The position numbers were made by a program, and so were the translations under genes. DNA of 64,000 bases from Halichondria panicea (taxonomy: Eukaryota; Porifera; Demospongiae; Suberitida; Halichondriidae), in assembly GCF_963675165.1 (NCBI RefSeq), contig NC_087377.1, positions 7,767,122 through 7,831,121 of the forward strand, written 5' to 3'. A model generated the notes under the pieces. The model worked only from the letters and a program-made list of their open reading frames with translations. It did no database searches and was not told where the DNA came from. Positions 1 to 64,000 of this stretch are shown here, in pieces; position 1 is the first letter of the stretch, and every line of letters starts with the position of its first letter.

Positions 1-55
1 TTCAGTATTTATGAAGATGCATTCTGTCTGTTCTGAGACTCTCCAACTTATACAG

Positions 56-858
56 ATAATACTCAGTGCAGTCAGCACTTCACTGACCAACAGTATGAGT
101 TTGACCCCGTCTCTGGAAATGTGACTGTGGAGTGGGAGGGAACTGGACCCGATGCAACTGTTCAAGTTAGCCAGTTTATGTGCAGGTTACCTAACACAGA
201 CACATTTTCGTGTAAGTTCAGAAGAAAAACTGACTTTAGTCTGCGTATAAGTAACCGTATAGCGAGTAATTATTTTTGTATGGTGGATTTTCGTATTGTA
301 GAGTCATCTGAAAATTGATCTACCTAACCGCAATAGGTTCTACGTCACTAGAGTTGTATGAATATTCAAAAAACAAAATATTTAATTGGATATATATAAT
401 TATATAGTTGGTACAAAAATGTCCACTAACGAACCCGCTATATACCGTATAGCGTGTAATTTTCGTGGGGCAAAATATTCGTGGTTTTCGTGGTTGGTGA
501 TCTGACCACGAATATTTTACCCACAAATGAAGCGACCTTGCCTACCTTACCTGCAGTGCAAGCTCCAACCATGAAAATATTACCCACAAAATGTCTCAAT
601 ATTGCTGAACCGCGAATATTTTGTCCCCCGAAAATTACCCGCTATACGGTAGTATAATTTTGTGTAGTGCATAATTATAAATCATAAAATAACCGTATTG
701 CTTTGTGATCACGTTATTTCGTATTTTTATCCAATAAAGGTGTTAGTCCCCTTGTTATCACCGGTCTGTCCTCTGGAAGCCACACCCTCTTAGTCACACC
801 AGTGGGAATCAGTGGGTGTACAAGGATGGTCACTAGGAGCTTACTCATAACCATCTGA
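56..858 (+). CDS. Calx-beta-type gene paralogue, last two exons (partial)
   Basis: Two exons are visible: 56-211 and a terminal exon 740-858 ending in TGA at 856-858. Both have canonical AG/GT borders and phase-1 junctions. They are nearly identical to the last two exons of the complete gene ending at 61651. The first exon encodes a segment with VTVEWEGTGPD; the last encodes a short beta-rich segment including LVITGLSSGSHTLLVTPVG and then stops. The rest of the gene lies left of the window. The module resembles the last strands of an FN3-like or Ig-like fold, but I do not recognise a named family. An embedded MITE (443-652) occupies the intron. It is intact as far as it can be seen, unlike the copy at 1893-3013. 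Confidence 0.7.
443..652. repeat. ~210-bp MITE with TACCGTATAGCG-type ends
   Basis: The left end starts TACCGTATAGCGTGTAATTT and the right end is its near reverse complement, closing CGCTATACGGTA. The inside also folds (ATATTCGTGG against CCACGAATAT). The orthologous insertion is at 61236-61444, so it predates the segment duplication. Related termini occur at 6762-6982, 25171-25602 and about 29767-30000. Confidence 0.8.
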
Positions 859-1104
859 ACAGTTATTCAGGACATTTTAATGCTGACATACGTGTGTGCT
901 CCTATTCATATAATGCCTTAGATTATAATTGTCGACAATTTAAAGACAAATAGATAAACATCATAGCTACTATTGAATAAAAATGTTTTCTTTATTGTCA
1001 AGTTGACTGAATGTTTTGCATTTTGTGCGTTGTGAGTGTAACCCCCTTGCTGCCTTACAGGATTGACACCTTGTTCTCGACACAGTCTTTTTCGTCAGCT
1101 GAAA

Positions 1105-1147
1105 CACAACTGCATGAGAGAGAGAGAGAGAGGGGGGGGGGGGGGGT
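1105..1147. repeat. GA/poly-G microsatellite
   Basis: A run of GA dinucleotides followed by a long run of G. The paralogous site near 61911-61935 has more GA and fewer G, as expected of slippage. Confidence 0.9.
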
Positions 1148-1260
1148 AAATAATTATGGTAAACAAGATAAAAATCAATGGCCAAAAAATCTGTGTGACT
1201 AAAATATAATTGTTTAGTTAATGATCTTTACCCACAATAACAGCTTGAAACTTGCACTTG

Positions 1261-1892
1261 ACAACATTAATATATAGGTCAAATTACTTGCCAAGGATTG
1301 TTCACAGTACATTATTGTTATCCTTGTAACTAAAGCTCAGACAATTAATTAAGACACAGACTCTTGAGACCACCGGCACACCTGCAGTAAAAACTTGTGA
1401 TAATAAACCGTCTTTGTCACATAAATATTTAACAAAGAAGATAAGCAACTCCGAAGCTATACTTCTGCTTTTCTAACGTCATTATAACATCGACTACATT
1501 ATATCCATAGCCAGCCGGCCGTGCAGCTAAGTCTCAGCTATGGTCTCAGAGTCATGTGCACTAGCTAAATAGGTGACTGACAACATGAACAAACTGCATC
1601 AAATTAAACACGGTGAACTCAAACGCTTCCACTCACCCCATGACATCTTAATTTTGTCACTTATAATTTTTGTTTCTAGGGCACCTATTCTATTGCTCCA
1701 ATTTGGTACGTACGTATCAATAACTATTCTCTTCAAAGGTCACATCAATCTGCATTTATGCAACTGTGGTGTTATAGATATAGGCTCTTAGAAATTCAAC
1801 TTAATTGTTGATCCTGACTTGAAGTATTACATACGTACAGAAAGAGTTTATTTGCTATAAGTTTTTCCCTGTTCCTATATACTTGTATGTAG
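1261..1892. other. non-coding stretch between Calx-beta 3' copies
   Basis: No exon with supported splice borders and no inverted repeat was seen here. Its last third (about 1670-1890) resembles 59850-60065, so it is the decayed upstream intron of the pseudogene copy that follows. Confidence 0.6.
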
Positions 1893-3013
1893 ACATCACC
1901 TCCCCTCTGTTGTTGTTCAACAACTTGCCTCAAATCAGTGGGAGAGATCTGACAGCTTACTACAACCTGACAGGCTGTGCCAGAGTAACTTATAAGGTCA
2001 GGAATTAAGAAGATTGTGAGTCCTTAAAATATACTATACATGCATGCACCGATGTTTACCAAATTTTAGTGCATGGCGTCAGTCACGGTATTATAAGGTT
2101 CTAATATTCTGCCAAGGTTCTATAGTGATTTCCTAAATCAAATTACCCTATTATTATAGTATAATTATATGTCTGCATGTAAAAACACACGTTCTCAACC
2201 CATCCGTAGTTTCGAGGGTGTATAGTTTGGACAGAGTGCGATCAATAGGAGGATACTGCGACAGTTTGCTATTACTTTGGATGCATACTGTCCCAACCAG
2301 ATAGTCCCAGTGTTCGAGGACAGGCCAATCAAAAATGGTGCATCATAATTAACAGTAACGCAGCAGGATACTGCATGTATAGTGATGCAAAGTAGTATAA
2401 TGATTCAGTATTTTGCATTCTGTCTGTTCTGAGACTCTCCAACGTATATACAGATAATACTCAGTGCAGTCAGCACTTCACTGACCAACAGTACGAGTTT
2501 GATCCCGTCTCTGGAAATGTGACTGTGGAGTGGAAGGGAACTGGACCCGATGCAACTGTTCAAGTCACCCAGTTCATGTGTATATTACCCAATACGGGCA
2601 TATTTTCCTGTAAGTCCAGAAACTGACTTTATATAGTGCTACGTAAGTATACCATACACATATAGCGGGTAATTATTTTCGTATTGCATGCATGGTGATG
2701 TATAGAGCATCATCCGAAAATGGATCTACGTACAATAGGTTCTACATCACTATATTCTGAGCTGTACGAATGTTTAAAAAAATGTGTTGAGTACAAAAAT
2801 GTTCACCAACCAACTCTACGGTATTATGCAGCCATAATGTGTAGTGCATAAAATAACCAATCACCACGTTATTTAATATTTTCATCCAATACAGGTATTA
2901 GTCCCCTTGTCATCACCGGTCTGTCCCCTGGAAGCCACACCCTCTTCGTCACACCAGTGGGAATCAGTGGATGTACAAGGATGATCCCTACGAGCTTACT
3001 TATAACCATCTGA
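1893..3013 (+). pseudogene. decayed second copy of the Calx-beta gene 3' exons
   Basis: Four exon remnants correspond to the last four exons of the gene ending at 61651: 1893-2015, about 2196-2338, 2454-2609 and 2895-3013. The first carries an in-frame TAA (AGG AAT TAA) where the intact copy has CAA. The second carries a TAG in place of the Trp codon of GVWFGQ. The third and fourth are still open, and the last ends with the same final residues LLITI and a TGA. Divergence from the 61 kb copy is clearly higher than for the copy at 1-1260, so this is an older duplicate. At least two nonsense codons make it a pseudogene. Confidence 0.8.
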
Positions 3014-3905
3014 ACAAACTCATAAAATACTATATATGCAGACATAATACATTTGTGCTCCTCCTATTCATAATGCCTCTCAGATTTAGCATCATTATCA
3101 TAGAGCTGTCGATAATTTAAGGACAAGTAGATATGTCCATCAAACAGAAAACAGAACATATTGTAGCTGTGAAGGTGATTATAATTATGTTGCCATTATT
3201 AATTTTTGTCACTTTGTGTGTAGCAACACACTAAAATGTAATTATTTAGTTAATGATCTTTACCCAACTGTAACTGTTCCTTGACATCGGATGTTGTGTT
3301 TGTGGATCCTTTATTGGACAATACATACTGACATTGATCAGTTTGTCTTCAATCCCTATATCAGGTCAATTAATCTGCTTGCCGTATAATGTAATTTCCG
3401 ACCCTCTGTGGCGCCGTACATGCATTTGCATTTAGGAGTCGGTAGATTTATATGCTAGATAAATTACGAATTGATTTAGCATCATTTTGAGCATAATAGG
3501 AGCATTTTTTGGGTGAGAATTATGCTGGCATAACTATTATGAGACAGCTAAGTTTTGAAAGCTTAGTACAGGTTAGTATGAATCATAGTATAATGTATAG
3601 GCCTGATGGTCGTGGTGAAAGTATTATATATAATTATTAGTTATGCTATCTCCTTAATTGCCAATTCTGAATACAGAGTCATGTGGCATTATTATGTTAC
3701 TTGTGCGATGGCATGGGGTTTATGTTGTGCTTTGGAGGGAAAATGTGGGAATAATAGACAATTTGAAAAGAATAATAGAAAGAACAATAATTATAGGCTG
3801 TTAACTTAAAAGAATAGCATAATAGGTAATAGGTAATAATTATATCAAGCATAATTATAATAATCTACCAACCCCATGCATTTCCCTATATATATTGACA
3901 GCTAT
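3014..3905. other. intergenic, no gene seen
   Basis: AT-rich sequence. A segment at about 3290-3365 resembles 62075-62170 and 63550-63650 and is part of the duplicated 3' flank of the Calx-beta copies. No supported exon. Confidence 0.6.
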
Positions 3906-4136
3906 TATCACTCGCGATCATGCACCTGCATGTCCCTTCTCCCGAAAGTGGGACTACTCTTCTAGCTGGCACCTTGAGTGCATGTGTGCCGGCAGTTATC
4001 GACCATTATGACATTACGTACGAGTCTACAGAAAGGTAGAGCTGGAATCCACTGACCCCCCACAAGTCACTACATGTATAGCCACTCCTTCTGTTCTCAT
4101 CACTATAACTATAGTGGACAATGATATGATGGTAAT
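3906..4136 (+). pseudogene. decayed Calx-beta C-half exon
   Basis: This stretch matches the Calx-beta exon at 58430-58624 over most of its length, including the encoded ends SVLITI and VDNDM. Several indels disrupt the frame and an extra ACTATAACTATA segment interrupts the last strand. No usable splice donor remains. It is an isolated fossil of the tandemly repeated Calx-beta locus. Confidence 0.65.
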
Positions 4137-4150
4137 TAGTGATACATTAT

Positions 4151-4849
4151 GTAATAGAGCTTTAGTGTACTGATTACAGGGTTTTGCAGAATCTTTGCAA
4201 CAGTGATGTGTAAAGGTTAGAGCCACACTGTGGTTACAGATGAGTAGCAGTACCAGGGTTAGGGTTAGGTCACTAAAATATTTTGCAAGTGTTGATTACA
4301 AATAAAATACAAAAAAGCTATACTGGTATACTGGTATGACACAAGTTCCCTGCCAGAACGCAATAATTATAGTCAGATAGTCACAAAGGGGCACTCATTC
4401 GCAAATGTTCTGGGGGCCAGAGAGAGCTAGGATTAGCTCTTTCTCTCTTCCCCCTCCCCCCTCTGAGAAAAGGTCTGGCCCCCAGACTATGCTCATGCAA
4501 TCTCAAGTTGAGGTTAACTCATCTGTAACCACAGTTTTGATAATAATTATGACATTGTGGTCACGCATGCATGCCACTTGATGCATCTTGGTGCAGAGTG
4601 TATGCATATAATTATCAGCATACTTTATCAAAACACTGCGAATTCGAAGCAATCATGATAATTATGTTACTTGTGAAAGTTGAAACTCATGCAGGTACAT
4701 GCATGTTTGTCAACCACTTATAATTATTATGTAAACTTAGTTCTCTGTTGTACGGTGCACATGATTATTATACACTCTGAAAGCATGAGGTAGGCCTGTA
4801 TTACCCATGCACCTTGCATAACATTATCAGTACACTAAAGCTCTATTAC
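4151..4849. repeat. ~700-bp element with perfect 24-bp inverted ends
   Basis: GTAATAGAGCTTTAGTGTAC and the following four bases at 4151-4174 are exactly reverse-complementary to 4826-4849. Nested inside are a second inverted pair (CTGTGGTTACAGATGAGT near 4230 against its complement near 4513-4532) and a GGGGCCAGA palindrome around 4412-4485. It looks like a non-autonomous DNA transposon. A short telomere-like AGGGTTAGGGTTAGG lies at about 4256-4269. Confidence 0.65.
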
Positions 4850-5662
4850 GTTTTTATACCACTGACCATGCATCATTAGAGTGACGAGAACAGAGCTAGG
4901 GAGTGACGTGGATACAGTGACTTAGGGGTCAGTATAGACTACAGCTGATTTACCGGTTGTAAAATTAAAGCCATGGTATGCCTCCATGCACGTTTTTCTT
5001 AATGTCTGTCTCCAAGTACGATTAATTTTTGTTTGGGTGGTGTGATAATAATTGTATACATGTACATGTATAATTATAATGTTATACATGCAGGTCATAC
5101 CACTTAGTTTAGTGCTAGCTGCAGTGGTGGTATAATATTATAGTGCTTTCAGCATTTACTTATCAAGATCTATAGGAACAAATCATGTTTATTATGAAAG
5201 TTGACACTCAGGTGTTTGCTTGTCACAATTGCAATACAAAGCTGATATGTAATTGAAGAGCGTAGCTATTATTATAATACATAAATAATAATACACTCAA
5301 AATTATGGTTATACTACAACTTGATATCTTCATATTATCATCGACAATGACAACTTAACGTACCCTCTCAATCATAATACCAATAACAATAATACCATAA
5401 TAATATTATGTAAACGTAATACTTCATTTTGGTTTGCCTATTCATAATTATAATGGAATAATGATTATGGCTGTGAACTCATTTTGAGACAGTATTTTAG
5501 TCATGATATCACTGAGTACTTATTATCTCTTAAAACTATGCACGAGGTCTTTCTGTATAAATCTACATACACCTGAAGCTATAGAAGTCATAATTATGTG
5601 CAACAGTTCAGTAAGTTAGTGCAGTACAAAACTATTGTTTCAGTGCGATAGTTTGCAACATA
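4850..5662. other. intergenic, no gene seen
   Basis: AT-rich sequence downstream of gene M, which ends on the minus strand at 5663. It presumably holds that gene's 3' UTR. Nothing else is supported. Confidence 0.6.
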
Positions 5663-8600
5663 TCAAACAGCTGGTATACGAGTTAGAAGCATCGGCTCAT
5701 CATATATGTGGGGTGGACTAGGACTTCTTTCCGTCATCTGACTGCACGTACCGCTTCTGATATTCAAAATATTGTAGGCATCGTTTTCAGTCAGCAACGT
5801 CACTGGATCATACGCTTCATTTCGCTTTAATCTAATTGGACCATCACAAATGCTTAGCAGGGTTGGTTCCTGCATGTAATATACATTTTATATCGAAGAC
5901 ATTATTTACTATAATTATGTATATATACCTGTTGAGTGGGATTTGCCATGCTTGATACACCAAGGCCTGTGATCAGATTCTGTCAAATAGAATAAGCCCA
6001 AAATATATCAATAATTATACAAGATGAAGGGTATAATTATGGTTGTTGCATGTTTGAGCAAAAGATCAAAGAAACCACAGTGCAAATATATGGAATATTG
6101 CACAGTGAAGCCAGGCACATCAAAGCTAACAAACAAGTCACCGCACTGCAATATGCCATATATTTGCACAACCAGAAAGCTTGGACAAAAGTTGGAATGA
6201 TCTCTTTTCAGGGGCGTAGCCAGGATTTGAGAGAGGGGGGTGCTGGATGAATGGATTGTCTGAATTACCAGTGCGCTCCGGCGGTGCAAAATACGCCCCA
6301 ACGGGGGGGGTCTGGGGGTACTCCCCCAGAAAATTTTTGTTGTTACATGCTCTGAGATTGATTCTAACACAATCTGGCTAAAGAAACGAGGGTACTGCTG
6401 CTTTGAGGGTACTGGTGGTTAAGCCACATCTTCATCTGAATTATGTCCTATATATATATAAAATGCATAGTTTTGAGTTGTGACAATTAAATCATGCAGC
6501 TGCTAACCAGGTTCTGCTTGTGAATTAGCAGGACAGGGTGGCAAGCCACTTGCAGTTTTGCAGTGCTGCTCTGTGAACTGGGCTCAACTGAAAGAGTGAC
6601 GTGATGATGATGGTGATAGCTGCTGAATAGTCTGCAACTCTGTGGGGGACCTTGGTCTGCTCAGCCCACGTGGCTTTGCGCATGTGCACTGGCTGGAATG
6701 AAATTTGGAGGTGGAGCTAGCTAGTTGGAGGTGGAGTTTTGAGTTGATCGCAACATTAACATACCGTACGGGTAGAAAATTTCGAGGGTGTAAATTTTCG
6801 TGCAATTCAATATTCTGTCTTATTTGGAAAATTTCGCGGGTAGTAAATTTCGTGGAGTTAGGGTGTGTCACTATCTCGCATGCGTAAACAAAGCCTTTCG
6901 CGGGTTTTAATTTTCGTGTTCTGCAGCCACCCACAAAAAACGCGAAATTAAAACCACCTCGAAATTTTCTACCCGTACGGTAAGAGCTCTAGTTTTCTCA
7001 TATCAGCTAGCTAGCTACATGTCGCTTAGCTAAGGAACTTGTGGAGCAGAGTCTGAGGCCAGAGGGGGGTGCTGGAGCACCCTCTGCCCCCCTCTGGCTA
7101 CGCCACTGCTTTTATATTGTTCCTACAACTAACTTTTTTGTGGTATCAAAATAAGGAATGCGGAAGGCATGAACTCTATGCTTCTCCCACGCAACAAATC
7201 AGTTATTGCATAATCTCTCGTGCAATATGCCTGAGTAATTAGTGGTCTCGAGGCCAACGGCCCTCGACCACTTGTGCTCATGCAATAACTAATACATAAG
7301 CAATCTCCATTTTGAACACTTGGAATTTTAAATGCATGTGTTTCTATTTGAATATTAATTTTGTACTCAGTTAATATTATACCTTATCTGTTTTCCTTCT
7401 CCAAACAAACACAATGAAGATCACCACTACTACTAGTAGTACTAGGGAAGTAATGAAAATAGCAGCAGCAATTCCTCCTGCAAGTTTTCAAAATTGGATA
7501 ACTTAATAATAATCATGCATGTAGGTGATCATAATTATAATTATACCAAATAAGACATCATTGACAAAACAATGATAGGCTGAGTACTACGATTAAGGCT
7601 CCCTGTGAAGAACTGTTACTTAGAAGACAAATTTTCAATAGACTGGATTTGATACAGTCTATAATAATTATATATACAGCTGATATATAATTAGGAACAG
7701 CAATAATGGGCATTAATGATAAACATTCAAAGAGAGTTTAATAAGGTATTTGTCAGAAATCTCCAGCCACCTTTGTGGATTTGTTATGTGTTGTTCTGAC
7801 ATAATAGCATAAGCCAATGTGTACTATAATTATAGTGACAATTTGTGGTCAATTTCTACAGTAGGCTTGAGGTATCTCAGATAATCTATGTAGCCTCATT
7901 TAATTCACGCCGCAATTAAGGGCCTGGAATCGAGGCTGAGATGAATGCATGACGTGATGTGTTTCCAATCCTTTTTTTTTTACGATTTACGACTGAATCC
8001 GACACTCCCAGAAATTAGTGCGTATAATCAATATAAATTATAGTAGCATGCAGTGGTAATTTTTGAGGGCGATGTTTTCGTGGATTTCACTACGCCGCAA
8101 AATGTTCGACTGCAAAAATGTATGTTCAATATACAAGTCAGCTAAAAGCTAGTAAATGCGAAATTTCTAAAAATGGTCAACTAATTAGACCGTTGAAAAT
8201 TATCTGCGTATATGCATTGTGTTTCTTGTACACTTTAAATTGTATTCATTGTTGTAGAAGTATGGCTATAATAATAATTATGTTGTGTTGAAACATTAAT
8301 AATTTATGATTGCAAGTCATGAATAATTATCGTTAGCATTATAATAATTATTATACTCCATCCCTCACATCAACATAATGCCAATATAATTATATAATTA
8401 TGGACCGTGTATGCCAACAAACACACTACCGTATACCTCACTTGCGCATGCGCACCAAGGCATAAATATTCATCAAAATAGGTATACACATGTACATGTA
8501 CCTGTATGTACAGGTAGCAATAAACACAGTCAGTCACAGATACAGAATGGACGATCGTGCTGCATGGTGACTCAAACACAACATGACCAAGACGAATGTC

Positions 8601-11600
8601 ACGGACAAGTTCCGCACAGACTTTATCATCAGTGCAGTACAATTTTGTAAAGCTGCTAACGCCAACAACAATATGCGTGGGTGGATGCCCAGGAAAAAAC
8701 AGACCTAATGAGAGATTAGAGTTCGACACAAGACTACGAGACAGGAATTGTATTGTCAACTCCAGCAACAGAGCGTAAGATTCTAGTCTTTACAAATGAT
8801 GTGAAAAGAAGAACATGGAACCCTTATAATTATACAGCAACTATAACAGGGGCAATAAAACTATTATTTAACTATTATGCCGAGGAATCAAACTAAAACG
8901 CTATATATAGGACAAGACAAACAGCTGTGGTGCATGGTCAGACATGCCTAGCTGATCATGAGATCAAGATCACAGAAGAAAACCTTAGAGACATGCACTG
9001 GGACTGGAGTGTTACAAAAAGGGCACTTGGCGTGTACTGGTACGGAAGTAGGCTCACAGTGGAGTTAGCAATAAAAAACATAGAGTCTTTGTATGAAAAT
9101 TAATATGTCTATATAATTATGTGTAGTGCAATCTGGATGTAATGGTGTACCTCAAACTAAAGACATGTATAGTATAATTATATAGCCAACGTGCAAGGTA
9201 AGCTTCCTATATAGCTTTTATTCGAAAAGAAGCTTAAAACACCAAAATCTGTCACTATACCAACTAGAGCACTAAAGTGCAAACCCTTGGCTGCATGGTG
9301 ACATGACATGATTATAAAGAAACTGGAAGAGTGATATAATGCAGTGCATGTAGTGATGAATATCATGTATGACTAGGCTGTCTAGCACAGCAACTCAGGA
9401 GCTAAACCAGACAGGAGGTATGCTGAAACATTTAAGAACAGGATTTTAGATAAATATATGCATATGCACTGTGGACTAGGATCACAGCAAAGAAACCTGG
9501 AGTCTCATGCAGAGAAGTATGGCTATTGTATCAACCCTTTTCCTCAAACACACAAAGAATTATTGGCTTATGTTTCGAATAATAGCCGCATATCTCTGGG
9601 CTAGCTTATGTTTCAAATAATAGTCGCATTTAGAAGTATGCAAAAAGCTTCTTAGGTTTAGCTCACCTTTTCTGCGAACAAAACAAAGATTTCTTTGTAA
9701 AATCTGCCAAATTTTAAGCTTAATGCTACAATGTTTCCCTACGTACAAATTGTGATGCCTAAATCACCAGGTATAAGCCAAACTGAGCAGTGACAAACAC
9801 ACACACGGACACACAGACAGACTGACAGACTACTGTAACCGAGGCCGCCTATATGCGCCTCGGATTAATAACTTGTTGTGTGGACTAAACCCAGTGCTAT
9901 GGCAGCCAGGTGAGCATGCAGACTCAGAATTTACACATGCAGACACACAAACCAACAGACTAGCCCTGGCCTCCTATATATGTACCTCGAGTTAATTAGT
10001 TTGCTTACCTACTATCGCTGTCTCTGAGTTATATACATCAGGGGTTGCTGGAGTATGAGCATCTGTACGAGTGTCTGCAAAGGATACAGTATATAAATTA
10101 TGATCTGCAAATATGATACTGGTTTACCTGAGGCAGTAGTAGAAGTGGACAAGCCAATGGGAATCACGGTTTTGTATGATGGCACTTCATGAAGTGTATT
10201 AGACCATCGTTTGAATATGGCAGCAAAGTAGATTCCCTGAGGCATGCTTTCAGTGCAGTTTTGGCCAGAGTCAGTGACAGTACGTGGAATCAATGTGATG
10301 TTGCCTTGGTGAAGCCCATACTGGGAGTGGATGATCCCCACACAACTAGAGCTGCAACTGATGCAAATCTTTCCGTTGAATTCAGTAGCATTCACATCCT
10401 CTCCTCCTGGATTGGGTGGTATATACAGCTAGAATTTACAAGTTTTGCATCACATACACTCATGGAAACTGTACCTGCACTGGATTCAGTGGTACCATAT
10501 CGAGTGTTATTCAGTGTTGTATTTGGTAGAACAGCTGAAAATACCAGTTTTCTCTCAGGTGTCATAACATCATTCAAATCAAATACAGCCAACTTATAAA
10601 CACGATCAGCAAGGTTACCAACAGTGGATGATGTATTTTCCCTGTACACAACTTGATAGTGTAAATCATAAGGGGAGTCAACAGAGTACACAATGGCAAC
10701 GAAACCAGTATCATTAGACTGTGGAAGATAGTTGACAGTGATTGAAACTTTATTTTCCTCCATAGTTAAGTCGGTCACTTTATACACATCATGAGTACCT
10801 AAGAAAATATTCACAAAAATGCCATTGGATGGGTTACTACAAGTTATGTACGTACTTATATTCATGGTCATAGCTGATGGTGTGTTTTGGGGATTAATTT
10901 CAGCCAGTACAGTCAAATTACATCGTCGATGGCGTTCAATATTACAGCTACTACAGTTAAGATCAAGTACAATCATCTGTGTATTTCCACAAACTTCAGT
11001 TATCTGATCAGTGGAGCAGATACACAGATCAAAACCTTCTTGGTCAATGTACTGAATTTGAACGGAATAGCTATCTGGTACTTGACACTCATGAATTAGC
11101 TGCAAATGGAATGCAAAATTAATGGGTACATTATACATATTATACGTAGTATATATCACCAAAAAGTTTAACTCACACTTTCGGGAAATGTCACTCGCAG
11201 AGGGCTCAATTCCGTGTTAGTAGTGAAATTAACCTCATCAATGGGTATTGCTTGTAGTTCTGTTGCACAATGTAGTATGTATTAATTTAATTAATTAATT
11301 ACATTGACTAATCAACCTTACCATAGCTAAACCGTGCTATACTGATGGTTCCATTCAAGCTTCCGTCAATGTTGCTTCGTGGTGTCACAGAAAAGCTATA
11401 AGTACCCACATGATAGGCTATATCAAACAGATATTGGGTGGTAGTGATGTTACATTCAGACTGCAGCAGATTATCCTCTCTTTCATAAGTGACGTTATAC
11501 ACATCCACACAGTACTGTATGTCTGGTTCAGCAGTGGTCAAGTTCAGGGAGAAGGGAGCAACCCATGTGACGTTGAGTTGTGAACAGTTCCTAGCAATAT

Positions 11601-12476
11601 TGTTCACAGTCAGGTCAGCGACAGCAGGAAGAGGTCCTGGGTAATTACACAACTGCATGCATGAGTATATACATGTATACATTTGTGTGTCAGGATTAGG
11701 GTTGGTTCAATTAACAGCTATAGTACATGTATAGTGCACAACAACACACAATAATTTACCTTGAACTTGCAAGCTAGCATTTACTGACAATTTGGATATG
11801 AATCCTCGTCCGTCTCTAACCACCGCTTCACATTGGACAACAGTGTCATTGTACTGTGCTGTGGCTGGGATGGTCAGTGTTGCTGGAAAATCACCAGACG
11901 ATAGGGTAAGAGTCACATCAGGTGGGTACTTATCCTCAGTGGGAAACTCTTCATTGAGCCCCCAATTGTGATTTTGTGCTCCAAGATACAGACACTTGAA
12001 CAGTGCAGTTAGCCCTTGGGCCTGCACCACTGATACTGGTTGCACTACAAATTGGCATGCTGCAGATAGTAAAATGCATTCACATTACACTAACTGCTAA
12101 TATGCTAGATCTTATAATACCCTAATAAAGGTGCCACTTAATTCTTTCAACACCAAACTGGTGAATAGCCTGGCTATAATTATAATTGTGTGACAAATCA
12201 AACCTTCAAGCTATAATTATTTTATCCATGCACTTTGAATGTGGCCATCGCTCTAAAATAATTGCCTTATCATAATTATGGGGCGGACACAGTAAAATTG
12301 CTTGCCATGCAGGTGGAGACAAAGCAGTATTCCATGACAGATCTACTACGTGGTACGTCTTATATAAAATATTCATACTCACTTGTCAATACAACAGTAC
12401 GTGATAGTATGAACGTGACAGCTGTCAGGAGTATCACCAGTCTCTGTGACCATCTATAGCTATGATGTGACCTCAT
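5663..12476 (-). CDS. gene M: Ig/FN3 single-pass receptor with ITAM-like tail
   Basis: Ten exons on the minus strand: 12476-12383, 12044-11760, 11636-11322, 11259-11177, 11099-10475, 10406-10128, 10074-10009, 7477-7383, 5979-5929, 5869-5663. All junctions have GT/AG ends and the phases close to an exact 699-codon frame plus TGA. Order: hydrophobic signal peptide (about 1-31), Ig-like domain with its Cys pair (exon 2), FN3-like domain (exon 3), further Cys- and N-glycosylation-rich FN3-like region (exons 4-6), stalk, one TM helix (about 585-608) followed by WRRK, then a short tail. The tail has Y651-DPV, eight residues, Y663-NIL, close to an ITAM (YxxL/I-x6-8-YxxL/I) but with V at the first +3, and also Y687 (HIYDEPM). 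Role inferred: cell-surface receptor signalling through SH2 proteins. Its ectodomain is duplicated in gene P. The start ATG is not homologous to that of gene P. Confidence 0.8.
6211..7107. repeat. ~0.9 kb inverted-repeat element in a gene M intron, with nested MITE
   Basis: The ends GGGGCGTAGCCAGG and CTCTGGCTACGCCACTGC are inverted and are each followed inward by GGGGGGTGCTGG-type sequence. Inside, 6762-6982 is a separate MITE with perfect 26-bp inverted ends starting TACCGTACGGGTAGAAAATT. Similar cores occur at 20899-21777. Confidence 0.65.
7892..7945. repeat. TAGCCTC-family MITE remnant
   Basis: GTAGCCTCATTTAATTC and GGCCTGGAATCGAGGCT face each other over about 50 bp. A near copy with the same ACGCCGCAATTAA core sits at 24282-24330. 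Lies in the 2.5 kb intron of gene M. Confidence 0.6.
8408..8470. repeat. end fragment of the CGCATGCGC MITE family
   Basis: CACACTACCGTATACCTC followed by CTTGCGCATGCGCACC matches ends of the elements at 30928-31440, 34630-34840 and 47307-47880. Only one end is recognisable here. The remainder of the 7478-10008 intron holds a GCTTATGTTTC tandem duplication at about 9565-9630 and no supported exon. Confidence 0.55.
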
Positions 12477-12488
12477 CCGACACGATAT

Positions 12489-12525
12489 CTAGACTGACCT
12501 TGCAAAAAATCTTGCACACAACTGT
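12489..12525 (+). repeat. 37-bp direct repeat, copy 1 (copy 2 at 16691-16727)
   Basis: CTAGACTGACCTTGCAAAAA and the following 17 bases recur at 16691-16727 with one mismatch. Sequences outside and inside the repeats differ, so the pair brackets the retroelement region. It could be a large target duplication or the remnant of a tandem duplication. Confidence 0.75.
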
Positions 12526-12850
12526 CTTGCATGCACACAAATGTATTATAGTGTAAGCTTATACGTACATGTAAGTCTATCTAGCTAGCTAGACCAGAGA
12601 TAGAGTAATGGATTGGCAACGGGAGTACTCACGTGATCATTTCACATTGACATCAACCATCCTTGATGCGCATTATTTCCCGGCACAACGCCCGCGAAAA
12701 GAAGTAATAATTAGTTAGTTATTAGACTTTAGAATTGCGTATAGTAAGGCTACACGTGTCCTGTGCTTTATTTAAAGTGAAGTCCAAGCGTGGAAGAATT
12801 GACTGTGGTGCTCTAGAGCTTGAAAACTAGTTATATTGGTCTGTGCCCCC
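12526..12850. other. intergenic upstream of gene M and of the retroelement
   Basis: Likely contains the 5' flank of gene M, which starts at 12476 on the minus strand. No clear TATA box or other promoter element was recognised. The last part (about 12820-12850) resembles 16385-16410, the flank of the retroelement insertion. Confidence 0.5.
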
Positions 12851-12947
12851 TTTTTTTGACTTCTAACCTAAGCGTTGTTAGAGCCGATTTTAAAGTAGGC
12901 ACTAGCCAAGGAGCTTGCTTGTTAACTAAGCGCTCAGCAAGACTGGA

Positions 12948-15900
12948 ATGGCTTGCTGCAGATGTAATCGCACAGGGCGCTGCCAAAACTGCAGATGTGT
13001 GAAAAGTGGTCGTCTTTGTCAGGGTTGTCTTCCTCAAAGACTGGGGTCGTGTGTTAATACCGCCCATACCCCATCACCTGATGTCACTGACACTGACATA
13101 GCCTCTCCCTCACAACCATAGAACAGTACAAGCACTCAGCCCTCGATGGTACCCACCTCGCCACATCCCTCGAATGGACCAAATACTCAGGAGAATACAA
13201 GTCCCCCTAATTCTCCTCTCCAACTTCCAGGCTTTTCACCAACCATAGCAGGGACTTTCACCTGGGGTTCATACGATGCCCCCACGTTCATAAACTCTCT
13301 CAAGGCTGCCTATAATGAAGTGGTACATTGGAAGCCAAACTTCTTCAAGGTTCCATATGGCACAACTGGGAAATCGTTTGTTTCAGAATTGTCTAGACTG
13401 TACAAAGCTTTCGCATCAACATCTGCCATGGAATGCATCGCACTTAAAGCCACCATTGTCGCACCCATCCTATTGCTACAGAAACCCTCTGCCAAGTCCA
13501 AGGCCAAAGACCATAGTACCTGCCTTGAAAGACGCCTGCGTACATGGCTAGATGGCAACCTGCAGGACCTACTCTTAGAAGGAAGAACAATTCAACAGAG
13601 AATTCCTAAACAGAACCCAGACATCAGCGAGAAACATGAGAAAAACCTTTCTCGGTCCTTTGCTAACAAAATGTTTGAAGGGAACACAAAAGCAGCCATC
13701 CGCCTGCTAACAGAAGATTCAAAGGGAGGTGTACTTCGCTTGGGGGACCACATTGGGGAGAACCAGACAGTGAAAGATGTGCTGATAGAGAAACACCCTC
13801 CAGCTCAGTCCGCGTCTCCTGACTCTATAATCAAAGATGATCCACCCGAGGTTCATCCTGTACTATACGAACAAATTGATGCCACCCTGATAAGATCTGC
13901 TGCCTTGAGAACTACGGGTGCAGCGGGACCCTCTGGCCTTGATGCCGCCTGCTGGAGAAGACTCTGCACGTCCTTTAAAGGGGCTTCGAATGATCTGTGC
14001 CACTCCATCGCCATCTCTGCCCAGAGACTTTGCACCAGTCTGATAGATCCATCCACCACTGCCCCTCTACTAGCATGTCGTCTAATAGACCTCAATAAAA
14101 ATCCGGGCGTACGCCCTATAGGTATAGGAGACACGGCAAGGCGGATCATGGCCAAGGCAATCTTGACAATTACTAGACAGGATGTACAGGAAACCACTGG
14201 TTCAGTACAACTCTGCGCTGGACAAATTTCGGGCATTGAGGCTGCGGTACACGCAGCTACTACACTCTTCCAACAAGACGACACAGAGGCTATCCTGCTT
14301 GTGGACGCAAGCAATGCGTTCAACGCACTCAACCGCCTTGTGGCCCTGCACAACATCCGTCGTCTCTGTCCCCCACTGGCCACAGTTTTGATCAATACGT
14401 ACAGGGTACCAACTGAACTATTTGTTGATGGTGACGTGCTCTACTCCTGTGAAGGCACCACTCAAGGGGACCCCCTAGCTATGCCCATGTACGCATTGGC
14501 TACAGTACCCATCATCAAGAGATTACATTCCCTCTCCGAAGACATTGATCAGGTGTGGTATGCGGATAACGCCGCTGCAGCAGGGAAAATTGTCAGATTA
14601 CAGGAATGGTGGACCAATCTTTCTACACTAGGTCCCAAGTTTGGATACTTTCCAAACCCCCAAAAAACATGGCTTGTCACCAAAGAGAAGCACCTTTCCT
14701 CAGCTACAACCCTCTTTGCTAACACTGGAGTGCAAGTCACCTCGGAGGGCAGACCATACCTAGGGGCCGCACTTGGCACTGAAGAATTTGTCACCTCACA
14801 CGTGCAAGACAAAGTTGGAATGTGGTCTAAGGTTCTGGATAAGCTAACTGTGGTCGCAGAAACACAACCACATGCTGCTCATGCTGCTTTCACTCACGGT
14901 CTCTCCAACAAATGGTCATACCTCACACGTACCATCCAAGGCATTGGAAACCTCCTAGAACCGCTGGAATCAACAATCAGAATGAAACTTTTACCCACCC
15001 TGACGGGTCAACCACCCCCATCCGACGAAATGCGTGACCTCCTAGCCCTACCAGCGAGATTGGGCGGTATAGCAATAAGCAACCCCACTGCTGTGACTGA
15101 GGCAGAATTCTCCGCTTCCACCAAAGTTGCTGGCCCCCTTAAGAACACCATCCTCCAACAAAGCTTCGAGTATGCCACAGAAGTAGCCGAGGCTCAAGTG
15201 AAAGCCAGGAATGAGGTCCGCCGATCAAATCGGGAACACTGTAAACATACAGCGGACACCCTGAAGCAATCCCTTTCTACCACTCTAAAAAGATCTATGG
15301 ACTTAGCACAAGAGAAAGGCGCTTCTAACTGGCTCACCTCCCTCCCCATCCAAGAATTTGGATTTGCCTTACATAAAGGAGCTTTTCGAGATGCCCTCTC
15401 ACTTCGCTACAGTTGGCAACCATCAGGAGTCCCCTCATCTTGTGCATGCGGCAAACAATTCTCAGTCGATCACGCTCTGTCATGCCCTAAGGGCGGTTTC
15501 ACCATCACCAGGCACAATGAAATAAGGGATTTAACGGCCAACCTACTCACTGAAATTTGCAGTGACGTCTGTGTAGAGCCTGAACTACAACCTGTAAGTG
15601 GTGAAGAACTAATCGGGCTGTCAGCAAATGTCCAAGACGGTGCCAGATTAGACATTGCGTGTAATGGCTTCTGGGGTGGGCGCTTTGAACGTACATATCT
15701 AGATGTACGAGTGTTTAATCCCCATGCAAAATCAAACCAACACACCAACTGCTACAGGAAGCATGAACTTGAAAAGAAAAGACAATACGAACAACGCGTC
15801 AGAGATATCGAACACGCCTCATTCACTCCTTTGATGATGTCAGCCACAGGTGGTATGGCCAACCAGGCCACTGTGTTCTACAAAAGGCTTGCCTCAAACT

Positions 15901-16082
15901 TGGCAATCAAATCTAATGAAAGCTACAGTAGAACACTGTCCTGGCTAAGGAGCAGAATTACATTCTCTCTCCTACGCTCTGCCATTCAGTGCATCAGAGG
16001 ATCCCGCTCCAGTCGTGGACAGCCAGCCAGGTCCCAGAATCACCCCTCAGCGGACCAGCGGACCTGGCCAACTCGGAACTAA
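12948..16082 (+). pseudogene. RT plus restriction-like endonuclease ORF, interrupted by a TAG
   Basis: The long open frame is 13146-16082 (978 codons). The same frame starts earlier at ATG 12948 with a Cys-rich stretch (CRCNRTGRCQNCRC, then CQGCLP), which a TAG at 13119 cuts off; that segment looks like a nucleic-acid-binding motif of the original N terminus. From the 13146 start, RT motifs are LVDASNAFNALNR (D387), GTTQGDPLAM (439-447) and YADN (472-475). The C terminus has C766-A-C768-G, H776, C780, RHNEIRD, then D836 and LDVRV (D853), the zinc knuckle plus PD-(D/E)XK pattern of R2/NeSL-type endonucleases. The expected YADD reads YADN. TAG plus this substitution argue that the copy is inactive. 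Family assignment is from motifs only. Confidence 0.8.
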
Positions 16083-16185
16083 ACTTCAATGAATAAATAC
16101 ATGGTTTTAACTTTTACATGACTTTAGTTTTTTCATTACATTAACCCTGTCCTCAATAACGTCACGTATGTCATGTTATAACATT

Positions 16186-16187
<2 letters not shown>

Positions 16188-16219
<32 letters not shown>
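16188..16219 (+). other. poly(A) tail of the retrotransposon
   Basis: An A run of about 30 bases after the ORF, preceded by AATAAA near 16092 (GAATGAATAAATACATG). It marks the 3' end of the inserted copy and is long enough to suggest a fairly recent insertion. Confidence 0.8.
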
Positions 16220-16224
<5 letters not shown>

Positions 16225-16429
16225 GAAGCACTGCCGTAGCCAAATGATGTTTTGCCTATACAGATCCTGCTTATTTGTGTCTATGTTGACGAACTGGCCT
16301 GCATACATTTCCTTGGTTAAATCTCTTTTGTATGTTTTTTACATTTATAACCAAAAATGCTAAAATGGAGGCTGTAAAAGACGAGAAAGTTTTATATTAG
16401 TTTGTGCCCCTTTTAAGAAGCACTGCTGT

Positions 16430-16487
16430 TAGCCTCGATTCCAGGCCGATTAAAATATGTATTTTAATCGGCCTTGAATCGAGGCTA
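16430..16487. mobile_element. 58-bp hairpin MITE with 9-bp target duplication
   Basis: TAGCCTCGATTCCAGGCCGA folds on TCGGCCTTGAATCGAGGCTA. CACTGCTGT flanks both sides (16421-16429 and 16488-16496). The surrounding sequence is the second unit of a local tandem duplicate (compare 16225-16330), whose first unit lacks the insert and so serves as an empty site. Confidence 0.85.
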
Positions 16488-16690
16488 CACTGCTGTAAGC
16501 CTATGATGTTTTACCTACATATCTTGTTTTTTTGTGTCTTTGTTGATCAACTAGGCTGCATAAATTCTTGATTTTGATTTCCTAAAGTTATAAATGGAGG
16601 CTACAAAAAATGAAAAAAGACTTTTTAAAAGTCGACGTAGCACATCACAGATAGTCACGTTTTTTCGACCGTTGCCTACTTTATCTCTGG

Positions 16691-16727
16691 CTAGACTGAC
16701 CTTGCAAAAAACCTTGCACACAACTGT
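16691..16727 (+). repeat. 37-bp direct repeat, copy 2
   Basis: One mismatch to 12489-12525. See that entry. Confidence 0.75.
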
Positions 16728-16771
16728 ATTACTGTAACTGGTAATAAAGTGCGTTGTAACTTGTATCAACG

Positions 16772-16827
16772 TAGCCTCGAACGCCTAACCGTTATAAAAG
16801 CGAAAACTCGGCCTGGAATCGAGGCTA
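16772..16827. repeat. TAGCCTCG-family MITE
   Basis: Begins TAGCCTCGAACGCC and ends CGGCCTGGAATCGAGGCTA with the family's internal CCGTTATAAAAGCGAAAACT. The left arm is shortened. No clear target duplication. Confidence 0.65.
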
Positions 16828-16844
16828 CATATAAACGTACATAC

Positions 16845-17252
16845 CAGGGGCGGATCCAGGAATTTTGAAAAGGAGGGGCAGTTTGAAGAAAATTTTTACT
16901 AAAAAAAATGTCACTCAGTGTAACTTTTCTGATCACATATTGATTGATGACAGTATGACATACATAGTAGTAGCCTCAATCCCAGGCCGATCCGTCTCTA
17001 ATTGAACGCTAGGTCGCCGGAGGCGACCTAGCGTTCAATTAGAGACGGATCGGCCTGGGATCGAGGCTAACATAGTAGCAAGAGATAGCAGAAATGGATG
17101 AAATCTTGCTCTTCAGCTTCAAAAGTCTACAACTAGAGATCGTCTGCTATTCTGCATGCTGCAATAATTGATTGCTGCTCTAAGCCACACCCACTTCGTG
17201 AGCCAGAAAGGGGGGGCACACCCTTGTGCCCTGCACTGGATCCGCCACTGCA
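16845..17252. repeat. element with GGCGGATCCAG inverted ends and a nested hairpin
   Basis: GGGGCGGATCCAGG at the left and CACTGGATCCGCCACTG at the right are inverted. Related ends occur at 41587-41950 and 48040-48106. A TAGCCTC hairpin (16971-17069) has inserted into it. Confidence 0.55.
16971..17069. mobile_element. 99-bp near-perfect hairpin MITE with 9-bp target duplication
   Basis: The two halves are reverse complements over essentially the whole length, from TAGCCTCAATCCCAGGCCGA to CGGCCTGGGATCGAGGCTA. ACATAGTAG occurs immediately outside both ends (16962-16970, 17070-17078). Such a perfect palindrome implies recent origin or homogenisation. Confidence 0.9.
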
Positions 17253-17334
17253 TGCACTGTATCGTTGAATGAGGCTTTAGATTCTGATTCTATGTACTAA
17301 ACACTCATTAGAGTTCCAGTTGTAAAATCTGAGC

Positions 17335-17494
17335 TAGCCTCGTTTCCAGCCGAGTTGTCTAGCTAGGCCGCCAAATATTTAAAAAATCGGCCTAGGACCG
17401 AGGCTAGCTCAGGTCTAGCCTCGAGTCCAGGCCTAGGTCGCCTATTAAATTAACTTCTTTCTATTAAAAAAAAATCGGCCTGGGACCGAAGCTG
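17335..17494. repeat. two adjacent TAGCCTCG-family MITEs
   Basis: 17335-17406 and 17416-17494 each start TAGCCTCG and end with a CGGCCT...GACCGAGGCT-type terminus. Both are diverged and partly deleted. Confidence 0.65.
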
Positions 17495-17579
17495 TTGTTT
17501 ATCTTATTTGTACACTGTACATGTCACGCGACATTGTTGTTTTCTTTCATTATGTACACTGCAAAGTACCTGCTTAAAA

Positions 17580-17692
17580 CTAGTCTCGCGGGCCATACTC
17601 CACAATCTGATACTAGTAGTATCAGATTGTGGAGTATGGCCCGCGAGACTACTACTAGTATCAGATTGTGGAGTATGGCCCGCGAGACTACG
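17580..17692. repeat. palindrome plus direct repeat (three copies of a 33-bp unit)
   Basis: A unit containing CGCGGGCCATACTCCACAAT is followed by its exact reverse complement and then by a second reverse-complement copy, separated by TAGTAGTA-like linkers. Identity between copies is essentially complete. Confidence 0.85.
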
Positions 17693-17846
17693 ACTACTTA
17701 AAACAACTCAGGTTGACTGTTAATAAGGGCACACACCTATACTAAACACAGCTCTTCAGACTGACGAAGGTACAAAGGAAAAACATAAATTTATAGATGC
17801 TATAATGGGACAAGTACAAAATGTAACAAAGGCTCCAGCTCTCACT

Positions 17847-17889
17847 TAGCCTCGAATCCAGGCCGATAATGGGCCTGGTCTCGAGGCTA
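17847..17889. mobile_element. 43-bp minimal TAGCCTCG hairpin
   Basis: TAGCCTCGAATCCAGGCCGA is followed almost at once by the inverted end GGCCTGGTCTCGAGGCTA. Flanks GCTCTCACT and GCTCTAATT look like a degraded 9-bp target duplication (two mismatches). Confidence 0.7.
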
Positions 17890-18317
17890 GCTCTAATTCG
17901 TTCTGTTGAAAAATGTAACAAAGAAAAATCGAATGGGACCACGCCTAACTAGATAGTTTAAACGCATCACGTGCACCAATGTTTTCAGTCAAAAGGTCAT
18001 TTGCTGTTTTTCAAAATTATTCTCGTTGTAGTGACAATTTTGTGGGTGCCTTTTCTCAATATTAAATGCTTTGGCAGATTATTTTTTTTGATTTGTATAT
18101 ATGTTGTAGTACTCGTGCTAGTAAATGAGGTGCAAATGTTTTGGAGTGATCAAGACACCCACTCTTGATTTATAACAACTTTTATGTACATGTTTTTTAA
18201 TATAATTGTCTTTTTAGGATGTGAAGCAAAAAGCTCGTAAGAAAAAATTCAAGCCATCCTCTATGTATTAGTTAATGTACAGTGTAGAGAAGTTTATGAC
18301 TGTAAACCTCCCGACCA

Positions 18318-18647
18318 CAAGGCTACATTTTGATACCAAGAACATCCTCTATGCTTATTCCATTGTTGAGATATCACTGAAAAACTACATATTCTACTAT
18401 TTCTACCGTTTTGATGACATCACAAGCTGCTAACCACAAATTGATGACACTTTAATCAACCACATAAGTGGGCGTACAATAACTGTAGGCCCACTCTTAA
18501 TTACGTTTGTGGTTGATTAAAGCGTCATTGGTTTGTGGTTTGCAGCTGCGATGTCATCAGAAAATAGTAAATTATGTAGCTTTTCAGTGTTATCTCAGCA
18601 ATGGAATAAGCATATAGGATGTTCTTGGTATCAAAATGTAGCCCATT
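18318..18647. repeat. ~330-bp fold-back element
   Basis: GGCTACATTTTGATACCAAG at the left is inverted at the right (CTTGGTATCAAAATGTAGCC). The arms continue inward through the TTAATCAACCACA pair to a centre near 18483. The flanking 18700-19085 resembles 36600-36785, so a larger dispersed repeat is involved. Confidence 0.75.
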
Positions 18648-19085
18648 TATCTGTAAAGTTACTAAAGAAATTTGAAAGCTAAGCTATTAATTTTTCAGAA
18701 GTTATTACTCTATCCAAAAGTGTACCTGAAAACCAGTAAATCATGAATTATAAACACTGTGAACATATTTAAGACCTATAAAGGGATGGTCAGGATACCT
18801 AAACCATTGAACAATTATGTGATGAAGTCTAGGACCTTAGCTGTACAAGATTACTGTTTTATTACTCTATAACCGATTACAATTTGCTGTTGTTCTATTA
18901 ATCACCACAAACCCACCACCTTATGTTTCCATGGAAAAATTTTTGAGTATGTTGTAGCTTTGTCATTCACCTACACATTGGTATCAACATCATTTCTTAG
19001 AAATATTCCAATCGAAAGATATTTACATTTAAGTACAGCTACTCACAAATTTGTGGTAATCTACTCTCTAAGCTGGATGCACTGT

Positions 19086-20158
19086 TAGCCTCGATCCCAG
19101 GCCGAGTTTTCCCTTTTATAACGGTTAGGCAAACAACCGGACCTGGTACTAGTTGTCTGCACATGCGTCAACCAATTAGCCCATTTCTGGCTATTAGTGT
19201 ATTCTCGTTCACTTTTGTGACATTTATATTCGTGTACTATAATATATATCGTGTACGAAGTCAGTTCCCGTTTTATCATTATTGGAATCGATTGGAATGG
19301 CTCTTAGCTGAAGCTTCTGTCTTCTCTGAAGCTTAGAAAACATTATTCTGAAGACTGAACAACAAGGGAAGAGGTATAAAGCTTTGTTAAGCTTATTAAG
19401 GTCAGATATTTTTGTGTGCCCTATGCTATCAAGTCTTGTTCATGTTTGGCAAGATCTAGGTAGACTATATATAGTATAAATTATGGTGGATCAAGTGAAC
19501 AGTGTGAGCTAGAGAACTTGGTGCTGCCATCATCAGCTTGTTGACAATGGCACTATAACCTGTTTAATACGAGAAATTTAATATGTATACAGATCTACAC
19601 GTATTTAGAATGTCAACTTCTCTGTACAGGAGCAATGGCTATCCCAACAGTGCTCCTCTTGGCTATACTAACGGAGGAGACTGGACAGTTTAAGGTAAGG
19701 GTTTAACTGTCTTTGGTTTCTTTTAATATTGTGCTATACTCCCAGGATTGGAGTATGACCTGCTCGTTCGAGCGTTGCTGGGTAGCTCAGAGGCATCAAG
19801 AGAATCTACGTTTTCAAAATTTAACTGATTTACGAGTTGGGGCCTAGAATCAGAGAAGTCCAGCAGCCTGCTAAATCTTTTTGAAACGTAATTTGAAGGC
19901 ATTCAATCATCCTGAAGTTGTCCTGGGTCACTGTAATCGTGCTGCAGCACAACTGGCGACTCCTCAGGCCCTTGTGAAGCAGCTCTCTATGTGCATATTT
20001 TGTGTACTCACTCTGTGCATTTTCTGTGTACAAATTTCGAAATATTTTTTCCGACCACAAATACAATGAAAATTTGACGCATGCGCAGACAACTAGTACC
20101 AGGCCCAGTTGTTCTCCTACCGTTATAAAAGCGAAAACTCGGCCTGGGATCGAGGCTA
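19086..20158. mobile_element. 1073-bp non-autonomous MULE-like element with ~85-bp TIRs
   Basis: The left end 19086-19171 (TAGCCTCGATCCCAGGCCGA...) is inverted at 20074-20158 with few mismatches. GATGCACTGT directly flanks both ends (19076-19085 and 20159-20168), a 10-bp target duplication. Long TIRs plus 9-10 bp duplications are typical of MULEs. The ends are the same as those of the tiny hairpins elsewhere in the window, so it is the largest clear family member. The inside carries a candidate signal-peptide exon (19635-19694). Confidence 0.88.
19635..19694 (+). pseudogene. candidate captured signal-peptide exon inside the MULE-like element
   Basis: ATG at 19635 begins a 20-codon frame: MAIPTVLLLAILT followed by EETGQFK, then AAG|GTAAGG, a strong donor. 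A hydrophobic core after a short N terminus is what a first exon of a secreted protein looks like. It sits in the middle of a non-autonomous transposon with no obvious downstream exon in the element, so gene capture (a Pack-type event) is a possible explanation. Chance cannot be excluded for so short a frame. Confidence 0.4.
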
Positions 20159-20219
20159 GATGCACTGTATGCACGTTACAATATGGATGTCAACATGCAT
20201 ATGCACGTTACAATAATTA

Positions 20220-20738
20220 CAGGGCCGGCGGAACCGGTCAGGTTGGTCAGGCCAAAACCTGACCACTTTTCTTGAGTTCACTTATTTATTTGGTAACGGT
20301 CGTTAACATTAAAAATGAAAAATTAATTAGTTTGGTAATAATCGTTACTAAACGGTGCTGGTAATAGCTAGATACTGTAATAGACTAGTAGTACCGCAGG
20401 ACAGACTATCTAGTGTCAGATCTAGCTGCTAGCCAAAAGAAAATGTCTCTCTCCAAACTGCAATCGAGTTCCTTTCAGTGTCCTCACATTGGTGCCACTC
20501 CAAACCGGTATCATTCACCGTCTCAGAAATTTTAGGTGCAACCTCATATACCTGTACCAATATTAATTTTTGTGATTGTCTCAATTAAAATGTCAATTTT
20601 AAAATTCATTAAATATTACTCAAAATGCACCAGAATGCACCAGCAAGCACCATTCAAAAAAATTTCCCGGGGGAGGACCCCCAGACCCCCCTTTATGAGT
20701 CTGGCCTGACCACTTTATATTTGCTTCCTCCGGCTCTG
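20220..20738. repeat. ~520-bp inverted-repeat element
   Basis: AGGGCCGGCGGAACC...GGCCAAAACCTGACCAC at the left is inverted imperfectly at the right (GGCCTGACCACTT...CTCCGGCTCTG). No coding content. Confidence 0.55.
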
Positions 20739-20898
20739 AATTATGCATGCAACATACATATGCACGTTATAATAATAATGCATGCAACAAGCATAATTAT
20801 AAACATTAGTATTATGCTGCATGGGATGTCAATAATTATGACCTCAGCATACTTATATTATACACTTATACCCAATGCATGCATGCATGCATGTCCAT

Positions 20899-21777
20899 AT
20901 ACAGAGGAGTAGGAAGATGTTTTTGTAAGGGGGTGCTGATGTGGCTGGAGGCTACTGAAAAATCTGGGGGTCCGGGGGCTTGCCCCCGGAAAATTTTGGC
21001 ATTCTACATTCCCGGAGATAAATTCTGAGCAAATTTGGTATAAATTATCAGTATCAAAATTTGCCCAAATAATTAATTCTACGTGAGTTTACCTGGATAA
21101 ATTGTTCTGCTATTATAGAGTGGGTATGAATATACAATAAGGTTCATGTTCATCATCAGGTTCATGTTCATGTGCAATGTGCTTGCTCGAGATATCTACG
21201 ATGTGGTTCATCTAGCTGACCTTTGTACTGTGTACGTAACTATGCTTGTTTGAGCCCTTTCTCGGTATAGACAAATAGTTAGATAAGTGATACTAGACAG
21301 GCTAGATCTAAATAGAAACAGGTTCTATTCCGCTATATGCAATTGAAATACTGTAGCTAAACTATAGCAAGCGTTCATGCAAATTGACTTCACTATTGCT
21401 GTGCCAACAATTCTTAGATAGAGAGCAAAGTGAGTACAAAATGGCTGCAGGAGCACAAAGTACAGTGATGGAGGCCCTGGGTGGGGCTCACATAAACAAA
21501 GAGAGGAAATGTTAAACAATAGTGAGGCTAAATACTAGAGTCCAAAAGTACAACTTAACAGCAGCAAATTATGGTTTGAATTGTAGTAAATATTACGTAA
21601 TAAAGTATAACATGTATGCACCAACAATGCTAGTATAGCTAGCTAGCTAGCTAGCTAGCTCTAGCTCGACTACTAGCTAGCTAGCTATTCTGAACTTCAT
21701 GGAGCAAGTAGGTAAGGTAGCATGAGATAAGGGGGTGCTCCAGCACCCTGAGCACCCGTGCTTCCTACGCCACTGAT
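20899..21777. repeat. ~880-bp inverted-repeat element
   Basis: CAGAGGAGTAGGAAG and GGGGGTGCTG at the left are mirrored by GGGGGTGCTCC and CTTCCTACGCCACTG at the right, the pattern seen at 6211-7107. It contains an AGCT-rich microsatellite at about 21636-21690. Confidence 0.55.
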
Positions 21778-22189
21778 ATAATAATGATTGATAGACTGAT
21801 TGGTACACACAACATTAATTATTGAGATGACTCCTCCACAAGACTCCAATTTGAGATTATAGGCGTGACATCTTGATTGTGCACGCGCAGTAAAAATATA
21901 AGCCCACTCCACGTGTACCGACACGTGTAGAGTGGGCTTCTAAACATAATCTGCCCTGTTGGCTACTCTCCAAATCTGGAGGCGAGAAAGATAAAGAAGA
22001 AATACCGACAGTGTATCAGACTCTGAGCTAGCTATAGCTAGCTATACGCATGGCTGACAAGATTACTTGCGCCAACAATTATAAATTTTATTGTGCTAGT
22101 CTTATTCTATATAATGAGCACTTGCACTTTAACCCAATGACCACAATAATCTAGACTCCACCCTTTCCGCCTACAAAATTACAGCTCGT

Positions 22190-22976
22190 ATAATCAGAGA
22201 TACAAAAGAAAGGGGATTGGAAACGACCGCCCACGCCCTATGTAAAAGGACTGACATCCGGTGAAGCACTCTGTGTAATTATTGCGCTCGCAAATAATTA
22301 CATGGAGGACTGCGCTACGGTTTTGTATCCCTGGTTTCTAGCTCTCCTATCCACTAGAGATCACTCAGGGCCTGGGAGATACTTGAGAGAAGTAAGCTTA
22401 TACCACTGACAAGCTCTAAGTCCGTTGTCTTTACTCTGCTTCCAATTTTTTTGAGTTTAGCTTGAATTACTCTATGTCAACTTTTCTCTGTCCCTCCTAT
22501 GAAGTCAAAACAGCAAAGGACATTGCTTGACTTGGTTATTATGTATCTAAGTGCTACATAGAATGGCTTTATGCTATAAATAAGCTGTACTGTTCATAAA
22601 CGTTTGCAGTATAGTCCTTTAAACTGCTTTAGTATACTTTTAGACACATCACGGGCCTGTCCCTCCTACGACTTCATAGTAAAGGCTATTTCTTCTTGCA
22701 TAGCATTTATTTGTCTAGTAATAGTGGCTGCGTTGCTTAGTCGACTTTTTAGAGCTAAATTCTCTTTACTTTTTAGAAAAATCAACATTAAAAATTATCA
22801 ATTTCACTGTTTCTATGTACAGCACATTGTAGAGCAGTCAAGACAGGTAATGAGCATGCTGACTATAAATATAATCCTGTGTAGTTTTAGCCACGCCCTA
22901 TAACGCGGAATGCTTCACGCAAAAATTTCGTAAAAATTTCGTTTCCAATCCCCTTTCTTTTGTATCTCTGGTATAA
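22190..22976. mobile_element. ~790-bp MITE with ~37-bp TIRs
   Basis: AGAGATACAAAAGAAAGGGG and the following TTGGAAACGA at the left are exactly inverted at 22939-22970. No transposase is encoded; any frames inside are short. A clear target duplication was not identified. Confidence 0.75.
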
Positions 22977-25085
22977 TGTGTAAGTATACGTGCATGCATG
23001 CACATGCACATGCCATTATAATTGTGTAACGTGCATGTATATATATACATGTTGACATGCATGCATATCTCTTTCCTTGGCAATCTGTTGTAGAAATTAC
23101 AACAACGGTAACGAATCGTTATGATGAATTAGATGAAGTTGTATGTGAGCTCCTCCCTGACAAACAAACAAACTGTAGTCTAGGTAACGGCCTTATCAGT
23201 CAAGTAGGCTAAAAATCTGTGTCCTTTGATGTAAGCTTTGATGTCTCTTTGTGCATATGTAGTTATAAAAAAAAAAAAAAGAAACCTTTGTCTAGCTAGG
23301 AAGAGTAGCAGCAGTAGTAGTAGGAAGAGTAGCAGTAGTAGTAGCAGTGCAAGCAGGACTAGACTAGATTAAAAAGTTGGTGGAACGAATAACTGACCGT
23401 TTGGACGTCACCTGGCTGCCAGACTTTCATCTGGACTCTTCCCCCTGAGTAGTTGGCCTTTCTCTAAGCCACAAAACTGAGCAAGAAGCTGAAGAAGCAG
23501 CTAGACAGAGACATGTACCTAGCCTTGAGAATTGGGAGGCGTGGCTCAACTAGTTAGCCCAGCCCAGAGGAATTGTTACCGTGGGTACTGAACAACCGTA
23601 GAAGTAGGGCTACCCCTGGCTTTACTGAATTAACTAGCTGTGTCTGCTGTCTAGTTGGACCAGATTTAGCTAGATAATGGGGTAGAGAATAGTTGAGCGG
23701 TGCTGTGTGTAGCTTGAACTGTACTGGCTGGCAAGAATCTAGTAAGCACCCTATGCACTGATAACTCGTCAGAATGGAGGGTATGTTCTAGGGATCTGGA
23801 CAGCTGTACATCCAAAGGAGCCAGGGAGTGCCAATCATCTTCTCCCAGTCTCTGACACGCTAAACAAAAGGAGCTAGAACTGGGAGTCCCAGCTAGAATT
23901 GCTAGCCGGATCTAGACTAATAGAATGACATGGAGGCGTGGTGAGGCGGGATCCACACTAATTGATCGACCTAAAGACGCTCCTGTTCCAGATTTCACGA
24001 ATGGCAAGGAAAGGGATATTATAACGTGCATATAATATATGCATGTTGACATGCATATATTGTATGTGCATATGCATGTTGACATGCATATTGTAATGTG
24101 CATTATATGAATGCACGCGTGTGTACATTGTCATAGTCATTTTGACACAGATAACACCCCATAATCCTCGACCTCGACCACATCCTACCCTCTCTCAACA
24201 AAACAAAGGCATGCATCTAGGAAGATATGAATTCAACCGTAAGACACTTAGTAACCTCACTTGTCACTGAAAACAATGTATGTGGCTTCGATTTACGCCG
24301 CAATTAAAGGGCCTGTAATCGAGGCTACGATCTGTAAGTAGGATTGTGCCGTATGACGTCAGAGGAGGGTTGACAGGGTCAAAGGTCACTAATGAATCAT
24401 TACGTGAGCTTATGTTTGTGCAGTAAATTTGTAAGTGTGACTGCACATCTCGCCCTGATTCTTGTGATAAAGTAGCCCCTTCATGTTACTGCTGCTGCAA
24501 ATTAGTTAACTTTTAGCTACTCGCCCTTGGACCAGAGAAATCTTGCAGTGCCTAAAAGGGGTGACCTCTCACAAAGGTCGTAGTTCTGTCATGTCAAACT
24601 GACCTCTGACCTTTATAAAGTAGGAGCTACCGTGCTGTAGAGTGAATGTATAGCTCAGCTATATCATCATCTAAGTATACTCTTGTTTCCAGAATGAAAA
24701 GGTGGCCTGCTGGCTAGAAAAGAGCTTGATAAAAGTAGGTTCAAGGTTCAAGTATTTAATAAAGACTACGTCATTATTAACTTTTTGGCTTTGTGACCAA
24801 CCTCCTCTGGTATGACGTAATGCGTTTCCAATCTCTCTCTGTCACGTCTATGCTAGATCTTACTCCCATGAGAGCAGAGCTAGCTAGCTCTCTGGGGTCG
24901 ATCAGAGATCCTATACCGAGTACCTATATACCTAGGTAGACTACTAGGTACGTACCGATCGAAGTCTTCTGTTAAATGAACAGTGAAGTTATAGTTACAA
25001 TTATCATCTAGCTATCAGGTTGGTTTACACATGCACACATTAATTTTTTACTGTTAATATTTTATACAGGTGTAAATCTAGTGTA
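22977..25085. other. intergenic region upstream of gene P
   Basis: Contains an A run near 23268, a GTA/GCA-rich microsatellite at 23300-23350, two copies of an ATGCATGTTGACATGCATAT palindrome near 24040-24100 (a related GTTGACATGCATGC is near 23050), and a TAGCCTC-type remnant at 24282-24330. The last few hundred bases presumably hold the promoter and 5' UTR of gene P; no recognisable promoter element. Confidence 0.5.
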
Positions 25086-28000
25086 ATGAGACTGGTGACA
25101 CTCCTGAAAGCTGTAACATTGTTACTATCACATGCTGTTGTATTGACAAGTGAGTAAGTCAGTATTGTATTACCGTACAGCGGGTAATTTTTTCGTGGGG
25201 TAAATTCGTTATTTTCGTGTAGCGCGAGCGACTGGCCAACTGCCTATCAGTCACTCGTCTCAGCGGAAGTGTATAGATCATATGACACTACCAAACATGA
25301 ATATTATTATAGATAATGTGATTAAATTTTAGTATGAGATTTAGCTACTATGGAATCCCCTGAAGTGTAAGTGCGGCAGGGCTAATATGACATTGAGCAA
25401 TCTGATAGGCTGCAATGCTTATTGCAGCTGAGACGAGTGACTGATAGGCAGTTTGCCAGTCTAATTTTCGTGGGCAAGCTGACCTCCACGAAATTTTAAC
25501 GTAGGCGTGGCTTACTGGATGCAGTGCGGGCAACAAAATTTTTACTCACCGAAACCACCGTTTCCAGATAATTTTTACCCACGAAAAAATTACCTGCTCA
25601 TCTATAATCGACACAATGAATGTTCAGACACTCATTCTAAGGAAACAAGCAGTGATAAAAAATGTTCTTTTGCACTATCTGATCAAGCATGTGTTACTAT
25701 GAATGTATGCAAGGGGATATGCTGAGAGTCACATAGTAATTATGTAAGGACAATAACTAAACAATAAAACCCCCAAAGTTGGAGTTGCAAACGCTTGTAT
25801 GTCCATGCAGCAATTATTTCTGCTTAGCCACTCGCGTATCAATGATCAGACAGCAAATGGGGTCTAATGTTATTGGCATCTCATGTACATGAGTGTACAA
25901 CTACTAAAAAACCTTTGACCTTTGGCCCCATTGCACGTGGGATGCTAAGAACATTTGACCTTTGACCCCATTTGCTGTCTTCAGCGTCATAACATCGTTT
26001 TTATATGGACACTCTCTCTCAATTATTAATTTTGTTGTATTGCTTTTTCGACATTCTAACCATCGAGACTGCTTAATGTTGTACATGCCATTGTGAATGC
26101 AATTTTACTGTGTTTGACTAATCTGTATAGTTACATGCATGTAGCATGCAAATTTACAGTGCAACCAGTATCAGTGGTGCAGGCCCAAAGGATAGATGCA
26201 GTGTTTGAGTGTCGGTATCCTGAAGCACAAAATCACAACTGGGGGCTCAATAAAGAGTTTCCCACTGAGAATAATTACCCACCTGATGTGACTCTTACCC
26301 GATCGTCTGGTGATACCCCGGCAACGCTGACCATCCCAGCCACAGCACACTACAACAACACTGTTGTCCAATGTGAAGCAGTGGTTAGAGACGGACGAGG
26401 ATTCATATCCGAATTGTCAGTAAATGCTAGCTTGCAAGTGCAAGGTAGGTTATTGTGTATTGCTGTGCCTGTATTATTAAGTACTAACCGTGACACACAA
26501 ATGTACTCAGGACCTCTTCCTGCTGTCGCTGACCTGACTGTGAACAACATTGCTAGGAACTGTTCACAACTCAACGTCACATGGGTTGCTCCCTTCTCCC
26601 TGAACTTGACCACTGCTGAACCAGACATACAGTACTGTGTGGATGTGTATAACATCGCTTTTAAGAGAGAGGATAATCTTCTGCAGTCTGAATGTAACAT
26701 CACTACCACACAATATCTGTTTGATGTACCCTATCCTGTGGGTACTTATAGCTTTTCTGTGACACCACGAAGCAACATTGATGGCAGCTTGAATGGAATC
26801 ACCAGTACAGGACAGTTTAGTTATGGTAACGTTAATTTTTGTTGTTCTTAATATGTACTACATTGTGCAACAGAACCACAAGCAATACCCATTGATGAGG
26901 TTAATTTCACTACTAACACGGAATTGAGCCCTCTGCGAGTGACATTTCCTGAAAGTGTGAGTTGAACTATATACGTCTTTTTTTTTGGTGATAATGTAAA
27001 CCCATTTGCAGCTAATTCATGAGTGTCGAGCACCAGATAGCTATTCCATTCAAATTCAGTACATTGACCGAGAAGGTTTTGATCTTTGTATCTGCTCCAC
27101 TGATCAGACAACTGAAGTTTGTGGAAATACACAGATGATTGTACTTGATCTTAACTGTAGTAGCTGTAATATTGAACGCCATCGACGATGTAATTTGACT
27201 GTACTGGCTGAAATTAATATTAATCCCCAAAACACACCATCAGCTATGACCATGAATATAAGTACGTACATGACTTGTAGTAACCCATCCAATGGCATTT
27301 TTGTGAATATTTTCTTAGGTACTCATGATGTGTATAAAGTGACCGACTTAACTATGAAGGAAAATAAAGTTTCAATCACTGTCGACTACCTTCCACAGTC
27401 TACTGAGAAGGGTTTTGTTGCCATTGTGTACTCTGTTGACTCCCCTTATGATTTACACTATCAAGTTGTGTACGGGGGAAATACATCATCCACTGTTGGT
27501 AACCTTGCTGATCGTGTTTATAAGTTGGCTGTATTTGATTTGAATGATGTTATGACACCTGAGAGAAAACTAGTATTTCCGGCTGTTGTACCAAATACAA
27601 TACTGAATAACACTCGATATGGTACCACTGAATCCAGTGCAGGTACAGTTTCCATGAGTGTATGTGATGCAAAACTTGTAAATTCTAGCTGTATATACCA
27701 CCCAATCCAGGAGGAGAGGATGTGAATGCTACTGAATTCAACGGAAAGATTTGCATCAGTTGCAGCTCTAGTTGTGTGGGGATCATCCACTCCCAGTATG
27801 GGTTTGACCAAGGCAACATCACATTGATTCCACGTACTGTCACTGACTCTGACCAAAACTGCACTGAAAGCATGCCTCAGGGAATCTACTTTGCTGCCAT
27901 ATTCAAACGATGGTCTAATACACTTCATGAAGTGCCATACAAAACCGTGATTCCCATTGGCTTGCCCACTTCTACTACTACCGCAGGTATGCCACTATCA

Positions 28001-31000
28001 GATTTGTTTAAATCTCATGCATTGTACTGTCTCCTTTGCAGACACTCGTACAGATGCTCATACTCAAGCAACCCCTGATGTAGATAACACAGCGATAGTA
28101 GGTAAGCAAACTAATTAGTGAGTTAGTCTGAGTCTATCATGTACATTGTCTACCAAACACAAACCTTACAGGAGGAGTTTCTGTTGCTGCTCTTTTGATT
28201 CTGATTTTGATTGTGATTTTGATTGTGTTTGTTTGTTGGAGATGGAAGATGCAAAAGAAACGTACTTTGGTATTGGATACCATCCTCCTTGAGAACGAGT
28301 ACGATAGTGCTCCCCCTCTAAATGTAAGTGCACTGTATTTCATAACTGCTAGTATTTACATCGATACACCCTTGTTAATATAGAGAGAATATTCAGCTGC
28401 TGGTGTGATTATTATGTTAATCAGATATTTGTACTCTTAATTATGTCATATTTAAAGACCTCCTCCAATTCCTACATATCAGTGTGAGAATGTTGAGCTG
28501 ATGTTACTGACCAGAATAACAGAGCCAGTGACCTGTTACGCAGCTACCTCAAAACCGTTCAAACAGGTACATGTACATGTACAATATACAGTTCATGCAC
28601 AGTACTCTTCTAAGTTGTTATTACGACACCGTGATAATTGTGCTTATGAACAGGATATGGACACAAGCTCAGTTTTGAGCTCCACCCTCTCTAGCCCTGA
28701 CCATGTACCCATATCTGACAATTGTGATGACTACAATGTGTCCACTCTGGAGAGGAGTAACCATGACACCGCACCTAAGCATTCAGCCAACAACAGAGTC
28801 ACACAAGCTACGGAAGCTAGTGAGAATGAACAAGTTGCTTCTGTACACATGGAAGGTGGCACATCCAGTGTGGAAAACCCCATTCAACAGGTACATGTAC
28901 ATTGTGACAGTGTATCAGTAGAGAAAATCATTTAATGTTTTGCTACCTTGAATCCCACAGTCGTAGGTGTGGCTTCCGGTCACATGCATGCCTACCGCAC
29001 ATGCGCATCCATGAGCATCCTGGTTTCACGTGCTAAAGTACAGCCGCTGTCAGCGAGCCACAGACAAAATAATTGGCTGCTCAAATCTTATGTCTGACTG
29101 ATTGTGACATCTGCTTAGACCGGCACTGCCAAAAGATAGTAATATCCTCGCCTAGGATATATGACGCATTCCTAGATCGCAGTCATTTACTGCAATCTGT
29201 ATGACCATAGTTAGAGGGGACTACCAGTTCTGAAACAGCTATTGGCATACCACAGAATGGATTTATGGGAGATGAGGTTTGTAATCTTTACACAAAAATA
29301 GATTGGTAAATTGCTGTCATTGTTTATGATAGTCATTGTATACGCGCACGTTCTTGGAAGGCATGTGCATTGAACGTGTAGTGCATGAACATTGCCCAAT
29401 GAATAGTCGTAGTACAAGACACCATTACATACGACGTGGGCGGATAATTATTGCTCAATCAAAGGCTAATTGCTTGAGCTGCAGGTGGCCCAACGTCTGA
29501 GTGTGTTTGTCTGTAATAACATAATACTTTCAGTGTCTATGCTAGCCAAGGTACTAGCAACGGTCAATCGTGCTGTTCACTAGTGAAGGTCAATTGTTCT
29601 TTTATGAACTCTCTGGACCACCGTAGTAAATTGTATTCATTCAGCATTGTAATTGGAGCTGTACTTTCGCTGCACTTTCAGTATGACATGTAGATTGATC
29701 GTGTTGTGCATCCGCATCAATGAATATGATCGTAGTACAAATTTATTATGTATAGTACATGCATGTACCGTACATGTATAGTGAGTTATTTTCGAGGCAC
29801 TACGTTTTTGCGGATTGCCCAAACAAAACATTTTGAGGATTTTATTTTCGAGGATAGAGGTTCAAATGACCACACCCCTACAGTAGAGAGGTTTCAATAC
29901 CGGAAGTAAACCAATTTTTGAGGCACTAAATTTTCGTGTTTCTGGATCAATCCTCGAAAACCTCGAAAATTGCGTGCCTCGAAAGTAACCAGCTATTATG
30001 GTTATAATGTGTATAATTACCAATGTCTGGGTGTTTAATGTTGTCTATAATAACTGTACACATACATTGTAATGGTTTTCAGTGTGTACTTACTTGTATT
30101 GACCCCCTTTCCCAGCCACATGATCAATCTATGGAGTCAACACCCAAAGATCCGGTGTATGATGTAGCTAAGCAAGGCCTTGCTAAGTCATCACCCACAC
30201 CAGATAAAAACAAAACTGAAATCACAGTAAGTTCATGTTAGTAAATATTAAGACTATGGTTATACAAACTGTGTTTCAATTTTATCTATATAATTTATAT
30301 CTATACAGGTTGTATACGCTGATTTGGACGTGAATCCCAAAGCCGATAGTACTCCTCCAATGCAACATTCTGTTATGCATGGTGTAAACGATGAGTCCTC
30401 TCTAGCTCCGAGAACTGTTGAAGATATCCTGCACGATATGATCCTGTACTACTTCACCCTCGGTCCTCACTCCTGGGAAGACATTGTCCAGGCTCTGTGG
30501 GAGATTGGGGAGATAGCGGTGGCAAAAAAAATCATCAGGAGTGGAAAGTATACAGGTACATGTATGTTCTTATAATCTCGGGCCAATTTGAACCACTCTG
30601 ATGAAAAGTACATGAGCAATTTCCTCCCAAATGTGTGTCACCTCTGATCATACATGTATACATCATTTTATCTTCTGCTACAGTAGAGCTTCCGGTCACC
30701 TCTCCAACTGAGACCCCACCACCTTTGCCACCAAGGAATGGTTAGTAAATACATGTATCAGCATTGTCTGGCTCATACTTTACTTCGTGCGTTTTCAGAC
30801 ACTGCTAAAGCTGCAAGTCATCAAACAGAGGCAGGTGACGACTGGAAAGATCACAGTGTGCAAGCAGGGAGTGACACTCTAAATACTGAGGAACATCAGG
30901 TAACACAGGCGCTTACTGTATTGTGTTAATTATGCCTCAGTGCGCATGCGCAAGCGAAGTATACGGTAGTGTGTTTGTGTGTGCGTGCGTGCGTGCGTGC

Positions 31001-34000
31001 GTGCGTGCGTGGTCAGGCTGCTACAGCTTGGATTTTAATTCGTTGATTTGCAAAATAATGCTTTGTTCTCAAGTTATGCCTAGTTTTTTACTTACTTGGA
31101 ATGCCATTGCAGCCTTTCAGAAGAGTGCATAGCAAAACTTGTTCACCGAGTGTTGCTACTCTACTTAGTAGTTAGCTATGCGCTAGAATGCTAGCTATTG
31201 TAGCTGCAATTTAGAGTGAGAAGAGAGCTGCAAGGCTCTGCTGACTTGCCGCCATTAATTTTAGACTTGAACTTTTGGCATCGATCGTTTATAGCAACAA
31301 TAATAATCGATCATTACCCAATCTTTGAGTTCTTGTGATGCATTCCTGCATGCAGCAAAACAAAAATGTTCATCCGTACATAAGCTATTATGTTATGTAG
31401 CTTTGGCATCTCCACCGAGGCATCAGCGCTTTCATTGTTTCAGCAATGTGAAATTCTTCTTACTGTTTACTTCTCTGCGCAGTTAAGGCCTGGGTCAGGC
31501 ACTGATAAGATTATTGCCAACATTTTATGTAGATCATGTAGATCGTGTAGTGTTAATGAGATTCATAATGTTTATTAATGTTATTCATTGCATGTGACGT
31601 CATAAGGTCAATGTATTTGCTTAGCTAGCTGCTAGAACTATTATAGATTATCTTTGGCAACAAATACGGCGGACTTAAACAAGGTAAGAGTAGCTGTTTA
31701 GGCCCTCAAAAGATAGATTATGTTGTTATGATTATGTTTCCTTGATGGGAAGTAAAAATGTCCAAACTTTCTTAGCTATGCTAGCTTCTTTAGCTCTGAC
31801 AGCCACCCTAGAGGTAGGCTATTTTGTGTATCTCAAGAATACAATAACTCCTATTCTTCCCATCAAGGATACTAGTACCTAGCTATGAGATGTTCATCTA
31901 GCCTTGTTTTTGAAGCTTGATCTTGGCATCTTCAACGCCGTATTTGCACTTTTCTTTCTGAAAGTGGCATGACGTCACCACCATTTATGGGACTAATTAG
32001 CATAATTGAATTAAGCTAATTAGTTTTTTGGAAAAAGAAAACATTGAGCTTCATTTTGGATCATTTTGATGCAGCATACACTGTATATTGCAAATAATAC
32101 AGCAGTATGAACATAGTGTAATTTTGGTATTGAAATCTGGACCCGGGCCTTAAGTGCGCAGAGTTATTCCCCCCTCCCTCCCAGCCTGTCCCTAGTCGTA
32201 GCAAACATACTAAACCACGTGAGGAATCTACCAGCTCTGAAACACCACCGAGTGGAAGTATGCCAGATAAGGTTTGTTTGATATGTTATTGTAGGCAACA
32301 CAAGTGGACTGTAAATGTATTCATCCAACATTGTAAATATAATAGCAGGAGCCCATAAATAAGAGAAGGGAGCGGCTGCTTCAACGTATACTCGGGATCA
32401 TGTTTCATAATTGCCGGTGAAACCACACTTCCTTGTATGGAAGCGACTAAGTGCTTGTAAATCGCAACCCTGTATTGCGTATAACACGTGTAGGGATTCA
32501 ACCAACTGCATAATAATATGGAAATGCGGTCATAACCACTTACGAAACGTGATCTCCGTAGTCAGCCGTTCCTTCTCATATTTAGATAATAGTCATTGGA
32601 GCACGTTCAGTATGACATGTGCATTGATCGTATTGCGCATGAGCAACAATGATTATGGTTGTAGTACAAAGAGGTCATCGTACAAGCTAAATAAACAATA
32701 CATTGCCCGATGTCTGGGTGCTTTGTCTATAATAACTGTACACATAATGGCTTCCAGTGTGTAATACATTAACCCCTTTTCCCCAGTCACATGATCAATC
32801 TGTGGAGCCGGCACCCAAAGATCCAGTGTATGATGTAGTCAAAAAACACCTTGCCAACTCAACACCCACACAGAACAACAACAAAACTGAAACCCCAGTA
32901 AGTTTATGTTAGTAAACATTGAGACCATGGTTATACAAACTGTATGCCTTTCTTGGTTATCATCAACTCTTTATTTGTATAATAATCTTTACAGGTTGTA
33001 TACGCTGATTTGGACGTGAAGCCCAAAGCCGATAGTACTCCTCCAATGCAACATCCTGTTGTGTATGGTTTAATCGATGAGTCCTCTCTAGCTTCGAGGA
33101 CTGTTGAGAATAACACACCATGTAAGTTATGTGCGTGCACAAGTTGTGTTTATACCCACAGTGACACAAATAAACACATTTTCTTATGTTCATGACATAC
33201 TTTCTTATTGAAACATAATGCTAACCGCTCATGAATAAGTTTGCAGTCTTTGACAGGTTGCAATTATCGACCCCTTTCATAGCCTCCTTCACCGGCCTTC
33301 ATAGAAAAGAAGGCCTGCTATCGACTGCTTGCACACGCGCAAAAATTATTGGATATTTTTTCCTGTAAAATTTCCTATAATACTGAATTCATCAGAGAAA
33401 AATATACTAAAAGTCATACACCTAGCTATAGTTATAGCTACATGTAGCTAGCTAGACAGAGTTGTGTAGGTTTGTTGTACAGTTATTTTCTTCTGATAGA
33501 ATCAGTAGCAGTAGTATAGTAGACTTTCACCAAAGTTAGTGTTAAATGGGCGTGGCCTGTCCATATAGGCTCTCGGCAGCTTTCACTCCGTTCAGGCGAT
33601 CGTCACCCACACTGTTGCAGGCTGTGAGTCTTTTGTTAACATAGCGGGCTAAGGGTAGCTATCAGAGAATGCTATCCAATGGGCTAGAAACCTTCAATCG
33701 AAGTTTCTATCTACTTCTTTCCAATCCACTTACGTTCGTTGTGATGTCATTATTAATTTTTACTGAGCATGTACGATGATATCCAAAGCCCCCCGGATAC
33801 CGGGGGGATATTAGCGCATGCGCAAGCAGTCGATACCATGGCCTACTTCCCTAAGTAAAGTGCGGCCTGGGATCGAGGCTACCCCTTTCATGGCTGCAAT
33901 TGATGCATGTACACGTACATTATTAATTATCAATGTGGTATGAAAATTCAACTACTGATTATGCGAACAAGATGTGTACATATTGAATGAAAACATTTTC

Positions 34001-35997
34001 TCCCGTCTAAGGCCCTCTCCCTTCACTACCACCCCGTCCAACTACTGAGTCTGTCCTTGCTGAATACATTGCTATTAAGCGGGAGCCTTTAGGAGAAGCT
34101 CTGGGAATAAAGAAGCACCACCTTGACTCCTTCTCTACTGAGGGCCACAAGCTGCAGGACATTGGTAAAGATCGGTGTGATAGTGAGAAGATAGCGGTGG
34201 AAATCAAAATTGTCAGAAGTACAGGTATGTTCTTATAATCTTAGGAACATTTGAATTTAGCTTGCGTGCATGGGATTAGATAAAAGCTCAATGTCATTAG
34301 ACAGCGGCAGGTGAACTGTTACAGGACAACTGGCATACAGTATGCAAGAAAGAATATCGTTTGCTGTTTTGCATAATTATACTCAATGTAGTTAATTATC
34401 ATTTGCGCTTACAGTACGGGTACATATAATCATAGATATTAGGATTGGAAACGCTTACGATTACGGAAAACAATCACACTCCGCTTGCTCCATAAATTAT
34501 CGCATAACACCACTCACCAGATGGCAGTTAGAGCAGCTATATTAGCAGCTATTCTGGAGGACGAGGAATTCCTATAGTCTTCCTATTGGACACTCCAAGG
34601 TTGAAAGATCGGAAGAAACTGAGAAGAATATGAAAGCACCGTGGGTGCTGATGCCTCGACAAAGATGCCAAAGCTATACATAACATAAAGCTACTAATAT
34701 AGCTTTTATACATAAGAAGCCTATAGAAACTCTTACTTACACTTTCTGAGCAGCTGTAGCAGTCTACACACACACAAACACACTACCGTATACCCTTGTT
34801 TGCGCCGGCATGCGCACCGAGGCACAATGAAGAAAACTATATCACCAGTAAGTATTACCTCCCACTTTGATATGGCTACTGTGTCGACTAAGCAGAGTTT
34901 CACTAAGAAGTAAGACTGTTCACTAATTACTTTGTTTATCAACAATATTCGCAATGCGCATGGTTTAGCGGAAGAGACGTTTTCACTAGCAGTAGCAGTC
35001 ATGTCAGGGTTCTATCTAGAAGAAATATTTTAGGGGGGAAGATATTTTGTGGGGGGAAGCCTACGGCGAGTGCAAAGCACGAGCCGTAGGCTGAAAGGGG
35101 GTCCAGGGGTCCTCCCCCGGAAAATTTTTTATTCTAGATGGCCAGAGACGCAATTTGAGCCAAATAAGGTCTTTTACTTAAAAATTTGAGGTGCACAAAT
35201 AGAGGAAGCTGGAAGGTTTGGGGGGGAAGTAGGATAGTTTGGGGGGGAAGTTGGATAGTTTGGGGGGGGAAGCTTCCCCCCTGCCCCCCCCCCCACTAAA
35301 TAGAACCCTACATGTATAAGCGTTTCTAATCCCTCTTCCTCTAATATCTACGATATAATTACCATGATTATGGCGCGAAATTTTAAGATGCTTAATTTTG
35401 CCGTTTTCGTAGATCAGCAATACTATATAAAAAATATTCATTGAAAATTGTTCTTTAATTAGTGTGCAAATTTGGATTGAAGGCGTGGCCTGGGAGTGCT
35501 TCCGGTAAGCAGTCAACCACGAAATTTATTCAACAAAAATGCTTTGCCATTCCACGAAATTAAAGTATCTCGAAAATTTCGCGCTAAATACGGCATGTAA
35601 AAGTGTTTGTTAATTGCTATAATTGGTCGAGTACGGTATAATTATTTATCTAATGATTGTTTGTATGCCGGCCTCAGCTTCCCGTGATATCAACGAAACA
35701 CCAACAGTTCCTGATAAAAAAGTAAGTTACATGTAGTACAATGCGCAGCCATTATTCATGCAAATAATGCAGGAGCAAACTGTCCCTCACAACACAGCAA
35801 TGAATCAGAAGATAAATGTCCACAATGTCAGCACTCGGGAACACCTCAACAGTATCCAGGTATCAAAGATAAGAATGTCAGGTAAGAATATGCAAGGCAA
35901 TGGGTGATGGGAAATTGTGGATTTTTCGGACTCTTTTATAGGGGAAAAAGTTATAAGCAGTCAAAAGAGTATCGACATTCAGGAACCGCCACTGTAA
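25086..35997 (+). CDS. gene P: Ig/FN3 receptor with ITIM-like tail and death-fold pieces
   Basis: Twenty-one exons: 25086-25149, 26160-26444, 26511-26825, 26874-26956, 27012-27642, 27711-27986, 28042-28101, 28172-28323, 28483-28566, 28654-28890, 30116-30226, 30309-30555, 30684-30740, 30799-30899, 32185-32271, 32787-32897, 32995-33121, 34012-34224, 35678-35721, 35773-35881, 35942-35997. Phases agree throughout and give 1149 codons plus TAA; AATAAA follows near 36073. Signal peptide MRLVTLLKAVTLLLSHAVVL, Ig and FN3-like ectodomain, TM (about 574-596), long tail. Tail: VVYADL at Y769 and Y970 and VVYGLI at Y991 fit the ITIM consensus (I/V/L)xYxx(L/V/I). There are proline-rich exons (TPPPLPPRN; PLPSLPPRP) and death-fold-like helices in exons 12 and 18. 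The last exon's stop overlaps a usable donor (CT|GTAAGT), so a longer isoform is possible. Inferred role: inhibitory or adaptor-recruiting partner of gene M. Confidence 0.8.
25171..25602. repeat. MITE in intron 1 of gene P
   Basis: TACCGTACAGCGGGTAATTTTTTCG is inverted at the right (CGAAAAAATTACCTGC). A second inverted pair lies inside (CAGTCACTCGTCTCAGC near 25248 against GCTGAGACGAGTGACTG near 25428). It explains most of the size difference between intron 1 of gene P (about 1.0 kb) and of gene M (about 0.34 kb). Confidence 0.7.
29200..30000. repeat. intron 10 of gene P: decayed exon and MITE
   Basis: 29225-29285 resembles exon 15 (CCAGTTCTGAAACAGC...) and ends before a GTTTGT donor-like site, but its frame does not join cleanly. 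29767-30000 is a MITE with ACCGTACATG and TTTTCGAGGCACT facing inverted GTGCCTCGAAA. A GTGCATGAACATTGCCC segment near 29380 recurs near 32610-32710. Confidence 0.5.
30928..31440. repeat. MITE with CGCATGCGC end in intron 14 of gene P
   Basis: The left end AATTATGCCTCAGTGCGCAT and the right end CACCGAGGCATCAGCGCTTTC are inverted in their ATGCCTC(G/A)GTG core. Its inside is the reverse complement of 47307-47880 over hundreds of bases. GTGC(GTGC)n at 30983-31010 is a microsatellite. Confidence 0.75.
31470..32162. repeat. ~690-bp inverted-repeat element in intron 14 of gene P
   Basis: CTCTGCGCAGTTAAGGCCTG at the left is inverted at the right (CCCGGGCCTTAAGTGCGCAGAG). A nested inverted pair (AAATACGGCG and CGCCGTATTT, then TTCCTTGATGGGAAG and its complement) lies at about 31660-31955. 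It ends only about 20 bp before exon 15. Confidence 0.7.
33280..33881. mobile_element. 602-bp MULE-like MITE with 9-bp target duplication
   Basis: Starts TAGCCTCCTTC, ends CGGCCTGGGATCGAGGCTA; subterminal ATCGACTGCTTGCACACGCGC is inverted at the right (GCGCATGCGCAAGCAGTCGAT-like). CCCCTTTCA flanks both sides (33271-33279 and 33882-33890). A relative with a nested insertion is at 38602-39709. Lies in intron 17 of gene P. Confidence 0.85.
34630..34840. repeat. short copy of the CGCATGCGC MITE family
   Basis: AAAGCACCGTGGGTGCTGAT to GCATGCGCACCGAGGCACAA, matching the two ends of 47307-47880 with the middle deleted. It lies inside a stretch (34433-35355) whose ends ATATTAGGATTGGAAACGC and GCGTTTCTAATCC are also inverted. 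Confidence 0.65.
35030..35320. repeat. G-rich repeat with short tandem units
   Basis: A unit close to GTTTGGGGGGGAAGTTGGAT repeats three to four times at about 35218-35275. GAAGCCTACGG...CCGTAGGCT forms a hairpin at 35055-35092. Ends GGGTTCTATCTAG and CTAAATAGAACCC are inverted, so it is probably another MITE. Confidence 0.55.
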
Positions 35998-36046
35998 GTA
36001 AAATTAGCCATAACACATGTAATAGTTGTACCATGGATATCGAGGG

Positions 36047-36783
36047 TGTACAGTGCCTTTAGTCTATAGAGTAAATAAACGCAATTTGATACGTGTTAGT
36101 ACATAAATGTAAATATTTTGAGATTGGAACATTTCTAAGAAAATATGATGATACCATTGTGTTGGTGAACAAATTATCTAAAACATATCCAAAAATATTT
36201 CCATGGCAACAAAAGGTGGTGGGTATGTGGTGGTTTATAAAACACCAACATTTTTCTATAGTGGACAATTGCTTAGCGATGGAAAAGACCAATTGTTTTT
36301 GGCTAAGGTATGGAACTTTGGCACAACATTCCTGAATAGTTTAGCTAACATATGCATGGTTACGTATAGCTTACATAAGTACACGTACTGATTAATACTC
36401 AATTATGGGATATTTTAGGTGCCTTTTCGCTTAGCGATGGAACTCAAGCAAATTTGTCGGCTAAGGTCTAATTGTTTTTGCACATTAATTGTTAATAAAT
36501 TTTCTATCTTTTGATATAAAAAAGTTGTCCAGAAATACTTTAGTTCCGGAGATATATCATGTTACACATATATTTTACGATCACCCCAATTTTTACCTAA
36601 AATGATTTCCCACTACAACAACTTTTGGGGAAATATTTTCAAATAAGGTTGTAGCTTATTTATTCACCTACACAATGCTATCAGCACAATTTCTTAGAAA
36701 TGTTCCAATCTTGAGATACATTTAGTACAACTACTCACTCTGTGGTTAAATTTACTCTCAAAGCTGAAGGCACTGTATTAGAT
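36047..36783. repeat. ~735-bp element with long imperfect TIRs
   Basis: The left end (CAGTGCCTTTAGTC...GATTGGAACATTTCTAAGAA) is inverted at the right over more than 100 bp with many mismatches. The right half resembles 18900-19085. No coding content. Confidence 0.6.
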
Positions 36784-36948
36784 TTGTAACCCGAAGGCAG
36801 TTCTATGTATTCCCCGATGGAATACATACAACTGCATGAGGGTAAACAAATGCAATACACACATAGTTATATTGATTAGAAGCAATCCCCATTTATAACT
36901 CAGTGTATATAGTAGTCAACACTCTTTGATCTTTGCCGTAGCACTGTG

Positions 36949-37040
36949 TGCGCGTGCTTGCACTTGACAAACCACATTTACAAGCACCGTGTGCGCATGC
37001 TTGGACTTGACAAATCACATTTACAAGTTCATTGCGCACA
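36949..37040 (+). repeat. short tandem duplication
   Basis: A unit of about 45 bp (GTGCGC(G/A)TGCTTG(C/G)ACTTGACAAA...) occurs twice with a partial third. Confidence 0.7.
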
Positions 37041-37204
37041 TTTTTGTGCTTTCCAAAATGTTTACCCGAGGCACGCATCAGCGGCCACGGGTATAGTAGT
37101 TCGTTGGTCTGTTTGTTTGGATGCCATAGCACTGCGTTTACAGCATGGATAGCCCCCACACAACAAGTTATTAGTTTTAAAAGTGGCAGATTTCAGCTTC
37201 GTTG

Positions 37205-37347
37205 TCGTATAAAAGCGATCAAAAGCTAAGAAGCTAAGAAGCTTGCACGTTGCCTAACTCTACACGCGATCTTTTTTCTACCTCGAATTAAAGGTCGCGT
37301 GTAGAGTTAGGAAACGTGCAAGCTTCTTAGCTTTTGACCTTTATTTG
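37205..37347. repeat. hairpin with ~50-bp arms
   Basis: AAGCTTGCACGTTGCCTAAC and TCTACACGCGA at the left are inverted at the right (TCGCGTGTAGAGTTAGGAAACGTGCAAGCTT). Confidence 0.75.
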
Positions 37348-37483
37348 AGGTAGATTTACATAATTATTTGCAGCTGAAGTGATCCTTTACCATACTGGTC
37401 ACTATTAAAAGTAGAATTGTAGGTTGTTGCATGCTTCTAGCTCTTACTCCTCTGGATCTATTTATTCATGTCAACAGCCGAAG

Positions 37484-38048
37484 GTTAGGCCACAACAAGA
37501 GGTAGTTCTGTTTCTGGTCAGGTTGCTTCTCTGATTACGTGAGGCCAGGAGGGACAACAGCAACTGAGCCACAAATATTTGCAGTGTCATCACTTTTTAT
37601 TCTTCACAGTTTGTCTTTAAAAATGGTTTACAACACAATAAAATAACATACAGGAAGAGATATTTTAGGCTTTGGCAACCAGAACATTGAACCAGAACAT
37701 TGAACTGAGAATTGTCTCTATATCAAACACCTATATACTGTCATTGCACTAGCTTGAGCCATTGTACATGTATCAAAGCAAAAAAGCAAAATGAGACTAC
37801 ATAATTATTGTGTTAGCATAATAACATCTTTCATTGCAAAATACAAGATAATAATAATACAATCACTATAGCTTACTGAATATTGAGGTGTTGTAGGTGC
37901 TGTACATGTAGTTATTGCAACACCCACTCAACCTAAAGTGAGTGCGTGTGGTTTGCGCATGCGCATTAGATGTGTTGCTGAAAAAACAGCCCAGTGAAAT
38001 ATTGAGCGGCGGATGGACCAGAAACAGAACTACCTCTTGTTGTGGCCT
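37484..38048. repeat. ~565-bp MITE
   Basis: GGCCACAACAAGAGGTAGTT and CTGTTTCTGGTC at the left are exactly inverted at the right (38011-38045). No transposase inside. Confidence 0.75.
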
Positions 38049-38601
38049 TAGCACTTCAGTGCTCTAATATGTGAGTCTACTTACCTGGATGCCATATAGC
38101 ACTGCATTTACAACATGGATAGTCTTCACACAACAATTAGTTTTGTTAAAACTTTGTTGTCGAATATAAACGAGCAAAAACTAAGAAGCTTGTTTCTGAG
38201 TCTGCTTACCTGGATGCCATAGCACTGCGTTTACAGCATGGATAGCCTCCACACTAATAGTCGCAGCTTTCGATGTCAAAGCTTCTTTGACAAATACTGC
38301 AAGCAAAAGCTAAGAAGTTTGAGCTTGCTCGTTGGCTGCACACGCGGCCATTATTCGAGGTGCCCTTCGTATTTACAGCTGAAGTGGTCCCGTACCAAGA
38401 ACAATGGAAAAGAGTCACTACAGTAGAAAGCTAGAATTGTGACTGCATGTGGTTTGTTGTCTCTGTTAGTTGACTCTGGGATTCTACTCCAGGAGCCATA
38501 CTTCTCGATCTGAGACTCCAGGCTTCTTTGTTGTGATCCTAGTCCACAGTGCATATAATTATGTATATACCACTTCGCAAATGTTTCAGCATGCCTCCAG
38601 T

Positions 38602-39709
38602 TAGCCTCCTTCGATCACTGGCCTCCCCTGAAGAGAAGGCCTGCATGCTACTGACTGCTCGCACATGCACAAAATTATTGGATATTTTTTCCCGTAAAAC
38701 TTTAATACTATAATACTGAATTTATCCATAGATTGAAGAGTTAGAGGGATAGGAAACGGTTGGTATCTCGAGTAACATCCACGCTACGCTGCGGTTTAAT
38801 CGAGGCCATCACAACAATATCTATTTCTACACTCAGTGCATAATAAACTACAAGTAACTGTGCTTATAGTCCGTGCAACTCACTTATATTTCAAGGTCTA
38901 TACCTATTGTAGTAGTCATAACCAGCACGCTTACACGTTATATGTTCCAATAGCTCTAAAACAGCCTTGGGAACATATAACTTTATTGGAAAGTCTCTTT
39001 TTACTGGGTGTGGTCAGTCATTAGCAAGTACTACACGTGGCTCGTGGACTAGGCGTGTTATAAATTGCTGAAAGAGATGATGTCTCGAGGAAACACAGAT
39101 TTGGGAGTTACCCGGTAAAAATGTGCTTAATAGCCTCGTAACGCGGATAACTTTCGAGGCTCCACTGCAGATTCAATGTAAAATCATCACGTGCACCACT
39201 CCGTTTCCTATCCCTCTAACTCTTCAATCTATATGACTTATCAGAGAAATCCTGACAAAGAATATTCAGAGCTATATATAGCTAGCTAGAGACAGAGCTG
39301 TAGGTTTGTTGTACAGCTATTTTCTTTCTGATAGAGTCAGTAGCAGTAGTATATAGTAGACTTTCACCAAAATTAGTTAGATGGGCGTGGCCTGTCTATA
39401 TAGGCTAGTGTCAGCTTTCACTCCGTTCAGACGATTTTCATCCCCACTATTGCAGGCTGTGAGTCTTTGTTAATAGCATAGCAGGCTACGGGTAGCTATC
39501 AGCTCTTTCTCAGATGGGCTAAAAACCTTCAATCGAACTTTCTATCTACTTCCTTCAATCCACTTCCGTTTGTTGTGACGTCGTTGTTTTACTGAGCATA
39601 TACACATTGTTATCCTGTGTTAGCCAGTATCTGGCTAATGGTTAGCGCATGCACAAGCAGTCGATACCAGGCCCACTCTTTAAGGAAGTGCGGCCTGAGA
39701 TTGAGGCTA
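38602..39709. mobile_element. MULE-like MITE with 9-bp target duplication and a nested element
   Basis: Same family as 33280-33881: starts TAGCCTCCTTC, ends GCGGCCTGAGATTGAGGCTA, flanked by GCCTCCAGT (38593-38601 and 39710-39718). About 500 bp longer than the 33 kb copy because of the nested element at 38727-39237. Confidence 0.85.
38727..39237. mobile_element. nested ~511-bp element with 32-bp TIRs
   Basis: ATAGATTGAAGAGTTAGAGG and the following 12 bases (38728-38759) are exactly inverted at 39201-39232. The related copy at 33280-33881 is uninterrupted here, and comparison suggests duplication of TTATC on insertion. Confidence 0.8.
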
Positions 39710-39985
39710 GCCTCCAGTCTGGTTTAATTTGATTGCTCTTAAGTTTCTGCTCAGTCATACATCACTACATGCACTGCATTATATCACTCATCTGGTTTCT
39801 TTATAATCATGTCACCAATGACATGTTACCGTGGGGGATAACAGTTTTTGGGGTGACGTCCAACACTCTATATAGTTGTTACGGTATAAGAGATGGTCCT
39901 TTAAAGGTGGAGGGAAGGCTTTATAGGCTGACCACTTTTTTGTACCCTAGAGTATCCTGAGAGTTTCAATGGATATTTCTTAGTA

Positions 39986-40604
39986 TTCCCAAGGGCGTAT
40001 ATACAGAGAAGAGGGCATGCAACTCACTGTGTACCCTACGTACTCATCCGACTTCGTATCAGAGACCGGATATGCTAAAAATAGAATCCAGTATACGGAC
40101 GTGAACAAGTGGGCGGTGTTATTTACGGAGTTATAATTATGGGCGTGTACATCAGAGCTGCCTAACAGTGAAGTATTATTTAGAAGTGTCATGACCAGTC
40201 CTAGTCCAGCCAGGTCCAAGACAACCCCTTCGAGCGGGAAGTGAAGTGCTGGGCGCATTGTTAAGAAGTACCATGCAGAGACTCAGGAAGACAGGTTTAT
40301 TGTACCTAGGTTTCATCTTCTTGGAGTTGCAACTGTTGGATGGTTTGCCTTTGCCTTTGGCACTGCTAGTACGAGCCATACTCTGCTGCTGAGAACTAGT
40401 TTTACTATGCTGCAATCGAGCTAGCTAGCTACCTAGTACCTAGTACCTGCAGATATATATAAAAAAGACTTTAATTTACCTTGTGTGGTCAAAGGTTACG
40501 CGTGGGCGTTTTTGTCGGCAGTTCTAAAAATAGCTCAATACGAAGTCGGATGATTCTGAGAATAGGATGAGTTGCATGCCCTCTTCTCTGTATATGCCCT
40601 TGGT
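39986..40604. mobile_element. ~620-bp MITE with 12-bp flanking duplication
   Basis: CCAAGGGCGTATATACAGAG...GCATGCAACTCA at the left is inverted at the right (TGAGTTGCATGC...CCCTTGG). ATTTCTTAGTAT occurs just outside both ends (39974-39985, 40605-40616). Confidence 0.8.
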
Positions 40605-40650
40605 ATTTCTTAGTATCAGAGCACATTACGGTATAAGCACACATGCACAC

Positions 40651-40668
40651 ATGCACGCGCGCACACAT

Positions 40669-40708
<40 letters not shown>
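40651..40708. repeat. (CA)n microsatellite
   Basis: A CA dinucleotide run with GCGCACACATGCACAC at its start. Confidence 0.9.
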
Positions 40709-40709
<1 letters not shown>

Positions 40710-42355
40710 CAGACAGGTTTACCCTAATCCTCGTGCAGCTACACTTCGAGGCATAACTATTAGTAATAGTACTAAGTAAACGTTTTTACACCATATTTTA
40801 TCGTCGTGTTTATAGATTGAACTTGTAGTACAATATTTTCAGTGTATAAAGTATAAATGTGTATTTTGAAATGTCAGTAATCATTTGGGTGTGAACTGCA
40901 TATACTCTTTATGATTAGGAATTTTATACGAGTGAAACCCTTTGATATTTATATCAATATTTCACTTTTAATTGTGTTTTGTGATGTCATGCAAGTACCG
41001 GTGTCGGAGTATTAGTGACCGTGGGGATAACAGTTTTTGGGTGACGTCGCTATATAAACATATAAAATATACTTCTCCTTGTCAAAAACCATCGTTAGGC
41101 TTATAGCATGCTGTCTAGGTAGATCTAGATCTGGTACAGATAAGCCATTCACTCATTACATCGACATCAGCTTGTCTCCGAGCCCTGGATCAGCAGGTAT
41201 GCTCTAGTCTGATATTTACGCTTCTACTTCTGCGTTTATCATTGTTCATATATAATTATAGCTATAATATTATTATGCTCAATAGTCATTGGAAAAGGAT
41301 ATAGTTCTCAGCCTATTTTGCTTTGCACCTTGATTGACACCTATTACGAGTGTCTTAAATTATGCATGCATGTAGCACTCAATGAAGACATGAAAGTTTT
41401 GTGCTCGTAACTATCCCTGCTGGAACCAGTCTGAGTCAACCAGTGTGTGCTTACTCCGTTTAGTTGGGTATTATCATTGATCAGATTGTTGAGGACACTC
41501 AATCAATCACCCTTTCACTCCTAATTAACAGCCTCCCCTGAAGACACTGTCACAAGTGGTGGTGTCTTCGAAATCAATATCATGAACCAGTGGCAGATCC
41601 ATAGTTGGGCAGAGCCCGACCGTCCCTGACGGGAGGTCGGGTTTCAAGCCTATGTCAGGATTTGTCTTGCTGAATTATGTAACACGCTGATAAGCAGCTA
41701 TGAATAATCATTTTATTCTATGAATAATATTATTCTGAAGTGGGTGTTAACCAATTTTACCTTGCTTGAGGTTGCTCAACCAGACGTGACACAGACCACA
41801 GTAGAAATGCTGCAATCTGATTGGGCTGCAACTATAGTTGCAGCAAAAACAAATCCTGACATAGGCTTGAAACCCTACCTCCCGTCAGGGACAGTGGGGC
41901 TCAGCCCAACTAGCGGATCCAGTGCAGGAACGTGCCCCACCTTCTGGCTCAGGAAGTGGGTGTGGCTTAGTGCAGCAATCAATTATTGCAGAGTTCTGAG
42001 AAGAGCAAGATTTCAGGGTTGTGATAAAACAGGGAATGAGAAATGAGGAAATAAGAAATAGGATCTAGGAAATGAGGAAATGAAGAAATGAGAAACAAGC
42101 TGTTAGGCAGAGCATGTCTCTATGGGCAGAGCAAGTCTGAAGACAATGCAAGCTAACATCTACTGAGCTACAGGTACCTCCTGGTGACAAGTCTCCTGGT
42201 GCTCTGCCACCAAACAGAACTTATGTTCTTCTGGTACACGGTGTGACACTCTCTACCTCTATCTACTTGTGTGCCATGTACGACTGGCATGGTTCAGACA
42301 TCAGATCTACCTACGTAACAGTATGACTTACATGTACTGTCCTACAGTCCCACAG
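40709..42355. other. region upstream of the Calx-beta gene: repeats, possible early exons
   Basis: 41585-41650 and 41853-41930 form an inverted repeat (CCCGACC...CCTGACGGGAGG against its complement). 42174 to about 42320 follows a CTACAG acceptor and is open in one frame (PPGDKSPGALPPNRTYVLLV...), but no donor gives a phase that joins the next exon. A TATATAAA lies near 41043. A phrase near 41165-41200 (CAGCTTGTCTCC...CTGGATCA) recurs near 3340, 62130 and 63620. Confidence 0.4.
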
Positions 42356-45300
42356 TCTCAAACAATTTACCTATGCGTGGCTATATACTGGCAATACATT
42401 CACCGATTTCACAATCCGGTGGGCAAATGATAGTCAATGGACTGGACTCAATGACAACATCTACATGTAAGTAACAGCAAAGAAACTTCCAAAACTGTTT
42501 GTCTAACCAAGCAAATTCTAATCTGCCAGTCCTGTCGTAAAGCTGCAGGAAGTAATGACATTAGTACACTGTACTGGTATCATATCCAATCTCACAACAG
42601 GGTGAAGAAAGCAATTCCCATTACCATTCTCACAAGCATCTGAAGCGATGGTAAAATCAATGTGTCTGACAACCTGTACTGTGTGGATATATTTGATAAC
42701 TAAATACTTAGTCACCTACTAGCTTCTTGGCTGATATCAGTCATTACTTTTGTTATCGCTGTGACTATTCTTACGGCACTGTAAAGGCTGCTTACCTTGC
42801 TATTCTTACGGCATGGTGAACTTTCACCTCTGACCATAATAATAATTTATGCGCATGCGCTATAATAGATGAGTTAATAATTAAAAATTAAAATAATAAT
42901 ATAAATTATGACAGGATCTACAAAACCAGTGCTAGCTTTTAGGAGCGTTCTTCAATCCAACACACTTCAAGTGAAACCATCCAAGACAACTATCACAGCC
43001 AATGCTTTCACTTGTAGATAAATCAATGCAGCATATTGAGCAAGTCCAATTCCCATGAACAAGCAAAGTATCTATGCTATTTTGAAGTAAACTCCAGCCG
43101 TCAAAAGTGAAGAATTTTTTGATTTGAGCAATGCAAACATTGTCATCCAAGCACTTTCTGGGTATTTTCTCGGGCAACATTCCACTTCGTGTTCTTCAAT
43201 AAGGTCCCCACCTCTCACTGCCCGTTCAGTGACTTCTTCATCGACAAACCAGTTGAGCATAACTACAGAAGGAGAAGGGAAGACTGTATAAATAACACAG
43301 AATCTGGAATAAAGGAAGTACACACCTTTTGTCTTCTCCCATTCTGATTTTAGTACAAATGCCTTCGGTTTGGAAGAAGCTTTTCCCTTCTTTTTAGGAA
43401 GGCCAATCACTGTTAGTCCAGCACCTTTTGGTCGACCTCGTTTCTTGATTGCAGGCGGCATTTTTATCGCAAAAGTATTATCTTGAATGGTAGACAATGG
43501 CTGTCGAGAATAAGGTGCTTTCTGTAACAGATCTATAATTATACATGGTGAGTGTGGGTGATGCAACACACGTTACAACAACGAAAAATGTACCAACTGT
43601 GTCTTTATCTGTCAGGATGGGAGGTGGGATTTTAATATGATCAGAAACAGAATCGTCACTGTCGCTTGATACATCCTCACCAGTGTCTAGTAAGAAAAAA
43701 GGAACGAGAAATGCCCCCCATACATTATAGGTTATGACATAATCATTAATTTTTCAGATTTCTAGAGCGCCCCCCCTCTGTATAAAACCCTGTAAGATGC
43801 CTACTACTAATGCCGAACTACATACAAAAATTTGGCAAATATTGCCAAAACACTTGTAAAACAGTGAGTATACAATAACAAAATGCGTAACAGTCTCATA
43901 CTGAAATTATACCTGCTGCTTCTCCAACGACAACCTTTTTGCCTTTTTCCCAGAGATGCGCTATTGATTGCAGGACTTCTATTCCTTCAATGAAGTCGTG
44001 CATACCAAAAGTAGAGAGCTACTGGCATAAGCGTTGGCCTATATTGAAAGATTTTCTGTATTTTTGCTGCTCAGAGAGCACTGCTCTTGCTGGTTCTAAT
44101 GTAGAGATTTGAATCGTATCATCAATATGACTTTCCACATCACAATCACTCATATCAGTTGGTACATATGCCCGATGATGACTCGTAAAATGTTTTTGCG
44201 TCCACCTTTCAGCACAGAGAAATTCCTTATACTCAGATAGAGACTGGGATGTGCGCACTGCAAAGATATGCTTGCATGGCAGTTTCATAGCAGAAACAAA
44301 GCCGCAGGGACAAGAGTCAATAGTAGTTATTATAGATCGGCCTTGAGATCGCAATACACACGATTTTTCATCAATTTGTTGAATAATCTGTACTTTACTG
44401 GCGTTTTCTAGTTGGTCTTTTACAAATTCAAAGGAGTATGGTGTCAAAAAAGACATATACCGTCCAAATGATGTATCAGAGTCATGTAATGATACACGTC
44501 TTTTCATTACTATTTCAAGTGCTCTATGATCACGCTCAATTCTCAGAGTGTTCAAACACTTCATCAAATCTTGGAAAAACTGAGTAACTCCTGAATACCG
44601 AGAAATTACAGACTTTAATTTCTGATTGATTCTATTATTGGTGCGATTCATAAAGTTGCAAGTTGCATTTTTCAAACCGTCCACCCATTCATGGCGAATG
44701 CTATGCCAATTATTTTCAAAGTACTTCACAAGTCGTTGTGGTCCATTCTTTAACTCATCAAAGAGCTTACTATACTCTTCTTTGTCTCTTGCATACACCA
44801 TTTTCAACAATATTTCTAAGCACATACTCCTTTCTCCCTGTGATATGCCAAGCTTTTCGCAGGATACCTCTCTTTTCATAGTGCGCAGAGTATGAAATAA
44901 GCAAATCAAAAGCTTGGACTGTGGAAATTGTTCGCCTAAAACAGTTCTCTCAGTCATATCTTTGTCGGACATAATACATTTCGTTGAAATCCAATCTGAA
45001 TTATACTTCTTGAATTCTTCAACAAGTTTTGTAATAGTTTCTTTATCTTCAAATTGTGTCAGCCACAGACATACAATCTCACTCTCACCATTCCCATCGA
45101 CTACCATTAAAACATACAAAGGCATATGCAGATCGTTTAGTTTGTACGTAGCATCAATCAAGAGGAGTTCAGGATAAGAAGCAAATATATTCTTCATTTC
45201 AGGTGTCTGAAAGTATATATATAGCCTTTAACATACTCTCTTCGTCAACAAATGCAATAACAGTTGAATCTACAACCGAAAAAAGAAAAACGTGATCACA

Positions 45301-48300
45301 TTCGACACATTATTAAGTTATGATTATTTAAAGCTCACCTTTAATGCTCTTCATTTCTTCTACTAGTTCATGAAAATCATTCCGAAACTTTGGTACATTT
45401 CTCGCTGCAATATTATGAAGATCTTTGAGTGTCACTGTTTTACCAGTTGTACTCATCAAGTGATTCTGAAGAAGCTTTTTGTTAGCTCTGAGTTTGAGGA
45501 GTTTTACTGCTTCATCCTTTGTTTCAGAATCCATGCAGCTTTGGTATATGACGAAATATTTCCTACATGGATTAAGGTGCTAGCTAAGTATAATATAAGT
45601 GTAATTTAAGACGTATACTGTGCATGAACACTTAAGCAGACATGTTTCTGATTCAACCCCACTTGCTTACCTCAGACAAATCATGATTATGATCTCCACG
45701 AATTTCTTTGATGTATAACTTTTCTCCATCCAGTGTTGTCTTAATCTTAATCACAAATGGGCAATCCTTTAAAAATGTCCTGTGATTTGGTATACGTTAA
45801 CAAGTATATCGTAATTATTATCGCGAATAATTATACGCCTATTGCACACCATGCATGCAATGATGCACATCCAGTACACGAGGTCATGGACGTCATAATT
45901 ATAGTCACTGTCAAAGCAGCTGATAATGCAGAGAGTATTAATAAGCTAGAACTATAGTCTACTGGTACAGTACACTACACAAAATTAATAGCACATGCAG
46001 TCAGAATTCTTACTTTTGGCACAGCCTCTTCTGTGTAGATTGGGGCTTATTTATTCTCTGCCTCCATGTACACATGCATAATCAATTTCTGAATACTTCA
46101 GTTTGTCGAGAAAAGTTCTCTTTGGAGCCCTTCTTCTAGCTGCTTCAATACTCCTAGAGCTTCTTGTGTAAAGAGTAACAAAATTAACCTCTTCCCACTT
46201 CTTAATAATTTCGGCCAGTTCCTCGAAAGAGCAGAACTTCTGGCCATTCTGTAGATGGAGCAAGTCTAGCGCCATATTGATTATACCCGGGTAACTTGCT
46301 ACAGGAAGTTGCTAGCCTCTATCCCATACGGTGGCCCTGAGGTACACACCTACTCCATTTTTCATTTGCAGTTCATTTCGCAGTTCAACTGCCCTTCTGC
46401 AGTTCAACTACGCTTCTGCAGTTCACTTTGCAGTTCACTTTTCAGTTCACTTTTACAGTTTGCTTCTGCAGTTCAGTTTTTCAGTTCTCTTCTGCAGTTC
46501 ACTTTTACAGTTCGTTTCTGCAGTTCAGTTGCAATAATCACGTGACATCACATGTGCTTTAATAAGAAACACCTGGAAACTAGGAGGAGAACAGTCTAGC
46601 ATGCAAGCTAGCTTAGCCATGAGCTCTAGCCTAGAATTAGAAGCTAGCTGCATGTGTTTGTCTTGCCTTCCCATCCAAAATGTTCTCTTGTATAGCTAGT
46701 CCCTTAACCCTGATCCAATATTCAATTTCTTGGCAGCTAGCTTCTAATTCTAGGCTAGAGCTCATGGCCGGCTAAGCTAGCTTTAGCCTAGCCTCGATCC
46801 CAGGCCGAGTTTTCGCTTTTATAACGGTTAGGCGAACAACTGGTTCGCCTAACCGTTATAAAAGCGAAAACTCGGCCTGGGATCGAGGCTAAGCTAGCTT
46901 GTAATGCTAGACTGTTCTCCTAGTTTCCAGGTGTTTCTTATTAAAGCACATGTGATGTCACGTGATTATTGTGATACAGCAACTGAACTGCAGAAGCGAA
47001 CTGTAAAAGTGAACTGCAGAAAAGAACTGAAAAACTGAACTGCAGAAGCAAACTGCAAAAGTGAACTGCAAAGTGAACTGAAAAGTGAACTGCAAAGTGA
47101 ACTGCAGAAGCGTAGTTGAACTGCGAAATGAACCGCAAATGAAAAATGGAGTAGGTGTGTACCTCAGGGCCACCGTAATCCCAGGCCGGCCTTGTTCGCC
47201 TAACCGTTATAAAAGCGAAAACTCGGTCTGGGATCGAGGCTAGGTAAGCAGCCTTTACAGTGCCGTAAGAATAGTCACAGCGATTATCATAACAATGTCA
47301 TAATGAAAGCACCGCGGGTGCTGATGCCTCGGTGGAGATGCCAAAGCTACATAACATAAAACTACTAATAGCTAGCTTTTATACACACATTGATTATAAT
47401 TATCATGATGAATTTTGCTGCATGCAATCAACCGAATAGAGTGGGTAATGATCGACCATGATTGTTGTTAAAAACGATCGATGCCAAAAGTTCAAGTCTA
47501 AAATTAATGGCTGCAAGTCAGCAGAGCCTTGCAGCTCTCTGCTCACTCTTGCAGCTACCAATAGCTAACGTTCTAGTGCAGAGCTAACTACTAAGTAGAG
47601 TAATAACACTCGGTGAACAAGTTTTGCTACGGACTCTTCTGAAAGGCTGCAATAGCATTCCAAGTAAGCAAAACTAGGCATAACTCGAGAACGAAGCATT
47701 ATTTTGCAAATCCACTAATTAAAATCCAAGTAAACATGACTAGAAGCCTGTAGAAACTCTTAGTTGCACTTGATTCATCCTTGAGCAGCTGTAGCGGTCT
47801 ACACACACAGACACACACACAGACACACAAACACACTACCGTATACCTCGCTTGCGCATGCGCACCGAGGCATAATTATTGTGATGAAAATTAATGCCAT
47901 GGTGATGATCATAACCATAAATTATTCTATTTCTCATTTCCTCATTTCTCATTCCCTGTTTTATCACAACCCTGCTATCTCTTGCTACTATGTATGTCAT
48001 CAATCAATCCGTGATAAGAAAAGTTTAATACACTGATTGAGCTTTGTTGACCGTAGTAAAAAATTTTCTTCAAACTGCCCCCCCCTTTTCATGGATCCGC
48101 CCCTGTGGACTGTGAGTTTACACTAGCTGCATGTACATTGTATGTAATAGTTTTAAGCATCCATGTCAGGGCTGCATCCAGAATTTTGGATCATGGGGGG
48201 GGGGGGGAATTGGGCAAATTAAAAATGTAGGAAGGGCAAAGTCATCAGAATTATAGCAGTACAAATGAATCTGCCAGATCCTAGGGGGGAGGGGGAAATT

Positions 48301-51300
48301 ACCCCCTTTCCCCCCCCCCCCCCTCAATGCAGCCCTGCATGCATGTATTTTTGCATTGCAACTAGTTTGAAGAAGCCAACGTTTTTTTTTTTTACTGTTG
48401 TTGTATACATGTGATCTCAGCTATAAAATTAATAGCAGGATTGAAAATTTTCCAGATTTGTTCGTGGACCTCCAATCACTTCTGAGTACCTCTTAAATGA
48501 GGGCGAAAATGTTCCTGTGTGTGTATTGTTCTCCAGTCAGTTGCAGCAATCGGTCACCGTGAGCAGCCACTACGAGGACCTCACCAACCTACTCAGAGGT
48601 GCTGGTCGGTTGTATATAATTATATAGTGGGGTAACGTATTATAATTATATGCCGTACTCATAAGAATCCGATGCTATAGTGTATCGTTTATTTATACAT
48701 TCGCTTTCTCAAAAGGTTGATTCTGTCTGTATATAGCAAGAAACTGTTGCCAGTTCAAGTAAATGCTATATTTTCTTACACCAAATGCCATCTTGGCCTG
48801 TAATAATTATGTGGCTGTATATAAAATTTCATTGTGTAAAATGTACATTTGCAGGAGAAGTAAGGTTAGGTATTACTGGCCCATCGTACCTGATTGGAGC
48901 TGGTGCTAGCTCCACCAACACAGTGGAGCCAGGGATGGTGTGTATGTCAAAGAACAACGAAGAAGATACTGTGAAAGAGGGTACCACACTCTCTGTGCTC
49001 AGACTGAACAGCTCTGAGATAGCTGTGAAGATTGGTTGTAGGCAAGCGCTGTTCATTGAGACTGCTAACGATGGTTCGTGGCCATACTGATAATCGTAGT
49101 ATTAGCATGCTATAGAGGTTGTTCTGTGTGCACTAATAGTTGTGATGTTTTTCCTCTCCAGTCGTGTTGGCTGAGTTGGTCACTCTGAGTCCAATGGTGT
49201 ATGAGAATGAGGGTGCGGTTGAGATGTGCGTGCAGCTGGACCACCTACCAAAGGGAAGTATCGTCACCGTGGCACTGACAACACAACCTTTGACTGCTAC
49301 AGGTATCCATGCAATGACTTATCAGTACTCAGCTGATGTATAATTAATTTTATGTATAGTGTATGCATGCACATCTTGCGTGTATAATATGGTTATTTTC
49401 CCCATCAAAAATGGTTGGTGGTGAAGCCTCAAAGCAGCTATACCCTCTGCTCTCACTGCTACCCACCCCCACAGAAGATGAGGACTACCTGTCATTAACT
49501 GCCACCCTAGAGTGGCACTACGACTCCCCCAGCGTGGTACAGTGTGTAAGTGTGCCCATCATCAATGACGAGTGTGTGGAAGAGAAAGAAGAGGTGTTCA
49601 CCGTCTCTCTGTCCACAGAGCAGGCGTGTGTTCAGTTGGGGGCTAATCTGACAACTGTTACCATTCAAGACGATGATGGTGAGTACAGTATATTAAATAG
49701 CTTAGGCCATGCAAAGTCAATTTGTAGTTTCTCAGGCAACTTTTCCTGAAATATCAAGCGGAATGAGGCTAATGATAAATATTAATGATAATTATATTCA
49801 TAGAATTTTAATTGAAGACACACCCCTAATATCCTCAATAAACCGAAGTGTATAATTTAAAATAATTAATTTTTTTGCTGAGAACAAGGACAAGGACAAA
49901 ACAAAACAGTGCAACATAAAACAATAGACAGTGCTGAGAACAAGGACAAGGACAAAAAACAAAACAGTGCAACATAAAACAATAGACAGTGCTGAGAACA
50001 AGGACAAGGACAAAAAACAAAACAGTGCAACATTTAGTTAAGTCATAAAAGGTCTATCACATGGTTGTATCAGACCGTAGCTAGAGATCTCTTTCTTTTC
50101 AGTACAGGAACCTTGCCATCATTCTGACAGTCCTTACATATCGGATATTTTCCTGGCTCTGAACTTTCACAAACACAAAACACAAGCACAGAAGGTACAA
50201 ACAATTTGAAAGCGCTCACTAGAGAAATAAGGAATTTCAATGTTGTCATTACAAGATAAGTTCTGGCGAACAAAAATCCGATCGAACAGAGGTTTGAGCT
50301 TTTCATCTACTTCCACTTCTTTAAGGGAACTACCACAGGTAAACCAAAATCCATCCATAGGTTGCACAGGGCCAAAACAGTTCATTTACAGAAGTATACA
50401 ACGTTGTACACTATCAACTTTCTTTGTAAACTATGAAGGAAACTATTGTAGATGAACTAAAATTCAACAACATTGTAAACTATGATGTACACTCGCAAGT
50501 ACAAACATAGTTTACAAGCTGTAAACTACCACTTCTGGCCCTGTGTTGATGTAAGTCTCGTTCCTCAGCTGTAGTCAGTAAGTACTTTGAGTACACCACA
50601 CGGGGCTTCAAGCATTCAACACAAAGCAAAATGTCTCTTGCAGTTTGAGCATTTGGAGAAAATGGTATTCCATGGGCCTTTTTGATCTCTTTTAACAGTG
50701 TAGGGCGATGTTTCTCAGTTTTCAGAGTTCCATACACACTCGAGAACGATTTATAATGCTCGTCGTCCGCAGGTATAGGGTCAGGAAGATGATGAAGGCT
50801 GTTGAAAATTTCGATAGGCATCCTAATTGATTTACAAATATCACAGTCGAGTTTTCCACATTTCTTCACTGCAAACATGTACTTTATCTCGTGGCAACAG
50901 TGATTTACGAACTCTTTGAGCTTAGGTCTGCTGGAGAGACATTTTTTGCTTCTGTCTTCTCTCGTTATCGCAGGATCAATACCCTCTAACAAAGTGTACA
51001 ATTCTTGCATCTCATCTTCGTTAGCATCTTCGTATGAGCTGATAGGTTTGTCCTTTAACATCAAGCGTGAGAAGACGGAGCGAAGTAGACATTTCACAGG
51101 TTCAACAGAATCGGCCACTGCATCTTTTAGTCCAGGATTACGATCCGCAGCATCCCTGATTGAAGTCATGGAGTTCGAACTGGAAATAGCCTTTTCCAAG
51201 CTTTCCGACATCCTGGCCCGCATTAAACCAACTGCTTGCAGACCGAGGTTGAGGATGCAGTTTACTCTTTCACAAGGGTTTTTCCACGATTGATGTGGTG

Positions 51301-54300
51301 CTGTTCGAACTGCTATTGCCATATCAATGTCATGTTTAAGAAAAACAGCAATTAGACTGAGTTGAACACTAAGAAAAGTGTTGTTGTGGTCAGGACCACC
51401 ATCTGTGTACATCATTAGGATAGGTTTTTCAAGTGACTTCTGGGTCTTGAGCTTTGACAGTTCTGTACAGTGACGAAGAGGGCTTGAAGGCTGAAAGATA
51501 GCATCTTTGATACTGACAAAAACTTGGCCTCTGTAGAAAGATTCCTCAATGGAGTTTGGTATGTCACAGAGCAATATTACACTGGTAAAGTCGTGGTCAG
51601 CCACGCTAAATCTTTTCCCGCTAGCATTCACAATTACTTGTTTTCCTCTTTCCACTGCTGCCACTGGATACCCTGGTTCCCCAACTTTACAACGGTGTTT
51701 ATCATCCATAAAAAGCAATGTACAATGTTCTCTGTACTCTGTAGCAAACTCTTTTGCATACCTAAACAAGGCAGCACAATAATGTGAGTCGTCATGCTGC
51801 ACCCGAAGTTGACGGGATTGAATCATGAATTTAACGTCGAGTTTTCCAGTGTACTGCAAGGCTGTTTTACTAGTGGGATTCTTCGGCCAAAATTGTAGCC
51901 TTAACCATTGTTTACTTTGGCACAGCGTTCCCTCGGGACAACGTTTTCGTACTTGCTCCAGGAGATCACGGACAGATATAGCTTTTGCCAAATGTGTATG
52001 TTCACCGTGTCTTCGGTCATCTACAGCCGTTTGTACAACGTCTTCGAGATACTTCTTACATTCGGTCCAAAATATTTCATACTTATCGGAATGGCCACGA
52101 TTGAGATGCCTTAAGTCGTCAATTATCTTAGGATTTTCAGAATCAAAGATAAACTGAATCCTCTCATCAATCCTCTCTTGATGCACATTCTCACTACTTG
52201 ACATGTCACCTACAAAATAAGCAGCAATTATTATAACAAAGTGCAACGCTGGCAAAAATTAACTTACCTGTTAGTCTTTTATACACCTCTCTCATAACAT
52301 AGGGTTTCGTCCCTTTGAAGAGACCAACTTTGTGGTAAAACTTCTTTCTCATTGCTTGTGTGTGGTAAGTAGGCAAACTAGGCTTGAGTCGCCTCAAACA
52401 CTCCTGATTGCGCTCAGAAAGCTCTCCGGTTGGCACATCATCAGGAACTTTCCAAGCAAAATGAAGGCTGCCTAGACTGTTTCCACTTGCATAGGAGTAC
52501 ACGATTACATTGCAATATAAGCAATAGCCTAACTTCAGGGTGTCAATGAACAATCACCGTTGCCTGTAACAATTGAATTGGTACAAAGTACAAACAAGAA
52601 ATGTCTTACCTTGGATCTCCAGGAGCTAAGTCATTCAACAACAGGGGTTCAAAAGACAACATCGAATCGAGACTGTTTTGAAAGGTCTTAAACATTGCAA
52701 CATGTGTAGGTTTCACCCACATTGACTTCTGGACGAAACAAAAGCTTTCGGATTCACTTACCGATCGGACTGGTGTGCTTTTGCTATGATTACCTTGAAC
52801 TTCAATATTTTTCTCTTTTAGATAGAGAGCGTATTTTGCCACTACGTCGGCAAGAGAGCATACTGCTTGCTTAAGAGGCTTCCAAGAAGGCGTATCAAAC
52901 CATGGCTGAATAGCAAACTTGTTCAAAAGAGCGCTGTGGCTGTGGTGGCTGTGGCTATCGAGTGTTGAAGCACACATGTTGCCGATTTCACGCTTACGAT
53001 GCTTACTCTTTTCAGGGTTGTTGTAACCATTGAATTGCTCAAATTCAGATGGGATTTTACAGCTGCGGCTTTCCATACAAGAAGTGTGTCCATCGATGTA
53101 CCATAAACAATCAGTTAGAGCCAATGTAAAAGTTTGACCAGTCGTTTCAACAATATCACTAGTCCAACCCAAACTTTTCCTTCGAAACCATAACAAAATG
53201 TCTTTTCTTAGCATCAGTTTCTTACTTCTTTCAGTCGCTTGTTCTGATGGGAACGTCGGAAGCAACAGTCTTTTCTGGGCAGCCATCAGCACCTATAATT
53301 ATCATGTACAAAAAGCATAGGCTATTTAAATGTTCATCTCTATCATACATACATTCACACAGGGAAACAATAGTCAAGAGTACACAAACACATTTCATTT
53401 TAATATACGTGTATATACCTCAAATGCGTTCCTTGCTGGCGAACTTGTTTCCATGATACTGATAGGCTGTTCTATTAATATATACAGTTTGATATAGAGT
53501 CCAAACAGCCTTACAGCCTCCCCAACAAAGACAGTGAGAGGTAGGGATTGAAAATCCCCACCTGTTTGTGAGGATCCAATCTCAGCTTTCAAAGGTGCAT
53601 TCTCATCTTCAGGGCCTGGTTCAAATGGTTCCAATGGGTCATACAGGTGACTGCATATGTTTTCAAACAGAGAACTGAGATTAGTTGATGAGGAATCTTC
53701 ATCAGATATGTTCAATATCCGCCAACCTCTAGCACAAACAGTCTTGGATGCAAACTTCCGAAAGATTTTAGTAGATAGTAACATAGCTTCAAGCAGTACA
53801 CTTTCTTCTAGATTTTTCCATGTGGTCCAATTAGGATCACGTGCTTATCCTTTTCTTGTCTTTTAGTGCCTCTATATTGTGGTCACGTGATATTTAACAT
53901 TTTTGGAAATCTGCCAATTTCCAAGCGCGAGGGCCTGAGAAACTACAAATTGACTTTGCATGGCCTTACTATAGTTATTAAATATGCAGTACTTGCATGT
54001 GCCAAGAATGATCGAATGCATTAAGCAATCTATCTAATTTTTATAATTATGTATGCTACTTTAAAAGTGTATGTTTGTCAACTAGTAAGAGTATTTTGTC
54101 ATCTTCTTACAGTGCTGGTACTTGACTTTAGACCAGTTGGTGTTGTTAGTGAATCCAATGGCACGGTGGACACCTGTATCTATGTTTGTGATGGCCAACT
54201 GAAGAGAAATTCCTCCATCATTGTCAGCTTCTGGAATGGAACTGCTCAATGTGAGTACATTTCTTATTATGCTTGTACATTATGGCTGTGGTGAAAATCC

Positions 54301-57300
54301 ATGTCTTGGGTTCTTAAAACTCTGCATACACATGTATATGTATCTATAGGCTCAAAAAGGTATAATCAAGTGTTTCTCCTATACTTTGATTGTTTGTCGT
54401 AAGATTTGTAGCTACATATTTGTCAAATTGTTCTATGCTTATCTGTGCAGCAGGAATGTCTCGATTTAATGCTTGTTCACCCTACGTTACTCTAGACCCA
54501 GCAGACTTCGCCAGGCCTCTTCTAACTGAAAAAGTGGTTCTCATGCCAAACAACACTGGGTCAGACCTCTGTTTCTCAGTGGAGGTGGTGGATGACCGTG
54601 TGTACGAGGAGTTAGAGTATCTCCAGGTGGCTCTGTCTACTGAGGATGAATGTGTACAGTTTAAGGAATCATCTGTTACACTGGATATCGTGGACAATGA
54701 CTGTGAGTGTATATGTATATCCATATGCATAATTATACTATTATTCATTAGTGAAGATTGTAATAATTTTGTTATGCTGTAGTGCTGTTTTTGTCAGTTA
54801 GCCTATGAAATGAAGAATGGCTCGATCCGAATTAGTTTGTGATGGTAATCATCGCCACAAACACAATGAAACCTACTCGATATACATTGTATCTGCTACG
54901 CTAAACTTCTTAACTTTGTCATCCCAGGTGTTAACATTACCCTATCCCGTGAGCTGTATGCTGTATCTGAGAGTGATGGTTTTGTGGAGGTATGCGTGAG
55001 TCTGGAGGGAGAGACGGAGGTCACAGTCGAGGCATCTGTGTTCACCATAGCAGGATCTGCTCAAGGTGAATAATTATTATCAGTGTATAAATCGAGGGCC
55101 TAGTGTGTGATATACATACTGTGTTTTACGCCTATACTACTTAAGTCTGCTCGGTAATTATTAGTGGAGGATTAGCAATTACTTTAGTGCCAGTGTATAC
55201 TAGCTAACCAATTGTACTTCACGACTGTTATGCACTATCGTTCAAAGCAGCATGGTTTCCTTCCTACACACACACAGCTGTGGCTGACTTCACTTTCGGT
55301 GACACTGACCTGGGATCATCTCTTCTGTTTAGCGGTCCAGGTGAGCAGTGTCTCAACCTCACCATCCAGATGGACTCAGCACTGGAGACCAATGAAGACT
55401 TCTATGTAGTGCTGCTCTCACAGCAACTAGCTGTTAAAGTGCTCCAGAGGTCCGCTCAAGTCATCATCTTAGACACACCAAGTAAGATGCACAATTGTAT
55501 ATGCAATGTAACTGCACTGCGAAGAACATTACAGAAGTTGAATTTTTATGTCAAGTATAGTTATAAATATGTATCCCATCACTTCAGGAAATTTGTTGAG
55601 GGAATAAACACCTCAATCGGCGTTTAATGTCTACAATTTATTCAGTAGAGGGATTGATTTACTAATAATTATAAGAACAGAGCGGTGTTTCAAATAATTG
55701 TATATATGCCTTTTTCATACTAATAATTATCAATGCTATCCGTCTCCAGTTGTGACGGTGGCGTTCCAGAAGACCAGACTGGAGTTGCCTGAGGAGGAGT
55801 CTGGAGAAGGGACAGTGTTCCAAGTGTGTGTGGAGGTGCTCTCTCCTGGGATCCTCGAGAGACCAGTGGACGTCTACCTTACTCTGGAGGAGGGTTCCGC
55901 TACTGGTGAGGGTCTGATAACAAGTATGTATGTCACAGCAAACCTAATTATGGAAATCACAAATCTACACATTAGCTTATTTGAATGAGTAAGTTTGCTC
56001 CTTCCAATGACTTCTCCCCTCCATAGCTGATGTTGACTACGTGGACACACAAGAGGTAAACACAGTGGGTCTCACCATCACTACACCCCTCCCCTCTGGT
56101 CGACGGAGGCACAACGTCTCACCATTTGTCCAGTGCACTAATCTCAGTCTCCTGGCTGACTCCATTGTGGAGGATGATGAGAGCTTCAGTGTGATTCTGG
56201 GACCCTCTGACAATGGGGTCAGTGTGGACCCCACTCCCCTCACCGTGGTCATACTGAACAATGACTGTGAGTGCTTTGAGGGCTATAGTGCTGCATATAC
56301 ATATTAGCAGTTATGTTTTGAGCGGTATTCTTTATTTCCTGTTTCGGTAGATAGTGTATGCTTAATTATGTGATTAACTGAAACCTACCTGTGCAATGTT
56401 GGCTATAATTTTTATTGGACTGTAATTAGTGGTTGCCTTTCACTTCGGACAACTCTTTACTTGCTTTCCCAACTAGCTAATTATATTGTTGTGTTTTTCT
56501 TGCTTGTAGTTGCGAATGTATCTCTGGAGCTTGCTAATTACACTGTGGGGGAGGGTGACGGGTACGTGACTGTGTGTGCCTCTCTGGAGGGGGTCCTGGA
56601 GAGGATCATCATTGTCAATATGACCACCACTGAGGACTCAGCACTTGGTGAGTCTCTTTAAGTCCTTATATAGACCATGCTACATGTAGCTCATATACGT
56701 GTGTCAATAAACTAGATACCTTTTTCTGTCATAATATAGCAATATAACATTAGCAAAAACCAGGTCTGTATAATTATAGGTTTTCCCCCACCCAGCCAAC
56801 AGTGACTACTCTGCTCTCACGGACTACCCTCTTCAGTTCTCTGCAAGTGTGGACACTGCTTGTGTGAATGTCTCCATCTTGGAGGAGGACATCGTTGAGC
56901 CTGACCAAGTGTTCCAAATATATCTAGCCAGCTATGATCCAGTTATCCTCACTCCCAACTCATCAGCCTCTGTGACCATTCTGGATAATGATGGTGAGTC
57001 AATTCCCATGGGGTGTCATGCATTTACATACACGTATAATTATTGATGCACACAATTAAAGCAAACCCTGCACATTCAAACATGTGTATACCAGTCCTAT
57101 ATATATACGTTGTGGTAAATTACATGGCCATGCATGATGCGTACTATGTATTAATTGTCATGGCTAGTGAGGTGGCATCTCCTCTCTCTGTTGCCGTAGT
57201 GATTTTGTCTGGCAGTCTGGAACTAGATGTCACTGTCAGTGTGGCAGCATTCAGTTGGGTCAATGACACTGCCACTGAAGGTGAAGGGAGATGATACGTG

Positions 57301-60300
57301 TGTGTCTATAGTTGTATTGTTGAGATAATAGTTACATTGACCAGTATGTTCCTCAGCGAGATTTGTGTATAATTATATATAGTATCCAGTTTTTACTCGA
57401 GTGCATGTATAAATAATTCGTAGTCAAAAATTTCTTATGATGTATAAATGTTGCACACAGATTTCGACTATCGGTCATTGAACAAAACCATCACCTTCAC
57501 TTCTGGGTCAGGGGTGGGCTCCATGAAAACCTTTGATGTCATCATTATCAACGACATCATTGTAGAAAAATTGCTTGAAACATTCACACTGAGGCTGACC
57601 ACACCCACTGGAGCACCTGTTGCCGTGATCGGACTGGAGGTGGCCACTGCATTCATACAAGAGGACCTTACTGACAGTGAGTTGTCAACTCAGTGTGTGT
57701 TATTCATGACTGGAATCATGTGGACGCATCTAATATAGTGGGTACTCCCTAGGTCGAGAAAGCAAGTGGTTTTAACTGACTTAGAGCGTATCAGTTTTAA
57801 GTAGTTTAGTTTTCGTTTTAGTTTAGGTTAGAGTGTATGAGGTATTATGTTCTAAAGGAAGAATGTGTGACCAGGATTGAAAACTATTATAGTAATGTTT
57901 TCAATTTCTCAACGTTCTCCACTTTATTGTTTCTGTACATCCCAAAGGTGTGACTGTGAGTTTGAATGAATCTAGCTACGTACTGACTGAGGGAGAGGGT
58001 GTGGTCATATGTGTGGAGCTGGTGGGAGTGCTAGAGAGAGATGCTGCTGTAAATATCACCACTGTGGATAGCACTGCAACAGGTAGAGTCAATAGTACGG
58101 CTAATCAAACTTGTGTATCATTCGTAAGTAATTCTTATGTGGAGATATAGCCTCAATCCCAGGCTGCACTTTCCTCAGTGCTACTAAATGAGCATTCTTT
58201 AAAAATGGACCGTCCTTATGTAGAGTTTAAAAAAAGTGTGGAACCATGAAAAGTAACATGAGGCTTGCAGGGGTCAAGATTAACTTGCCGCAGGAAGGCT
58301 GCACAATAAATGCCTAAACAGCTTGATGGTTGTACAACATATCTGCGACTGTGACGGGATAATGTACATGCATGCAGTCCCTCATTTGCCAATTCCCACA
58401 TGTAATTCAACTGTCTTTCTCCCCGGCAGTGTTGGACTACATTGATATCTCTACCACCCTCACATTCTCTTCCGGCACCTCGAGTGCCTGTGTGCAGTTA
58501 TCGACCATTGATGACAGTACGTACGAATCTACAGAAGGGTTGAGTGTAGAGCTGGAGTCCACTGACTCCCAAGTCACTGTAGCCACTCCCTCCGTACTCG
58601 TCACTATAGTGGACAATGATGATGGTCAGTAGTAACAACAGAGCTTCAATGTACATGTACAGTATTTTATTATATACAACACAATTAACCGTACTTGTGC
58701 TAGTTATAAATGTATCCCACATGTGTAGAACTTTTAGCGACAGTACTATATACTCATAATCTAGATCATGTTTGCCATAAATACTGCAATTTGATTGGCT
58801 AAAGGAAGTGTTCTATCCAACTTAGAAAATCATGTACTTATTTAGAAAATCATGTACTTACTTAGAAAATCATGTACTTCACTTAGAAAATCATGTAGCA
58901 AAGATTAGATAAGAACATTCAAATCTGATTGGCTAAATACTCATGGTTGCTATGATCTAGACACTGTTTAGGAAGTTTCCATATGATTTAGAAGTCCTCA
59001 GGGCTAGTAGAACCCTCACTGCGTTCGGGATACTACAACTAGCCCTTTGGGCTTCTAAATCATGTAGAAACTTCCTAAACAGTGTCTAACTATTATATAT
59101 ACGCTACCAAATAAGAGTCAAGTTGTGTACATAATTATGTAGTTTTGCTTAAATGCCAGAAGTGCAAGATCGTTTGTTTTCACTATTTTCTCTCCCCCTG
59201 CATGTAGTTGTGCTTTCCCTGTCTGCCCCTGAGTCTGTGTGTGAAGGAGATGGTGTCGTGCAGATCTGCGTCACCTTGGAGACTGACATTGAGAGAGATG
59301 TGGAAGCTACTATAGAGACCGCTGATGCATTCGCAATTGGTAAATCCTATTGGTACAATGCTATAAAAGCGTTGAGGTATCAACTGTTTATTTGTTGGGA
59401 GGGCTATCCATACTAATTATTACTGGTACTGTATACACAATAGATGCACAGTAATAGGCATACTCTGGTTACTGAAGACCTATATACACACATCGTTGCA
59501 TGTATTATAATTATGCACAGCTTATACATTATTCCACCTACACATACTCCCAGATTCTGAAGATTACCAGAGTATTACCGTCACCTACTCCTACTCCGCC
59601 CCCCTATCTTCCCCCCTTATCAACTGCACACTAGTGACAATACTCGACAATGACATTATCGAGCCATGTGAAGACTTCAGGGCCAACCTTAGCTCACCCT
59701 CTGAGAGAGCGGTGCTCAGTCCAAGCTCACTGAGTATCATCATTCATGATGATGAAGGTAAGGGGGGCTATTTTAAGCAATAATGAGGTGTTAATGTTTC
59801 CTCGTGCATGTATTCTGGAAATAGTGGTCATTATTTGTTATTTTGTTTCTAAGGCACCCATTCTAATGCTCCAATTTGGTATGTAAGTATTAATAATTAT
59901 TCTCTTCAAAGGTCACATCTATATATTTGGATGTGTGCCAAATATGTACATAATGATATAGGCTCAAATTGTTTATCCTGACTTGATCAGTATTAAATTG
60001 CTCTGCATGTATATGCAGAGAGAGTTCAAAACAGCCAATTTGCTATTCACCTGTCCCTACTTGTATGTAGACATCACCTCCCCTCTGTTGTTGTTCAACA
60101 ACTCACCTCAAATCAGTGGGAGCGATCTGACAGCCTACTACAACCTGACGGGCTGTGCCAGGGTCACTTGTGAGGTCAGGAATCAACAAGATTGTGAGTT
60201 CTTATAAATTAATACAATACAGTATAGGACGTGTCGTTTACACCAATTTTAATCATTAAATGTTAGTGCATGAAGTCTAATAAACTTTGCAAATACCAGT

Positions 60301-61651
60301 CACGGTATACTGCTGTCACAATAATTATTTTAGTGTAATGTCGTTCAATAACTGTCAATAACTGGAGTTATTGAACTCTGATAGATGTAAAAGTGCACTG
60401 ACTTATAAAAACAGCTACAAAATGTTCCAGGTATACAATACCTAAAAGTATTGACATCTAGAAGGTTCTACATCTATTAATATTTTACCAAGGTCCTAGT
60501 GATTTTCTAAATAAAATTCCTATAGTATATAATAGTGTATGCATGATTGTAATAACACTCTGTTCTGCAGGTTCTCAACCTGTCGGTAGTTTCGAGGGTG
60601 TGTGGTTTGGACAGAATGCAATCAATAGGAGGACACTGCAACAGTTTGCTATTATCGTGGATGCATACTGTCCCAACCAAATAGTCCCAGTGTTCGAGGA
60701 CAGGCCAATCAGAGGTGGTGAGTCTTTCAATTAACAGTCACTAAGTAAGATACTGTACGTAATATAGGTGATGCAAAGACTGTACATGCATGTACTATGA
60801 TTCAGTATTTATGTAGATGCATTCTGTCTGTTCTGAGACTCTCCAACTTATACAGATAATACTCAGTGCAGTCAGCACTTCACTGACCAACAGTATGAGT
60901 TTGACCCCGTCTCTGGAAATGTGACTGTGGAGTGGGAGGGAACTGGACCCAATGCAACTGTTCAAGTTAGCCAGTTTATGTGCAGGTTACCTAACACAGA
61001 CACATTTTCGTGTAAGTTCAGAAGAAAAACTGACTTTAGTCTGCGTATAAGTAACCGTATAGCGAGTAATTATTTTTATATGGTGGATTTTCGTATTGTA
61101 GAGTCATCTGAAAATTGATCTACCTAACCGCAATAGGTTCTACGTCACTAGAGTTGTATGAATATTCAAAAAACAAAATATTTAATTGGATATTATATAG
61201 TTGGTACAAAAATGTCCACTAACGAACCCGCTATATACCGTATAGCGTGTAATTTTCGTGGGGCAAAATATTCGTGGTTTTCGTGGTTGGTGATCTGACC
61301 ACGAATATTTTACCCACGAATGAAGCGACCTTGCCTACCTTACCTGCAGTGCAAGCTCCAACCACGAAAATATTACCCACAAAATGTCTCAATATTGCTG
61401 AACCACGAATATTTTGTCCCCCGAAAATTACCCGCTATACGGTAGTATAATTTTGTGCAGTGCATAATTATAAATCATAAAATAACCGTATTGCTTTGTG
61501 ATCACGTTATTTCGTATTTTCACCCAATAAAGGTGTTAGTCCCCTTGTTATCACCGGTCTGTCCTCTGGAAGCCACACCCTCTTAGTCACACCAGTGGGA
61601 ATCAGTGGGTGTACAAGGATAGTCACTAGGATCTTACTCATAACCATCTGA
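42356..61651 (+). CDS. large Calx-beta repeat protein gene (5' end not resolved)
   Basis: Exons: 42356-42466 (tentative), 48456-48598, 48855-49073, 49162-49302, 49475-49678, 54113-54250, 54454-54702, 54928-55065, 55278-55481, 55750-55905, 56027-56266, 56510-56647, 56796-56993, 57168-57280 (doubtful), 57461-57676, 57948-58082, 58430-58624, 59208-59339, 59554-59757, 60071-60193, 60571-60717, 60856-61011, 61533-61651 (TGA). From 48598 on every intron is phase 1. Nine Calx-beta modules are each encoded by an N-half exon (pattern ...EGxGxVxVCVxLEG...) and a C-half exon ending in (V/I)xDND(D)G or NDC, the acidic Ca2+-binding strand. Four last exons encode a Cys-containing C-terminal region with no TM seen. 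Inferred: secreted or cell-surface Ca2+-dependent adhesion or matrix protein. The signal peptide was not found. Introns hold two large transposons. Confidence 0.8.
42932..46275 (-). pseudogene. MULE transposase (ZSWIM-type) with PHD-like C terminus, frameshifted
   Basis: Segments on the minus strand: 46275 to about 46010 (FAR1/ZSWIM-like N terminus), 45766-45671 (DGEKLYIKEIRGDHNHDLSE), about 45540-45339, 45271-43913, 43685-43594, 43520-43326 (AT-hook-like KKRGRPKG) and 43262-42932. The core has LLIDATYKLN, then CIMSDKDMTER (MULE DDE-type Asp residues), then a SWIM finger CPCGF...LPCKH. The C terminus is PHD-like (CSICC...CDSCLGWFHLKC) but lacks the last Cys pair. Lesions: a frame shift after CVHGG (about 46050), a shift at the TA-rich junction near 45220, an in-frame TAG at 44016-44018 and a shift near 43180. 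A nuclear transposase by family; this copy is non-functional unless the lesions are sequencing errors. Confidence 0.75.
46329..47175. repeat. ~850-bp fold-back with GCAGTTCA tandem motif arms
   Basis: 46329-46601 and 46906-47175 are reverse complements at high identity. Each arm contains over ten spaced copies of a (T)GCAGTTCA-type motif, followed by AATCACGTGACATCACATGTG. The loop holds another inverted pair (46607-46648 against 46731-46776) and a hairpin MITE (46784-46891). Foldback-type elements have this form. The small frames in the arms (repeated VHF, SLLQF) are just translated repeat. Confidence 0.88.
46784..46891. mobile_element. ~108-bp hairpin MITE of the TAGCCTCG family
   Basis: TAGCCTCGATCCCAGGCCGA, then TTTTCGCTTTTATAACGGTT and AGGCGAAC, are perfectly inverted after ACTGGTTCG-like centre bases. 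AGCTAGCTT lies on both sides (46775-46783 and 46892-46900), a likely 9-bp target duplication. A further single-arm copy lies at about 47183-47242. Confidence 0.82.
47307..47880. repeat. ~575-bp CGCATGCGC-family MITE
   Basis: AAAGCACCGCGGGTGCTGAT at the left to CTTGCGCATGCGCACCGAGG at the right. The inside is the reverse complement of 30928-31440. It directly abuts the MULE terminus. Confidence 0.75.
47920..48455. other. intronic repeats before the Calx-beta exons
   Basis: 47925-47975 is the reverse complement of 42010-42062 (CTCATTTCTCATTCCCTGTT). 48060-48106 has a GGATCCGCCCC end as at 16845. 48180-48340 is an inverted G-run/C-run element (GGGCTGCATCCAGAATTTT with the complementary end CAATGCAGCCCTGC). 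No exon seen. Confidence 0.6.
49877..50035. repeat. subterminal 56/58-bp tandem repeat, three units
   Basis: Units begin GCTGAGAACAAGGACAAGGA at 49877, 49933 and 49991; the third is shortened at its end. It lies about 140 bp inside the left end of the DDE transposon, where transposase-binding repeats are often found; that role is inference. Confidence 0.85.
50070..50385 (-). CDS. Cys-rich C-terminal segment of the DDE transposon, frameshifted
   Basis: On the minus strand, 50385 to about 50167 is open through NLSCNDNIEIPYFSSERFQI and VCTFCACVLC. A second frame takes over near 50165 with CESSEPGKYPICKDCQND and a basic tail. Together the CxxC pairs look like one zinc-binding module split by a one-base shift in an A/C-rich stretch. 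It could be a downstream exon of the transposase or a separate accessory protein. Confidence 0.45.
50480..53784 (-). CDS. DDE transposase of unknown superfamily, four exons
   Basis: Exons on the minus strand: 53784-53419, 53292-52610, about 52468-52268 and 52209-50480, with GT/AG borders. The last exon carries the catalytic-looking core; counted from the Met at 52255: FMDDKHRC (D184/D185), YTDGGPDHN (D285) and SWKNPCERVN (E329), a D-x100-D-x43-E arrangement with the DGGPDH and P..ER context of an RNase H-fold integrase. A CxxC and HxxH-like stretch (CGKLDCDICK; HLPDP) follows. The first exons lack motifs I recognise. It is the only gene on this element, so it is presumably the transposase acting on the 33-bp TIRs. 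Start Met at 53784 is the first in frame; an upstream exon is possible. Confidence 0.7.
58750..59092. repeat. intronic palindrome with tandem TTAGAAAATCATGTA units
   Basis: AGACACTGTTTAGGAAGTTT (58959) is inverted at 59065-59085, with further complementarity (GATTTAGAAG and CTTCTAAATC, AGGGCTAGT and ACTAGCCCT). Upstream, ACTTAGAAAATCATGTA repeats four times at about 58819-58898. It lies between two Calx-beta exons. Confidence 0.75.
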
Positions 61652-62049
61652 ACAGTTATTCAGGACATTTTAATGCTGACATACGTGTGTGCTCCTATTC
61701 ATATAATGCCTTAGATTATAATTGTCGACAATTTAAAGACAAATAGATAAACATCATAGCTACTATTGAATAAAAATGTTTTCTTTATTGTCAAGTTGAC
61801 TGAATGTTTTGCATTTTGTGCGTTGTGAGTGTAACCCCCTTGCTGCCTTACAGGATCGACACCTTGTTCTTGACACAGTCTTTTTCGTCAGGTGAAACAC
61901 AACTGCATGAGAGAGAGAGAGAGAGAGGGGGGGTAAATAATTATGGTAAACAAGATAAAAATCAATGGCCAAAAAATCTGTGTGACTAAAATATAATTCT
62001 TTAGTTAATGATCTTTACCCACAATAACAGCTTGGAACTTGCACTTGAA
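60801..62049 (+). repeat. right copy of the segment at 1-1260
   Basis: Contains the last two exons of the Calx-beta gene, the same MITE (61236-61444), the AATAAA near 61769 and the GA microsatellite. See the left copy. Confidence 0.9.
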
Positions 62050-62814
62050 TGTTCCTTCTCCTTGACAATGGTTCTGTGTTGGTTTTGTAGATCTTGCCTC
62101 TATCTCATCTCATGGATTGGAGTGTGACACAGTGACATTGATCAGCTTGTCTCAAATCCCTGTATCAAAAGGACTTGTATGTTTGCCGTATAAACTCAGT
62201 GCGACATCTTCACATAATTATAGGCCTACCATTGACTAGTTGATGTGAGTCTCTATAATTGGCAAGGTATATACGGGTGTAATACAGTGGAATCTCCATA
62301 AAACAGATGCCATTAATTGCGGGACAGCCTTTTGGCCGCTTCATAGAGAGGTGGTTCTTGTTAGAGTTTCGATTGCCAACCACATGTATAATATTGAGTA
62401 AATTCTGCTACAAATGTCTTTGAACTTTTCTAACTGTTTTTCTAGTTTATATTCATGTTCTGATTCTGGGAGGTTATTTGTTAAAGTTGCTCGTTATACA
62501 GATTAGAGAGGTGGCCGCTCCTGAGAGGTTGCTTTTACATTGTAGTTTCAATCTCTAGACCTGAGCGCTTGGCCGTTTTATAGCGTGTGGTGCTCTTCAG
62601 ATGTGTTCGTTATATTAATGAAGGTTCCAATGCATTTTGTTCTTTCATATACATGTAGTCATTATAGGCTTGGGTACGTGGCTGCGAGTATTAATAGCTG
62701 GGTAGTATTTTCTGCAATACTGTATCGACTACAGAGTTCAATAACTATGATGGAACCATGAAAGACTGTATAATAAGCCATTAATTGAGGTTTGATTCAC
62801 TCACTGTACTGCAG
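61652..62814. other. 3' flank of the Calx-beta gene
   Basis: AATAAA at about 61769 (ATTGAATAAAAATG) is a candidate polyadenylation signal. 62090-62165 is an open phrase after TTTTGTAG (...GLECDTVTLISLS...), related to 3300 and 63560, perhaps a remnant exon of a further Calx-beta gene copy. Otherwise nothing supported. Confidence 0.5.
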
Positions 62815-63235
62815 AGGATAAACTTGCCGCAGGAAAGCTGCATAATACATTCAAACAATGCCCAAACAGCTTGATTTTAAATTTTGTTGTACTACATATC
62901 TGCGACTCTGTGACAGGATACATGTACATGCATGCAGTCCCTTATTTTCCATTTCCCATGTGTAATTGAACTGTCTGTCTCCCCAGCAGTGTTGGACTAC
63001 ATTGATCTCTCCACCACCCTCACATTCTCTGCCAAGTGCTGGCACCTCGGGTGCCTGTGTGCAATTATCAACTATGGATGTACATAGGAGTCTAGATCTA
63101 CAGAAAGGTTGAGTGTAGAGCTGCATGGAGTCCACCCCAAGTCACTGTATAGCCACTCCCTCCATAACTCGTCACTCTAATGGACAATAATTATGATGAT
63201 GGTCAGTGATGGAGCTTCAATGTACACGTATTACA
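62815..63235 (+). pseudogene. decayed copy of a Calx-beta C-half exon and its intron
   Basis: Homologous to 58265-58660: the shared intron phrase AACTTGCCGCAGGAA, the acceptor CAGCAGTGTTGGACTACATT and the coding part through GACAAT and GGTCAGT. Insertions and deletions (for example GCCAAGTGCTGGC) destroy the frame, and TAG occurs early (ACATAGGAG). Confidence 0.75.
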
Positions 63236-63814
63236 TTATGTTGTAGTATATAATACGTTGCAGTATAGGCTTAACTATAATTATACTATAATAATTTTAT
63301 AGTCAGGGTGTCATACATGCAGGGGAAGGGGGATATCCCCCTCTGGCTCCAACCCCCCCCCCTAAAATTTGCATTCAGGTTACTATAGTTGTATGGCTGA
63401 GTTTCCATAGCTGGCAATGCTACAGGAAATTGTCAGTTACTTTTCAAAATCATGCCCAAAATCCTGGTAACACACTAAAAGTATAATTGTTTTGTTAATG
63501 ATCTTTACCCACATGAATTAATTCTGTTTCTTCTCCTTAACAGCTAGTGGTCCGATGTTGTGTTTGTGGATCCTCTATCCGGATTGAAGTGTGACACAGT
63601 ATGTACTGACATTAATTGATCAGCTTGTCTCCAATTCCTGGATCAACATGCAGGTTGTTTTACTTGCCGTATAAACTCAGTAGATTATTACGTCTTCACA
63701 TGTATATCATTGACTACTTTATGCAGTACACCTCACATAGAACTGTCTGGACATGCTATGACATGCTATATCTCTCTAGACTCGTGCGCCATCACTGGTG
63801 CATGACGTACAAAG

Positions 63815-63905
63815 TGCTGGCTTAAGAGTCTAATGTATCTCTGGAGGGGACAATCATCATCCTCAATATCACCACCATGCATGCACTGATGACTCAGCAC
63901 TTGGT
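63815..63905 (+). pseudogene. decayed Calx-beta N-half exon
   Basis: AATGTATCTCTGGAGGGG...CACTTGGTGAGT matches the exon 56510-56647 with an internal deletion and an insertion (CATGCATGCACTGATGACTC). It retains the donor but not a continuous frame. Confidence 0.6.
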
Positions 63906-64000
63906 GAGTATCTTCATTATGGGTGCGTGGCTGTGAATATTACTTGCTAGGTAGTATTTCCTCCTACAATAGTCGTATTAATATCGTGTGGGCTTCGTGG

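Follow-up and report, generated by a model that had tools for sequence, protein, structure and literature searches.

A head-to-head gene pair of the sponge Halichondria panicea with a shared receptor ectodomain and different tyrosine-based tails

Why two neighboring sponge genes carry nearly the same ectodomain on different cytoplasmic tails is the question raised by a 64,000-nucleotide stretch of the 131-Mb Halichondria panicea genome (C1:7767122-7831121), here called the window. Two genes, M on the minus strand and P on the plus strand, lie head to head within it. An earlier note on this DNA, which correctly took its source to be a probable sponge, likened them to the paired activating and inhibitory receptors of vertebrates. 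Of that design, the shared head and the different tails stand; M lacks a canonical ITAM, and the reading of P as a plain inhibitory receptor is altered. The anatomy and the recombination of M and P are well supported. Whether they work as a pair is less certain, and we put at about even the chance that they are paralogous single-pass receptors in which a near-identical ectodomain and different tyrosine-based tails make up a paired-receptor mechanism of opposed signals.

Gene models and the shared ectodomain

The exon chain of M was built from the DNA and runs through 11 exons (window 12476-5663, minus strand; 685 aa), and the chain of P runs through 21 exons from 25086 onward on the plus strand (1117 aa) (Table 1). 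Both chains have open frames throughout, and all of their introns are GT-AG. The 21-exon chain of P is an exact prefix of LOC135330762 isoform X2 (P0009, 1140 aa). The head-to-head arrangement described in the earlier note is thereby upheld, as is the start of P at 25086; its end at 35997 is not, because the last 23 residues of the record are encoded at 40708-40776. Protein searches limited to 334-1062 and 366-1164 aa yielded no record of M, and the M chain is accepted because its frames are intact, its introns are GT-AG, and it matches M2, a paralogue on the minus strand at C1:7934924-7938520. The M2 chain, built without exon 1, agrees with the corresponding part of LOC135340490 isoform X2 (P0001) except for a four-residue alternative acceptor. 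That record carries the M-type exon chain and the M tail, it was the sole match when the protein collection (366-1164 aa) was searched with the M tail, and according to it a stop-free intron of 57 bp interrupts one initially modeled ectodomain exon. P2, on the plus strand, runs from exon 2 at C1:6342444, with a signal-peptide match at 6336797. Its counterpart among the records is LOC135342390 isoform X3, in which small exons carry additional residues and the end is longer than in our model.

Table 1. Exons and other features of M and P, in window coordinates
Feature	Position	Strand	Basis
M exon 1, signal peptide	12383-12476	-	ATG, open frame, GT donor; resembles P0001 start
M exon 2, Ig-like domain	11760-12059	-	Conserved C/W/L/I/C positions
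M exon 3, FN3-like domain	11322-11636	-	Relative P0002 above Pfam fn3 cut-off
M exons 4-7, remaining ectodomain	11177-11259, 10856-11099, 10475-10798, 10128-10406	-	Splice chain
M exon 8, stalk	10009-10074	-	Exon chain
M exon 9, transmembrane segment	7383-7477	-	92/92 aligned bases equal those of M2
M exon 10, tail	5929-5979	-	Exon chain and genomic copies
M exon 11, tail with YDPV-x8-YNIL, YDEP, and stop codon	5663-5869	-	Three genomic copies
M tract shared with P (P side about 27012-27960)	10160-11100	-	Identical introns, topology and run tests
P exon 1, signal peptide	25086-25149	+	Exon chain, LOC135330762
P exon 2, Ig-like domain	26145-26444	+	Exon chain, LOC135330762
P exon 3, FN3-like domain	26511-26825	+	Exon chain, LOC135330762
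P exons 4-8, remaining ectodomain and stalk	26874-28101	+	Exon chain, LOC135330762
P exon 9, transmembrane segment	28172-28323	+	Exon chain, LOC135330762
P exons 10-12, proximal tail including DPVYDV	28483-28566, 28654-28890, 30116-30226	+	Chain, LOC135330762
P exon 13, VVYADL fused to second half of death domain (first half missing)	30309-30555	+	Comparison with complete P2 exon 13
P exons 14-16, PPPLPPR motif and linker exons	30684-32271	+	Chain, LOC135330762
P exons 17-18, second copy: DPVYDV, VVYADL, VVYGLI	32787-33121	+	Exon chain
P exon 19, second death-domain copy, center missing	34012-34224	+	Comparison with P2 exon 13
P exons 20-21	35678-35881	+	Exon chain, LOC135330762
Last 23 residues of P isoform X2, behind CA repeat	40708-40776	+	LOC135330762

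M and P have the same ectodomain in the same exon phases, as the earlier note had read by eye: across exons 2-8, 480 of 534 aligned residues are identical (89.9%), and the DNA is 90-98% identical exon by exon. M and M2 agree at 452 of 534 residues, P and P2 at 408 of 512. Identity this high would also be seen if M and P were alleles or a misassembly, and misassembled haplotigs had been named as a possible refutation of the pair. Such an artifact is highly improbable, however, because the tails differ and because a separate paralogue with each tail type lies elsewhere on this 18-Mb contig.

Exon 2 is called Ig-like because C22, W32, L61, I63, and C76 are invariant among 11 copies and because a relative, P0003, has a sub-threshold match to Pfam Ig_3 (E 0.09). 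Exon 2 itself has no Pfam match at cut-off, and its best E value in a PDB sequence search was 0.65. With exon 3, the relative P0002 exceeds the Pfam fn3 cut-off (26.0 vs 25 bits), M and M2 fall below it, and a PDB sequence search gave no match. Two AlphaFold2 models had a mean pLDDT of 41, a confidence that did not permit a fold search. The possibility that exon 2 is under positive selection was considered and rejected, as the M-P comparison (pN/pS 0.83, Fisher 0.65) gave no signal of it; nor is constraint visible there.

Recombination between M and P

How the two heads came to be so alike may be recorded in their introns. Between exon 2 and the transmembrane exon there are seven, one of which was too long and was omitted from the M-P comparison; two of the others are identical or nearly so (68/68 and 56/57 positions), and four are 79-83% identical. 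In a four-gene alignment of M, P, M2, and P2, M equals P at 313 of 479 polymorphic columns. The longest run of M-P agreement covers 50 polymorphic sites (window 10511-10319), a length reached in 0 of 20000 shuffles, and when exon columns and intron columns were shuffled apart from each other, the longest M-P run in any shuffle was 35. The longest runs of the other five gene pairs are 7-10 sites, and between 207 and 580 of 5000 shuffles produced runs as long.

Topology tests divide the genes into parts. Within the tract at 10160-11100, the tree joining M with P was best and the other two were rejected (AU p 6e-5 and 8e-5), a result that depends on the run test because the tract limits were set after the run was known. 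At the transmembrane exon, (M,M2)(P,P2) was best and the others were rejected (AU p 0.018); identity there is 63/80 between M and P versus 92/92 between M and M2. The remaining ectodomain did not discriminate between (M,P) and (M,M2) (AU 0.725 vs 0.291), and there the third topology was rejected (0.0037). By these trees, the transmembrane exon of M is shown to have a history different from that of the ectodomain tract, the former shared with M2 and the latter with P.

Either conversion of the ectodomain or swapping of tail exons would fit the M/P pattern. The intron pattern favors conversion, because identical introns lie within the tract and more diverged ones flank it. Thus, an approximately 1-kb part of the M/P ectodomain apparently has been kept alike by gene conversion. 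Such recombination supports the paired-receptor reading beyond what the earlier note had. Among paired receptors, ectodomain conversion is common but no requirement, and it maintains some of the vertebrate ones.

The two tail types and their candidate readers

The tails themselves had been called unrelated, and the score of M against P0009, equaled in 323 of 1000 shuffles, reveals no detectable relation. Homology by way of the look-alikes SSxxNPxQQ and LLTRI was rejected on that figure and on 534/1000 shuffles for P0008. The tyrosine motifs were correctly described: M has Y637-DPV-x8-Y649-NIL (in our numbering), and P carries two VVYADL motifs and one VVYGLI. Besides these, M has Y673-DEP, and P has PPPLPPR and, twice, DPVYDV.

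ITAMs follow the consensus Yxx[LI]-x6-12-Yxx[LI]. A loose form of this pattern occurs once in the M tail and was equaled in 96 of 5000 shuffles; the strict form occurred in 0 of 6 scanned tails, M having V at the first +3 position. Of the signaling labels proposed earlier, ITIM-like is apt for the P motifs, but a canonical ITAM in M is ruled out, as the strict pattern is absent. The M tail has three genomic matches, and its motif region is unchanged in all three; these copies have diverged little, and the test for purifying selection is non-significant (pN/pS 0.44, 0.30, and 0.47; Fisher 0.24, 0.054, and 0.17). The M tail is most closely related to that of P0002 (2/1000 shuffles for M, 17/1000 for M2), in which NEAYxPV and NxAY are kept and the x8 spacing and YNIL are absent. 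Comparisons with the P0003 tail (92/1000 for M, 71/1000 for M2) and the P0006 tail (32/1000 and 106/1000) gave higher counts.

Perhaps both tails signal through adaptors, with no opposition of kinase and phosphatase and with a difference in strength or site, as in adhesion or endocytosis. YDPV, YDEP, and YDV-type sites would then be ligands of Nck/Crk-like SH2 domains, NxxY of PTB domains, and PPPLPPR of SH3 domains. NxxY occurs twice in M (58/5000 shuffles) and is found in P0002 also (59/5000), YDxV/YxxP occurs twice in M (131/5000), and NEAYxPV..NxAY is the part common to the M and P0002 tails. YDxV/YxxP is without excess in P0009, P0008, and P0007, however, and the retention of VVYADL in P and P2, with VVYAQV in P0007, is better fitted by an ITIM. 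We therefore consider adaptor signaling by both tails unlikely.

The ITIM consensus is [SIVL]xYxx[ILV]. The P0009 tail has four matches versus 0.66 expected, and 15 of 5000 shuffles reach four, but a single duplicated exon accounts for two of the matches, and a third falls within the remnant of a death domain. Four matches each were also found in the tails of P0008 (129/5000) and P0007 (45/5000). Between P and P2, the exon with the second VVYADL is constrained (pN/pS 0.22, Fisher 0.006); for the first copy, constraint is non-significant (pN/pS 0.66, Fisher 0.28). In the P2 tail, VVYADL and VVYALI occur once each, and a death domain scores 23.9 bits against a Pfam cut-off of 22.6. Judged by its motifs and domain matches, the P tail type is that of a death-domain receptor and also carries ITIM-like motifs; the earlier note makes no mention of the death domain. 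In P itself neither death-domain copy scores with Pfam Death, and a PDB search with the death domain gave weak matches to the p75 neurotrophin receptor (TNFRSF16; E 0.44-0.5). Because both copies in P are broken, the plain inhibitory-receptor reading of P is altered, and its tail may be decaying. We know of no other system in which an ITIM-type motif and a death domain share one tail and tails are swapped between families.

A second alternative starts from the death domain: long-tail members would be death-domain receptors, and short-tail members would be signaling-poor decoys or adhesion molecules that compete for ligand. The death domains of P2 and P0007 exceed the Pfam cut-off, relatives of the death-domain exon occur at 8 places (9 rows), and two further loci (L042 and L044) have the same layout, in which Ig-like exons are followed by a P0007-kind tail and death domain. 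P lacks an intact death domain, however, and the unchanged motif region in the three M-tail copies also counts, weakly, against decoys. We regard this account as improbable.

In the paired-receptor reading, the M and P ectodomains would bind a shared ligand. The YDPV-x8-YNIL of M would be phosphorylated and dock a Shark-kind tandem-SH2 kinase or an SH2 adaptor, and this docking would yield an activating-type signal; the VVYADL of P would be phosphorylated and dock an SHP-kind tandem-SH2 phosphatase. Because the death domain of its tail type is broken in P, the role of P would be that of an inhibitor or decoy when set against members whose death domain is intact, P2 among them.

Candidate readers of both kinds are encoded in the genome. 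On C3, two SH2 domains and a PTP domain follow in the order SH2-SH2-PTP, which we take to be the layout of SHP phosphatases. In Drosophila, the ITAM-type tail of Draper is read by the Shark kinase, and H. panicea also has a Shark-type kinase layout, a likeness drawn by description only. On C9, SH2, ankyrin repeats, SH2, and tyrosine kinase occur in the Shark/HTK16 order (the DNA fetched was the stretch between the two SH2 domains), and ankyrin repeats are given as a feature of that layout in the available part of one study (PMC10253181). The matches come from 129 of 1749 kinase candidates and 150 of 361 phosphatase candidates, and further kinase and phosphatase genes, Syk proper included, may exist beyond the matches listed. 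In the accessible text of a holozoan kinome study, Syk is listed as emerging in vertebrates (PMC8662651), and the portion available of the other source gives invertebrates one Syk-like gene besides Shark (PMC10253181).

Recurrence of head and tail exchange

How widely heads and tails have been recombined can be gauged from the genome. M exon 2 has 101 genomic matches with E values of 1e-3 or lower. Three regions hold 100 of these (36 rows at C1 3.4-3.7 Mb, 58 at C1 6.3-7.94 Mb, and 6 at C8 4.48-4.53 Mb), and 1 lies on C2; 11 of the 101 rows run across a stop codon, and a few represent fragments of one exon. All 38 rows for exon 3 are on C1. The earlier note proposed a search for further ectodomain copies with swapped tails, and one such pair was found on C8. 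There, P0006 and P0007 (LOC135340080 and LOC135340097) are 89.9% identical over residues 1-499 and have no similarity beyond residue 499 except a 14-residue match (E 2.1). The P0006 tail ends in YEGL-x8-YEVV (loose ITAM pattern, 49/5000 shuffles), and the P0007 tail combines VVYAQV with a death domain that barely exceeds the Pfam cut-off (23.0 vs 22.6 bits). Their heads are only partly shared, because P0006 carries an additional Ig domain and more sequence next to the membrane.

The tails also recur elsewhere in the genome. Among 150 of 192 candidates, the P0006-type tail segment gave at least 47 genomic rows (at least 43 on C4, 2 on C8, 1 on C10, and 1 on C12). Of 12 copies picked by hand from those rows, three of which are identical, 10 keep the ITAM-like pattern and two lack it. 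The M tail lies in frame behind an FN3/sushi receptor (L023 1915-4625), mapped without its gene start and open through 10 exons; among records of 366-1164 aa, none joins that receptor to the M tail, P0001 being the only match. From this receptor and the P0006/P0007 split, heads and tails therefore appear to have been exchanged both ways.

Such exchange might be no more than the behavior of a fast-evolving tandem family, in which closeness and likeness drive tail shuffling and head conversion and no signals are opposed. The clustering of the exon 2 matches and the stop codons among them, the move of the M tail to an unrelated ectodomain, the many P0006-type tails on C4, the broken death domains of P, and the lack of significant purifying selection on the M tail all fit this account. 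Nevertheless, motif parts of the M tail are unchanged in 3 of 3 copies, little diverged though these are, the second VVYADL copy is constrained, the transmembrane exon and the ectodomain tract differ in history, and a head-sharing pair is found again on C8. We think it rather unlikely that family turnover is the whole explanation.

Returning to paired receptors, we offer a broader reading tentatively. M and P could belong to a large combinatorial sponge system for recognition of self and non-self or of microbes, with arrayed Ig-like/FN3 heads, converted head pairs, and exon-shuffled, interchangeable tails, the short ones ITAM-like and the long ones combining ITIM and death domain. If so, paired-receptor logic would reach Porifera, having arisen either independently or very early, and genes of the M/P type would supply testable candidate receptors for sponge self/non-self recognition.

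Several known systems resemble parts of this design. Primate Siglec-11 and Siglec-16 are described, in the available text of one paper, as having a shared head, opposed tails, ectodomain gene conversion, and tested glycan binding (PMC5701461). They are the closest evolutionary parallel to M and P in shared head and conversion. To our knowledge, the inhibitory Siglec partner has no death domain. CEACAM1 and CEACAM3 likewise share heads, one tail being ITIM/ITSM and the other ITAM-like according to the part of the source at hand (PMC5112662). That family is a vertebrate one, its likeness to M and P lies in shared heads and differing tail motifs, and protein-record and PDB searches gave no CEACAM-type match to the sponge genes. 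Among invertebrates, the accessible sections of one paper describe allorecognition receptors, Botryllus FcoR and Hydractinia Alr, with ITIM-, hemITAM-, ITAM-, and YxxL-type tails and argue for ITIM-/ITAM-type signaling in cnidarian and tunicate allorecognition; the FcoR genes adjoin partner genes, each paired with a fester-family gene (PMC12065747). Unlike M and P, the FcoR partners have no shared ectodomain, and those sections mention no death domain (PMC12065747). Ig and FN3 receptors are mentioned in the available text of an H. panicea immune-repertoire study, in which the term "death domain" does not appear (PMC8242945). No report of paired ITAM/ITIM-type receptors in a sponge was found in a search mostly outside subscription journals, and a sponge case with converted heads would bring paired-receptor logic to another early-branching animal phylum.

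On C4, at about 0.3-2.6 Mb, there are very many protein tyrosine phosphatase exons, partly interleaved with P0006-type tails. Together with the ITAM-like tails, these exons could form another pairing, one with enzymes as tails; matches to a membrane-proximal P0006 query followed the P0006-type tails and not, visibly, the phosphatase exons.

The window holds other features besides. The M intron before exon 10 contains a dispersed repeat (about 6209-6500) with matches on many contigs. Between M and P lies a 986-codon open frame (13122-16082, plus strand) with a weak, sub-cut-off reverse transcriptase match, and a MULE-type transposase frame is found at 44019-45227 (minus strand). Rfam at the gathering threshold matched nothing within the window. 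About 9 kb past the last exon of P, a run of Calx-beta-like exons was recognized by eye on the plus strand (49360 to about 59780); of three tested, one was above the Pfam cut-off, one was below it, and one was without a match. Opposite this region are three long open frames (50480-53844, minus strand; 592, 228, and 149 aa) with no Pfam match at E 0.01. Sponge aggregation factors carry Calx-beta repeats, and the linkage of the region with the receptors is of interest for that reason.
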